The position numbers were made by a program, and so were the translations under genes. Below the pieces are notes generated by a model. It made no database searches, was not told the origin of the DNA, and saw only the letters and a program-made list of their open reading frames with translations. Positions 1-64,000 of a stretch of DNA of 64,000 bases are shown one piece after another (the first letter of the stretch is position 1; each line of letters starts with the position of its first letter). This DNA is from Tridacna crocea (taxonomy: Eukaryota > Mollusca > Bivalvia > Cardiida > Cardiidae), in the NCBI GenBank assembly GCA_943736015.1, contig OX031072.1, positions 6,289,501-6,353,500 of the forward strand, given 5' to 3'.

Positions 1-1950
1 TGTGGCACCTGTAAAACAGTATGAAACGTCTGAAGGTACGAAAAGTATAAAGGAAGAAATATCCGACCCCCGAAAAATCTAGCCTCGAGCTTCAAGAACG
101 TCAAGAAGATCATAATGTGACAAAGTCATTCATATGCAATGTAGCGTGTGCAGTATGAAAAGCAGCCACTGATTTCGTTAAAAAATGTATTTGTTCCTAA
201 TAATTCCTCTGTTAAAAAAAAAAAGCGAAAAGAATTTCCTTTCATGTTCAAAGGATCAGTAGAACTTTCAATGTTGTTCAGATCTAGATCTATAAAGTGC
301 TGCGGTACAAATTCATGAATGGCTAAAACTTCTTAAATAAGTATTTTTCCACATCAAGATAGATCTAATATGTTAACTGTTATGAAGGAACAGTCCTGTT
401 ATCAATTTTACCCATAATAGCATACTTCCTTCCGTGGGTCAACGTATTCCTCCTTTCGCGAAAGGAAGTTTCTTTCTCTGCTGCAATACTTGTAAATACA
501 CGATGAACAAAAATTTCATCTATATCAAGATAATATAGCAAGTGCCACAAGGAACCGTTCTCTTGCCAATTATACCCACCTTAAATTATAGCAAAGTAAG
601 GGCCGGCAAAACAAAAATACCTTCCTTTCGTGGAAGAGCGCTCACCATACTAGATGTACTAAGACTGGAGTTTTTGGTTTGAAACTGTTCAACATCTTAA
701 TTTAAATCATATCGAGAAAACATGCATTTTAGAAAAGAAACCTTTTTTTTTTCCACACAAAGAAAGCGCCACTAAAACACTTCTTTCTTTTTTGAGGGGG
801 GTGTAAAAAGTTAAATTAAACCTTTAAATTTCATTTATGTTGCGAAAATGTACTAAACTTGGGAAAGAAATCCTATTTTCGATAGGAATAGAATTCTTGC
901 GTAGCTCGGAGTGAATTTTCCTTTCATCAGGGATTGTAAAATGTACATATAGTCTATTACATATGGTCCCTGTTTTCATGAATGGAATTTTCCTCTAAAA
1001 GAAACTTTGCAAAATCCGTAACAAATTCACTACACACTATCATTGAAAAAAAGCTGAAATTTAATCTGTAAGGGGTACCTTCTCCAAAAGAGATATTTCA
1101 TTATTTATAAAATCATGTCGTGGAATAAACATTACTTGCGGGCAAAAATCTTCCTTTCGTGACAGAAACTCAATTTTAGGAAGGAAATGCTATTTATAGT
1201 AACACCATTTACGGCGATTACTAAAACACGATTTTTCGGCCTCAAACGCTCAATCCCAACAATTTTATTTCAACCGTACGAAAGACTTGACGTTAATTTT
1301 CCAAAAACACCTTCCTTTCGCAAGAAAAACGCTTTTTTCATAGAAAACAATTTTCCTTTCGTGGGCATTATGTTCCTTTCGCGAAAGGAAGCGAAAGGAA
1401 GTTCATTTCGCTGTTTAGCTATACCCCTACGACATATACACACACACATCCCTGCCCCAACCAAATTTCAATTTTTCAATCATTTTTAATTCTGTCTTCT
1501 GCAAATGGTTTGAATTCGGACCAGTCTATATTTTTGTTGTTTAGTTAAGAGTCAAGGGATGTTGACTTAATTGTTCAACTAATAAGCAGCAACGCATGTT
1601 TGTCACAGGGTCATAGGAATGGCGGATCTAGAACCTTTCCCCTCCCTCCCGTCCTTTTCGATTATTTCGGGATAGATCTATGCTTTTCAAGTGGATCTAA
1701 CTGTCCAATACAGAGATACTTTTCCCCAAAAAAATAATCCTTTTCTCTGTCGTCTGCTTTTGCTTTCAATCTAGAATGGTCTAAAAGAGCTTGTTGAGAA
1801 AGGTGAGAAAGGGTTAGGCCTAACTGCAATTGTGTGCATCTACAGGAATTTGACATATTGGAGGGCAGAATTTTGAACTTGAATGTAGACTCAAGTCAGA
1901 AGGTAGATCTATTTAAAGTGTTGTAATTGATGTTGGGTGGACTCACGACC
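1..1950. other. Sparse stretch with a repeated TTCCTTTCG motif
   Basis: No gene recognised. TTCCTTTCG, often followed by TG or CG, recurs at about 425 (as CTTCCTTCCGTGGG), 451, 621, 1151, 1311, 1353 and 1373. Two copies form the palindrome CCTTTCGCGAAAGG (about 452 and 1375). The open frame at 1187-1489 spans these repeats and is probably chance. Confidence 0.5.
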
Positions 1951-1954
1951 AGAT

Positions 1955-2040
1955 GCCCGGCCAGCTCAGTTGGTAAAGCTGCGGCACTACTGTTTCGGGA
2001 GTCGTGTTTCGAGTCCCACGTCGAGCACACTTTTCTCCCT
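1955..2040 (+). repeat. tRNA-derived SINE head
   Basis: A-box-like CAGCTCAGTTGG and B-box-like TTTCGAGTCCC about 50 bp apart, starting GCCCGGCCAGC. A clear 3' tail is not seen, and the anticodon arm is not convincing for a working tRNA. Confidence 0.55.
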
Positions 2041-3120
2041 TGATTTGGATCTAGGCCTACTTCAATAGTGCTCAATGCAGACCGACCTCACAGGCACTGA
2101 AAGTAACTTAAATACAGAGAAATGGTGAAAAACTTTGTTTGAAAATGAAGAATCTGCTGGTGTCAAGCATTTTCATCTTTTACCAGTATGTTATCAAGAA
2201 CTTTATTTCTCAGGGTTGTTTTTAATACGCCAACCCGAATGAAGCTCGTGCATTTCCGGAATCGGTAAAAAGAAGACGCGCGCGTGCAGTAAAAAACAAT
2301 GTAAAAACATTGTTGAAATCTACATTCTTGAAAATTATTACAAAAACTAAACGAAATACTATGCAATATGGAAATCGAAAATGATCCTAGGCGGTTTTGT
2401 TCGTACAGAAGTAGGAATTTGCGTTTGAAGTAATTCCTTTGATTTGTCATGGGTTTTCACAGGCGTTCGAGCATTCTGTAAGTAGCTTTGTTCATCCCAT
2501 TTATTGGAACTCCCATTTTTTCTGACCCATATTTGTCGTCTCTTTTCCATTCTTAGGCAAAAATTTGTAAACACAGTAGTCGAGTGAGCCAGATTGATAT
2601 TTATTAGATTGGAAGAATGTGACTCGGGGATTCTGTCAGCAGGAATCGTCACTCGGCGACGATCTGTGATCAAGCTGCATATTCCGTAAATTCTAATTTT
2701 GATCCAGATTTATCACAAACGAAATGATGCCATACAACAACTCAAAATTTAAACAAGTAAAATACTTATTTTTTTGTGATGCTTGTGGGACAATAATGCA
2801 AGAGAGATAACTGAAATAAATAGGTTTACTTATACAATCTGAAGTTGTCGCCCTTTGACCAAGTAGCAAACATTACCTCAAACGAGTTGAGGGAAAAAAC
2901 CCAGATTATTAGCAAATAGAGACAGGTCAAACCATGGGAAAGGACTAAAATCAAGAGGATATAGGCATAATACCAGAAAATGCTTTGTCACAAATTGCAA
3001 AAACCCATGATAATCAAAATTTTGTGTCAAAAACTTACAATTGTTGTACAGATTCATTTCGCATATCAAATACAATATTTGTCAGCAGAACGAAGCTGAA
3101 AATTTAATTAATTTCTTCTT
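2041..3120. other. Stretch without recognised gene
   Basis: A 104-codon open frame on the minus strand (2673-2359; contains EKRRQIWVRKNGSSNKWDE) looks protein-like in places but matches nothing I recognise and has no neighbouring exon I can link to it. Confidence 0.3.
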
Positions 3121-4282
3121 TTAACCCATTATCAAACTACAAAATGTTTGACTTATACAAATTGAAAGCTTTTGCAGACTACAAATTCATTATGACTAAA
3201 TAGTTAAAATTTGTTCCTGGTAGGATGTTGGAAGTTTGTTTGATTCTTTCAAGCTGGATATTTTTTAACAGTTTTAAATGTCTGAAACTGTGATATAATT
3301 ATCTTGTAGAATAATGTTTGAGCTATCTGTTGGTAGACTACTATAGATGTTGAAATTGATTGTAAAAAGGCTTGTAAACAGCACAGTGTCCATGACTAGG
3401 GTATTGAAAATGTGTTGCGCATTATTTACCTCACTGTTGCTTGCCGTTCAGCTGTGAGCTTCGTGACAATAAAATGTTCAAATTAAATTTGCAGACAACT
3501 AATCAAAGATTGCTCAAATTATAGAAATTGCTAATAAGAGTAAAAAACATTCTGGAAAAAGGAGAAAATGTATGTTATCAGCATTTTATCTTATTCTCAC
3601 AATTTTTTCAAAAGCCTTTTTTTGTTAGAGTCAATAAAAACAGGGATTACACTGTAAGGGTTTAAAGCAAAATTCATAGAAAAAAAATCTACATACATTC
3701 TTTCTTTATTTGGCCATTCCAGTTACACAACAATCTGTACAAAGTCATTTTTCAACAAGATTTAACCTGTCACCACATGACAAAATTTTAGATTTGTTCA
3801 AACTGAAAGCGTTTCCTCACAATATCAATTAACCAGTTACCACACAGCAAAATTTTAGACCTCTCCAAATTAAAAGCATTTGCAGACAATGATTTCAAAG
3901 TGACTCAAATGGGGCAATTTTGCTTTGATTGGGTAGAAAACTTTGTGGGAAAAGGAGAAAATGCTGGTTACCAGCATTTTCCCCTTTTCCCACAAAGTTT
4001 TCTTAAGGCTTCTCTCTCAGGGTCATCAAAAGTAGGGACTTTATGGTTACGGGTTAAATATGAAATTCAATTTATTAAATACAGTTTGTCTTTTAACCCA
4101 TTACCCACTATCCCTACTTTTGATGCCCCCGAGAAAGAAGCCTTTAGAAGCATTTTCTCCTTTTCCCACAATGTTTTCTACCCTTCACAAAACAAATTTC
4201 AAATTTTCAGTCACTTTTATTTTGTTTGCAAATGCTTTCGATTTGTACAAGGGTAAAATATTATCGTTTGGTAATGAGTTAA
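3121..4282. repeat. Cluster of A-type palindrome MITEs
   Basis: Pieces: 3121-3235 (left half), 3539-3664 (right half), 3762-3828 (left end), 3829-4057 (complete) and 4093-4282 (reverse, only one palindrome arm left). The complete type runs TTAACCCTTTACC, a left segment (AAAATTTTAGACTGGTCC, AAAGCATTTGCAGACGAC), a GAAAACATTGTGGG palindrome arm, its complement, a right segment (TCAGGGTCGTCAAAAGTAGG) and GGTAAAGGGTTAA. TTAA target and CCC/GGG tips are piggyBac-like. Confidence 0.85.
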
Positions 4283-4350
4283 AGAATTTAGAGAAACACA
4301 ATGGAAAAAAGAGAAAACTTTATGAAAAATAGAGAGAAGGCAGAATAAAA

Positions 4351-4434
4351 CATCTTCGCAAACCAAGGATACTAGCTCCACTTTGTTCGTTACGTACCTT
4401 AGTACTACCCTAGTATCCTTGGCTTGCGAAGATG
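4351..4434. mobile_element. Minimal Mutator-like MITE (84 bp)
   Basis: Little more than two facing ends: CATCTTCGCAAACCAAGG at the left and its complement ending GCGAAGATG at the right. Flanks AGAATAAAA and AGGGTAAAA agree at seven of nine bases, fitting a 9-bp duplication. Confidence 0.65.
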
Positions 4435-4774
4435 AGGGTAAAAGTAGTTTGTCCCATTCTCAAATTGTTTTTCAGCAGCTGTCTTTCTTGTTAACTCTTT
4501 ACCAAACAACAAAATAAATATAAGAACATGCAGTCTGATCTTTGATCTGCACCTTCAGTTATTGCGTTATCAAATAATTTCATATTTTATCCATCCTTGA
4601 AACAGAGGATTTTGAAAAATAAAAAGGAAAAAAGGAAAAATGAGATATGGTAGTATGAGATTTTCCTCCAGCAATATTTTCTATGCTTTTTTATGCAATT
4701 GATCTCTAGATCTATTTCTCCCTTTTACTACAATGGTTCAAAAGGTTTAGAAAAGCAAAATTGTGTAAACTTTG

Positions 4775-4984
4775 TTAACTCTTTACCACACAACAGTAAT
4801 GTAATGTCCAAATTAATGAAAATTGCAGATGACAAATTTAATTTTGCTGAAATGAAGGGGTAGGATACATTCTAGGAAAAGGATAAAATGCTAGTCAGTA
4901 GCATTTTCTCCTTTTCCCTTATGGTTTTTCAAAAATCATTATTTTGAGTATCGTTAAAACTTTGGATTGTGTGGTTAAAGTTAA
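4775..4984 (+). repeat. A-type palindrome MITE, diverged
   Basis: Both TTAA ends are present; the palindrome arms have drifted (CTAGGAAAAGGATAAAATGC against GCATTTTCTCCTTTTCC). Confidence 0.75.
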
Positions 4985-5077
4985 ACAGTTATTTCATATA
5001 TTTCATAGGAAAAAATAACTAAAGCAATCTATCAATTGCCACTTATTATTATACAATAATTGTAAGAACTAAAACAG

Positions 5078-5541
5078 CAGAGCACCAGATAAGAGGGAGT
5101 GAACTGATGATATTGCCCGCCCGGGTGGCTCAGTGGTGAACGTGTCGGACTCATAACCTGGAGGTTGTGAGTTCGATACCCGGTTGTGGCCAACTATCTT
5201 TCCGGCGTTTTTTCGCCTCTCACTTCTGCTGAAGCAGGTGAGAAAAGTAGTCAGTGGCTTTGGAAAGAAAGTAGTGTTAGTACTGGTATGAGAAAGCCAG
5301 GAAACTAATTTGCGTCACCGACCGCCATGATATGACCTTAGCTGTTAAAGTGGCGTTAAACCCCAACACAACAACAACAGAACTGATGATATTCTAATGT
5401 CCTTATTTCTCTATGAATCTTTGTTGTGGGTACCATATTCATTAGAATTGTCTGGATGAGTATCCACAACAGAGTTTAGTAGAGAATAACAAAGATTTTC
5501 AATTTCAAAATCAAAACCATCTCTCTCTATCTGTAGCTCTG
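5078..5541. mobile_element. CAGAGCTCCAG-type MITE split by a SINE
   Basis: Inverted ends CAGAGCACCAGATAAGAGGG and its complement close an otherwise about 190-bp foldback MITE seen four more times in the window. A SINE at 5115-5379 sits inside it. Confidence 0.75.
5115..5379 (+). repeat. tRNA-derived SINE with intact target duplication
   Basis: A box TGGCTCAGTGG, B box GAGTTCGATACCC, unrelated body, and a tail ending GGCGTTAAACCCCAACACAA followed by an (AAC)n run. It is flanked by an exact 14-bp duplication GAACTGATGATATT at 5101-5114 and 5380-5393, the mark of LINE-driven insertion. Confidence 0.9.
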
Positions 5542-5584
5542 AAACATTAATGTATACTGAGCATTATGAGCATTAGGCATTAAT

Positions 5585-5615
<31 letters not shown>
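5585..5615. repeat. (CT)n microsatellite
   Basis: CT dinucleotide run in a wider CT-rich tract reaching about 5690. Confidence 0.9.
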
Positions 5616-5694
5616 CCCTTTGTGTTTTTCTTCCCACACACTTTCTATATTTCCTTCACACTCTCTCTTTGTTTCTCCTTTTCCTCCTTTTTCA

Positions 5695-5922
5695 TTAACC
5701 CTTTCCCAATGACAAATTTTTGGACTAGACCAAATTGAAAGCATTTGCAGACGACAATTCGTCTCTAGCTGAAAAGATGATTTCTGTTTATGATAGGGTA
5801 GAAAACATTGTGGAAAAAGGAGAAAATGCTGGTTACCAGCATTTTCTCCTTTTCCCACAATGTTTTCAAAAGGCTACTATTCCAGACCCGTAAAAACCAG
5901 GGATTGTTTGGGAAAGGGTTAA
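5695..5922 (+). repeat. A-type palindrome MITE
   Basis: Complete, with TTAA at both ends. Its CCTTTCCC/GGGAAAGGG tips and GTAAAAACCAGGGATTG right segment are a variant shared with the 38442-38670 copy. Confidence 0.85.
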
Positions 5923-5983
5923 ATCAAAATTAATAATTAAAAGTATTGTAGGTACATTGTATCAAGACAAATCTATAGCATCT

Positions 5984-6552
5984 AATTGCATGCAGTATAG
6001 AAACTATGAAACTATTTACAAGATAGATAGCATTTGAAAACCTTGTCGGCAAAGGAGAAAATGCTGGTAACCAGCATTTTCTCCTTTTCCCACAATGTTT
6101 TCTACCCTGCTTGAAACAAATTTCAATTTTTGAGTTAAATTTATTTTTTCATCTGCAAGTGCTTTCAATTTGGACCTGCCTAAAATATTGTCGTTCGGTA
6201 ATGGGTTAATTGCATGCAGTATATAAACTATGAAACTATCTACAAGATAGATAGCATTTGAAAACCTTGTGGGAAAAGGAGAAAATGCTGGTAACCAGCA
6301 TTTTCTCCTTTTCCCACAATGTTTTCTACCTTTCTTGAAACAAATTTCAATTTTTGAGTTACATTTATTTTGTCATCTACAAGTGCTTTCAATGTGGACC
6401 TGTCTAAAAATTTGTTGTTTTGTAAAGAATTGAGACCAATCTTTAATGTATAAATTGCATGCAGTATAGAAACTATGAAACGATTTACAAGAGAGAAAGT
6501 ATTTGAAAACCTTATTGGAAAAGGAGAAAACATAGGTAATCAGCTTTTTCTC
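5984..6552. repeat. Tandem duplication of a MITE plus flank
   Basis: Three units start AATTGCATGCAGTAT at about 5984, 6208 and 6453. The first two each carry a right-truncated reverse A-type MITE (6031-6209, 6255-6433) with an intact palindrome; the third stops inside the palindrome where the Mutator-like element at 6553 begins. Confidence 0.85.
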
Positions 6553-6900
6553 CATCTTCACAAGCCAAGGCCGACGATTCACTACCCTACTCTACCCTTG
6601 GCAGATCGAGCTTGATTTTTATGTTCACCCGATACGCTTTTTCATTGGATGCAGCCAGCTCTTGCTGCAACGAATGAAATCGCTCGTAGCATTTCATCTT
6701 TGATAAAAATAGAACAAAGTCTCTACCTTTCGGGTAGAAGGTAAAACATGGAAACCCACGTGAATGTCTGCTTATCGCTTCATGATTGTGTATTCGTAAG
6801 CGGTTTGTAAAACGATATTTCATTTGCTTTTAGAAATATGATGTAAAGGGGGGTAATAACCAGCATCCAATAGAGGGCGCATCACAGGAATCTCAAAATC
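6553..6900. mobile_element. Mutator-like element, one end missing
   Basis: Left end CATCTTCACAAGCCAAGG, then the same interior as the 11213-11625 copy in the opposite orientation, including AAACCGCTTA read on the minus strand. The far terminus is lost into AATCTTGATGC near 6900. It inserted into, or abuts, the third unit of the tandem block at 5984-6552. Confidence 0.6.
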
Positions 6901-7490
6901 TTGATGCTTTTTCTCCTGCTTTCAAAATGTTTTTTTTTTTTTATACTACTGTGAAAATTAATTGATTGAGCCAAATTGACGAGCCCTCTGTACAGTGTAC
7001 ATGATTTCAAATGACGGAAAATTTTAAAGTCTGGCAGAGAGAAAGTTTCTATCAAGGTCAATAACTCGATCAAAGATTTCTTTGATCTGAAGGGGAGCTC
7101 CGATGTTATTTTCTTATATCATATACACTCCGAAGACCAATCACAAAAATTGCATTGGAGCAAGCCTTCACACCGAAGGTAGATCAAGGGATTACCTGTA
7201 AAGGCTACATGACAAGGACGATTATTTACTATTTCAAACTATTAACACATTATCTCCCGCTAGATGGCATTCTATAAATACTCATCTATCTGATATGGGC
7301 ATCCTGGGTACAGAACCGAACCACTTTCCTATGCGACAACCTTTACTTCGAATTTAAAACAAAAAAAAGGTTTACCCAATAAAATGCTACCTCGTGCAAT
7401 TCACTCAACTATGATCACCAGTTTAGAGAAATCTGTTGCTAAAGCAGGTCTCATTTCTCCTCAAACGTATTGATACGTAAAAGCTATTTT

Positions 7491-8442
7491 TATACGCCCG
7501 AAGGGTCGTATTATGTTATACCCCCGTCCATCCGTCCGTCCGTTAGCAATTTCTTGTGTGTGCAACTCCTCCTACAGTTTTCATCGGAATTATTTGAAAC
7601 TTGCCACAATGAATCTCCATGATGTGTAGTTGTGCACCTGGGTCTTAGAATTTTGATTGCTGTTTGCGTTCCAAAGTTATCTGCCCTTGATTTCTGAAAT
7701 AACCAACTTTTCACTTTGAATTGTTGTTAAGGCCATAACTTCCATACCATAAAAGGTATCAAATTGAAACTACATACACTGATAGAACACATTATGGAGA
7801 AGTGCAGTGCACATAAACCATAACTCTATGACCTTTATTTTTTGAGTTATTGCCCTTTGTTAATTTTCAGTTTGAATTTTGTCCAGGCCATAACTTCCAA
7901 TCTATAAAAGCTAATAACTTGCAACTTCATACACTGATAGAACCCATTATAGAGAAGTGCAGTGCACATGAACCATAACTCTGTGACCTTTATTTTTTAG
8001 TTATTGCCCTTTGTTAATTTTCAGTTTGAATATTTGTCCAGGCCATAACTCCCATACTTTAAAACCTATCATCTTAAAACTACAAAGACTAATAGAACAC
8101 ATTATGAAGAAGTGCACTGCACAAGAACCATAACTCTGCCATCCTTCTTTTTTAGTTATTGCCCTTTGTTTGTTTTCTCTTTGAATTTTCGTCTGGGCCA
8201 TAATTTCTAAAATATAAAAATTATGATCTTGAACTTTTCAAGACTGATAGAACATCTTGTGGAGAACAGCAATTCACAAAATTTATAACTGTGCCACCCT
8301 TCTTTTTTTAGCTATTGCCCTTTAATATTTTTCACATATCATGGAGATTAACTACTCTTCATTCATGGCCCTTCTGTCATTTCAAATCATTTAACTGACA
8401 AGCCCCTTTGGGCGTATATGCGCCGCTTTGCAAAGCTCTTGT
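7491..8442 (+). mobile_element. Tandem-repeat element, ATACGCC...CTCTTGT type
   Basis: Begins TTTTTATACGCCCG and ends GCAAAGCTCTTGT. Inside are four to five diverged units of about 150 bp (GGCCATAACTTCC...GTGCAGTGCACA...TTATTGCCCTTTG). No protein frame runs through it. Confidence 0.75.
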
Positions 8443-8586
8443 CAATATTGCTACTTTATAGAGGGTAATATTACAGTCAGCCCGCTTTCAGGGCTAGTAG
8501 TGATGCGTCATATAAGACAGTCGAATCTTCGAAGAATATGACGTGCACAGACAACGAGTATTGATATGGAAAATATAAATGTGGCT

Positions 8587-9717
8587 CAACCCTGTACCAA
8601 GCAATGCTAACTTTTAACGATCCTGGTAACAAGCATTTCCTCCTTAACGATGTTTTCTACCCTATCAAAGAAAAATTGCACCATTGTAGCCACAATGAAA
8701 ATGTCATCTGCAAATACTTTGAGTTTGGACAAGGCTAAAATTTTTGTTGTCTGGTAAAAGGTTAAATTGTGAGATTTGTCAATAAAACTTTTTGGAAAAG
8801 GAGAAAATGCTGTATATGGTACATACTGGCATTTATGGTTGTCTGTTACAGGGTTAAATTGTGGGATTTGTCCTTAAAAAGAGTAGAAATTAATGTGGGA
8901 AAAGGAGAAAATGCTGGTTACCAGCATTTTCTCCTTTTCCTACAATTTTTTCAGAAGGCTTTTTTCTCAGGGTCATTAAAAGCAGGGATTGTGTTGTAAA
9001 GAGTTCAGCTCTATACAGCTTGTTCAGGGTTAGAGAGAGACTTTTTTAACCCATTACCACACGAAAAAATTTTAGACTGGTCCAAATTGAAAGCATTTGC
9101 AGAAGACAAAATACAGGTGACTGAAAAATTAAAATTTGGTTTGAGAAGGGTAGAAAACATTGTGGGAAAAGGAGAAAATGCTGGTTACCAGCATTTTCTC
9201 CTTTTCCCACAATGTTTTCTAAAGGCTTCTTGCTCAGGGGCTTCAAAAGTACGGATTGTATCAGATAGACAAACTTGGCTATGCCTCAAAAAGCAGTAAT
9301 CATTCAGTTTTGCTGCAGTCTGTCTAAATGCTATAATTGTGTGGTTATTGCCAATTGTACAAATTTGGCAACAATATTTGCTTGCATTTCAATAAGAATG
9401 TCATAAAGACAACAGACAGTTTGGCATATAACAGAGACATACCGAAAATAAGTTGAAATATTGAGAGGGATATTTTTCAGAATTGCCTTTAACCCATTAC
9501 CACTCAACCCCTACTTTTGACAATCCTGAGGAAGAAGCCTTTAGAAAACATTGTGGGAAAAGGATAAAATGCCGGTAACCAGCATTTTCTCGTTTCCCAC
9601 AATTTTTTCTACCCTTCACAAAAGCAAATTTCAACTTTTCTGTCACTTTTATTTTGTTGTCGGCAAATGTTTTTGATTAGGATAAACCTAAAATTTTGTC
9701 GTTCGGTAACAAGTTAA
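8587..9717. repeat. Cluster of A-type palindrome MITEs
   Basis: 8587-8765 (reverse, arm lost), 8762-8857 (core only), 8854-9006, 9046-9261 and 9489-9717 (reverse). The first three are joined through shared TTAA sites. Confidence 0.8.
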
Positions 9718-10017
9718 ACTTACTTAAATAGATACATGTATTTGGGGAAATTTAGAAAACAAAAATGATAAATACCAGAATAGTACTGAATTTGTTGTAG
9801 TATCATTTTTTTTTTTTAATTTTTAATGAGCTGTATTTCTAATTTATGAGGATCATAAGTGTCCACACCAATTTGCGCTCAGTTTTTGAGAACCACTTCG
9901 GATTTTGTTTTAGCTGACAAGAGCTATCTCCGAGTTCTCATCTTCTACAGTAAGTGATAGTAACCAAAAATAAAAGAGAAATACAATTTGGTTTTGTAAT
10001 TACACGGGAGAACTTCT
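9718..10017. other. Spacer without recognised feature
   Basis: AT-rich sequence with a T run near 9810; nothing supported. Confidence 0.4.
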
Positions 10018-10647
10018 GTAACTTTTTACCTCAGGAGAAAAATTTAGACTTGTCCAAATTGGAAGCATTTTCAGACATCAGTTTAAATTTGGCTCAGATG
10101 ATGGGTTTTGTCTTTGATACTGTTAATAGGATTGTGGAAAAAGGAAAAAATGTTGGTCACCAGCATTTTTCCCTTTTCCCACAATGTTTTCTATAGGCCT
10201 CTTCTTCAGGATTGTTAGAACTCAGGATTGCGTTACAAAGGATTAAGGTACAGTACTTTATCCATATTGAAGATTTTCCTTCTTTCTTTTTCATTGCAGA
10301 TGTCTTTGACAGTCCTGCTGAAAACATTTGGAACTATAATGGTAAGTAGTGCTCAAACATCTCATGTTAGGCATTGATCAATGATACATAGTGGGGCCAT
10401 GCTCTCTGAAAAAGGGGTTTAACTCATTTACCAAAGGACAAAATTGTAGGTTTGTCAAAATGGAAAGCATTTGCAGATGACAAAATAAAAGTGATTGAAA
10501 ATTTGAAATTTGTTTTGTGAAGGGTAGAATACATTGTGGGAAAAGGAGAAAATGCTGGTCACCAGCATTTTCTCCTTTTTTCCACAATGTTTTCAAGGGG
10601 CTTCTATCTCAGGGTGTCAAAGTAGGGATTGTGTAGTAATTGGTTAA
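10018..10647. repeat. Two A-type palindrome MITEs
   Basis: 10018-10246 and 10419-10647, same orientation. Before the second, GGGGCCATGCTCTCTGAAAA is a fragment of another interspersed repeat, seen again near 38318. Confidence 0.8.
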
Positions 10648-10728
10648 TGCATCTGCAGAAAGTATTGAGCCAGATCAGCCAGGGTAGTCCACATTTTCAG
10701 GTTGTCCAATGACAAGTCTCCCTCTTGG

Positions 10729-11625
10729 CATCTTCGCGAGCCTAGGTTACGATCACTACATAGATCGTACCTTGACGGATCAAGTCCATTTTCGAGATTC
10801 CTGCAGTACGCCCCATATTGGATGCTGCTTATTATCCCCCTATACATCATGTTTCTTATAGCCAATGAAATACTGTTTTACAAACCGCTTATGAATACAA
10901 TAATTCAACGTGAAGCAATAACCACAAACATACTTTGACATTCCATAGTCTGGTGCTGGGATATGGCCTAAAACCTCTGATAATTGATTGGTCACATTGA
11001 AACTTTCTGTAAATATTGTTTGTCTATGGGGTTTTTTTTTTGGTAATAAATCATTACAGATCCTACACACATCCACGTAGATAATCATGTTTATCTTCTA
11101 TTTTTATCCGAAAGGTTGCAACCTTGTTGTATTTTTATCAAAGATGAAATGCTACGAGCGATTTGATTTGTGCAGTTAGAGCTAGCTGCAACCAGTGAAA
11201 ATGCATATCTGCATCTTCACGAGCCAAGGTTACGACCACTATGTGGATCTTACCTTGGCTGATTGAGCCCGATTTTGAGATTCCTGCGATGCGCCCTCTA
11301 ATGGATGCTGGTTATTACCCCCATTTACATCATATTTCTGAAAGCCAATGAAAGATTGCTATACAAACCGCTTACGAATACAATTATTCAACATGAAGCG
11401 ATCAGCAGATATCCCCGTGGGTTTCCATGTTTACCTTCTATTAAAAAAATCACGACCTTATTCTATTTTTATCAAAGATGAAATGCTAAGAATGATTTCA
11501 ATCGTTGCAGTTAGAGCTGGCTGCATCAAATGAAAAAAGCATATCAGGGAATGTAAAAATCAAGCTCATCCACCAAGGGTAGAGTACGTAGCGTAGTGAA
11601 TCGTCAGCCTTGGCTTGCAAAGATG
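10729..11625. mobile_element. Two joined Mutator-like elements, the first with a zinc-finger-like frame
   Basis: A first left end CATCTTCGCGAGCC is at 10729, a second CATCTTCACGAGCC near 11213, and one right end (GGCTTGCAAAGATG) at 11625. Both units contain the same interior (a segment beginning AAACCGCTTA, then GAAATGCTA). Only the first keeps the CRIC...VCGYCF frame on the minus strand (about 11070-10915). Flanks CCCTCTTGG and CCCTCCCTG match at six of nine positions, a possible worn target duplication. Confidence 0.65.
10915..11070 (-). pseudogene. Zinc-finger-like peptide relative (CRIC...VCGYCF)
   Basis: Shares with the 18767-18946 peptide the order CR[VI]C, LPKK, TIF/SIF, QL-EVLG, YVC-x2-CF at nearly the same spacing. 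It lies in an open frame extending to 11088 and 10840. The start context is weaker than in the other copy. Confidence 0.4.
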
Positions 11626-11635
11626 CCCTCCCTGT

Positions 11636-12720
11636 AAACTCTACCAAATGACAGAATTTTAGACTGGACTAAATTGAAATCTAATATGGATCAAGTATGG
11701 ATCTAATGATGATTTTTTGTCTTTGATACGAGTTGAAAAAGAAGAAAACTTTGTGGAAAAAGGAGAAAATGCTGGTTACCAGCATTTTCTCCTTTTCCCA
11801 CAATGTTTTCAAATGCTTTCTCTTTTAGGGGGCTTGTTCAGTAAAGGGTTGAAGTGGTTATTAGACAAAATGGATTTTATGGATCCATAATGATATGATG
11901 ACTTATTTAATCCTTTACCAAACGACAAAATTTTAGACTGGTCCAAGTTGAAAGCATTTGCAGACGACAATTTCACCGTAGCTCAAATGGTGCAATTGTT
12001 TATTGATAAGAGTAGAAAACACTGTTGGAAAAGGAGAAAATGCTGCTTACCAGCATTTTCTCCTTTTCCTACAATGTTTTCATAAGGTTTCTTTCTCACA
12101 GTCATTAAAGTCATTGTGTGGTAAAGGGTTAACCCTATACCACACAATTCTGACTTTTAACAATGGTGAGAAAGAAGCCTACAGAAAACATGTGGAAAAG
12201 GAGAAAATGCTGGTTACAAGGGTTTCCTTCTGTTCCTACAATGTTTTCATAAGGTTTCTTTCTCGCCGTCATTAAAAGTCATTGTGTGGTAAAGGGTTAA
12301 CTCTTTACCACACAATTCTGACTTTTAACGACCATGAGAAAGAAACCTACAGAAAACATTGCAGGAAGAGGAGAAAATGCTGGTAAACAGGATTTTTTTA
12401 TTTTCCCACAATATTTTCAACCCTATCAAACTCAGAAATCATCATAGTAACAAAATTTAATTTGTAGCCAGCAGATGCCCTGCATTTGGTCCAGTTCAAA
12501 ATTTGGTTTAGTATAGAGTTCTTACTCTTGAAAGCATTTGCAAATGACAAAATAAATACGAATCAAAAATTGAATTTTTAGTTTGGGAGGGTAGAAAACA
12601 TTGTGGGAAAAGGAGAAAATGCTGGTTACCAGCATTTTCTCCTTTTCCCACAATGTTTTTAAAAGCTTTCCTTCTCGTTAAAGGGTTGTTAAAAGTTGTG
12701 ATTTTTTGGTAAAGAGTTAC
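11636..12720. repeat. Run of five A-type MITEs sharing TTAA sites
   Basis: 11636-11852, 11907-12132, 12129-12300, 12297-12520 and 12525-12720. The copy at 12129-12300 has right segments on both sides, so the whole element is one inverted repeat. The TTAA at 12129-12132 and at 12297-12300 each serve two neighbours. Confidence 0.85.
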
Positions 12721-12814
12721 GGTAATATAGTACATGTAGAGATGCCCTAAACCCCCTATTGCAAGAGCATGGCTCCGTCCTATTGGCTGCGAGCTACTTT
12801 TAATACCATACCTG

Positions 12815-13347
12815 ATAACAAATTTTGTAAAATTATCTGATTCAAAAACATCTTCAGATGAAAAATTAAATGTCTCTCATAAAATGAAATTTGTTTATGG
12901 AATGAAAAAAAAATGCTGTTTACCAGTAATTGATTTTAACCCTTTACTAAGCAATCCCAGGTTTTAACGACCCATGGAGAAAAAATATTTCATGACATTG
13001 TAGGAAAAGAAGAAAATGATGATAACCAGCATTTTCTCTTTTTCCCACAACGTTTTCTACTCTAGTAAGGACAAATTCAACCAATTGAGCCGACGTTTGT
13101 CTGTTGTCTGCAAATACTTTTAACCCTTTAACAAACAATCCCTGTTTTTTACGACCCTGAGGAAGAATCCTTTTGAAAACATTGTTGGAAAAGGAGACAA
13201 TGCAGGTAACCAGCATTTTCTCCTTTTCTCACAATGTTTGCTACCTACTGGAAACAAATTTAAATTTCTGAGTTATGTTTAGTTTGTTATCTGCAAGTGC
13301 TTTCAATTTAGACCGGTCTAAAATTTTGTCATTTGGTAAAGGGTTAA
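12815..13347. repeat. Three A-type palindrome MITEs
   Basis: 12815-12932 (badly worn), 12936-13122 and 13119-13347, the last two sharing a TTAA. Orientation is reverse in the last two. Confidence 0.75.
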
Positions 13348-13823
13348 TTTGGATAAGTCTACTATGTTATCATGTGGTGAAGAATTAAGCTCTACTGGCT
13401 AAAATCTGAGATTAATTGCTGGATAATGTTGAAAGATACAACTACAGTCAATTTTTAGCTAATATTTAAACCTCTTGAATCTGTGTTTTATCCAACCGCT
13501 TTCATCTTTACTTCATCAAAGTGTAATCATTTCATCTTCATTTCATCAAACTATAATCATTCTTGTATTTAATGCCAGACTTTGCCCCTGACAGTTTCAG
13601 GGTTGCATAGATTATGATGGACAGAAAATGCATTTCATTTTTTGGGGGCCATCGAAAAAATCACTGTAACGTTTTCCAGTTTGAAATCAAAGATTTCACA
13701 TACATGTATTTATTCCTTACCCAATACATATCATATATTTGTTCTATGTTTACAAAGCTGACTAAATATTGAATCAATCTACAGTCTATTTTTTTTTTAA
13801 TCTTTGTCTGTAAGGATCTATCT
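13348..13823. other. Spacer without recognised feature
   Basis: No frame of note and no repeat I can place. Confidence 0.4.
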
Positions 13824-14048
13824 TTAACCCTTTACCAGACAACAAAATTTCAGCCTTGTCTAAAAAAGAAAGCATTTGCTGATGACAATTTCAGTGTGGC
13901 TCGAAAGGCAAAACTTTTCTGTTATAGAATAAAAAACATTGTTGGAAAAAGAGAAAATGCTGGTTACCAGCATTTTCTCACAATGTTTTCAAAAGGATTC
14001 AACATTCTCAGGGGTGTTAAAAGTTGTCATTGTGTGGTAAAGGGTTAA
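13824..14048 (+). repeat. A-type palindrome MITE
   Basis: Complete ends; the second palindrome arm lacks the CTTTTCCC segment. Confidence 0.85.
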
Positions 14049-14219
14049 AATGATGTACAATTAGGTCAAACTGGACTGATATTGACTGGAAAACTGAAAA
14101 ACTGATACCCTTGTTCTCCTTTCATTTTTATGAAAATTTAAGTCCAGACTGATAATTAGAATGTTTGTGTCTGTATGCCTTGTAGGCATTCTTCCCTTCT
14201 TCATTTTTTTTTAGAATAT

Positions 14220-14411
14220 CAGAGCTCCAGATAAGAGGGAGTGATGGCATTCTAAATCCATTGTTTCTCTTCCAAACCCTATGTTGTGGGTATTCATTAG
14301 AATTGTCTCGATGAGACAATTCTAATGAGTACCAACAACATAGAGTTTAGTAGAGAATTATCAATATTTTCAATTTTGAAATGAAAATCACTCCCTCTAT
14401 CTGGAGCTCTG
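14220..14411. mobile_element. CAGAGCTCCAG-type MITE
   Basis: 192 bp, inverted over its length, with a perfect centre around AGAATTGTCTC/GAGACAATTCT. Ends CAGAGCTCCAG and CTGGAGCTCTG. Confidence 0.85.
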
Positions 14412-14710
14412 GCTGGAATATTATTATGCAAAGAAGGTTTGTCCTTGTATAACAAATTCCTATTGAACTTAAAACACTGAAAATTCTTGCCACACTTGTC
14501 TTCCAAGAATGCCTCATAAAATTCAGTGAAAATGAGGTTATGAATAGCAAATCTCTGCGCTTAAACTTTGTCTAGCTAATTATGATGCAATACTGTTAAA
14601 CCTGGCCGGCAGAAAGCCTGTAGTAAGCAAACCACTCCTTTGAAAAAACACAAAGTTATGATCTTATATTCCGTATAAAATTTTAAACAAACGTCAGAAT
14701 TTAAGACTTG
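14412..14710. other. Spacer without recognised feature
   Basis: Overlapping minus-strand frames here extend out of the neighbouring MITE and are not supported as genes. Confidence 0.4.
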
Positions 14711-15491
14711 TATAACCCTTCAACACATGACAAACTTTTCGATCTGTTCAAATCTAAAACGTATGCAGATACCAAATACAATGTGGCGTAAACTGTGCAA
14801 GGTGTCTTAGACAGGGTTAGAAACTTAGTTGGAAAAGGAGACAATGCTGGTAACCAGTATTTGTCAAGGTCAGCTTTGTCTGGTAAAGAGTTAATTGAAT
14901 AAATTTGACAGAAAAAAAGTAACTACCGTAGTACTCAAAGGATGCTTTTTGGCTTTGAAAAAATACAAAATCTGGGGAATGGAGGAAATGCTGGTTTCCT
15001 TTCCACAGTGTTTTCAATAGCCTCATTCCTCAGGATGGTTAAACCTTTTACCATAAAATCCCTGGTTTTTACAACCCCGAGATAGAAACCTGAAGAAAAC
15101 ATTGTGAAGAAAGGAGAAAATGCTGGTAACCAGCGTTTTCTCCTTTTCCCACAATATTTTCTACCCTATCAAAGTCAGAAATCATCATATTACTAAGATT
15201 TAATTTGTTGTCTGCAGATGCTATGAATTTGGTCCAGTATGAAATTTGTCATTTGGTTAAGAGTTAACCCTTTACCACACAATCCAGACTTTTAACACAC
15301 CTGTCAAATAAGCCTTTTGAAAAAATCATGGGAAAAGGAGAAAATGCTGGTAACCAGCATTTTCTCCTTTTTCCACATTATTTTCTTCCCTTCCTGAACT
15401 AATTTCATTTCTTCAATCGCATTAATTTTTGCCGTCTGCAAATGCTTTCAATTTGGACCAGTCTAAAATTTTGTCATTTGGTAAGAGTTAA
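14711..15491. repeat. A-type palindrome MITEs
   Basis: 14711-14894 (forward, palindrome mostly lost), a right-half piece about 14960-15042, then 15039-15267 and 15264-15491 (both reverse, sharing TTAA). Confidence 0.8.
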
Positions 15492-16017
15492 ACACTAGAG
15501 TGTTTTCTAAAGGATCAGTATGTATTTTTGATATCTGATGGCAAGAATTCAGTTTATTGCTTCCAATTTGATGTTTTCTAAATAAAACATGATTTTTACT
15601 AGTCCCAAATGAGCTATTTCACTCAGAAAAACCATAATGAATGCCTTGCAACTTCTTAAGATTTATTGTTCAATTGCTTTCAAATAATGTATAGATGGAT
15701 TTTTTTCCCTATTGCAATCAAGAGTTTCATGCCAAGGAAAACGAATGCTGTATAATTGGAAATTTTCGCGATGTGGGAATTTTTGCGATTTTGTGAATTT
15801 GTTCTGAACTCACAAACATTTTTTTATGCAAAAAGTCTGCAACTGATTATTCCCAAGTGGTTTGTTACGCATATTTATCTACATATACAGAAATGTTTGT
15901 ATAAGTTTCTAACTTTTGGTTAGAAATGGACAACAATGGGTAATTGTACTGTAGATCAAGGTCTGACTGCACTAAGGGAAAACATTGGTAAAAGATAAAA
16001 TATTTTGTTTCAAGCAA
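15492..16017. other. Spacer without recognised feature
   Basis: Unique-looking AT-rich sequence; a short GTAGATCAAGGTCTGACTGC piece at about 15950 belongs to the D-type TTAA MITE. Confidence 0.4.
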
Positions 16018-16019
16018 TA

Positions 16020-16594
16020 CGAGGTGTGATCAGAATGTTCTCGGCCTGATACTCTTCAAGGCATTTCATTGGACAAAAATCTTGTTCAGTCTGTCATTCT
16101 ATCTAATTGAAAGTCATTAAAATTTTGGAGAGTAAAAAGCATTTGGTCATGCTTTATTGCTTTTGTATGACAGCTTAGAAAGGACAGTGCGTCAAACTTG
16201 CAAAATTGACTCGAGGTGTTCTGCTCTTGCAGGGCAATGCGCCTGCTCACACATTGCAAGTTGCCATGACTGCTGCGACTGAAAGCGGATTCGAAGTCCT
16301 TCCTCACCCCCAATATTTTCCAGATATGGCCCCTTCTGACTTCTATCTGTTCCCAAATTGAAATCCAACCTTTGTGGAACACAGTTTGGAATCAATGATG
16401 GCGTCATAGAGGCAGTGAACGAGTACTTGGGGGACCAGGAAAAAGACTTCCATTTGGAAGGGATAAGCAAGCTCGAACAGAGATGGACTAAGTGCATAGC
16501 CTTGAAGAGGGATTATATTGAAAAGTAATGACGGGATTTTCATTCCCTGGTTATCGGAAGCCCTTGGGGCCAAGAACTTTTTTATCACACCTCC
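16020..16594 (+). mobile_element. Internally deleted mariner element
   Basis: Inverted ends of about 28 bp (GAGGTGTGATCAGAATGTTC at the left; GAGGTGTGATAAAAAAGTTC read from the right) are flanked by TA at 16018-16019 and 16595-16596, the mariner/Tc1 target. Only the C-terminal part of a transposase remains inside 575 bp, so it is a deleted, non-autonomous copy. Confidence 0.85.
16166..16528 (+). pseudogene. Mariner transposase C-terminal fragment
   Basis: The stretch LTRGVLLLQGNAPAHTLQ (from about 16209) and LPHPQYFPDMAPSDFYLFP match the mariner catalytic region. The spacing between the second and third acidic positions is 34 residues, as in DD34D mariners. The second Asp is replaced (HDN reads QGN), a TGA follows LFPN, and a frame change leads to FGINDGVIEAVNEYL...RWTKCIALKRDYIEK and TAA at 16526. 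At least two frameshifts and one stop: dead. Confidence 0.85.
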
Positions 16595-16680
16595 TATCAC
16601 CTCAGTATTTTCCATGACATATATTACACTCCGCCTCTTTCTTTGAATGTAAAAATATAGACCCAAAACTTTTCACAGTG

Positions 16681-17436
16681 TTAACTATTTACCACACAAC
16701 AAAATTTTAGACTGGTTCAAATTGAAAGCAATTGCAGTCGACAAAATAAAGGTAAAATTGAAATTTGTTCTGGGAAGGGTAGAAAACACTGTGGGAAAAG
16801 GAGAAAATGCTGGTTACCAGCATTTTCTCCTTTTCCTACAGTGTTTTCAAAACGCTTCTTTCTCAAAAGTAGGGATTGTGTGGTAATGGGTTAACCCTTA
16901 GACTGCTGAGCACAAATTGAACAGAACATGCGCTGTGTTAACTCTTTACCAGAACAGGATTCGTCTCTTTACAATTCATTCATACAAACATTTGTAGTAT
17001 TTTTCTCCTAGATTTTCTTATCTTATTACCAAACGACAATGTTTTAGGCTTGTCCAAATAGAAAGCATTTGCTGATGACAAATCAAAAGTGACTGAAAAT
17101 TTGAAAAATTTGTTTTGTGAAGGGTAGAAAACATTGTGGGAAGAGGAGAAAATGCTGGTTACCAGCATTTTCTCCTTTTCCCATAAGGTTTTCCAAAGGC
17201 TTCTTTTTCAGGGGTGTCATAAGTAGGGATTGTGTGGTAATGGGTTAATTTGTCAGTAACAGAACTCCCCAATGGCTTAACCCTGGTATCCAGCATTTTC
17301 TCCTTTTCCCACAAAGTTTTCTACCCTACAAAAGAAAAAATTGCAACATTTGAGCCTCTATGAAATTGATGTCCACAAAATTTTAATGCTTTGAAATTGG
17401 ATAGGTCTAAAATATTGCGGTGTGGTAAAGGGTTAA
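16681..17436. repeat. A-type MITEs and a D-type fragment
   Basis: 16681-16894 (forward), D-type end at 16891-16940, 17021-17248 (forward) and 17277-17436 (reverse, one arm only). Confidence 0.8.
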
Positions 17437-17439
17437 CCA

Positions 17440-17530
17440 TTTTGGTTTTGCCAATCAGGAGTTGTTTTACTCAAATTTGTAAAATTTTGGCAAATAAGTC
17501 TAACACTGTTCTCAAGAATAATAGGTGAAT
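17440..17530. mobile_element. Fragment of the GGGCC-GTATTCACC MITE
   Basis: Half of the foldback: GCCAATCAGGAGTTG centre side through to TTCTCAAGAATAATAGGTGAATA at the right tip. Confidence 0.5.
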
Positions 17531-17811
17531 ACTTGTGGACCCAGACAAATAATTAAAGCTGTCTACAGGTCATTGTACAGTAAAATAGAGAAGTCATTTT
17601 TTGCACATACTGAATACAAACAACAACACATAGGGACTTGTGAGATAGCAATAACTGTCAGTGCCAAGTATATCGTTGGTATACTTCGAAAATCTCCTAA
17701 GTACAGCTTGCAACAAGGTTTTCGAAGTAAACCGGTGATATAAAACTCAGCCAGTTTTGATGGCTGGAAGTTTAAATGACTGACAGCCAAGAAGATTTTG
17801 AGCTTACAGGC

Positions 17812-18000
17812 TTAACCCTTTGGCTGCTAAGTGCGACTTGCTGAACTTTTGTGGACAGTGTAGATCAAGATCTGACTGCACAGAATGTGCAGTCTGATAT
17901 TGGATCTACACTTTCTGATTAGAAGATTTCCCCCCCCCCCCCAAAAAAAAAAAAAAAATTAAAATAGCAGTATTTGGGTTTTTACAATCTAATTGAAAAT
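17812..18000. repeat. D-type TTAA MITE
   Basis: TTAACCCTTTGGCTGCTAAG tip and a core inverted repeat GATCTGACTGCACAGAATGTGCAGTCTGAT at 17871-17900. A C12/A16 run follows at about 17930. Confidence 0.65.
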
Positions 18001-18140
18001 TTTATTTTAGTTATTTAGCTGGATAAGTAAAATAGAGAGATGGTATAGCTATAGAATCAGACTGCATGATCTATTGGATCTGAATTTGATTCATACCATC
18101 CAGAAAAAAAAATTGTCATTGCCTATGGGACAGAAGTGGA

Positions 18141-18370
18141 TTAACCCTTTACCCCATAGGGCAATTCTATGGTATCTCTAATTGACCCTAAATAACAGCA
18201 AGGATGAAGCCGATTTTTTATGGGTATATGACACCTTTTGATAGCATAGAAAACATTGTGACAAAAGGTGAAATTGCTCGTGACGAGCAATTTCACCTTT
18301 TGTCACAATGTTTTCCAAAGGCTCCTACAAGCAATGCGTAGAAATTGGTATCTATGGAGTAAAGAGTTAA
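18141..18370 (+). repeat. B-type palindrome MITE
   Basis: TTAA at both ends. Palindrome arm GTGACAAAAGGTGAAATTGC, with the matching GTCAC change in the other arm; other B copies read GTGGC and GCCAC. Confidence 0.9.
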
Positions 18371-18556
18371 GAATTAAGAACTGATAGAATATTTAGATCT
18401 AGTGACAGGGAACCAAGTGTTATCTGACAGGTTCTAGAATGTAGAGGTCAAGATACTATTATGTACATTAAGTTTAGACAAAATCAGCAATGTAAATATC
18501 AGTGAAAGTATAGAAAAATCCTCAGAAGTATGCAAAAGTCAAAACCATGTCTCTGG

Positions 18557-19105
18557 CATCTTCGCGAGCCAAGGATACTAACTCCACTTAGTTCGTTATG
18601 TACCTTGGCCGCTCGCCTCTTTAAAAATCGAAACTCCCGCTGCGCCACCTATCGAATATCAGAAGTTGCGTAACCTTTGCTGATGTTATTTCTGACCAAT
18701 CAAGATGCTCGTAAAAAAATTGTTGGACAATGCATCAAATATGGCTGCGCTTTCGGAATCATCAGATCAGAAACAAGACGAACAGACATACGTTAATCCG
18801 CAATCATTTGGCTGTAGAACCCGTCCTAATACTTCACATAATTGATCGTAAACTATATAAAACTTATTAAATATCGATCGTCTACTCTTTTTTGGCAAAT
18901 TTTCGTCACAGACACGACAACTTCCATTTTTGATGGGCGCCGCCATTGTTGTTTTCTGTTTTGCGAAAGATTTCTTGTTACGAATGGTTTGATTGGACGC
19001 GATGGGTTTTGATCGCATCCAATGAAATGGCGCAGCGGGAGCTTCGATTTTTAAAGAGGCGAGAGGCCAAGGGTACTACCTTAGTATCCTTGGCTTGTGA
19101 AGATG
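18557..19105 (-). mobile_element. Mutator-like element carrying a zinc-finger-like frame
   Basis: Long inverted ends of about 90 bp (CATCTTCGCGAGCCAAGG inward) are flanked by an exact 9-bp direct repeat TGTCTCTGG at 18548-18556 and 19106-19114. Long TIRs with a 9-bp duplication are typical of Mutator-like elements. No transposase is present; the interior holds a short reading frame on the minus strand. Confidence 0.8.
18767..18946 (-). CDS. Small CxxC...CxxC protein frame inside the Mutator-like element
   Basis: Fifty-nine codons, starting MAAPIKNG in an ACAATGG context. The peptide has CRVC at the N-terminus, then LPKKSRRSIF, DQLCEVLG and a C-terminal VCSSCF. The paired CxxC motifs about 40 residues apart recall a ZAD-like zinc-binding first exon. 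A diverged relative sits in another copy of the family near 10915-11070. Whether it is expressed, or is a captured host exon, cannot be told here. Confidence 0.45.
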   Translation of the reverse strand: MAAPIKNGSCRVCDENLPKKSRRSIFNKFYIVYDQLCEVLGRVLQPNDCGLTYVCSSCF

Positions 19106-19242
19106 TGTCTCTGGGGGAGTACACAAAGGTCTCCAAAATATCTTGGAAAGCTCAGCAAAAGGTCAGAAGTTGATGGATTTTATTGAGTCTTTTTCTCAAT
19201 GTAATAAAATTTATTGGTGTGATACTGTTGTATAGAATCATT

Positions 19243-19444
19243 TTAACCACACAGTGCGGACTTTTGATGACCCTGTGGAAGCAGCCTAACTGCTGGTAAC
19301 CAGCATTTTCTCTTTTACCTACAATTTTTCTACCCTACCCTATCAAAGACACTGTAATCATCATTTTAGCATTACATGTACTTAATTCAAATATTGTACT
19401 TTTGACTTGGTGCGGACCGAAATGTTGTTTAAGAAAAGAGTTAA
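19243..19444 (-). repeat. A-type palindrome MITE, first arm largely lost
   Basis: Reverse orientation; only the inner ten or so bases of one arm remain before CTGGTAACCAGC. Confidence 0.75.
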
Positions 19445-19748
19445 TTAATCTTCAGTGTTGAAAAAACTGTTGGCATGATACCAAATTTTTGCAGTGCCGT
19501 AAGTATTATGGCCTTTGAATGCCACTGATGCCGAGTTTTTGAAAACAGTGTGGAACAAGATGTTAGTGTTCAGAACATCCAACCTGACATTATACTGTCT
19601 GGTATTTTGTGAGATATTGCCAAAAAAAGTTTTGTCAATACACTATAGGCCATATTACATTGTTGTTTGGAAATTTTCCTGTCTACTGATTAAGTACTCA
19701 AATACTTGAAACGTCCCATGATGCCCAGGAATCATTGACGTTCTCCTG

Positions 19749-19987
19749 TTAACCCATTACCACACAATCCCTACTTTTGACGACCCTGAAAATGAAGCCA
19801 ATCTAGAAAACATTGTGGGGAAAGGAGAAAATGCTGGTAATCAGCATTTTCTCCTTTTCCCACAATGTTTTCGACCCTTCACAAAACAAATTTCAAATTT
19901 TCAGTCACTTTTATTTTTTATTTTGTTGTCTGCAAATGCTTTCAATTTGGACCAGTCCTAAAATATTGTTGTTTGGTAATGACTTAA
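19749..19987 (-). repeat. A-type palindrome MITE
   Basis: Complete, reverse; begins TTAACCCATTACCACACAAT. Confidence 0.85.
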
Positions 19988-20029
19988 AGGGAAATGAAAC
20001 TGTCACAGAGGGAGATTAGATATATACAG

Positions 20030-20440
20030 AATTTTTTTTTTTTCGGCTAAAGATCATTTATTTCATTGAGTGAACATCATTGGTAATATTTTCATGAGTA
20101 CCACTGCCAAGAGTGAAAATATTACTGATGTGTTCAATGGATGAAATAAATTTAGATCTTTAACAAAAAAAACCATTATATGTATTTTGTGCTTTTAATC
20201 CTTTCTGGGAGGAACTTTGTTAAAATCCAGGACAATTCTTTTTAGTTATTCCTGATGGCGTATCCCCTCCGCATAGCAACACATTACAATATTGCATCAA
20301 GTGCAAGAAATGTAAGATAAATGATATCATTATTTCCATCTGGTTGTGAGTCATGCACATTTTACCTAGGTAACTAGAATATAGCAATCAGTATTTTCAA
20401 CGGTCATAACTATGAAATATCAAAAGATACTTCACCAATA
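20030..20440. repeat. Foldback element, ATTTATTTCAT type
   Basis: A roughly 60-70 bp arm (AAAGATCATTTATTTCATTG) faces its complement ending AAATTTAGATCTTTAAC, followed by a tail (AATCCTTTCTGGGAGGA, CATAGCAACACATTACAATA) that recurs in the same order at 44551-45095. Confidence 0.7.
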
Positions 20441-20740
20441 TTTTTTGATAACCTACTGGAGAGATAACCTATTGTTCGTCTATGTTTTTTCCATAATAAA
20501 TCATTTCAGATCCTGCACACTTCCAAGTAGATATAGTCATGTTTACCTTCTATTTTTATTCGAAAGGTCGCGACCTTGTTCTATTTATATCGAAAATGAA
20601 ATGCTATGAGTAATTTGATTCGCTGCAGTTAGAGCTAGCTGCAACCAATGAAAATGTGTATCATGGGAATGTCGAAATCAAGCTTGATCTGTCAAGGGTA
20701 GAGTAGGGTAGCGGATTGTCACCCTTGGCTTGCGAAAATG
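20440..20740. mobile_element. Mutator-like element remnant with zinc-finger remnant
   Basis: Right end CCTTGGCTTGCGAAAATG at 20740 and interior matching the 11213-11625 copy. On the minus strand near 20515-20470 a worn CRI-stop-NDLL-KKHRRTI remnant of the same zinc-finger-like peptide is readable. The left boundary is unclear where it meets the preceding foldback element. Confidence 0.5.
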
Positions 20741-20819
20741 TTTTCTCTGTGATATTTAAGCAACATGGCTATAATTATGGTCTGGATGGGAGACCAAGCT
20801 GATGTATGTCACAAAACTC

Positions 20820-21210
20820 TTAACCCTTTACCCCATAAGGCATTTCTATGGTATCTCTAATTGACCCTAAATAACAGCAAGGATGAAGCTGTTTCTTATG
20901 CGTATATGACACCTTTTGATAGCACAGAAAACATTGTGGCAAAAGGTGAAATTGCTCGTCACGAGCAATTTCACCTTTTGCCACAATGTTTTCCAAAGAC
21001 TCCTACAAGCAATGCGTAGAAATGAGTATCCATGGAGTAAAGGGTTAAGTCATTGTAAAAACCCAAATAATGCTATTTCAATTTTCTTTTGAATTTCTCC
21101 TTAATGGATAGTGTCAATCAAAGATCAGACTGCAGGTTCTGTGCAGTCTGATCTTGATCTAAATTGTTTGCAAGAGGTCAGTTAGTTGCGCTTGGCAGCC
21201 TTGGGGTTAA
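20820..21210. repeat. B-type and D-type TTAA MITEs sharing one TTAA
   Basis: B-type 20820-21048 with a clean palindrome (GTGGCAAAAGGTGAAATTGC arm). D-type 21045-21210 with core GATCAGACTGCAGG...TGCAGTCTGATC, ending GGCAGCCTTGGGGTTAA. Confidence 0.85.
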
Positions 21211-21309
21211 GACAAATCACAGACTTGGAAGGTGGTCAATCTTAACCCTCATTTGAAGATACGCATGATTATGTACCTCAACTGTACTGAGTGTGAAATG
21301 TACAATCTG

Positions 21310-21490
21310 TATACAGGCCCGTAGGAACAGGGGGGGCTAGGGGGGAGGCTCAGCCCCTCCCCCCCCAATAATTTTGAAAATCATAGTAACTAAAGTACGA
21401 GTTCTTAGCGCAATGAAACAGCCACGCAAAAAATCTCAGTATTCCGAAGTTAGCCTCCCCCCCAATCTTGAAATCCTTCCTATGTCGCTG
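21310..21490. repeat. Short GC-tipped interspersed repeat
   Basis: CCCGTAGGAACAGGGGGGGC at one end, CCTCCCCCCCAATAATTTTG inside and CCTCCCCCCCAATCTTGAAA before TTCCTATGTCGC at the other. Facing CCTCCCCCC tracts give it a MITE-like look; one copy only here. Confidence 0.4.
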
Positions 21491-21803
21491 GTATATTTGC
21501 AATGTTAGAAGGCTGATGTCGATATTTACCCGACTGTCATGTACACACTGAAGAAAATTCATACTGCAAGGCAGACTGTTGTGTACTCGATGAAGAAAAA
21601 GTTGTTGGGTGCCCAACAGTCATGCCCAGACTCATGAAATATCGTCTTGGAGGCACGACTTATGTGCGCGCTATTTCCAATTTCTTCATTCAGTACACGA
21701 CGTGGTCGTGCCCACACTGAAGAATCGAACTCTTTCATGCACTGTGTAAATGGGTTGGGCCAAAATGCGGATTGGCATGTCTTGTGTTTTCATGAACCCC
21801 CGT

Positions 21804-22390
21804 AATGAGGGTAGAAAACATGGTGGGAAAAGGAGAAAATGCTGTTTACCAGCATTTTCTCCTTTTCCCACAATGTTTTGAAAAGGCTTCTTCCTCCAGG
21901 TCCCTAAAACTTGTGAATATAAATTAGGTCTAATGGGTTAAAACACGTGATTTGTCTTGTAAAGGCTAATAACAAAAGGCTTTGCTTGTAAACCCCTAGT
22001 CTCTATAATCCCTTACCACACAATCCCTACTTTTGAAGACCCTGAGAAAAAAGTCTTTAGAAAATATTGTGGAAAAAGGAGAAAATGCTGGTAACCAGCA
22101 TTTTCTCCTTTTCCCACAATGTCTTCTACCCCTTTACAAAAACCAATTTCAAATTTTCAGTCACTTTTAATTTGTCGTCTGCAACATGCTTTCAATTTTG
22201 TCAAACCTAACTTTGTCATGTGGTAATGAGATAAACAAATTGCAGCAGACGTCTCTAAAAATATCCCTGTAAAATAAAAACAGTCAACATGAAATGTGAT
22301 TTAATACATGAGAAAACATTGTGTTGAAAGGAGATATTGCTCGATATTAGCAACTTCTCCTTTTGCCACAATGTTTTTATAAAGTCATCT
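21804..22390. repeat. A-type MITEs and a B/C-like palindrome past the globin stop
   Basis: 21804-21941 (left segment lost), 22015-22234 (reverse), and a worn palindrome 22310-22390 (ATTGCTCGATATTAGCAACT) that begins about 30 bp past the globin stop and covers the possible poly(A) signal neighbourhood. Confidence 0.75.
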
Positions 22391-22420
22391 GCTGAAAGGC
22401 AATACAAAATGAGACCGAGC

Positions 22421-22555
22421 TCAGATGCTGCACATTCCTTTCTTCATATAGTAACACATGAGTTCAAACAGTTTGCACCAGGCATCTTCGTGTTCCTTTG
22501 ACCACACTGTTTCCAGATGGGGCTGTATGGACTGTATGAACTGGGGCCCCATCAA
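22421..22555 (-). CDS. Globin exon 3 (helices G-H, stop)
   Basis: Forty-four codons and TGA, beginning in phase 0 at LMGPQFIQSI and ending MKKGMCSI. The two Trp residues in the segments ETVWSKEH and AWCKLF fit G-H helices. The acceptor is preceded by a T-rich tract (ATTCTGTTTTTCAG). A palindrome MITE starts about 33 bp upstream of the acceptor, and a B-type palindrome remnant lies just past the stop, probably in the 3' UTR. Confidence 0.9.
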   Translation of the reverse strand: MMGPQFIQSIQPHLETVWSKEHEDAWCKLFELMCYYMKKGMCSI

Positions 22556-25500
22556 CTGAAAAACAGAATAAAAATAATATAATGTGATTTAACCATATAT
22601 AAACAATCCCCTGTTTTAGCTACCTTGAGGAAGAGGGTGCTTGAAAACATTGTGGAAAAAGGAGAAAAATGCTGGTAACCAGCATTTTCGCCCACTTGGA
22701 CAATGTTTTCTGTCCTTTTAAAGATGAATTCTACCAGATGAATTGCATTGAATTTGTTATCTGCATTATCTTTAATCCATTACCACACAATCCCTACTTT
22801 TGACGCCCCTGAGAAAGAAGCCTTTTAAAAACACTGTAGGAAAAGGAGAAAATGCTGGTAACCAGCATTTTCTCCTTTTCCCACAGTGTTTTCTACCCTT
22901 ACCATAAAAAATTTCTTTTTTTGAGTCACCTTTATTTTGTCATCTCCAAATACTTTGAATTTGGACCAGTCTAAAATTTGTCGTGTGGTAATGAGTTAAT
23001 GTCTATTTCATGTAACAGTGACACAGGTCAACATTATTTACATGAATTAGAATTCTACTTTTACTGCTCTTGTTTGTCATCGAAACAATAATTGCTTTTG
23101 AAAACATTGATGCAAAAGGCGAAACTACCAGTATAATGGCTACTGTTTCCATCACACAGTCTTACATGTCTTAACTCTTTACTCCATAGATACTCATTTC
23201 TACGCACTGCTTGTAGGAGCCTTTGGAAAACATTGTGGCAAGAGGTGAAATTGCTCGTGACAAGCAATTTCACCTTTTGCCACAATGTTTCTACACTATC
23301 AAAAGGTGTCATATACACATAAGAAATGGCTTCATCTGTGCTGTTATTTAGGGTCAATTAGAGATACCACAGAAATGCCTTGTGGGGTAAAGGGTTAACT
23401 TTTTACTAAAGACAAAATTTTAGACATAACCAAATTTCAGAACAACAAATGATGGGATTTGTCTCTAGAAGCATGAAAAAGATTCAGGGTACCAGGGCCG
23501 GTATTTACCAACTATTCTTGAGAATATTCTTAGTCTTCTTCTCTAAGTTTTTCAATATTTGTAAGTAACACAACCTCTGATTGGCTTAACCGAATGGTTT
23601 AGCCAATCAGAAGTTGTGTTACTTACAATGTAGAAAATTCTGGAGAATAAGATAAAGAACGCTCTTAAGAATAGTGGGTGAATAGGGGCACTGTTTGTCT
23701 AACAATAGAGATAGAAATTAGAGGTAAGGCTGCAGGTTGTATGGAATATGAAAGTACCAGTTCGTCTAACAATAGAGATAGAAATTAGAGCTAAGGCTGC
23801 AGGTTGTGTGGAATATGACGATTATAAACACTATCCGCTGAAACATTTCAAGGGTATTGAACTCTAAAATTAAAACCTGAATAGTTGTTTAGATGATATT
23901 ATTATCCCATCCAGAGTTGACATTTTGTCTTTTATAGGAGACTGATTGAGAAAAACAAATAAACCATGATGAAAAACAGTGAAGTGAACTACAGAAATTG
24001 ATAAATAATAAATTCATCCTTTAGAAAATTCATCCTTTAGAAAAATTGCTGATTACAAATTACATAGCCGATACAGACCGGTGTAGGTCAAGATTGGACA
24101 ACACAGAACATGACTGTACATGTAGTTTGATCTTGAATCTATGTTATGTTATATACATGTATTGTGTCATTTCTGCATTGGAATAACATTTTGATCTGAC
24201 CTCACTGAACATGTATGGTAGTTTGATCTTAAAGGTGGGTATTTAGAATTTTCACATCACACCAAATTAAAAGTTATATATATCATTGAAATTTATATGA
24301 AAAAACAATACAAATTATCAATAATTAAGAATCATAAGATTACAAAAAAAATTTTTTTTGATGGTATTCCCTTAAAAGGCTACAAAGCCTCTTAAACTAT
24401 TTTTAGATTTCGTGCCAAAAATCAATAAAGCATTGTGGGAATGTCACGTGACTGGCATGTGATTAATAATGCTTAAATTTCATTACATAACAATCATGTA
24501 ATAATTATTTTCCATAATCTCTTCTTTGGATGGATGTTTGAAACTTCGTCTGTGTTTTCCTGTATTTAAATGAAAGAATCGATAATCTAAGAATAGAACG
24601 TGTCTTCCGTTGGTTTCAGCCGGGTCCATAATAAGTCTCTAATTTCTTGTGTTATCGGATAGTTTTCGACTACGGGGGTTTTATGAACGCAAATTAAAAG
24701 GCTTTTGGAGTATAAGGATGATTTTTTGCATTTTTATACGCCAGTCGAAGACGGGACGTATTATGGGACCACCCGTGGCGGGCGGGCGTCCGGGCGGGCG
24801 GGCGGCGTCCAGTTCTTTGTCCGGAGCATATCTCCAAAACTATTCTACCTAGGGTTATGAAATTTCATGGGTGGATAGATCTCATCAAGGGGGAGTGCAG
24901 TGCACAAGAACCATAACTCTTGCTTGCTCAATTTTTGAGTTATTGCCCTTTGTCGCTTTTCATACTTGAATTTTGTCCGGAGCATATCTCCAAAACTATA
25001 CTAGCTAGGGTTATGAAATTTCTTGGGTGAATAGATCTCACCAAGGGGGAGTGCAGTGCACAGGAACCATAACTCTTGCTTGCTTAATTTTTGAGTTATT
25101 GCCCTTTGTCGTTTTTCATACTTGAATTTTGTCCGGAGCATATCTCCAAAACTATACTAGCTAGGGTTATGAAATTTCTTGGGTGAATAGATCTTACCAA
25201 GGGGGAGTGCAGTGCATAGGAACCATAACTCTTGCTTGCTTAATTTTTGAGTTATTGACCTTTGTCCTTTTTTCATACTTGAATTTTGTCCGGTGAATAT
25301 CTCCAAAACTATACTAGCTAGGGTTATGAAATTTCATGGGTAAATAGATCTTATCAAGGGGGAGTGCAGTGCTCAGAAATCATAACTCTTGCTTGCTTAA
25401 TTTTTGAGTTATTGCCCTTTGTCATTTTTCATACTTGATTTTTGTCCGGAGCATATCTCCAAAACTATACTACCTAGGGTTATGAAATTTCATGGGTGGA

Positions 25501-28500
25501 TAGATCTTATCAAGGGGGAGTGCAGTTCACAGAAATCATAACTCTTGCTTGCTTAATTTTTGAGTTATTGCCCTTTGTCGTTTTTCATACTTGAATTTTG
25601 TCCGGAGCATATCTCCAAAACTATACTAGCTAGGGTTATGAAATTTCATAGGTGGATAGATCTCATCAAGGGGGAGTGCAGTGCACAAGAACCATAACTC
25701 TTGCTTGCTTAATTTTTGAGTTATTGCCCTTTGTCGTTTTTCATACTTGATTTTTGTCCGGAGCATATCTCCAAAACTATACTAGCTAGGGTTATGAAAT
25801 TTCATGGGTGGATAGATCTCATCAAGGTGGAGTGCAATGTGTAGGAACCATAACTCTTGCTTGCTTAATTTTTGAGTTATTGCCCTTTGTTGTTTTTCAT
25901 ACTTGATTTTTGTCTGGTGAAACCTCCAAAACTATACTAGCTAGGGTTATGAAATTTCATGGGTGGATAGATCTCATCAAGCGGGAGTGCAGTGCACAGG
26001 AATCATAACTCTTGCTCGCTTAATTTTCGAGTTACTGCCCTTTGTCGTTTTTCATACTTGAATTTAGTCTGGTGCATGCCCCAGCTTTACAACTTGGGGT
26101 AAGACGGGCGTATCTTGCGACAGTTTGCCGCTCTTGTTGTAAAATGTTCGTCCCAAAATCTGAAGGGCCACCTTTAAATCAGAGCAGCTCCAGATAGAGG
26201 GAGTGATTTTGATTTTGAAATTGAAAATATTAATTATTAACCTTATGTAATGGGTACTCATTAGAATTTTCTCATGGAGACGATTCTGATGAGTACCCAC
26301 AATATAGGATTTGGAAGAGAAGTAATGGATTTAGAATACTATCTCTACTTCTTATCTGGAGCTCTGTTAATGAATCTATATTGATTTTAGAAATAATGTT
26401 TCTCTTTAGAGTGTGGCAGTATAAGAGCTAAATTACAGTTTGATACTTTTTTTCTCCTTCTCCATCAAAAATCCTATGGTATGCACTGGCAAAACATATT
26501 TGGTTTAATCTTTTCCCAAACAAGCCCTTGTTTTTACATGTCTGCAGTACAAGTCTTTTGAAAACACTGTGGGAAAAGAAGAAATTGCTCGTAATGAGCA
26601 ATTTCTTCTTTTCCCACAGTGTTTTCTGCCCCTTCAGATAATTTTCTGCCATTGTTTTGAAAGTTAAAATTGTCTTCTGCAAACTCTTTCAGTTTGGAAG
26701 AGTCTAAAATTTGTCTTTTGGGAAAGGGTTAAAACATCTCTGTGATGCATGATGCCAAGTACTGGCAAGTCATTACACAATATAGGGACCCATAAAGCCC
26801 ATTGTGTTTAGAAATTGGACGAAGCAGAGGGTAAATCAGAGCCAGTTGACATTCAGAAAATTTACAAAAGCAAAAAGTAAAGTTTAGAGCCATTTCCGCC
26901 TACTTAGTTGGCACAGGCTGACATGGGTCAATAATTTTTGCAAATGTGTTAACCCTTTACTAAATGACAAGGTTTGAGACCTGTCCGAATTGAAAGCACT
27001 TGCTGATGACAGTTTGAATGTGGTTCATAATTATGAAATGGTTTTTCTTTGAAAGGGAAGAAAACATTTTGTGGGAGGCATTTTCTCCTTTTCCCCACAA
27101 TTTTTTCAAAAGTCTTTGTTTCAGGGTCATTGAAAGTCATCATTTTGTGGTAAAGGGTTAAGCCCTCTCTCCTGAGAGTGTGGCTCATATGAGGATAATT
27201 GTGCCGACTCCTTGGTTAATTAAAATTTTTCAAATGCCTTTTTGTGTCTTGGTACTCAAGAGATCACTGTATCAGGACAAGGGTTAGATTTGAATTATGT
27301 CAATGCGATCAGTTTTGCAGTATCGATAAACCTGTATCAGTTTTTCTGCTGATTTTGTTCTTTTGTTGTTCCATCGATCACAGTGAAATAGGAATAATTA
27401 ACAGGAAATGGTGTGCTAATAGAATTTGGTTTTGGTTTAAAACCAATACCACACAATCCCAACTTTGACGACCCTGGACAAGAACGCTTTTGGTAATCAG
27501 CATTTTCTCCCTTTTCCACAATATTTTCTACCCTATTAAAGACACAAATTATCTCTTGAGCTACATTTATTTTGTTGTCTGCAAATGTTTGAATTTGGTC
27601 AACTCTCCAATATTGTCATTTGGTAAAGAGTTAACGCTTTACCCAGCTTTGTCCAAATTAAAAAAATGCAGGTAACATATTAAGTCTACTTCAAATTATC
27701 GAATTTGAAATTTAAAAGGACAGAAAACATAGTGGAAAATGGAGAAAATGCTGGTTTCCAACACTTTCTCCTTTTCCAACAATGTTTTCAAAAGACTTTT
27801 TTCTTAGGGTTGTCAAAAGTGGTAATTGCGTGGTAAAGGGTTAAACCCATTCCAGGCAATAAAATTTTAGACATATCCAAGTTGAAAGCAACTGCAGACT
27901 CACAGCATCATAAATGTGACTCAAAAATTGAAATTTGTTTTGGGTTGCCCTTTACCCTAGTGCAGATAACTGTCCTCAAAGGCGATGTTACTTTTTGACT
28001 GGTCACCTCTGGTAGTTGCACAATAAATGTCCAAATATGAAAAAAATCACCATGTCGTCTCATTATTGAGACTACCCTTTACCCCATATGGCATTTCTTC
28101 AGTATATCTAACTGACCCTAAATAACAGCAAGGATGAAGACGTTTCCTATGTGTATATGACACCTTTTAATAGCATAGAAAACACTGTGGCAAAAGGTGA
28201 AATTGCTCGTGACGAACAATTTCACCGTTTGCCACAATGTTTTCCAAAGGCTCCTACAAGCAATGTCTAAAAATAATTATCTATGGAGTAAAGGGGTAGG
28301 TTAGAAAACATTGTTGGAAAAACGGAGAAAATGCTCAATACTGACATTTTCTGATTTTCCCACAAAAGCTTTCTTTCTGAAGGTTATTAAAAATTTGGAC
28401 TGGCTAGTGAAGGGTTAACCCATTACCAAACACCAAAATTTTAGACTAGTCCTGATTTAAAGCACTTGCAGATGACAAATGTAACCCAAAAATTGAAATT

Positions 28501-31500
28501 TGTTTCTACCAGGATAGAAAATATTTTGGGGAAAGGAGAAAATACTGTTTACCAACATTTTCTCCTTTTCCGTCATTGTTTTCAAAAGGCTTCTATCTCG
28601 GGTGTTATCAAAAGTCTGGATTGTGTGGAAAAGGGTTAAACCTTTGCCAGACACCAAAATTTAGGTGTATCCACACAATCCGCATCTTAGACCAACACTT
28701 CATTTTCTCTTCAAAGCCATTGGCTCTGTATATGGAGTTTCCTATCCATGCACACCCACAGGCATTTTTACACAACAATTATTTCAATTTTTTGAAAGCA
28801 TTTGCAGATGACAAAATAAAAGTGACTGAAAATTTTAAATTTGTTTTGTGAAGGATAGAAAACATTGTGGGAAAAGAAGAAAATGCTGGTTACCAGCATT
28901 TTCTCCTTTTCCCACAAAGTTTTCTAAAGGCATTTTTCTCAGGGTCGTCAAAAGTTGGGTTTGTGTGGTAATGGGTTAAGTGATATTTTTTTCTTTGAGT
29001 TGAAGAAAACATTGTGGTTTCCAGCATTTTCTCCTTTTCCCACAATGTTCCAAATGTTTGCTTTGTCAGGGTCATTTCAGTAAAGGATTTGTTTTTCAAC
29101 AGAGTACAAGGTTTAACTCATTACCAAACGACAAAATTTTAGATTTATCCAAATCGAAAGCATTTGCAGACCACAAAATAAAGGTGACTAAAAAATAGAA
29201 ATTGGTTCTGGGAAGGGTAGAAAACACTGTGGGAAAAGGAGAAAATGCTGGTTACCAGCATTTTCTCCTTTTCCTACAGTGTTTTCAAAAGGCTTCTTCC
29301 TCAGGGGCATCAAAAGTAGGGATTGTGTGGTAATGGGTTAAACTGGTGTATATTGACAGCTTTTTTAGACTACAATCAAAATTATATTGCTGTAGTGGTG
29401 AAATTTGTCTCAAAGGTCAGGAAAAGTCACATGAAAAAAGAGAAAATGGCTACCAGAATTTTGTCCTTTTCCCGCAATGTTTTGAAAAGTCTCTTCATCC
29501 GTAAGGTGAAAGCAGTTTGAGATCAATTGGCAAAGGCTTAAACCATAGTGGAGCCCTGGTAGCGCTGTTGGTAGCGTGCAGAACTTGAGAACAAGGGGTC
29601 CAGGGTTCGATCCCTGGCTATAACCCCTGGCTTGGCCAGTCTCTCCCCCGAGGACTGCTTATAGTCACTGCAACAAGATTTATTCCCCTCCCACCGCTGA
29701 CCATTATTTCGACAATGATTATATGGGAAAGCAGCCAATGGCTTGGACAGAAAATTGTGGGAAGTACTGGTAAAAGAAACTCCAGGAACGCATGAATAGG
29801 TGCACTGGCCGCAGCGATATGACTAAAATAATGTTGAAAATGGCACTTAACACCATACAATCAATCAATCAACTTAAACTGAACTGCACAGGCTATTTTA
29901 GACACATCAAAAAATAACATTTTAGAGGGGAAAATGAAGGAGGAAAGGAAACTACTTTACAGAGTAAAGTGGGGAAAAAAGGGCTATTGCTTGTTAAAGC
30001 AACTTCTTCTTTTTCCCTCATTGTTTTTCAAAATTCTAGTGCAAGGGTGTGAAACGCTTTGCTATATTTGTTCAGTAATCGCTCAGCTTTTAATACTTAA
30101 TACGCCGTAACTCAATCTGTGTGTCGGTATTGAGTTACTCTAAATATAGTCCAAATGAAAATGGCTAGAGAGATCGCAAATGGAACTGCAAAAAAATGCA
30201 GCTGCTAAAAATTTTAACCCCTAGAGCGGTGAATTAATGAATGGACCTTTTCGGAAAACATCAAAATATTGTCATTAGTTTTCAGGGTTGTTTTGCAGGA
30301 TACATAATAAAGTAATAGACAGTGTAGATACAAGATCACATTCAGCACAGAATGTGAAATCTGATCTTGATCTACACAAAGACAACTTATATTGGTCCCA
30401 GTATATTATGGGTTGTACTGAAAGCTAAATTTTGGCTTTGGGTGGATAAATTGAACTCTTTACCAAATGACAAAATTTTGGACTGGACCAAATTCAAAGC
30501 ACCTGCAGACGACAGATTAAACTTAATTGGTAATATGATGATTTCTGACTGATAGGGTAGGAAATAATGTGGGAAAAGGAGAAAATGCTGATTACCAGCA
30601 TTTTCTCCTTTTCCAACAATGTTGCCTATAGGTTTCTTTCTCAGGGTCATTAAAAGTCGGGACTGTGTGGTAAAGAGTTAACCCATTACCACACAATCCC
30701 TACTTTTGACGCCCTTGAGAAAGAAGACTTATGAAAACACTGTAGGAAAAGGAGAAAATGCTGGTTACCAGCATTTTCTCCTTTTCCCACAGTGTTTTCT
30801 ACCATTCCCAGCACAAATTTCATTTTTTCAGTCACGTTTATTCTGTTGTATGCAAATGTTTTCAATTTGAACCAGTCTAAAATTTTGTCGTGTGGTAAAG
30901 AGTTAAGTGATGCAAGTGCTGATGCAAGCTACACAATTTTACAGCTGAAAAAAACCCAGAGAATTCTATTGGCTTAATTGGCTAACAGCTAGCACTCCTT
31001 AAGGACTGAAATGACCATTGACAATCAGTTTTTTAGCTCACCTGAGCACCAAGTGCTCATGGTGAGCTTTTGTGATCACCCTATGTCCGTCGTCCACAAT
31101 TTCTTTAAACATCTTCTCCTCCTAAACCACTGGGCCAATCTTGATGAAACTTGGCAGGGATGTTCCTTGGGTGAAGCTCTACCAAAGTTGTTCAAGAGAT
31201 TGAATTCCAGGCATAATTCTGGTTGCTATGGCAACCAAAAGGAAAAAAATAGCAAAATCTTTGAAAATCTTCTCTGAAACTAGTAGGCGTAGAGCTTTGA
31301 TATTTGGTATGTAGTGGACCTCTACCAAGATTGTTCATATGATGCCCCAGGGGTCAAAACTGGCCCCGCCCTGGGGGTCACAAGTTTGAAACATAGGAAC
31401 AAAAAAGAAAACTTTAAAATTCTTCTTCTCTGAAACTAGGTGGTGCAGAGCTTTGATATATAGTAAGTAGCATCTCCTAGTTGACCTGTACCAAGATTGT

Positions 31501-34500
31501 TCATATGATGCCCCTGGGGTCAAAAGTGGCCCACACTGTTTTTCCACACTGTTTTCAAAAGGCTACTATTCCAAATCGGTAAAAACCAGGGATTGTTTGG
31601 GAAAGGGTTAATTAATCTTTACTTAGTTTTGAAATTCATTTTCCTTCATAACACTGGGACTGACCAAACCATAATACATTATTTTCATACTTTTGGTATG
31701 AGTTGAATTTGGATGCAATTTGTTTACTTTGGGCTATTATTGTGACTTTAAGTATTCATCCTCGAATTTTCTCTGATATTTTCTGGTCAGAACAGCTAAG
31801 TGAGTCTCAATTTATACATATTTTTCTCTTCTTGAGGAAAAGTACTTAACCTTTTACTTCACAATGCAGACTTTAATTCTAATTAAAGACTCTGTGTAAG
31901 TAGCCTTTCAAAAATATTGTGGGAAAAGGAGAAAATGCTGGTAACCAGCATTTTCTCCTTTTCCCACAATTTTTTCGATTATATAAAAGAAAAATTGCAC
32001 CAATTTGATCACATTCATGATTGAAATCGTCGTCTGCAAATGCTTTCATTTTGGAGAAATGCTAATATTTTGTTGTCTGGTAAAGGTTTAAGTTACTTGT
32101 GTGAATGTGGGTTAACAATTTTTTACCATGAAAAGAAATGTTCGGGATACTTACATCAACATATTCAATCTTTACAGTGTAGTTCTTGTGGCGTATCCCG
32201 AGTTCTGTCATTAGATTACGTAGCTTGTCTCGATTGTCAAGGCGATTAATACATTTGTCAACAGTGCCCATCACCCGCAGTGCATGGGCTCGTAGTATTG
32301 CGTTGTATTCGAGTTTGGACGTTTCAACTGTTCGGAATGACATGAACACATCTTGAACTTCAGGATGCGTCTCAAATAAACTGAAAAGAGAATAATAATA
32401 ATGGTTTGATAATTCTTTGGGTTTCTAGGAATGGGGTGGGTGTGGGGAACTCCTACAGCCTGTGACTTTAATGGCAAAAAGTAAATACATGTAGTTGGGG
32501 TGTAAAAATGCATTTGAATTTAAATCATACATTTAAAAGTATGAAAATCATTTTGAGGATGATAGTCGGCAGAAAAATGATTTTCAAAACTGGGTAATAT
32601 GTGAACTAAAGAAAGAGGATCTGGCAACTTTTGACCTACTTTTTAGATAATTTTTCTGCCAGCCACTTACACTTGAGACAATTCAAGATGATATTACTCA
32701 TTAATCTGAGATTATGATTGTATGACCGTATGATGGTTTTCAACATTATGTCAGTTATATCGCGGCATGCTTTCCTGGGGTCTCTTTTACCAGTACTCCA
32801 CACAGTTTCCTGTCCAAGCCACTGGCTTCTTTCACACATAACCATTGTCGAAATAATGGTCAGCGGTGGGAGAGGAGTGAATCCTGTGGCAATGACTATC
32901 ATTCTTCACCAGAATGAAATCAAACACGCTTGGGATTTCGACCACATCCAGTTCTCATGTCGCAGACCATTTTTAACCCTTTACCAAACAACAAAATCTT
33001 AGACATGTCCAAATTTGGAGCATTTGTGGCTAACAAAAGGAAAAGACTGACAGAGAAAGGGTAGAAAACATGGTGGAAAATGGAAGAAATACTGGTCAAA
33101 ATGCAGATTTTGAACAACCCTGGGAAAGAAGCCTTCTGAAAACATTGTGGGATAAGGCGAAAATGCTTGTTACATACAATTTCTCCTTTTCCAGCAATGT
33201 TTTCTATCTGATCATGTACAAGTTTCACAATTTGAGCCACAATGAATTGTTATCTGCAAATGCTCTCAATTTGCCGAGCGCCCTTGGTCAGTTGCTACTG
33301 TACAGGACAAGGGGTAGCAGATTTGATCCCCAGCTAGGCCACTTTATTTCTATGGATTGATAACTGTCATTGAGATAATATCTATCTTGATTATCAAACC
33401 AGGCCAAGGTCTTGGCACTTAAATAGTTCGATATAAGTGTTGACGGTGGAAAGGGTTTATTATTGACATTTTATATCATATTTTGCTCATATATTTCTCT
33501 CATATTTCCTAGTATTGCATGCTCTCTGGCCATATCTTGGCCTGCACGACATATTCTGTTTTTTCACCTATCATTAACTGTATGTTTATTTAAAAAAGTA
33601 GACTACTATGTCCGATTTTCTTGAAAAATAGTTCAGTTTTGTTTTGTTCTTATAAATTTTTACAGCTTCAGCAGTGTTTAGAGTTCAGTGTCACATGACT
33701 TTAGATTGATTTTTTTGTTGGGCTCATATCAAATTTGCATTCTGAATTGCATGCTTAGTCTTAAACTAAAAATGTAGGAAGTAACACAATTTCTAAGCCA
33801 TTTGGTTATGAAAGGCTCTTTAACTCTTGACCATTTTTTTTTCTAATGCTCCAAAACAAATTATACTTTGTGAATCATGTTTTTTTTTGTTGACTACAGA
33901 ATTAGTGCTGTCATTTTGGTCAAGAATTCAAAATTTTGCTGTTTGGTAAAGACCTAAGCAAGACTGTTTTGACACTGCAAATCCCAAGGCCACCAGAATT
34001 CACATACATAAAGACTTCCATGGGCTATATAATGCACCAGGGAAATTATCGTCTGTTAACATTGTCTACCAAAATCACCCAGTGAATCAGAACTGTGACC
34101 ATCAAGAATCAATTGTCGGCCAGCCAAGGGTTGACCTTGGCTGAGAACTTGAAGAACATTCTGATTCACCCATTAACCCTTTCCCAAACAAGCCCTGCTT
34201 TTTATGTGTCTGCAGTAAAAGTCTTTTGAAAACACTGTGGGAAAAGGAGAAATTGCTCATAACGAGCAATTTCTCCTTTTCGCACAGTGTTTTCTACCCT
34301 TTATGAGAACTTTCTGCCATTTTCTCCAAATCTAAAATTGTGGTCTGCAAACTCTTTCAGTTTGGAAGAGACCAAAATTTGTCGTTTGGGAAAAGGTTAA
34401 CATATTCATTTTTGTAAGACCATGATGGAGAAGACTTTGGAAAACATGGTAGGAAAAGGAGAAAGTGCTCGTAACAAGCATTTTCTCCTTTTCCCACTTT

Positions 34501-37500
34501 ATTTTCTGGCCTTTCACTCATAACTGCTGTCGTTTGAGCCAGATTTATCATCTACAAAATCAATGCTTTGAAATAGGACAAGTTTTGTCATTTGGTGAAG
34601 TATTAATTCTTTACAACAAGAGGGCCATGATGGCCCTGAAATCGCTCACCGGAGTTTATTGACCAAACATGCACCATCTAGTTTCCCAGTGACCTAGTTT
34701 TTTATCAGACATTACCCATCATCAAACACTTTTGAGATATCAATAAGACAAACATTCTGGCCAAGTTTCATGAGTATTGGACTGAAAATGTGGCCTCTAC
34801 AGTGTACAAAAGGTTTTTCTAAGATTTCATCAAGTGACCTAGTTTTGGACCCGACAATTACCCAGTATCAAACTCTTTTGAGACATCACCAAAACAAACA
34901 TTCTGACCAAGTCTGAAGAGTATCAGGCAGAAAATGTAGCCTCTAGAGTGTACACAAGGTTTTTCTAATATTTGACCCATTGACCTAGTTTTTGACTTCA
35001 CATGACCCATTTTCAAACTCATTCAAGGTATCACCAGGACAAATATTATAAACAAGTTTCAGGAGTATCAGACTGAAAATGTGTCATCCAGAGCATACAA
35101 AAGGTGTTTATAACATTTGACCTATTGACCCAGTTTTTGACCCAACATGACCCATTTTCAAACTCATCCAAGATATTATAAAGGCAAACATTCTGACTAA
35201 TTTTCAAGAGAGATGGACTAAAAATGTGGCATCCAGAGCATATACAAGGTTTTTCTAAGATTTGACCTGGGGACCTAGTTTTTAACCCCCAACAACCCAT
35301 TTTCAAACCTGTCTGAGATATCATTAAGACAGACATTCTGACCAACTTACAAGAGTTTCGGACTGAAAATGTGGCCTCTAGAGCCTACAAAAGGTTTTTC
35401 TAACTTTGACCTAGTGACCTAGTTTTTGACCCCACATGACCCATTTTCGATCTTGTCCGAGATATCATCCAGGCGTACGAAAGGTTTTTCTAAGATTTGA
35501 CCTAGTGACCTAGTTTTTGACCCCACATGACCCATTTTCAAACTCCTCCGAGATACCATCCAGACAAACATCCTGACCAACTTTCATGAGTATCCGACTG
35601 AAAATGTGGCTTCTAGAGCGTACACAAGGTTTTTCTAAGATTTGACCTGGTGACCTAGTTTTTGATCCCACATGACCCATTTTCGAACTCGTCTGTGATA
35701 TCATCCAGACAAACATCCTGACCAACTTTCATGAGTATCCGACAGAAAATGTGGCCTCTAGAGCGTACACAAGGTTTTTCTAAGATTTGACCTGGTGACC
35801 TAGTTTTTGACCCCACATGAACCATTTTCGAATTCATCCGAGATATCATCAAACAAACATCCTGACCAACTTTCATGAGTATCCAACTCAAAATGTGGCC
35901 TCTAGAGCGTACAAAAGGTTTTTCTAAGATTTGACCTAGTGACCTAGTTTTTGACCCCACATGACCCATTTTCGAACTCGTTTGAGATATCATCGAGACA
36001 AACATCCTGACCAACTTTCATGTGTATCCAACTCAAAATATGGCCTATAGAGCGTACACAAGGTTTTTCTAAGATTTGACCTAGTGACCTAGTTTTTGAC
36101 CCCACATGACCCGTTTTCAAACTCGATTTTATCGAGACAAACATCCTGACAAACTTTCATGAGTATCCGACCAAAACTGTGGCCTCTAGAGCGTACACAA
36201 GGTAAAAAGTTGACGACGGACGACGCACGACAGATGATGGACGCTGGACACAGCACGATCACAATAGCTCACCATGAGCACTTCGTGCTCAGGTGAGCTA
36301 ATAAAAAATTAACACTAGTAAATTGAAAACTTTTCAAGTGGACAAATGAACTCATTACCAATGTTTTCTAAAGGCATCTTTCTCAAGGGCGTCAAAAGTA
36401 GGGATTGTGTGGTAATGAATTAAGGATATTGCACCCAATGGGATTCATGTAACATTGCCTCTCATTGTGGAAAGAACTTAAGGATTCGGTTAAGACATGG
36501 GTAATCTTTAAAGGATTGGCCAATAGATGCTCAGCTTCCCCCTTAATTACGGATTACCTGTGTCTAAGCTGAATCTGAATTTTGGTGTTGAAAAGGGACG
36601 TTAGTAGGATAGATAAACAGGATAGATTGTTTGACAAGCTAGTTGAAAGGTTGACAAACTGACTGTATCAGTGTTTAATTTCTAGTTCATTAATTACCTA
36701 GATGGTTGATGTGCATTTGGGCAAAGCATTCTTTTAATCCAGCCCTTACCTGTTTACAGCTACATAAGTAGCATGAACATTTTCAGCCAACAATGGAAAT
36801 CATATGATTTAAGAATTAATTGCAAAAGAAAACTCCTTGCACTTTATGACTTTTTCGTCAAAGACCAGACTGAAATTTTGTCATCAATTCGAGAGTGAAA
36901 TCTTCACCAAATACACTAGTGTGTTAATGGCCTTGAGGAAGATGGGCCTATGAAAATACGAAGAGGGGAAAATGCGGTAACCAATTGATTTTATCCTTTT
37001 CCCACAATATTATCTCATTTAATCCACAGACAAACCCATTATTAGAGCCATGATCTAATCCTTAATCCTTTACCACACAATACAGACTTTTAATGGCCCC
37101 GTGAAAGATGCCTTATGAAAACAAAGTGAAAAAAGGAGAAAATGCTGGTAACCACAGTTTGATAATGTACCTTTTTCCCACAATATTTTCTCCTTTACTA
37201 ACACATTATTGAAGCTTAAACCTGCTAAATATGTGATATGAAAATTTCATGCCAGTAGTAAAGAACCAAAACTTTGCTCTTCAAAGGTTTTTTTTATTTC
37301 AGGGAAAGATCTCCTTATCAAACAGTGTAGATCTAAGATCAGACTGCACGCTCTGTGAAGTCTGATATTGGCCTCAAAAGATCTTTGAGACTTGAGTGCT
37401 GTCTGTAAAGGGACATGTCAAAATGTCTAAAAAGTTTGTCGGCAGGTAAAAGAGTCCAAGGACACCAATGGAAATTTCTTCGACCAATAAAATTGGTTTC

Positions 37501-40500
37501 CTGGCATCTCGTGCAATCCTTTTTGACCGATTTTTCTTGAGAGCCCGAGTTTCTAATACTTGACAGATTTATATCACTATTATATTAACCCCATACAACA
37601 CAATTCCAAGTTTTAACGACCCTGAGAAAGAAAGCTTTTAAGAATGTAAGAACGTAAGAAAAGGAAGAAAATGCTGGTAACCAGCATTTTCTCCTTTTCC
37701 CACAATGTTTTGTAACATATTAAAAAAAAAAATTTGTACTTTGAGTAACATTTATTTTGTCGTCTGCAATTGATTTCAATTTGGACCAGTCTGAACTTTT
37801 GTTGCCTGATAAAGACTTGACCCATTATTATTCAGGTTATTTTTTGACCAACCCAGAGCTACTATTATACTCGAGAACAGAAATATTTGATATTATGGGA
37901 AAAAAATTGTTTGAAAAGAATTATCGTTTTTCCCATAATGTTTTCCTAAAATTTCAACAACAGGAGAGTAAAAATTGTGTTGATAAAGTAGGGATTTTAC
38001 AAACAGAATCAAAAATACTTTAGAAAACATTGTGAGAAAAGGGCAGTCTGAGCTGGCTAATCGGAGATAATACTTGATGACTACGTTAGATTTTGTACTA
38101 CAGTAGACTTGTGCAATGCAGAAATTTACATAAAAATGGAAAGTTCCGTTTAAGATCAGTCTGTACAAATTGTGCAGGCTGATCCGAGATGACACTCTAT
38201 GCAAATGTCAGATTGCAGCATTTTGTGTATTGCAGGTCATATGGGAGGATAAAAAAACTACGATACTAGTATTTGATGTTTTTGTAAAGAATGGGGGGGT
38301 GGGGTGGGGGAGAGAGACCCGGGGCCATGCTCTGCGAAAAAAAGGTTTAATGAATCTGGGGAAAAAAAAAGTATGGAGTTATGTCAGCCTGAGGGATTTA
38401 GTAAAATTTCTACACAAGTGTGGACCATCCTACCACAAGATTTAACCCTTTCCCAAACAACAAAATTTTGGACTAGACCAAATTGAAAAGGTTTGCAGAC
38501 AACAAATCAAGTGTAATGCATATGATGATTTTTGTCGATGAAAGGGTAAAACACATTGTAGGAAAAGGAGAAAATGCTGGTTACCAGCATTTTCTCCTTT
38601 TCCTACAGTGTTTTCAAAAGCATTCTTTTCCAGTATCGTAAAAACCAGTGAATGTTTGGAAAACGATTAATTGTCTGTCAGACGAAATGCATTTTATGGA
38701 TCCTTATCAAGTGATGACTTGCTTGGTTTAAAATCCATTACCACACAGTCCCTACTTTTGATGCCCCCGAGAAGGAAGCTGTTAGAAAACATCGTAGGAA
38801 AAGGAAAAAATGCCGGTAACCAGCATTTTCTCCTTTTCCCATAATGTTTTCTACCCTGCTTGAAACAATTTTCAATTTTTGAGTGTAAAAATGTTAATTT
38901 TGCTTAGTACAGGCTTTAAGAGGTGACCAAGTATCTATTGCAGACAACACAGATTGGTATGAGAGTTTTTTTCCTTTTTTTTGACAGCAGACATGGTATT
39001 TAACCCTTTACCAAACAACAAAATTTTAGACTGATCCAAATTGAGTGCGCAAAATAAACGCAACTCAAAAATTGATTTTTTTCCAAGCAGAGTAGAAAAC
39101 ATTGTGGGAAAAGGAGAAAATGCTGGTAACCAGCATTTTCTCCTTTCCCTACAATATTTTCAAAAGGCTTCTTTTTCAGGGTCATTAATAGTCTGGATTG
39201 TGTGGTAAAGAGCGAAACGGATTATTCAGCCTAATCAATCAGAATTTTCACACACAGCAATCAGCCTGTCTGTTCTGCCCATGTGGCCATTTTTAGGTCC
39301 AAATTGAAAGCATTTGCAGATAAAAAAAAAAAGGGACTGGAAATTTGAAATTTGTTTTGTGAAGGGTTGAAAATATTGAGGGAAAAGGAGAAAATGGTGG
39401 TTACCAGCATTTTCTCCTTTTCCCACAATGTTTTCTAAAGGCTTGTTTCTCAGGGGCGTCAAAAGTAGGGATTGTGTGGTAATGGGTTAAATGTCTATTT
39501 GCTGGATCATCAGATTTTTGTGACTTCTGTTAACTTTTATCCAATGCGGACAATTTTAGTTTAAACATATTTATTTTACATCGATTGAGTAACAAGTTCT
39601 TACAACTTATACTAATCTCTCTCGATTCTGCTTCCTTGGAACTACACCTGTACTCGCACCGAATGTGTGGGCCTATGAAAAATCCCAAAGTTGACACTCG
39701 CTCCCTGGTATCGAACTCAGAACCTTTAGGTTATGAGGCCGAAGCTCTACCTCACGACCATGGACACCACAATTTTAACCCATATCTTGATAATTAACAT
39801 GTGAAATGAAATTTCAAGACAATAATTAACCAATTACCACACATTCTTGCCTTTTAATGACCCTAGAAAGAACAGTTGAAAACATGACGGAAAAAGTCTG
39901 ATCTTGATCTATACAGTCTGATTAATTTTCCTGACTCTTGCTTAGCAGCCTAAGGGTTAAACTTGTTCAGATTGAATGACATTTGCAGACAAAAGTAAGA
40001 TGTGAAATCAAATGATGGAAATCATACTTTTTAGTTGAGAAAAAAAATGGAAACGGAAGAAAATGTTGGTTACCAGGATTTTGTCATTTTTATATGCCTG
40101 ACGAAGACGGGACATATTATGGGATCACCCGTGGCAGGCGGGCTAGTGGGCATAACTTTGTCATCTCTAGTCTGATTGACTTGAAACTTGGCAATTGTGT
40201 TTGTTGCAATAGTACAGAGTGCAGTGCATAAGAACCGTAACTCTACCTTGTGTTGTCTTTGATCATCATTTTAACAGCATTTTCTGTTTGTCCGGAGCAT
40301 AACTTTGTCATCTCTAGTCTGATTGACTTGAAACTTGGCAATTGTGTTTGTTGCAATAATACAGAGTGCAGTGCAAAAGAACCATAACTCTACCACATGC
40401 TTTTTTGAGTTATTCCCTTTGATCATCATTTTAACAGCATTTTCTGCTTGTCCGGTGCATAACTTTGTCATCTCTGGTCCGATTGACTTGAAACTTGACA

Positions 40501-43500
40501 TTTGTGTTTGTTGCAATGATACGGAGTGCAGTGCAAAAGAACCATAACTCTACCTCATGCTGTCTTTGTGTTATTTCCCTTTGATTGTAATTTTCACAGC
40601 GTTTTCTGCTTATCCGGAATTTAACTTTGTCATTTTCAGTCTTCCCTTTGATTGTCATTTTTACAGCATTTTCTGCTTATCCGGAATGTAACTTTGTCAT
40701 TTTCAGTCTAAACATCTTCAAATTTGGTATGCATGGCTGTTGAGAAATTATGGCGTGCAGTGCATGGGAATCACTGCTATTTTCCTCTACCTGCCCTTTA
40801 CAATTAGCATTCTTCCTTGACAACTGGCTGTGTGACGGGCGTATCTTGCGACAATTTGCCGCTCTTGTTTCACAATGTTTTTCAAAAGCTTGGGTCGTTA
40901 AAACATAGGGTTATTTGATAAAGAGTTATACTAGAAACATTCAATGTTCAAAGTTCAAGACTAAAATATTTTGAAGGCCTGCTTTTAAGATTTTACCCCT
41001 ATACTGCACAATCTAAAGTGTTATAAATCCTGAGAACAAGGCTTTTTGAAAACATTTTGGGAAAAGGAGAAAATGATGGAACCCAGCTTTTTCTCCTTTT
41101 CTAAGAAAGTTTTCTACTATATCAAAGACAAATTCCATCATTTTAACCCTTTACTCCATAGATACTCATTTCTACGCATCGCTTGTAGGAGCCTTTGGAA
41201 AACATTGTGGCAAAAGGTGAAATTGCTCGTGACGAGCAATTTCACCTTTTATCACAATATTTTCTGTGCTATCAAAAGATGTCATATACACATAAGAAAC
41301 TGCTTCATCCAGGCTGTTCATAATTTAGGGCCAATTGGAGATACAATAGAAATGCCTTGTGGGGTAAAGGGTTAACCAAACTTAGCTTCTTGTCTGAAAA
41401 TGTTTTCAATTTGAACATGTCTCTGTTTCTGTTATCATTCGTCTGAATAATGGTCGTTTCCATTTGAACAGTCAATCACACGATCTTATACAAGGTTGGC
41501 GCCACTGTAAGTCGTTCAGCAGCTTTAGAAACAACCTCAATCAAGTTATCTACATTCTATCTATCTGTCTGTGAAAACTTCAATTGGAATTGATAGACCA
41601 TGTTAAAAGATGAATGTACAAAGTACTTGTTATCTGAAATATAGTTAGAAAGATTTTACTAGAAAATTGAGACTCAAGTTTTCGTTTTTTACCAGGAGCC
41701 TTACTTTCAGAATGGTAAACTGGCTTATTTCTAGCAATGAAATGTACCATATAGGTGCATATCGATCCACCAAATACAACCAAGGGACTTAATTGCTTCC
41801 ATCAGTGAAGGTTTGCCGAATCTTTTTTGTCATACGTTAAAGAATAGAAACATTTAGAAATTACTTCCCCTTGAACACAGACAATTTTGTCCTCTCAATC
41901 AAAGTATTGGATGTGGGGCATTAACCCTTTACTTGCAGTATAAATTACACGAATCTCTCCAGTCAAAAGTAATTATCTAAATTTTACCATTTCAAACTAT
42001 TTGTTAGGGAAAAAAATATCACTTTATCAGACTGTGTAGATCCAAGATCAGACTGCACATTATGTGCAGTCTGATCTTGATCTACATGGTCTGCAAAAGA
42101 TCCTCTAGTAACGCTTGGTAGTCTAAGGGTTAAATCCTGTTTTTTGGAGACAGTTCTAGTTACCAAATCTTTCAATATTTCACCGCCATGATATATCGCT
42201 CTCTGAAGACATCCAAAGTATTGGGTTTAGATACAACACTGACACCCTGTGTTTGACAGACCAATATTTGTGGCCGATCTTCCCTTATTCCTGTACCAAA
42301 TGACCCTGGTCATGGGATTTGAAAAAGTCAAAGTCGTGAGGAAAGAGCAAAATGCTGGTCATCAGCATTTGATCCCTTTGCTCTGGTGGTTTCTTGCCCT
42401 GTCAAATTTAAATTTGATAGTTTGAACCATATTTAGCAAGTCATTTGCAATTGGTTTCAACATGGTTGAGTATAAAGTTTTGTCATTTGATAACAGTTCT
42501 GGCATTCAATAAATCTGATGGGTATTATTTATCTATAAAAAGTGATGTTGTCAATGTATTTCAAGGCCATTGTAGGAGGAAAGTCTCTTAAAATGTCTAA
42601 CAGTATTGTTAAAGAGTTGGACTGCATGCTACTGATCAAAGTATAATCTTCATCAACACCATGTTAAAGCAAACACTGTTCACCAATGGCAAAATGTTGG
42701 ACTAGTCTAAACTTGAACCATTTGCAGATGATGAAATGAATGTGACTCAAAAATTCAAATTCAGTTTGAAAAGGATAGAAAACATTGTGGGAAACGTAGA
42801 AAATGTTGGTTACCAGCATTTTCTCCTTTTTCCACAATGTTTTCAAAATATTTTTACTCTCAGGTCGCTATAAGTTGGGATTGCATGACAAAGGCTTAAG
42901 GATTAAATTACCAAGAGAGACTGAGACATTGATCCCCATATTTGCACCAAGTAACCTTTTGTCCGTAACATAAAGTTTCCCCCCGACTATATTTTCCAGA
43001 CATCATTTCTTTTACATCATATAATGCAAATAGACATCAGCCCTGCTCTGGGCAAAAGGGGCATTAGCATCTGTGTGATAACTTACACCTTGCAGTTTAT
43101 ATCACAAAATTGTGGATCTATATAATCAGTTTTGTCAAACAAGTGGCTGCATCACCTCTGGATGTGAGAAAAGTAAACCTTGACTTTGACAGAAAGTTAT
43201 CTCAGTACTACTTGGAGAAAGCCAGGAAATATGTGGGCAGGTGCTCTGACTGCCGTCATATGACCTAAGCTGCTAAAAGTGTGTTAAACTTCAATACAAA
43301 CAAAACGAAAGCGTTGAGAACACTGAAGTGGTATTTGTCAAGGAAACCCATTGTGTGGAATTAGTATTTTGAAAGAAAAAGAGACACATTGTTCAAATAC
43401 TGGCTTAACCCATTACCAAACGACAATATATTAGACTCGTCCAAATTGAAAGCATTTGCAGACGACAAAATAAAGGTATCTGAAATATTGAAATTTGGTT

Positions 43501-46500
43501 TGGGAAGGGTAGAAAACACTTTGGGAAAAGGAGAAAATGCTGGTTACCAGCATTTTCTCCTTTTCCCACAGTGTTTTCAAAAGGCTTCTTTCTCAGGGTC
43601 GTTAAAAGTCGGGATTGTGTGGTAAAGAGTTAAACTTCAATACAAACAAAACGAAAGCGTTGAGAACACTGAAGTGGTATTTGTCAAGGAAACCCATTGT
43701 GTGGAATTAATATTTTGAAAGAAAAAGAGACACATTGTTCAAATACTGGCTTAAAAGTCAACCCACTATGCAAATGAATACCTTATCGCTTGAAGGGAAA
43801 GTACTCATGTACCTTAAAACTACGATTTTGAAATATCTTTAGCCTTTTACATTTAATTTCCAATATTACAGTCCATTACTTCGATCTATAAATGTTCATG
43901 AGCAATCAAATGGAGTAGCGCGCAATTATAGAACAAACAAGCCATAGAACAAATTGGTTTTTTGGAAGGAAAAAGCTCAGGGTCAGTTGGCAAATTTGTA
44001 TCATTGCACAAATGCCATAAAAATTTACCTTTATGCATATGGAGCTGCACCTCAGACAAATGATGAAGTCTGGTGCATCCTGAAGTTTCTCTGGAAAAGG
44101 CTATTCGGCCAAATGGGCAGCTTCTGTCTTTTGACATGCAAGGGGTTTGGGGAGGGGGAGGGGCTGTCACACCTGAACTCTTAAACTGTTAAATAATTAT
44201 GAAGAAGTTTTTATCTTGGATGTAAATTCTCATACACAATTTGTTACAGACATATGATAATTTAATAGTGTCTATTCAATTATCAAAACAACCAATACTG
44301 TTCGAATTGTTAAGAAAGTTTAGGAAAAAATTGTTGTAATAAACCTAGAGCTAAATATCAGCTAGAATAAGATAATTATACGCTCTTTCTCTTTGTATTT
44401 GATGCCATTTTCTGGTTAGCTTGTTAGGCTTGACAACTAATATACCACATTACTAAGGGGGAGTACCAAACTTGTGTTTACAGAAAGGTCAATTATGAGG
44501 CGGAATTGTCCTTCAAAATGAAGACAATTTACAAACAGATAGAGGATATTTGTTGTTTTCGGTGAAAGATCGAAATTTATTTCATCGAGTGAACACCATC
44601 GGTAATATTTTCACAAGTGGTGCAGCCACGAGTGAAAATATTACCAATGGTGTTCACGAGATGAAATACATTTCGATCTTTCACTAAAAAAAACCCCAAA
44701 TATTCTATTTATTTCATGCTTTTAATCCTTTCTGGGAGGAGCTTTATCAAAATCCAGTACAGTTCTTTTCCGTTATTCCCCATGGCGTACCCCTCCCACA
44801 TAGCAACGCATTACAATATTACGTCAAGCGCCAGAAATGTAAGCTATATGACGTCATATTTCCCATCTGGTTGTTAGGCACGCGCAATTTACCTTGGCAA
44901 CAAGAACGTGAAAGTCGGTATTTTCAGGTTTTTGTATCAGTGTAAGATTGAAAAATATTTTCACTGCTATTTCTTGAAATCCTACCGGAAAGCATGAAAT
45001 AACAAAAGATTTCAACCAATGGGCCCATACTTCTTGCAGCTGCATGGAAAAGTTAACAGATCCATTTTGAAGTTTCAGAATCATGTCGCTGTCTCAAAAA
45101 CAAATAATATTTTAACCCTTTACCACATAATAAGATTATTGACTAGCTTTTAATGAAAGCATTTATAGAGGAAAAACTAAACTTGTTTTAAAATTAAACA
45201 TGTTCAAATGATGGAGTTTGTTACTGAGAGCAGGGATCTTATATACATATATAAGATCCCTGCCGAGAGAGTGGAAAACATTATGGGAAAAGGAGAAAAT
45301 GCTTTTCCCCAGAATTTTTTCCTTTTCCCATAATGTTTTCAAAATGCTGTATTCCCAGGGTTGTTAAAAGTCAGGATTGTGTAGTAAAGGATTAAGGAGC
45401 TTTCAAAAGTAGTTTTCAAAAGTAGTTTTAAGTCATATCACTGCAAAAGCTCATTAAATGGTCAAAAGCCCCTCTGGTCATTATCCCCTACCCCCCAAAA
45501 CATGTAAGGCAATCAAAGCTCTTTCACCATTTTGTAAGGATGGTCATTATCCCTTCAGCAAATTTTTCAAAAGCCCCAAAAAAATCCTGAAGAGGCTTTT
45601 GTACAGCGTTATGTGTTTGGGGGGATTTTGGATAATGATCGTAGGGGCTTAAATTTGCTCACCATTCCACAAACTCACTTGCTGGTGCATTTTGGTAGGT
45701 TTTAGCCACCAGCACTTGGTAGGAGCTCTGCAATGGTTTGCTTGGAGTTGCTCAAGCATGACTAGCAAGGCCAAAGAAGAACCTGGGCCTGTATTCATTG
45801 ACCAATCTGAAAAATCTTGTTCTCCAGCATTTTCTAAATTTGAAAGTAACAGAACTTCTGATTGACTAAACCATTTGGTAGCCAATCAGAAGTTGTATTA
45901 CTTTCAAAGTTTGAAACTTTTGGAGAACAATTATAGTCTAAGGCCTGGCGAGCTGGATTCAATTTTTTATCAATCCGTCTGGTAGAAAAATTTCATTGGT
46001 ACCAGGTTATAGTACAGCTATATAGAAGTCAAATTAGGGTGGATGCCAGAAACAAAAGTGGTGCAGATTTTTTTCAGACGACATTTTGTTACCCCACCCA
46101 CTGAAAATGCATTGAATTAAACTTATGTGTAAAAACAACAAAATTTCAATATCTTCCGGAGTATATTGATTGCAAATAGGTCTAATTGACAGTTAAGCAC
46201 ATAAGCAATGGTAAAATTCAGTTACAGGAGCAGATAAAATACATTGGGTGTCCTGGTGTTACCCCACCCACCAAATTTGCACACAGTTTTTGAAAATCAT
46301 GGGCAACTTAATATCATTTAAGACTTTTGTGTTTCAACTTCTTGTGGAAGGGTTTGATGAGAACTAAATGCTTACTACTGCACTAAATTGCTGCATTGTA
46401 TATTTGTTACGGTCTTGCTTATCTTTTACCCCACCCACTAATGTATATATACACGGCCATCTATGAGCTATTATATAATTGTGGCAGATGTTAGGAGACA

Positions 46501-49500
46501 CGATTTTTGAAAATTAAGTTGGAATTTTTGTTTGATAAGGTTTCTTATATCCACACTGGAATATTGTCTACTGTGATACAATGCTAGTCATAACAAATCG
46601 ACATGTCCTTCATGTAACAAAATTGTAAAGCAAAAGAAATTCCATTCCAATTTAAAATAATAAATATTTCCTGGTTCAGATTATAATATTTCATTTCGAA
46701 TCACCTGTATAATACATATTTGTCTAATATTAATTGAGTATTTTGGAACAAAATTTCGGCACGTTATATGTCAGAGAAGATCAGTGTTTTGCAGCTATTT
46801 TAATTTCTTGAAAAAATTATATACATGTAGATCTAGTAAATGATTCCTAGCTGTTTGTACGAAAAGTGTAATTGTATTTTCCATTTTGTTCCCAGAAATT
46901 GTTTTTATGAAATTAAACGTCGCGGCTTCCTTTCATGTGCATTTTTTATCATTGTTACATAAACAACTTACGTTTTACAGCAATGACATAAAATGTTACA
47001 GCGCAGACACATATAAGTATCAAAAAAAGGTTTGTACTTAGTGCCTTTATTTGAGAAAAATCAAACGAAACAATAATTGAATAGTTACACATGAAATGAA
47101 GAAAAGTCATTTGCACCAAAAATACTGTCTTATTGACAAGTTAAGACTTTAAATGCTATTACAATTACATTTAAGCTATTTCAATTACTCTTCTGTATCC
47201 ACTGTTAACTATATTTATGCTATTTGCATTAAAATATCATTGTTGTGTCGGAAATAAATCCGTTACATCATGACATTTCAACAAGAAGGACATTGGCCCT
47301 GGGGTGCTCAACTGAGACTATAGCTTTATTTCCCTCATGTTTATGTGATGAACTTTAAACTAACCTGTGAACCCAGGGGCAGGGCCAGTTTTGACCCCAA
47401 GGGCATAATATGGACAAATTTGGAAGAGGTCCACTAGGAATTGCTACATGCCAAATATCAAAGCTCTATGCCTTCTAGTTTTAGAGAAGAAGAATTTTAT
47501 AATTTTCTGTCCTTTTAAAGTTTTCCTTCTTTGTTCCTGTGTTCGAACTTATGACCCCCAGGGCATGGGCCACTTTTGAACCCAAGGGCATCATATGAAC
47601 AAACTTGGTAGAGGTCCACTAGGAAATCTTACATTCTAAATATCAAAGCTCTATGCCTTTTACTTTGTGAGAAGAAGAATATTAAAGTTTTCATTCTTTG
47701 TTCCTAGCTTGAACTTGTAACCTCCTGGGCGGGGCCAGTTTTGACCCAGGGACATCATGTGAACAAACTTGGTAGAGGTACACTAGGAGATGCTACATAC
47801 TAAATGTCAAAGCCCTATGCCTTCAATTTTCAGAGGAGAAGATTTTTAAAATTTTCCTTCATTGTTCCTATGCTCAAACTTGTGACCCCCGGGGTGGGGC
47901 CATTATTTGAACAAACTTGGTAGAGGTCCACTAGGAGATGGCCACATACCAAATATCAAAGCTCTATGCCTTCTACTTTCAGAGAAGAGGATTTTTCAAA
48001 GATTTTGTTTTGTTTTTTTTTCCGTTTTGCGGCCATGGCAACCAGAATTAATAGTAAAATTCTATTCTTTGAACAATTTTGGTAGAGCTTCACCCAAGGA
48101 ACATCCCTGCCAAGTTTCATCAAGATTTGCCCAGTGATTTAGGAGAAGATGTCTAAAGAAATTGTTGATAGACGACAGACGCTGGACGCCGGACAAAGGA
48201 AGATCACAACAGCTCACCTTTAGCACTTTGTGCTAAGGTGAGCTAAAAACAAAGAACCCAGAAAAACACCCACACCCACATCCACACACACATCTACAAA
48301 CATATACACATACACATACACAATACAGCTGTACTGTCAATGCAGCAAACAAAGGAACTGATGATTGATCATACCTCACAATTACGCTGAATGAACAGCG
48401 CATTTGTTCATTTTAACTCATTAAGAGGATTTTAGCTCCACTGGTCGAAGGCCTGTGGGCTTATTTCATGGTCTGCTGTCCGTCTTGTGTCTGTCCGTAC
48501 GTGCATTAACTTATATTTCAAACATCTCCTCTGACACTACCCATCCAAACTTCATGAAACTTCATAGAAATGATCCTGCCATGGTTTTCTTCAGAATTTC
48601 TTGAAAGAATCTGATTCCTTCAAAAACTCTGTTTGCCATGGTAACAAAACGGAAATATATTGAAATCTTTGAAAAATCTTCTTATCTGAAAGCATAAGGC
48701 CTAGGGCTACCAAACTTGGCATGTAGCTTTATGCCGTGAACCTCTACCAAGTTCCTTCAAATAATAGCCCTGGAGTCGAAATTGGCCCCACCCCAAGGGT
48801 CACAAGTTTCATACAGGATCATATAGGAAAAACTTTAAAGTCCTTCTTTAGGGCCTTGGGCTACCAAATTTGGCATGTTTCTTTATCAATTGGGCGTCTA
48901 CCAAGAGTGCCCAACTTATAGTCCTGGGGTCAAATTTGGCCCGGCCCCGGGGTCACAAGTTTTACATGGGCTTATATTCGGAAAGCCTTTAAAATCTGCT
49001 TGTACATAGCCGCAAGGCCTAGGACTACCAAATTTTGAACATAGCTTTATCTAGTGGGCTTCTATCAGAAGGGCCCAAATTATAGCCTTGGGGTTAAGTT
49101 TGTCCCCACACCAGGGGTCACAAGTTTTACCTTGGTTTTTGTGTCGAAAATTTTATAAATGATATTTTTACTAACCATAATAAAGCATAGGGCTACCAAA
49201 TTTAGCCCTATTTCATGGGTCTCATGTTTTACATGGCTTTTAGGAAACTTTGAAAATCTTCTTGTTTATAACACAACACTCTAGACCTGTATTATTCGGT
49301 ATGGGGGTTTATCTTGTGGACCATTACCAGGATTCAAGTAATTATAGCTCTGTGGTCAATAATGGCTTTGCCCAGGGGTCAAGGGTTCATAACTTTCTCG
49401 TAGGATTTTATAGAAAAAAAATGTATGTCTTCAAGTTTAAAACTAATTGCCCAGAGTAGTAATATTTGGCTTGTAGTTTTTTCACTTATTTGCCAGTGGC

Positions 49501-52500
49501 AAGATACAGGGCCATCATGACCATCTTGTTTTAAGTTATATCCCCTATTCCATCAGTAAACTAGAGAAACAGATGGATGAAAAAAAATAGGGCCCTTTTT
49601 TGACCTGTGCCTTAGCCTATTGTAAGTCTTCAAGTTTAAAACCATTTGGCCGGAGTTGTAATGTTTGGTTTGTAGTGTTTTCACTTATTAGCCAGTGGAG
49701 CGATACAGGGCCATTATGACCCTCTTGTTTCAAGTCATATCCCATATTGCATCAGTGAAATATGTTAACAGAGTAGGAGAGTAAGAATAACAAAGGGAAT
49801 AAAGCAGCTTAAGTAATGAAAATAGCCAAATCTTAGTGTTGGCATACTTATGGTTACAGTTGTAAATATATGCATATGATAAAATAACAAAATCAAAGGT
49901 TAGTGTGCAACAACAAATTATACTGTTGCACTCATAAATAGATCTTTTTTGAGGTGCTAAATCCTAAAACTTCATAACTCTTCTTAATTCTGGTCCTCTA
50001 TGTCTGTCCTAGTAGCTCTAGCCAAAACTGTGAAAAAATCTAGCCAGAAATATTAACACATTCAATGTGAAGACTGAAAATCAGAGATTGTTTTCAATTC
50101 ATTCTGCTAGGAACATTTATTAGGTGTTTTACGGTATGTGAAATTGGTCAGACTTGATTTAATATAAGTCTTACATACATGTAAATGTGGATTTTTATGA
50201 GCATCTTAAATTCAAAAGATTTGTCAAAAAGATTGCATTGTTTCATTGTTTTTTTCATAATTGTGAACATAGGAAAAGTTTAATTTTTGTTAAAGGCAAA
50301 TTTGGGGTAGGCGCGTTTATTAGCATATAAAAAAAATCTGCACCACTTTCAGATCTGGCATCCATGCTTAAAGTGACTCTAATAGGCCATCCTAACTCAC
50401 TGTACCATTTGAATTTTTCTACTAGATGGATTGAAAAAAAATTAAAAATAGAGCCCTTTTTTGATCTGGGCCTTAGCCTATTAAGACAAAGTATGCTCTT
50501 AAGATTGGTTGGTGAATACAGGACTGTCTGATGACAATTCCAAGTCCATTGACAGCCAAGGTAGAAAAGCTGGGAGCATAGTTATAGTTGTGTAAAATCA
50601 TTGGCGTGGTGTTCGTGGTCGATTTTGAGAAAATGGAAGAATGTTCTCAAAAAGGGTAGAAAACTCTGTGGGAAAAGGAGAAATTGCTTTTTACGAGCAA
50701 TTTTTCCTTTTCCCACAGTGTTTTTAAAAGACTTATACTGCAGACTCGTAAAAACCAGGGCTTGTTTGAGAAAGGGTTGAACTGTAATCATTGTCAAGAG
50801 TATAACAAGGCATGATAGATGATGAATAATGTGAAGATTGTTTGCAATATGTTGCATGTCCAGACATGCTTTCAAATATGCTACTGATACAGATATCCTT
50901 ACATGCAGGCAAAGAATGAAGATTTATATATAGAATTTTACTGCTAAAGGAAAATTAATGCTTTTCGTTTTATTTCTGGACTACTGTCAATCATAAAACG
51001 GTTCCAAGTGTTCTTTTTCCCAGGCATGTAAACAGCATCACCAAACTTATCTTTCTCACCTTTGGGACTTAAAATATAAACCCTGGTATGTTTTGATCGA
51101 TTACACACATCTTGTACCAAAGAATCAAGTGCACCTTTTTCCTTGATCATAGGCATTTGATCTCTTTATGTAAAAAACCTAGATCAAAACTGATTGTCTT
51201 TTGCCTGTACTTTTTATTGTACAATGGGGAGTAAATGATTATGCTGTTAAATAACTGTACTAATAGATATTTTTTCTTTTGGATATTTTGCAAGATTATA
51301 AATTTTTTTTTTGAAAAAAACGCAGGTATCCAATTTACATAAAAAGGGAATGAGCCAGATGTTTGGCTTTGCTTGAGACTTGAAAAACTGTTGTAACCCT
51401 TTGTCACACTATCCTGAGCTTTAATGACCCAAAGGGCTTTTGAAAACACTGTAGGGAAAGGAGAAAATGCTTGTGACCAGCATTTTCCCCTTTTCCCACT
51501 ATGTTTTTTTGCTACCATTTCAAAAAGAATCTAACCATTCATGCAGTATTTAATGTTGAAGTCTGCAGAGGCTTCAATTTTGGACCAGTCGAAAATTTTA
51601 TATAGTCACTACTGTTTCTGTTAGACATAGAATTAACCCATAACTGATCAGCCGAGACACAGAATCTCAGTTGGTAGCATGCAGGACTTCAGAAGAGGGG
51701 ATCATGGGTTTTGAGTCATATTTATTTTGTAAAATGCTTCGAATTTGGACCAGTCCAAGATCTTGTCTTTTGGTCAAGAGTTAAAACTGGGAATAGTGTG
51801 GTAACAGGTTAACTCTTTACCACACAAGAAAAATTTATACCCCCATTCCACTAGGCCGCGATCCACGGCGCTCTGACGGAGCGCCGTAGATCGCCATGCA
51901 GAGCGCCAAGAACGCCAAGCACGCTAACAGATCTTTAACGCATCTCCAAGATCGCCTAGATCGCCACCAGTCTACTCCCTTGCACAAAGATCCGTGGCGC
52001 TCTGTTCAGAACGCCGTCACATCGCTACTTAATCGCTTAAATCGCTATCGAAACGCAACTTGAACGTAAACATCGTAAATGGAGCGCTATTGGTTCGCTC
52101 AAGAGCGCAAATGTTCCTCCAGTATGCAGGTCATTGCGCTCCTATGTGATCCGATAGCGACCATTAGAGATGCAGTCGCGCTCCGTTGCGATCAAGTGGA
52201 GATATGATCGCGCTCCCATACGATCAAGTGGCGATATGACAGCGCTCTGTTACGATCAATTGGCGATAGGATAGCGCTCCATTACGATCAAGTGGCGATA
52301 TGATGGCGCTCCGAACGCGCTTTTGGAGGACTACATAACAGAATGTCTGTCTCTCAGACCGGTAGTGCAGATGGACTTTCAATCCTGAGGCCCGAAGTTC
52401 GATACCTGGCCCAACCAGGACCTTTCTGAGACACATTGTGTTTCTCACAAGGTGGACTGATTTGGAACCCAGAGATAGCCTCGCGTGTATCGGTGCTTTA

Positions 52501-55500
52501 CACTGGGCACGTTAAGGAACCAAGGAGATATATTTGAAGAAGAGCTCGGGCTTGTACCCTAATTTCCTTGTATCCGATTCTTTTTCTCTAATGGTCCATA
52601 CCATATATGCCCCGAGCACGGAGGGACCTTAATCCTACAAAGTCATCATATCATCATTTCGCATCTGGAGATCACCTAGTGTAGGTACAATAAATTCTTT
52701 AGTGAACTACAGTATGCAACCCAGGAGAAGGAGCGAAAGGAGGGTCAAAGCCTCGGGTCGCTAATGGAGCGAAAACAGGTCGCATAAGGTCGCAACACCT
52801 AGCGAGGCTACGATAGTGGCTATGTACTGTTCAATCGCTATCTGATCTCAATGGCCGTTACTTGATCGCCGTTGGAGCGTCATCTGGTTGTTATCTGAGC
52901 GGGAGTGTCCTCATAATCACCAATCCGGCAGCGATCTGAGGCGATCTACGGCGCTCTGTATGAGCGCACAGAGCGCCGTAGATCGCGGCCTAGTGGAATG
53001 GGGGTATTAGACTGGTCCAAACTGAAAGAATTTGCAGATGACAAAATAAAGGTGATTGAAAAATTGAAATTTGTTCTGGGAAGGGTAGAAAACACTGTGG
53101 GAAAAGGAGAAAATGCTGGTTACCAGCATTTTCTCCTTTTCCCGCAGTGTTTTCAAAAGGCTGCTTTCTAAGGGGTGTCAAAAGTAGGGATTGTGTGGTA
53201 AAGAGTTCAGATGTTACTGGAAAGTGAGTCACAATATTTCTTTGATTTTTTTTTTTCAAGTATGTAAATTTTGGCTTCAAATTTGCTCTCTTGTTCAAAT
53301 CAAGGTCACTTCTTGTAAAGTGCTTTTATTTGTATTGATCTTTCGACCCTTTATCTTTTTGCACAATTTCTGAGACTTGTACAGAATGAAAGTAATCTGT
53401 TTTATCAGATCAGAGCTCCAGATAGAGGGAGTGATTTTGATTTCATAGTTAAAAGTATTAATTATTTTCCACTAAACTCTAAGTTATGGGTACTCATTAG
53501 AATTGTCTCATCAAGATGACTCTAATGAGTACCCATAACATATAGTTTGGAAGAGAAATGACAAATTTTGAATGTCATGAATCCCTCTTATATGCATGGA
53601 GCTCTGTCAGATGATATATCGAACTTGATGTCGGCTCTCCGAACTAAGATGTCGGTTCTCAAAGTCTGGAAAGAAAGTATCAGATGATGACGAATTAGAT
53701 ATTGCTCAAATGGTTATACTCATTACCAAACAACTAAATTTTAGGTTTTATTAAATCAAAAGCATTTGCAGACGACAAAATAAAAGTGACTGAAAATTTG
53801 AAATTTCTTTTGGATAGGGTAGAAAAGATTGTGGGAAAAGGAGAATATGCTGGTTACTAGCATTTTCTCCTTTTCCTAAGGAGTTTTCTAAAGGCCTCTT
53901 TCTCGGGGACTGACAAAAGTAGGGACTGTGTGGTAATGGGTTAATTTGTTGTTGGAAAAAGAGAAATGGCTGGTAACCAGCATTATCTCCTTTTTCCATA
54001 ATGTTCTCCCCTATCAAAGACAGAAATCATGATTTGAGCTATAATGGATTGTTGTTGTCTGCAAAGGTTTTCAATTTGGTCATGTCAAAAATTTAGTCAT
54101 TCGGTAGAGTTAATAAAATGTCCATGACTTAGATATCCAGATGCAATTTAACTCTTTACCAGACAATTCCTTAAGGTTTAAATGACCCTGAGGAAGAAGC
54201 CTTTTGAAAACATTGTGGGAAAAGGAGAAAATGCTGGGAACCAGCATTTTCTCCATTTCCCACATTGTTTTCTAACCTATAAAAGAACCATTGAGCCATT
54301 GCTAGTGCTTTCCGGCAGAGGTTTCGAATGAGATCAGTGCACAGGCTGTAGTTTGTTAAGATGTTTATTGTAAGAATTGCTAGAAAATTTCTATCATCAT
54401 GGCTTTATTTAGCTGACTTCTAATGCCAGACTGGTAAAAGAGTGGAGCCAGTATTTGACAACCAACAAAGTTACATGTGATGAAAAGTAGTTCCAAATGG
54501 TGATTTCATAACCTGTTTCTGTGAAAAGTAGTTCCAATAATGGCAGTTGTACATGAAGCTAAAAGTGCCTTGTTGACTTTTTACCACACTTTTGCAACTT
54601 TGAACAACATAAGAAGACAGCTTTTGTAAACATCGTAGGAACACTGGAGAAACTGCTGGTAAACAGTATTTTCTCTCTTCCCACAATTGTTTCAAAAAGC
54701 CTCAGCCTTTGGGTCCTTAACATGTAGAATTGCATAAACCATTACTGTTAAAGCCATTTTAATTTATTTTTATGTTTTCATTTATGTTTTTTTTATGTTT
54801 TCAGTTTTCTGTCACAATAATCTTTTAAAGTCACTGGGTGCTTTCTCACCTAACAGCATTACAAGAATGTTAATTAGTTGCAGAGCAGTGAATCCTGTCC
54901 AAATGCCACGATCAATAATCCCAAAAAACCAAGTGGACAAGCTTGGAATCAAACCCATGACCCCTAGATCAAGAGTTTACATTGTAAATACTGCAGCTGA
55001 AACGGTGTTTTCTACCCTTCGCAAAACAAATTTCAAATTTTCAGTCACTTTTGTTTTGTCGCCTAGAAATGCTTTCGATTTAGATAAACCTAAAATTTTG
55101 TCATTTGGTAATGAGTTTAACACTTTACCACACAATGACGACTTTTAACACCTCTGAGGAAGAAGCCTTTTGAAAACATTGTGGGAAAAGGAGAAAATGC
55201 TGGTAACCAGCATTTTCTCCTTTTCCCACAAAGTTTTCTACCCTGTCAAATTAAAAGTGCACCATTTGTGCCACTATAAAATTATTGTCTATAAATGCTT
55301 TCAATTTGAATAGACCTAAACTTTTGCTGTGTGGTAATAGGTTAACTGAAGTCTTAATCGTCATGGTCTTCCAATTACTGGCAGAGAAGGCACAAAGATT
55401 GGAGCCAGGAAGGCCGGGATAGAGAAGGAGAAAGTGGGAGAAGACATCACTGCATCATGCAACAGTTTCCAACAAAACCCAATAAACCAAGCCCTTGTCC

Positions 55501-57101
55501 TATTCCCTGGCTGAATGTACTGGTACTTGATTCTCTAGGGGTTAAAGAAAGTGGGGAAATATGACAAAATAATGTAAAAAAACAACAACATACAGTGTTG
55601 TGGCAAACCGGATCTGTCTATATGCAAATTTGGTGCAGGAATATGGCAGCACCTAACTCTTCACCGAACAGGCCCAAGTTTTAACAAACTTCAGTAAAAA
55701 GCTCTTCGAAAATATCGTGGGAAATTTAGAAAACACTCATAACCAGCATTTTCTCCTTTTCCCACAATGTTTTCAACCCTCTGAAAGACTAATACCATTA
55801 TTTAAGCCTTAGTTAAATTTGCATCTGGAGATGCTTTTAATTTGGACGAGATTTTGTCATGTGGTAAAGAGTATAAATGTGAAAAATGACAGTTGTCCCT
55901 GATTCCCTGGGTGAATTGAAGAAGAGATAGGTGTAAATGAGCAACTACTGTAGTTTGATCCTTTACCAAACAGTCCCTGGTTTTAATGACCCGCAGAAAG
56001 AAGCCTTCTGAAAACATTGTGGGAAAAGTGAAAAAATGCTGGTAACCAGCATTTTCTTCTTTTCCAATAATGTTTTCTACTCTGCTAAAGTCAAGATTCA
56101 ATTTTTGAGTCATGGTTATTTTGTTATATGCAAATGTTTTCAGTTTGGACAAGTCTGAATTATTATCGTTTGATAAAGAGTTAAGACTTAAATTACCCTT
56201 TATCAAAATGACAAGTTTTAGACTTCTCTAAATTGAAAGCATCTACAGACTGACAATTCTAGAGTGATAAGATGAATTGGAGTTCCTTAACCCATTACCA
56301 AACAATCCAGACTTTTCACGACCCTGAGAAAGAAGCCTTTTGAAAACATTGTAGGAAAAGGAGAAAATGCTGGTAACCAGCATTTTCTCCTTTTCCCACA
56401 ATGTTTTCTACCCTGCTGGAAACAAATTTCAATTTTTGAATTACGTTTATTTTGTCGTCTGCAAAGGCTTTCAATTTGGACCAGTCTAAAATTTTGTCAT
56501 TTGGTAGAGTTAACTCAATATCAAACAACAAAACTTTCGACTCGTCCAAATAGAAAGCATTTGCAGATAACAAAATAACAGTGACTAAAAATTCGAGATT
56601 TGTTTTATGCAGGGTAGAAAACATTGTTGGAAAAGGAGAAAATGCTGGTTTCCAGCATTTTCTCCTTTTCCCCAATGGGTTCTATAGGCTTCTTTCTCTG
56701 GATCGTCAAAAGTAGGGATTGTGTTGTAATGGGTTTACAGGGTATAGAGCATATTTTATGAAAGCAGAAAATGCTGTTTTTCTAGGGATTGTTTACCCTT
56801 TACCAAACAATCCCTGGTTTTTACAACCCAGAGATAGAAGACTTTTGAAAACTTTGTGGGAAAAGGAGAAAATTAAGGTTAAAATGAGTAACAAAATAAC
56901 TTACTTCAGAAATGTAATAATTCCAACTTTAGCTATGTTATTCTGTATTAATGTCCAGCTCTCCTTTAAGAGATTTTCCTGTTCTACGGACACAACAGGT
57001 TCAGGTGCCTGTGGATCAAAGCTCACTCTATGTCTAATACTATTAATATTTCCATTGACATGTTCATTTAAAGCTTTTTCTTTTGTGTGTTTATGTCCCA
57101 T
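22421..57101 (-). CDS. Globin gene, three exons, 185 aa
   Basis: Seen: exons 57101-56905, 32380-32155 and 22555-22421 join in frame (197+226+135 bases) to 185 codons plus stop, with donors GTAAGT at both introns and acceptors TTTTCAG and TTTTTCAG. The product has an N-terminal extension of about 38 residues, then helix A (LLKESWTLIQ), CD1 Phe78, distal E7 His98 in LRAHALRVMG, proximal F8 His130 in LGIRHKNY, and G-H helices (LMGPQFIQSI, AWCKLFELM). Known: introns at B12.2 and G7.0 are the ancestral pair in animal globins. The 32-residue E7-F8 spacing matches neuroglobin rather than haemoglobin beta, but the neuroglobin E11.0 intron is absent. Inferred: a heme-binding, O2-reactive intracellular globin; the extended N-terminus recalls globin X, though His at position 3 argues against myristoylation. 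Start chosen for its ACCATGG context. A possible ATTAAA poly(A) signal lies on the minus strand at 22305-22300. Subtype is not certain; globin identity is. Confidence 0.93.
22589..22999 (-). repeat. Two A-type MITEs in globin intron 2
   Basis: 22589-22775 and 22772-22999, sharing a TTAA, the first lying 33 bp from the exon 3 acceptor. The second shows ACACTGTAGG against CCCACAGTGT in its arms. Confidence 0.85.
23171..23475. repeat. B-type MITE plus A-type left fragment
   Basis: 23171-23398 is a reverse B-type copy; 23395-23475 is an A-type left end sharing its TTAA. Confidence 0.85.
23494..23691. mobile_element. GGGCC-GTATTTACC foldback MITE
   Basis: About 198 bp and inverted throughout: GGGCCGGTATTTACCAACTA at the left, AGTGGGTGAATAGGGGC at the right, centre CTGATTGGCTTAACCGAATGGTTTAGCCAATCAG split near 23585. 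Related pieces are at 17440, 45785 and 59250. Confidence 0.8.
23697..23820 (+). repeat. 67-bp direct tandem duplication
   Basis: GTCTAACAATAGAGATAGAA begins at 23697 and again at 23764, with very few differences across the unit. Confidence 0.85.
23830..24730. other. Intronic stretch without recognised gene
   Basis: A worn D-type fragment (GTAGGTCAAGATTGGACA) lies near 24080; otherwise nothing supported. Confidence 0.4.
24735..26137 (+). mobile_element. Tandem-repeat element, ATACGCC...CTCTTGT type
   Basis: Starts TTTTTATACGCCAGTCGAAG, then a GC-rich CGGGCGGGCGGGCGGC stretch, then eight units of about 155-160 bp (CATATCTCCAAAACTATAC...GGGGGAGTGCAGTGCACA), and ends GGGCGTATCTTGCGACAG, TTTGCCGCTCTTGT. 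The units are far more alike than those of the 7491 copy, so this array is younger. Confidence 0.8.
26180..26366. mobile_element. CAGAGCTCCAG-type MITE
   Basis: Ends CAGAGCAGCTCCAGATAG and CTTATCTGGAGCTCTG, with the ACTCATTAGAATTTTCTC centre. Confidence 0.8.
26505..26732 (+). repeat. C-type palindrome MITE
   Basis: Arm GTGGGAAAAGAAGAAATTGC facing its exact complement round CTCGTAATGAG; TTAA at both ends. Confidence 0.9.
26949..27161 (+). repeat. A-type palindrome MITE, one arm shortened
   Basis: TTAA ends intact; the inner part of the first arm and the loop are deleted. Confidence 0.75.
27437..27950. repeat. Three A-type MITEs joined at TTAA
   Basis: 27437-27634 (reverse, arm lost), 27631-27844 (forward) and 27841-27950 (left segment only). 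Confidence 0.8.
28073..28299 (+). repeat. B-type palindrome MITE, TTAA ends worn
   Basis: Arms match the B pattern, but the arm ends differ (ACACTGTGGC against GCCACAATGT), an unsymmetrical copy. Confidence 0.8.
28300..29542. repeat. Run of six A-type MITEs
   Basis: 28300-28418, 28415-28639, 28636-28979 (with about 120 bp of foreign sequence in the left segment), 28976-29116 (one arm deleted), 29113-29341 and worn 29400-29542. The first five are linked by shared TTAA sites. Confidence 0.85.
29551..29873 (+). repeat. tRNA-derived SINE
   Basis: A box TAGCGCTGTTGGTAGCG, B box GGGTTCGATCCC, a body of about 230 bp and an (AATC)n tail. A reverse piece of the same body is at 32745-32895. Confidence 0.85.
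29915..30380. repeat. Worn A-type and D-type MITE pieces
   Basis: 29915-30050 keeps a palindrome remnant; 30315-30380 is a D-type core (GTGTAGATACAAGATCACAT). Between them no feature is seen. Confidence 0.55.
30450..30906. repeat. Two A-type MITEs, opposite orientation, shared TTAA
   Basis: 30450-30681 (forward) and 30678-30906 (reverse). The second has ACACTGTAGG against CCCACAGTGT. Confidence 0.85.
31034..31540 (+). mobile_element. Tandem-repeat element, TAGCTCACC type, 3' truncated
   Basis: Opens with a terminal hairpin: GCTCACCTGAGCAC facing GTGCTCATGGTGAGC. Then GGGCCAATCTTGATGAAACT and two units with GCCCCAGGGGTC/GCCCCTGGGGTC. It breaks off in the right half of an A-type MITE. Confidence 0.7.
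31540..31611 (+). repeat. A-type MITE right half
   Basis: Only the outer part of the second arm and the right segment up to GGGAAAGGGTTAA. Confidence 0.75.
31846..32091 (-). repeat. A-type palindrome MITE beside globin exon 2
   Basis: Complete, reverse; lies 57 bp past the exon 2 donor within intron 2. Confidence 0.85.
32155..32380 (-). CDS. Globin exon 2 (helices B-G, heme pocket)
   Basis: One base completes codon 66, followed by 75 codons from LFETHPEVQDVF to KIEYVD. It holds CD1 Phe (residue 78), E7 His (98), E11 Val (102) and the F8 proximal His (130), so the whole heme pocket sits here. The acceptor is TTCTCTTTTCAG just above 32380; the donor GTAAGT is at 32154-32149. A palindrome MITE begins 57 bp past the donor. 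Confidence 0.93.
32745..32895 (-). repeat. SINE body fragment, reverse
   Basis: Matches the body of the 29551 SINE on the other strand (CCATTGTCGAAATAATGGTC); tRNA head absent. Confidence 0.65.
32973..33360. repeat. Chimeric A-type MITE and tRNA-like piece
   Basis: 32973-33275 has a left segment, a broken core, then a second half in reverse order, as if two copies had fused. 33275-33355 holds a worn tRNA-like sequence (GATTTGATCCCCAGC). Confidence 0.6.
33361..34172. other. Intronic stretch without recognised gene
   Basis: AT-rich; a piece near 33905-33955 ends TTTTGCTGTTTGGTAAAG like an A-type tip. Nothing else. Confidence 0.4.
34173..34606. repeat. C-type and A-type MITEs sharing TTAA
   Basis: 34173-34400 is a C-type copy; 34397-34606 is A-type reverse with a hybrid palindrome (AAAGTGCTCGTAACAAGC). 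Confidence 0.85.
34616..36301 (-). mobile_element. Tandem-repeat element with terminal hairpin, about ten units
   Basis: Reverse orientation: ACAAGAGGGCCATGATGGCC at the left, about ten units of about 145 bp (GACCTAGTGACCTAGTTTTT), then the hairpin GCTCACCATGAGCAC/GTGCTCAGGTGAGC and CTAATAAAA. Open frames of 66-119 codons on the minus strand are periodic repeats of the unit, not genes. Confidence 0.8.
36349..37960. repeat. Scattered A-type pieces
   Basis: 36349-36423 (right half), about 36870-37040 (worn), 37062-37200 (reverse), 37585-37820 (reverse, near complete) and 37820-37960 (core). A D-type core is at about 37322-37370. Between 36424 and 36868 nothing is seen. Confidence 0.65.
38442..38890. 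repeat. Two A-type MITEs
   Basis: 38442-38670 forward (CCCTTTCCC variant) and 38727-38890 reverse, right end lost. Confidence 0.8.
39000..39490 (+). repeat. Two A-type MITEs
   Basis: 39000-39214 and 39296-39490, both forward; the second lost its left tip. Confidence 0.8.
39590..39775 (-). repeat. tRNA-derived SINE, reverse
   Basis: On the minus strand: GTCGTGAGGTAGAGC, then GAGTTCGATACC as B box. Tail not clear. Confidence 0.6.
39826..40930. repeat. A-type MITE split by a tandem-repeat element
   Basis: 39826-39893 is an A-type fragment and 39893-39960 a D-type end. The A-type copy 39957-40930 is interrupted in its second palindrome arm by the element at 40092-40868. Confidence 0.75.
40092..40868 (+). 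mobile_element. Tandem-repeat element inserted in a palindrome
   Basis: Starts ATATGCCTGACGAAGACGGG, has three to four units of about 150 bp (ATAACTTTGTCATCTCTAGT), and ends CGTATCTTGCGACAATTTGC, CGCTCTTGT. Host sequence TTTTGTCATTTTT on one side and TTCACAATG on the other shows insertion into a T run with no obvious longer duplication. Confidence 0.8.
40991..41425. repeat. B-type MITE inserted in an A-type MITE
   Basis: The B-type copy 41143-41375 sits between CAAATTCCATCAT and CCAAACTTAGC of a worn reverse A-type copy, with TTAA on both sides. Confidence 0.8.
41426..41920. other. Intronic stretch without recognised gene
   Basis: No repeat or frame supported. Confidence 0.4.
41921..42133. 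repeat. D-type TTAA MITE, complete
   Basis: 213 bp with TTAACCC/GGGTTAA tips. Core AGATCAGACTGCACATTATG facing TGTGCAGTCTGATCTTGATC. Best copy of this family here. Confidence 0.85.
42290..42899. repeat. Two A-type MITEs, one strongly diverged
   Basis: 42290-42500 has a different palindrome (AAAGAGCAAAATGCTGGTCA / CATCAGCATTTGATCCCTTT); 42663-42899 is an ordinary forward copy. Confidence 0.7.
43130..43320 (+). repeat. SINE body fragment
   Basis: Resembles the 3' part of the 5115 SINE (GAGAAAGCCAGGAAA, GCTGCTAAAAGTGTGTTAAA); head missing. Confidence 0.55.
43284..43754. repeat. 125-bp direct repeats, TTAA-bounded, flanking a MITE
   Basis: 43284-43408 and 43630-43754 are the same 125 bp (one difference seen), each bounded by TTAA. 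Between them is a complete forward A-type MITE (43409-43629) whose outer TTAAs are the inner TTAAs of the repeats. Confidence 0.9.
43755..44550. other. Intronic stretch without recognised gene
   Basis: Two facing open frames near 43890-44180 on opposite strands; neither has recognisable content. Confidence 0.35.
44551..45095. repeat. Foldback element, ATTTATTTCAT type, second copy
   Basis: Arms AAAGATCGAAATTTATTTCA and its complement round GTGGTGCAGCCACGAG, then the same tail as at 20180-20440. Confidence 0.75.
45112..45395 (+). repeat. A-type MITE carrying an extra palindrome
   Basis: TTAA ends intact. Within the left segment lies a separate perfect palindrome at 45230-45263, GCAGGGATCTTATATA facing its complement with a 2-bp gap, absent from other copies. 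Confidence 0.85.
46080..47280. other. Unplaced interior with TTACCCCACCCA motif
   Basis: TTACCCCACCCA or close forms occur at about 46090, 46258 and 46428. No reading frame of note. Confidence 0.4.
47281..48245 (-). mobile_element. Tandem-repeat element with terminal hairpin, reverse
   Basis: ACAAGAAGGACATTGGCCCT at the left; four to five units of about 150 bp (GGTAGAGGTCCACTAGGA); then hairpin GCTCACCTTTAGCAC/GTGCTAAGGTGAGC before TAAAA. Same type as 31034. Confidence 0.75.
48262..48325. repeat. CA-rich simple repeat
   Basis: Imperfect ACACCC/ACACAT repeats directly beside the preceding element. Confidence 0.8.
48433..49728 (+). mobile_element. Tandem-repeat element, TAGCTCCACTGG type, duplicated 3' end
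   Basis: Starts TTTTAGCTCCACTGGTCGAA, has diverged units with GCCCCACCCCAAGGGTC-like segments, and ends GGGCCATCATGACCATCTTGT at 49529. A second copy of the last about 110 bp ends GGCCATTATGACCCTCTTGT at 49728. Confidence 0.7.
50646..50780 (-). repeat. C-type palindrome MITE, one side only
   Basis: Palindrome with AAATTGCTTTTTACGAGC centre and a CAGGGCTTGTTTGAGAAAGG right side; left segment missing. Confidence 0.75.
50944..51156 (-). CDS. Unassigned 70-codon frame in globin intron 1
   Basis: Contains LDSLVQDVCNRSKHTRVYIL and GDAVYMPGKKNTWNRFMIDS, and ends at TAA-type stop after KRKALIFL. It reads like protein, is on the globin strand, and has a stop just upstream of its first ATG. I do not recognise it; it may be a processed fragment, a stray exon or chance. 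Confidence 0.2.
   Translation of the reverse strand: MPMIKEKGALDSLVQDVCNRSKHTRVYILSPKGEKDKFGDAVYMPGKKNTWNRFMIDSSPEIKRKALIFL
51395..51788 (-). repeat. A-type MITE interrupted by a tRNA-like piece
   Basis: 51395-51610 (reverse) and 51717-51788 (its right end). Between them lies a worn SINE head (AATCTCAGTTGGTAGCATGC). Confidence 0.7.
51838..53006. mobile_element. Harbinger-like non-autonomous element, 1169 bp
   Basis: Inverted ends TACCCCCATTCCACTAGGCC / GGCCTAGTGGAATGGGGGTA continue inward through GCGATC-ACGGCGCTCTG. A 3-bp duplication TTA flanks it (51835-51837, 53007-53009), as PIF/Harbinger elements make. The interior repeats GCGATATGA-GCGCTC at about 35-bp intervals. No transposase; a SINE is inside. 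Confidence 0.75.
52341..52665 (+). repeat. tRNA-derived SINE inside the Harbinger-like element
   Basis: Head GACCGGTAGTGCAGATGG with B box GAAGTTCGATACCTGG; ends in a CATCATATCATCATTT tail. Confidence 0.7.
53411..53606. mobile_element. CAGAGCTCCAG-type MITE
   Basis: 196 bp, flanked by TCAGAT on both sides (53405-53410, 53607-53612), a likely target duplication. Confidence 0.8.
53716..54300. repeat. Three A-type MITEs
   Basis: 53716-53944 forward, 53941-54113 reverse (shared TTAA, first half lost), 54148-54300 reverse without right end. Confidence 0.8.
54587..55345. repeat. A-type MITEs around a worn SINE
   Basis: 54587-54752 (worn, right segments on both sides), about 54870-55000 worn reverse SINE head (GGGTTTGATTCC on the minus strand), 55005-55120 (half) and 55117-55345 (reverse, shared TTAA). 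Confidence 0.7.
55346..55650. other. Intronic stretch without recognised gene
   Basis: Nothing supported. Confidence 0.4.
55651..56876. repeat. Run of A-type MITEs up to globin exon 1
   Basis: 55651-55874, 55956-56184, fragment 56190-56280, 56287-56513 and 56510-56737 (shared TTAA, opposite orientation), and 56791-56876, which stops after the first arm 22 bp short of the exon 1 donor. Confidence 0.8.
56905..57101 (-). CDS. Globin exon 1 (N-terminal extension, helices A-B)
   Basis: Encodes residues 1-65 plus two bases of codon 66 (Asn). It starts MGHKHTKE in a strong ACCATGG context and carries a polar extension before the helix-A core SWTLIQNNIAKVG. The donor GTAAGT occupies 56904-56899. 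A truncated palindrome MITE ends only about 22 bp beyond the donor. An upstream ATG at 57142 opens a 24-codon frame that overlaps this start out of frame, if the transcript reaches that far. Confidence 0.9.
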
Positions 57102-57297
57102 GGTAAAATTTTGCTGCCACGGTATAAATGTATATGAGCCATGATTTGTGACAAGGGGGCTTTATGCACAGATCTTGGTAATACATTACTGCATATACCA
57201 AGCAAGCTTCGCAGTATTATAGATCCATAAAATCTGATAGATGTAACATAACTTACTGAATCATTGGATGCAAACTAGTGCATATAACAGACCTCCA

Positions 57298-57479
57298 GAT
57301 AAGAGGGAGTGATGGTACTCTAAATTCATTATTTCTTTTCCAAACCCTATGTTGTGGGTACTCATTAGAATCGTCTCAATGAGACGATTCTAATGAGTAC
57401 CGACATCATAGGGTTTAGTAGATAATAAGTAATAATTTCAATTGTGAAATCAAACTCACTGCCTCTATCTGGAGCTCTG
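57298..57479. mobile_element. CAGAGCTCCAG-type MITE upstream of the globin start
   Basis: 182 bp, centre AGAATCGTCTCAATGAGACGATTCT, about 200 bp upstream of the globin ATG. CATATAA and CATTTAA flank it. Confidence 0.8.
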
Positions 57480-57756
57480 CATTTAATATGCAAAAATTAA
57501 CTGAAAGCAAAAAGTTTTGGCCTAGGTCAGCCTCCGTGAACTGTGCAGCCTGAGCAAGGTGGATACTTTTTGCAGATGCACTAAGCCCCCTTTTTACACA
57601 TGTATTATAATATACTGGAATAATTATTTTTAAAATTATACATGTATTCCGTGACTTATTACTATGTGATCACAAAGATAGTATCATTGGACCCTATATA
57701 AATGGATCGAACCAATACTTCTTTCTGGTGGAAACAGTGTTCAATACTTTTTTGAT

Positions 57757-58581
57757 CTTACTCTTTACCAAACAATCCTGTTTTTTGATAACCATGAAGA
57801 GACTGGCTTTTAAAAACATTGTGAGAAAAGAAAAAAAAAACTGCTGGTTACAAGTATTTTCTACTTTTCCCACAATGCTTTCTGCCCTTTCACCAACAAA
57901 CTCAATCCAAGCTTTGATTCACAGTTAATTCAGGGATTAATATTTGCTGCCTCGGAATTTCTTGAAGTCATAAATCTTGTACTTAAGAGGTTTATTCTAG
58001 CAGTGTAAATATCAGTGATATATCCCAAGACAAGGACAGAAAACAGTAGATTTAGATTTTTTATGGTAAAGTAGCAGCTCTGTTTTTTGGGTTTTTTTTT
58101 TCCATGGTTAAAGACAATTTGTGATTTTGTCACTAAAATTCCAGTCATAGTCAGGAACAAATATTTTCAAAAAGATGTTTGTGAAGGAAAGGTGAACCCA
58201 AGCCCACGTTATAAATATTTAATTATTTGTATAGGACCACGAAAACAGGCTGTTTTGTCTAAAATCTTTAAGGTTAGTAATGGGAAAACTGTGCAAGAAT
58301 ATCAGACAAGTCACACCGTTGGTATTGTCCATTATAAAAGTGGATGACACACTAAATGTGACTTAATACTTTACCAAACAGTCTTAACTTTTAATGAATC
58401 TGGTGGAGAAGTCTTGAAAACATGGAGGGAAAAGGAGAAAATGCTGGTAACCAGCATTTTCTCCTTTTCCCTTCAATGTTTTCTCTTTAACAGACAGAAA
58501 TCCCCATTTGAGCCACCTATAATTTGTCGTCTGCAAATGCTTTCAATTTGAACCTAAGAATTTATGATTTGGTAGAGTTAA
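57757..58581 (-). repeat. Two A-type MITEs upstream of the globin gene
   Basis: 57757-57925 (worn) and 58373-58581 (good palindrome), both reverse. Between them no gene is recognised. Confidence 0.75.
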
Positions 58582-59010
58582 AATCTAAATGATGGGATTT
58601 GCCACTGAAAAGCTTTTGTCATAACTTTTTCTATAACTTCCTCCTTGTGGGATTGTGAAAGCATGGGATGGTTAGCTATAATGAGTTTTCAAATTTATAG
58701 GTCTGAAAATAAGCATTTTTTGAAATTCACCTTCAAAAAACATCAAGGTTACATTTCTTTAAGTCAATTATACACATTAAAAGCATTCAATGGTAATGAC
58801 TTTCTTTGTTTGCTTGGCTAGAAGTGAATTATTTGAAGTTATTATTGTATCGTGGATCCTGTTACCATAATCTATAATGCATGAGAAATTGTAGAAGCAG
58901 TCAATAAGTCAGTAATATTTACCTGGTAACTTCATATTTGAAGTTTGTACTCGGAATTGAGAATGCCTTTGAGGGAAAGAACATAAAGTTTGGAGATACA
59001 GCTTAAAATT

Positions 59011-59221
59011 CTAACTCTTAATAATGCAATCTGAATGTAAATGACCCTGAGAAGGAAAACTTTTGAAAACACTGATCAGCATTTTCCCCATTTAGAACCA
59101 TGTGTTCAATTCTTTCACAGAAAAAGATTTATCATGTGAGCAACATCTTATTTGTCATTTGCAAAAGTGTTCAGTTTGGACAAAATTAATGTTGAAATTT
59201 CCTCAACTGGTAAGGAGTTAA
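59011..59221 (-). repeat. A-type MITE with deleted palindrome
   Basis: Outer segments present, but the palindrome is reduced to GAAAACACTGATCAGCATTT. Confidence 0.65.
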
Positions 59222-59249
59222 ATAAAAACAAATCGCCATAATTGAACCA

Positions 59250-59365
59250 ATCCTGCCTCCCAAATTGGAAAGTACCACAACTTCTGATTGGCTAAGCCAT
59301 TTTGATTGGCTAAACCAAATGGTTTAGCCAATCAGAAGATGAATTACTTTCCAATCTGTTCATGT
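59250..59365. mobile_element. Core of the GGGCC-GTATTCACC MITE beside the gypsy LTR
   Basis: CTTCTGATTGGCTAAGCCAT facing AATGGTTTAGCCAATCAGAA within TTGGAAAGTA/TACTTTCCAA-like arms; outer tips missing. Confidence 0.6.
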
Positions 59366-59390
59366 AAAAATAGACTGCGTTTCCCAACGC

Positions 59391-59581
59391 TGTCAACTGT
59401 GACGTATATACGTTTACGCTTTGATAGTCATCCTATATAACATACTGATTACTGTATGTATTCATAGCCAGTTTAGATACTCTCCAGTTTGGAGGTTGGA
59501 GGGAAATAAAAACGTTGATTAATCGTAGTCAAGTCTTCTTGTTAATAACTCACTTTAATGAGTTAAGTAGAATACGATACA
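59391..59581 (+). repeat. 5' LTR of the gypsy element
   Basis: Starts TGT and ends ACA. It holds a TATATAA box near 59433 and an AATAAA signal near 59504, in the order expected for U3-R-U5. The left boundary is a choice based on the TG start and could shift by some bases; the right boundary is fixed by the primer site. Confidence 0.75.
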
Positions 59582-59598
59582 TGGTGACAGAAGTGAGA
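59582..59598 (+). other. Primer binding site
   Basis: TGGTGACAGAAGTGAG abuts the LTR end. It begins with the TGG that pairs with a tRNA CCA tail and resembles the tRNA-Leu-type site I recall from some mollusc and other gypsy elements (TGGTGTCAGAAGTGGGA); the tRNA assignment is an inference. Confidence 0.6.
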
Positions 59599-59599
59599 T

Positions 59600-62500
59600 A
59601 TGGCTGAGCATGTACCCAACATTCCATTTCCAGCGAAACTGGAGCTCCGGAAAGGAAATCTGGCAGAGAACTGGAAGAAATTCAAGCGGGTTTGGGTCAA
59701 CTACGAGATCGCGACAGGTTTGTCAGAGCGAGACGCCAATTTACGAGTGGCTACACTTTTAACCTGCATGGGACCTGATGCCATTGAACTCTGCGATACT
59801 TTCACATTGTCAGAAGATGAGAGAAAAGACTGTGAAAAGGTATTAGAAGCCTTTGAAAAATACTGCATTGGCGAGACCAATGAAACTTACGAGAGATACA
59901 CGTTTAACTGTAGAAACCAGGAGGCAAACGAGACAATTGATGCATATGTATCAGCTTTACGAACACTAGTTAAAACATGCAACTATGGTGAACTAGAAAA
60001 TAGCATGATTCGTGATAGGATTGTCATTGGTATTCGTGACACTAAAACGAGAAAGAAGCTACTCCAGGAGAAAAAACTTGACCTAAGTCGCTGCATTGAC
60101 ATGTGCAGAGCGAGTGAAAAGACAGATGAGAGGGTCAAAACCATGAATCAAGAAGAAGTATCAGCAGTTGAGAAAAAGATGTCGAAAAATTCCAAGAAGG
60201 AAAACTCGATGCCAAATAGAGAATGTTGGTATTGTGATAAAAAACATGCACCCAAGAAGGAAGCATGCCCAGCATGGGGAATAAAGTGTCACAAGTGTGG
60301 CGAAATGAACCATTTTGCAAAAAAGTGCAAAAACAAATCAAAGGGACATAAAACAAAACAGAAGTCGAAACAAACAAAAGGTGTTCATTCAGTGAACTAT
60401 GAATCTGATGACAGTGAGACTGATGAAGGAGACGTGTTAGTCATTGAAGAGATTCAAATGGTGGAAACAGAACACTATCCGAAGAAACTGTTTGCTAAGA
60501 TGAAGATAGGGGAATCACAATTCAAATGTCAGTTAGACTGTGGTGCTACAGTGAACATAATGTCAGATACAGACTACATGAAGATTTGTGATGATCCGTT
60601 CCTGACAGGACTAAATAAATGTAACATCACGCTGAAAATGTACAATAAAACTGAAACAAAAACACTTGGAAAGAAACATTTCAAAGTAACCAATTTGAAG
60701 AACAAGAAAGTATACAATCTAGATTTTGTGGTTGTCAAGGGACCAGCACAAATGCTTTTGGGGTCACAGGCTATACAAACAATGAATCTAATTACTGTGA
60801 ACACAGAACACATAATGGCTATTGAAACGCCAGAAGTCATCAATGAATTTGATGATGTCTTCATAGGTGAAGGCAAGCTGCCTGGAAAACTGCATTTGGA
60901 ACTCACAGAAAAAGTAAAACCGGTTCAGCAACCTGTTAGAAAAGTGCCTATAGCATTGAAACCAAGACTGAAAGCAGAATTAGAGAGACTTGAGAAACTG
61001 AAAATTATAGCACCTGTGCAAGAACCAACAACTTGGATCTCAAGTATGGTTGTGGTCATAAAGAATTCTAAAAAAGTGAGACTATGCATCGATCCTAAAC
61101 CACTTAATAATTGTTTAATGCGAAACAATTACCCAATACCGACTATCGAAGATATTCTTCCGGATTTGACTGAGGCCAAGGTATTTACAGTTGTTGATGC
61201 TAAAAATGGGTTTTGGCATGTGGAATTAGATGAAGAATCTAGCTACTTGACAACATTTGGTACTCCTTGGGGAAGATTCAGATGGTTGAGAATGCCATTT
61301 GGAATCTCACCAGCTCCAGAGGAATTTCAAAGAAGACTCGATGAAGCTCTCGAAGGTCTAGAAGGATGTAAGGCTGTACATGATGACATCCTGGTATGGG
61401 GTTGTGGTAAATGTCACGAAGAAGCAGTATTGGATCATGACAACAAGTTAAGAAATCTGTTCAAGAGATGCAGAACAAAGAATATAAAACTGAACAAAGA
61501 CAAACTTAAGTTCAGGCAGAAAGAAGTCACTTTCATGGGCCATGTCATAGGTGAAGGTGGATTGAAAGTTGACGAGAGTAAGATTATAGCCATCAAGAAC
61601 ATGCCAACACCAACAGACAAAAAAGGTGTGCAAAGATTACTAGGCATGGTAAATTATGTACAGAAGTTTGCACCCAAACTATCATCTGTTACAGAACCAT
61701 TGAGGCAGTTGATAAGAAAAGACACCGAGTTTGTGTGGGACAGAAAGCATGACACATGTATGGAAGAAATTTGGACAATTCTATCTTCTGTACCAGTGCT
61801 GAAATTCTTCAATGTAACAAAACAGACTGTGCTTCAGTGCGATGCGTCAGAAACAGGACTGGGCGCATGTCTGATTCAGGAAGGTCACCCAGTAGCATAT
61901 GCATCCAGGGCATTGACAGCTGCAGAAAAGAATTATGCTCAGATAGAAAAAGAGCTCCTTGCCATTGTATTTGGTATGGAGAAATATGAACACTATGTCT
62001 ACGGAAGAAAGGTCATTGTAGAAAGCGACCATAAACCGCTGGAGATAATCCACAAGAAGTGTTTAACAAGTGCACCCAAGCGACTACAGAGGATGTTGTT
62101 GCGTTTGCAGAAATTTGACATTGATATACAGTACAAGCCAGGCTCACAGCTGTATATGGCAGATGCACTGAGCAGAGCATATTTGCCAAAGACAAAAGAC
62201 AATTTGTCACCAATAGAGACAGAAGTAGAAAATGTTAACATGATAGAAATGTTACCAGTCTCAGAAGAAAGAGTACAAGAGATCAGACAAGGAACAGCTG
62301 AGGATCACCAGCTACAATTACTGGTACAAACTGTCATGGCTGGATGGCCAGAGAAACGGGAGAATGTGCACCAAGATATACAGTGTTATTTCCCATTCAG
62401 AGAAGAAATCAGTCTTCAGGATGGTTTACTCTTCAAAGGAGACAGAGTAATAATTCCAAGACAGATGATTGTATCTATCATTGACAGACTTCATTCCAGT

Positions 62501-63739
62501 CATATAGGCATTCAAGGTTGTGTGAGAAGAGCCAGAGAAGCAGTTTACTGGCCAAATATGAACATGGACATAGAACAATACATTAGAAAACGTGAAACAT
62601 GCAGCGAACTGTCAACACATCAGCAGAAAGAAACATTACATAGCCATGAAATACCATCCCGTCCCTGGGAAGTGATAGGTGTAGATTTATGTGAATGTAA
62701 TGGAAACGATTATCTAATAACAGTAGATTACCTTTCAAACTTTTTCGAGGTAGATAAATTGGACAGTAAGTCAGGAAGAGGCGTAATTCCTAAGTTAAAA
62801 AAGCACATGGCAAGATATGGCATTCCAGAAAAAGTTGTAACTGATAATGGGCCACCATTTTCTAGCAAAGACTTTAAAGAATTTGCAAAAACCTACGAGT
62901 TTAAGCATGTGACAAGTTCCCCCATGTACCCAAAGTCTAACGGGAAAGTAGAGAACGCGGTCAAAACGGCTAAGAGACTAATGAAGAAAGCAAAACATTC
63001 CGAGAATGATGCCCATCTGGCCTTGTTGGACTATAGAAACACTCCAACTGAGGGGATTGGACTTTCCCCAGCACAAGTTATGTTTGGACGGCGTACTAGA
63101 ACACTCCTTCCCATCTCAAAAAGACTCTTAATGCCTGAATCCAGAAATACGAAAGAACATTACAACAAACTCGTGAAAAATAAAAATAAACAGGCAAAGT
63201 ACTACAACAAAAATGCCAAAGACAAACAACAGCTAAAATTAGGAGATATTGTAAGGGTATCCCCAATGGCGAAACACCAACCATGGAAAAAAGCAAGAGT
63301 GGAAACAGAAGAAGGTATTCGATCGTACAGGATAAAGACAGAGGACGGTTCAAGCTACAGAAGGAACAGAATTCATCTTCGTGGAACAAATGAACCCTTT
63401 CAGGAAGAATCATTAGAAACACAAATTGAGAAAAGTCCATCTAGTGAATCTAGTGTGTCAAATGAAAGTGAAATAAAATCACCTAGTGCCCTGTGTAATG
63501 GTGAATTGAAGTCACCTAGGGTTGAAAAGCGAATTAGTGTAGGAAAAAGTAGTGATGAAAGTGCTAAGATCAAGTGTAGTCAAGTGAAAGTGAATGAAAA
63601 CATCAAGTTAGGCAACAGAGAAAAGAAGAATTCAAGAGAAAGCAGTGAAAGGCTACAAACAGGCAACAGAACAGAATACCAGACAAAAAGAGGAAGAACA
63701 ATTAAGAAACCAACATATTTGCAAGAATTCCAGACATAA
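59600..63739 (+). CDS. Gag-Pol polyprotein, Ty3/gypsy type
   Basis: A single 1379-codon frame. In order: gag-like region (residues 1 to about 200), CCHC zinc knuckle CHKCGEMNHFAKKC (about 232-245), aspartic protease around Asp313, reverse transcriptase (about 440-640) with VHDDILVW at 593-600, RNase H (about 730-860) with QCDASETGLGACL, integrase zinc region (about 960-1015) and DDE core (about 1030-1200) including TDNGPPFSS and SNGKVENA, then a charged C-terminal tail. Gag and pol share one frame, as in several gypsy lineages. Domain order RT-RNaseH-integrase places it in Ty3/gypsy rather than Ty1/copia. Confidence 0.93.
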   Translation: MAEHVPNIPFPAKLELRKGNLAENWKKFKRVWVNYEIATGLSERDANLRVATLLTCMGPDAIELCDTFTLSEDERKDCEKVLEAFEKYCIGETNETYERYTFNCRNQEANETIDAYVSALRTLVKTCNYGELENSMIRDRIVIGIRDTKTRKKLLQEKKLDLSRCIDMCRASEKTDERVKTMNQEEVSAVEKKMSKNSKKENSMPNRECWYCDKKHAPKKEACPAWGIKCHKCGEMNHFAKKCKNKSKGHKTKQKSKQTKGVHSVNYESDDSETDEGDVLVIEEIQMVETEHYPKKLFAKMKIGESQFKCQLDCGATVNIMSDTDYMKICDDPFLTGLNKCNITLKMYNKTETKTLGKKHFKVTNLKNKKVYNLDFVVVKGPAQMLLGSQAIQTMNLITVNTEHIMAIETPEVINEFDDVFIGEGKLPGKLHLELTEKVKPVQQPVRKVPIALKPRLKAELERLEKLKIIAPVQEPTTWISSMVVVIKNSKKVRLCIDPKPLNNCLMRNNYPIPTIEDILPDLTEAKVFTVVDAKNGFWHVELDEESSYLTTFGTPWGRFRWLRMPFGISPAPEEFQRRLDEALEGLEGCKAVHDDILVWGCGKCHEEAVLDHDNKLRNLFKRCRTKNIKLNKDKLKFRQKEVTFMGHVIGEGGLKVDESKIIAIKNMPTPTDKKGVQRLLGMVNYVQKFAPKLSSVTEPLRQLIRKDTEFVWDRKHDTCMEEIWTILSSVPVLKFFNVTKQTVLQCDASETGLGACLIQEGHPVAYASRALTAAEKNYAQIEKELLAIVFGMEKYEHYVYGRKVIVESDHKPLEIIHKKCLTSAPKRLQRMLLRLQKFDIDIQYKPGSQLYMADALSRAYLPKTKDNLSPIETEVENVNMIEMLPVSEERVQEIRQGTAEDHQLQLLVQTVMAGWPEKRENVHQDIQCYFPFREEISLQDGLLFKGDRVIIPRQMIVSIIDRLHSSHIGIQGCVRRAREAVYWPNMNMDIEQYIRKRETCSELSTHQQKETLHSHEIPSRPWEVIGVDLCECNGNDYLITVDYLSNFFEVDKLDSKSGRGVIPKLKKHMARYGIPEKVVTDNGPPFSSKDFKEFAKTYEFKHVTSSPMYPKSNGKVENAVKTAKRLMKKAKHSENDAHLALLDYRNTPTEGIGLSPAQVMFGRRTRTLLPISKRLLMPESRNTKEHYNKLVKNKNKQAKYYNKNAKDKQQLKLGDIVRVSPMAKHQPWKKARVETEEGIRSYRIKTEDGSSYRRNRIHLRGTNEPFQEESLETQIEKSPSSESSVSNESEIKSPSALCNGELKSPRVEKRISVGKSSDESAKIKCSQVKVNENIKLGNREKKNSRESSERLQTGNRTEYQTKRGRTIKKPTYLQEFQT

Positions 63740-64000
63740 ACAGTAGGAAAGAAGGATGATATGGGTCTATTGATAACAATTATATTAGTAATATATTGGC
63801 TAATGTACTTGTGTCATTACACCGATATCAGTTGAAAGATTACATATTTTTTCATTTACATTCTAGTCAGAGCGAGAGATGCTCATAGAAATTAGTTTAA
63901 GTGTATAAACAATCAAGACTTTTTAGACTGCTTAACATAACTGAGTCTATTTGAAATATTTTAGTTTGTTTTCAAATCAATCAGGTATCAGAAAGATACA
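63740..64000 (+). other. Gypsy element 3' region, incomplete
   Basis: Non-coding sequence after the gag-pol stop. No polypurine tract or LTR repeat of the 59391 sequence is reached. Confidence 0.6.

What the first reader, a model, noticed from the sequence alone, without database searches (positions are those of the whole stretch)
3121..59221. Palindrome arms change together across MITE subfamilies
A, B and C cores differ at several sites (GTGGGAAAAGGAGAAAATGC, GTGGCAAAAGGTGAAATTGC, GTGGGAAAAGAAGAAATTGC), and each change is matched in the opposite arm. Single copies also show paired changes: ACATTGTG/CACAATGT versus ACACTGTG/CACAGTGT (for example 22820, 26570, 30740, 53093), and GTGAC/GTCAC at 18250. 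This is what one expects if one arm templates repair of the other (hairpin-primed correction), or if the hairpin itself is selected for transposition. Random drift should break the palindrome instead.
Basis: partly seen in the sequence, partly recalled or inferred. Interest (0 to 1): 0.8.

Follow-up and report, generated by a model that had tools for sequence, protein, structure and literature searches.

The report
Transposon palindrome matched in source families
A very common small mobile DNA piece in an animal genome has a 67-base mirror-image core whose two arms changed together when new families arose, while in individual copies the two arms decay mostly independently, so the matching seems to come from selected source elements rather than from repair copy by copy.

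Summary
The window holds 67 cores of a ~229-bp TTAA-flanked, piggyBac-type MITE with a 67-bp palindromic core (33-nt arms, 1-nt centre). The exact inner 31-mer occurs 191,599 times in 1.05 Gb.

The four family consensuses (A, A8C, B, C) are perfect palindromes, and every consensus arm difference (positions 8, 14, 21, 26, 31) is matched in the other arm, although A and B left flanks align no better than shuffled sequence. But 'each change is matched' fails for single copies: 243 one-sided against 15 paired changes in 65 window copies, 3 of them perfect.

Genome-wide, two tested sites gave 156 and 202 matched double mutants against 6,194 and 5,903 one-sided ones, 1.29x and 1.85x an unpaired control: arm-templated correction is a percent-level process. 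ACACTGTG travels with family-specific flanks in 15 of 17 copies.

Best reading: the palindrome is selected in mobilised sources, probably as a two-fold binding site, and copies decay afterwards. Hairpin-primed repair is not supported as a general process. Side signal: the centre base is complement-swapped about 8x too often. Coral CMITEs are the closest precedent.

The parts
9153..9219 (+). 67-bp palindromic core, perfect; A8C-type flanks but T at arm position 8
   Evidence: 0 arm mismatches; family assignment; folds as a 32-bp hairpin, z -15.3
20820..21048 (+). Family B element (ends approximate, from flank lengths): TTAA, left flank 107, core 20927-20993, right flank 55, TTAA
   Evidence: perfect B core
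18142..18370 (+). Family B element (ends approximate) with core 18249-18315, GTGAC/GTCAC in both arms
26505..26732 (-). Family C element (ends approximate), core 26560-26626, paired change at arm position 20
34173..34400 (-). Family C element (ends approximate), core 34228-34294
29113..29341 (+). A8C element (ends approximate), core 29220-29286, paired ACACTGTG plus one-sided right-arm 12A
16675..16903 (+). A8C element (ends approximate), core 16782-16848, paired ACACTGTG plus one-sided right-arm 12A
22772..23000 (-). A8C element (ends approximate), core 22827-22893, one-sided right-arm 12A
30678..30906 (-). A8C element (ends approximate), core 30733-30799; centre base complement-swapped while right-arm 12A stayed in place
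53088..53154 (+). A8C core; terminal part of the left flank missing
56287..56515 (-). Family A element (ends approximate), core 56342-56408 with one one-sided change
3121..3215 (+).
   Evidence: 80% identity to the A left flank, no core hit beside it

Best explanation
A very abundant, old group of TTAA-target, piggyBac-type MITEs carries an internal 67-bp palindrome that helps its mobilisation. Copies with a well-matched palindrome act as sources more often, so when the recognised sequence shifts, both half-sites shift together, and each large family is founded by a matched palindrome. The likeliest agent is a two-fold symmetric protein, such as a transposase dimer, reading the same half-site in each arm. 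After insertion a copy is free of this selection and its arms decay independently. Shown: element anatomy, paired family consensuses, mostly independent decay of copies, core conserved while flanks diverge, piggyBac transposases in the genome. Inferred: that mobilisation is what selects the palindrome, and that a dimer (rather than a DNA hairpin or an RNA) is what reads it.
For: Four families share the layout 107 + 67 + 55 bp (C: 106 + 67 + 55), TTAA included. A and B flanks match at 0.50 (left) and 0.61 (right), against 0.54 and 0.52 for shuffled sequence, while the cores match at 58 of 67 with every arm difference paired. Within families the core has about half the flank divergence after base-composition correction at columns with a clear consensus: B 28 observed against 61.6 expected; A8C 47 against 111.1; A 360 against 737.7; C 14 against 19.5. 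Complementary paired changes are enriched on internal branches (odds ratio 4.1); slid-position controls give 0-2 internal double changes against 9 observed. Decay: 243 one-sided against 15 paired changes in the window, and genome-wide counts. At least 118 PF13843 piggyBac transposase matches; 26 of the 30 best rows are without stops. PMC11707139 (passages): paired C-terminal domains of the piggyBac and piggyBat transposase dimers bind palindromic sites in the transposon ends.
Against: No transposase was matched to these terminal repeats, so mobilisation by piggyBac rests on TTAA plus the CCC terminus. The core is far longer than the 19-bp palindromes of piggyBac. Arms resemble the element's own ends in one of eight comparisons only (A right end P 0.012; the others 0.064 to 0.613). 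One-sided variants (A8C right-arm 12A, B left-arm 13A) did spread to several copies, so a perfect palindrome is not strictly required. 18 of 108 left-flank hits and 7 of 105 right-flank hits have no core beside them; many are fragments, but I did not sort out which could have moved without a core. Singletons alone show the core below the flank in B, A8C and C but above it in A (0.0096 against 0.0036). Lower core divergence could partly reflect undetected flank subfamilies or, in A and A8C, the 30 loci chosen for an intact inner core.
Confidence: 0.55

Rival explanations
1. Arm-templated correction: at replication or repair one arm folds back and rewrites the other (template switching in a quasipalindrome), continually restoring the palindrome and producing matched changes.
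For: A small excess of matched double changes over the unpaired control: 35 of 6,350 changed copies at one site (P 0.001) and 92 of 6,105 at the other (P 2e-15). The centre base is complement-swapped in 8 of 108 family-A copies and 13 of 166 over all families, against 0.97% for such changes elsewhere in the core; spacer inversion is a described footprint of template switching (PMC8794818 section 7; PMC8604942 abstract start in a listing). L018:508-743 looks like a fold-back derivative with the left flank on both sides. In the flank tree 42 terminal double changes exceed the slid controls (12-23).
Against: 97.5% and 96.7% of changed copies at the two tested sites are one-sided. 64 of 67 window cores are imperfect. 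Copies with a swapped centre have more, not fewer, arm mismatches (mean 5.81, n 16, against 3.91, n 147; they are also more diverged overall). In window 30733 the centre is swapped but the right-arm 12A stayed put.
Confidence: 0.12
2. Pure shared ancestry: a few source copies happened to carry these palindromes and no selection or repair is involved.
For: ACACTGTG in both arms goes with mostly A8C-type flanks in 15 of 17 sampled copies, with 1 tie and 1 exception (L013:5865). Genome-wide r2 between arms at position 8 is 0.63.
Against: Ancestry spreads a matched change but does not make one: all consensus arm differences among four families are matched although A and B flanks are at or near the shuffled level. 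On any tree of the four families position 8, or positions 26 and 31, must have changed together more than once or been recombined (inference).
Confidence: 0.2
3. The palindrome works as a transcribed hairpin (small-RNA source or RNA fold), and base pairing itself is selected.
For: It folds as a 32-bp hairpin at -51.7 kcal/mol, z -15.3.
Against: No Rfam family reaches its gathering score in the window. Any such palindrome folds this way. Transcription was not examined; no transcript data are held here.
Confidence: 0.1

Closest known systems
CMITE families of Acropora corals (PMC2872659)
   Same: TTAA target duplication, CCCTTT-type terminal repeats, several families with different terminal repeats sharing one conserved internal region (75 bp there, 67 bp here), tied by its authors to piggyBac-like elements
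   Different: CMITEs are about 100 bp and ~1,600 copies in A. millepora; these are 229 bp with 191,599 exact inner cores. 'palindrom' has 0 occurrences in that paper, and I saw no arm-matched changes in the parts read; its alignment figure is not held, so sequence homology was not tested.
piggyBac / piggyBat transposon ends (PMC11707139, passages)
   Same: Palindromic sites set asymmetrically from the two ends of piggyBac, read by a transposase dimer; TTAA chemistry
   Different: Their palindromes are short (19 bp in piggyBac) and lie in the ends; here one 67-bp palindrome sits inside, 107 bp from one end and 55 bp from the other.
Template-switch maintenance of RNA stems (PMC8794818)
   Same: Matched changes in two arms and inversion of the spacer
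   Different: Here matched changes are a small minority in individual copies and the arms are not homogenised.
Kolobok elements (PMC9587614, passages)
   Same: TTAA target duplication; present in molluscs
   Different: Termini of Kolobok are 5'-RR and YY-3'; here they are 5'-CC (CT at the A and A8C left ends) and GG-3'.

Membership tests
piggyBac-type MITE | TTAA at both ends as target duplication | tested here: met
   Column identity 0.86-0.95 for all eight TTAA letters over 145 copies; empty sites were not looked for
piggyBac-type MITE | Terminal CC(C/T)T-like inverted repeats | tested here: met
   CCCTTT or CCCATT at right ends of all four families and CCCTTT at left ends of B and C; A and A8C left consensus reads CTCTTT/CTCATT; 16-18 of 22 end letters match, TTAA included
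piggyBac-type MITE | Transposase of the superfamily in the same genome | tested here: met
   At least 118 PF13843 matches over the cut-off; 0 of 14 control genomes matched
piggyBac-type MITE | Terminal repeats shared with an autonomous element | not tested
Coral CMITE | Internal region more conserved between families than the rest | tested here: met
   Core 0.84-0.97 identical between families, flanks 0.50-0.77 except A/A8C, which are 0.93-0.94
Coral CMITE | Length about 100 bp | tested here: not met
   229 bp (228 for C)
Coral CMITE | Sequence of the internal region | not testable with these tools
   Given only in a figure that is not held
Kolobok MITE | 5'-RR ... YY-3' termini | tested here: not met
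   Termini are 5'-CC or CT ... GG-3'

The most novel reading that the evidence does not exclude
The 67-bp palindrome is a mobility module in its own right: an internal recognition site shared by MITE families with different ends, under selection for two-fold symmetry in source lineages. Its sequence therefore evolves by matched steps like an RNA stem, sometimes made in one go by short template switching at the hairpin tip, as the swapped centre base suggests.
Probability: 0.3. Interest if true: 0.7.

Novelty: new variant of a known kind. Interest (0 to 1): 0.48.

Why it matters
The coral CMITE paper left open why an internal region should be more conserved than the ends. Here the same pattern occurs with a clear two-fold symmetry, matched changes between families and at least 191,599 intact inner cores, which makes the question testable by alignment and by a transposition assay. 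The copy-level counts also give a large natural estimate of how rarely a long palindrome in an animal genome is rewritten from its own other arm.

Tried and rejected
Arm-templated correction as the main process: rejected on genome-wide counts at two sites. Arms as internal copies of the terminal repeats: suggestive for the A right end only (P 0.012), not for the other seven comparisons, so dropped. Known RNA family: none at the gathering score. tRNA origin: none (ARAGORN ran with the bacterial code). Search of print for the core letters: six 15-19-letter strings, one hit in an unrelated zebrafish paper (listing only). Searches for a described palindromic conserved-core MITE (listings) showed the coral paper as the only close match that I recognised; this covers the held open-access library only. 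A bivalve transposon survey (PMC10294476, passages) says MITEs take up a considerable part of bivalve genomes but gave no such element in the passages seen. The DNA search with the 67-mer found nothing; that tool says it skips very common words, so this shows nothing.

Limits: the sampled copies are 210 from window plus 50 loci (354,930 bases); 30 of the 50 loci (L021-L050, all from the start of contig C1) were fetched for an exact inner core, which biases families A and A8C but not B or C. The family assignment stopped after five rounds, with 1 letter of A and 3 of A8C still changing. The core scan is ungapped, so core deletions are under-counted and gap comparisons were not used. The flank tree (164 of 210 copies, 162 columns) is weakly resolved; 8 of the 27 matched terminal changes are at position 8 and may be misplacements. 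Arm position 31 of the genome-wide test is also a family-diagnostic position, so its excess may include minor subfamilies. Hypergeometric P values assume equal mutability of sites. The centre-base test was run with 167 copies where the table gives 166. Corrections that restore the original letter leave no trace, so the true correction rate may be about twice the visible excess.
Full report
What is there. The window lies in a 1.05-Gb genome of 31 contigs; the 18 contigs from which I took stretches are 40-77 Mb long. By recall the satellite-like repeats look molluscan; no call names the species. The repeated element is about 229 bp: TTAA, left flank (107 bp with its TTAA; 106 in C), a 67-bp core made of two 33-nt arms around one centre base, right flank (55 bp with its TTAA). 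The window has 67 cores with <=20 mismatches, 63 with <=14; twenty sampled 10-kb stretches hold 77 with <=14 in 200 kb, so the window is about 2.5 times denser than the sample. The exact inner 31-mer occurs at 191,599 places, with 0 for the backward control.

Families. Iterative assignment of 210 copies gave A 151, A8C 32, B 17 and C 10. Their core consensuses are perfect palindromes. Arm differences: A/A8C position 8; A/B 14, 21, 26, 31; A/C 8, 26, 31; each in both arms. A and B flanks are no more alike than shuffled sequence on the left (0.50 against 0.54) and a little more on the right (0.61 against 0.52), whereas the cores are 58 of 67 identical. Families also differ in terminal repeats. 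This resembles coral CMITEs, whose internal region is more conserved than their ends (PMC2872659: outline with abstract, Results part 1 of 2 and Discussion read). Not every flank has a core: 18 of 108 left-flank hits and 7 of 105 right-flank hits had none beside them, and 34 of 173 cores of 45 nt or more had no A-type flank hit nearby, among them B copies and degenerate ones.

Do single copies keep their arms matched? No. Relative to the family consensus, window copies (65 of 67) have 243 one-sided, 15 paired and 10 double-but-different positions, and 3 are perfect. Over 201 of 210 sampled copies: 688, 54 and 31, with 17 perfect. Outside the six diagnostic positions, both-arm changes in 185 copies were 43 against 20.6 expected from independence, while slid positions gave 11-24 against 12.0-16.1. 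A genome-wide count avoids sampling. Site a (arm position 28, G>A): left only 3,116, right only 3,078, both 156. Site b (arm position 31, G>A): 3,019, 2,884, both 202. Unpaired control, a in one arm and b in the other: 110 and 120. Against independence the ratios are 3.12 and 4.45 for paired and 2.35 and 2.47 for unpaired. I read the unpaired excess as copies differing in age. Scaled by the control, the paired excess is 35 copies (0.6% of changed copies, P 0.001) and 92 copies (1.5%, P 2e-15). Correction of one arm from the other is therefore a percent-level process at these two sites, about twice that if half of the corrections restore the original letter.

Is the ACATTGTG/ACACTGTG change ancestral? 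Genome-wide, over the 53-mer with T at the centre: TT 43,372; CC 10,799; left T/right C 2,259; left C/right T 1,883. Of 17 sampled CC copies, 15 have mostly A8C-type flanks (10 diagnostic flank sites), 1 is tied and 1 (L013:5865) has A-type flanks. So the variant is mainly inherited as a subfamily. One-sided copies at position 8 are 7.1% of the total, against 3.1% and 3.0% at sites a and b (my arithmetic), which is compatible with some one-sided sources or with recombination. One-sided states shared by several copies are also seen directly: right-arm 12A in 7 of 32 A8C copies, left-arm 13A in 7 of 17 B copies.

Where do paired changes happen? On a tree from flank columns only (164 copies), terminal branches carry 410 one-sided and 42 double changes (27 complementary); internal branches 26 and 9 (7 complementary). 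Slid-position controls give 12-23 terminal and 0-2 internal doubles. Complementary changes are enriched on internal branches (7 of 33 against 27 of 437, odds ratio 4.1, P 0.006). This fits selection on source lineages and mostly neutral decay of copies; the terminal doubles also exceed their controls, which leaves room for some arm-templated events or misplaced copies. The tree is weakly resolved, so this is supporting, not decisive, evidence.

Core against flank. At columns with a clear consensus and with base composition allowed for, the core has 28 changes against 61.6 expected in B, 47 against 111.1 in A8C, 360 against 737.7 in A, and 14 against 19.5 in C. In B, which is free of the fetching bias, this is a two-fold difference. 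Letters seen once only give the same direction in B, A8C and C (0.0187, 0.0140, 0.0240 in the core against 0.0337, 0.0258, 0.0464 in the flanks) but the opposite in A (0.0096 against 0.0036). I read this as flank variation among sources while the core is held constant; a lower mutation rate in the core is not excluded.

Centre base. In element orientation (smallest orientation margin 55.5) the centre is T 95, A 8, C 5 in A; T 30, A 1, C 1 in A8C; T 8, G 1 in C; C 13, G 4 in B (score >=100). Complement swaps total 13 of 166, against 0.97% at other core sites (P about 1e-8, computed with 167 copies and treating copies as independent, although B copies share ancestry). For 8 of the 9 A/A8C copies with a swapped centre, the three nearest copies by flank all have T, though these neighbours are 9-30% away; I take most of these events as recurrent. 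Arms of such copies are not better matched (5.81 against 3.91 mismatches), and the copies are more diverged overall. This looks like short-range spacer inversion at a hairpin tip, described as a template-switch footprint (PMC8794818: outline with abstract and section 7 read), without arm homogenisation.

Mechanism. The genome has at least 118 piggyBac transposase matches; of the 30 best rows 26 have no stop. In piggyBac and piggyBat, two C-terminal domains of the transposase dimer read a palindrome in the transposon end (PMC11707139, passages). A dimer that reads both arms would force both to change together when specificity shifts, as terminal repeats do. I think this is the likeliest reason for the matched families, but neither binding nor mobilisation was tested, and the core is longer than the piggyBac palindromes described there.

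Verdict. The matched arms are real between families and are not maintained in most individual copies. The finding is a new variant of a known kind: a CMITE-like conserved core, here palindromic and extremely abundant. Interest is moderate.

Noticed in passing
L018:508-743: A TTAA-bounded element with the MITE left flank on both sides and a short remnant of the core between them: apparently a fold-back derivative made at the palindrome.
   Followed up: partly
window 30733-30799 and 12 other sampled copies: The centre base of the palindrome is replaced by its complement about 8 times more often than such changes elsewhere in the core, without arm homogenisation.
   Followed up: partly
window 59600-63739: Intact 1379-aa ORF with reverse transcriptase, RNase H and integrase domains (Pfam); no direct repeats of 60 nt or more found in 57500-64000, so no LTR pair was seen inside the window.
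   Followed up: partly
window 14265-14357, 53465-53557, 57333-57425: A second hairpin repeat family with 44-46-nt arms, 80-89% complementary, unrelated by eye to the MITE core.
   Followed up: no
window 45817-45930 and 59261-59358: A third inverted-repeat family, arms of 47-52 nt with a shared CTTCTGATTG motif.
   Followed up: no
window 7708-8335, 24816-26077, 34688-36203, 40257-40633: Tandem arrays with units of about 145-160 bp.
   Followed up: no
L009 and L011: Several MITE cores repeat in near-identical flanking sequence: six core hits in L009 and five in L011, with the listed rows about 3.27 kb and 1.85 kb apart; this suggests large tandem arrays that contain the MITE.
   Followed up: no
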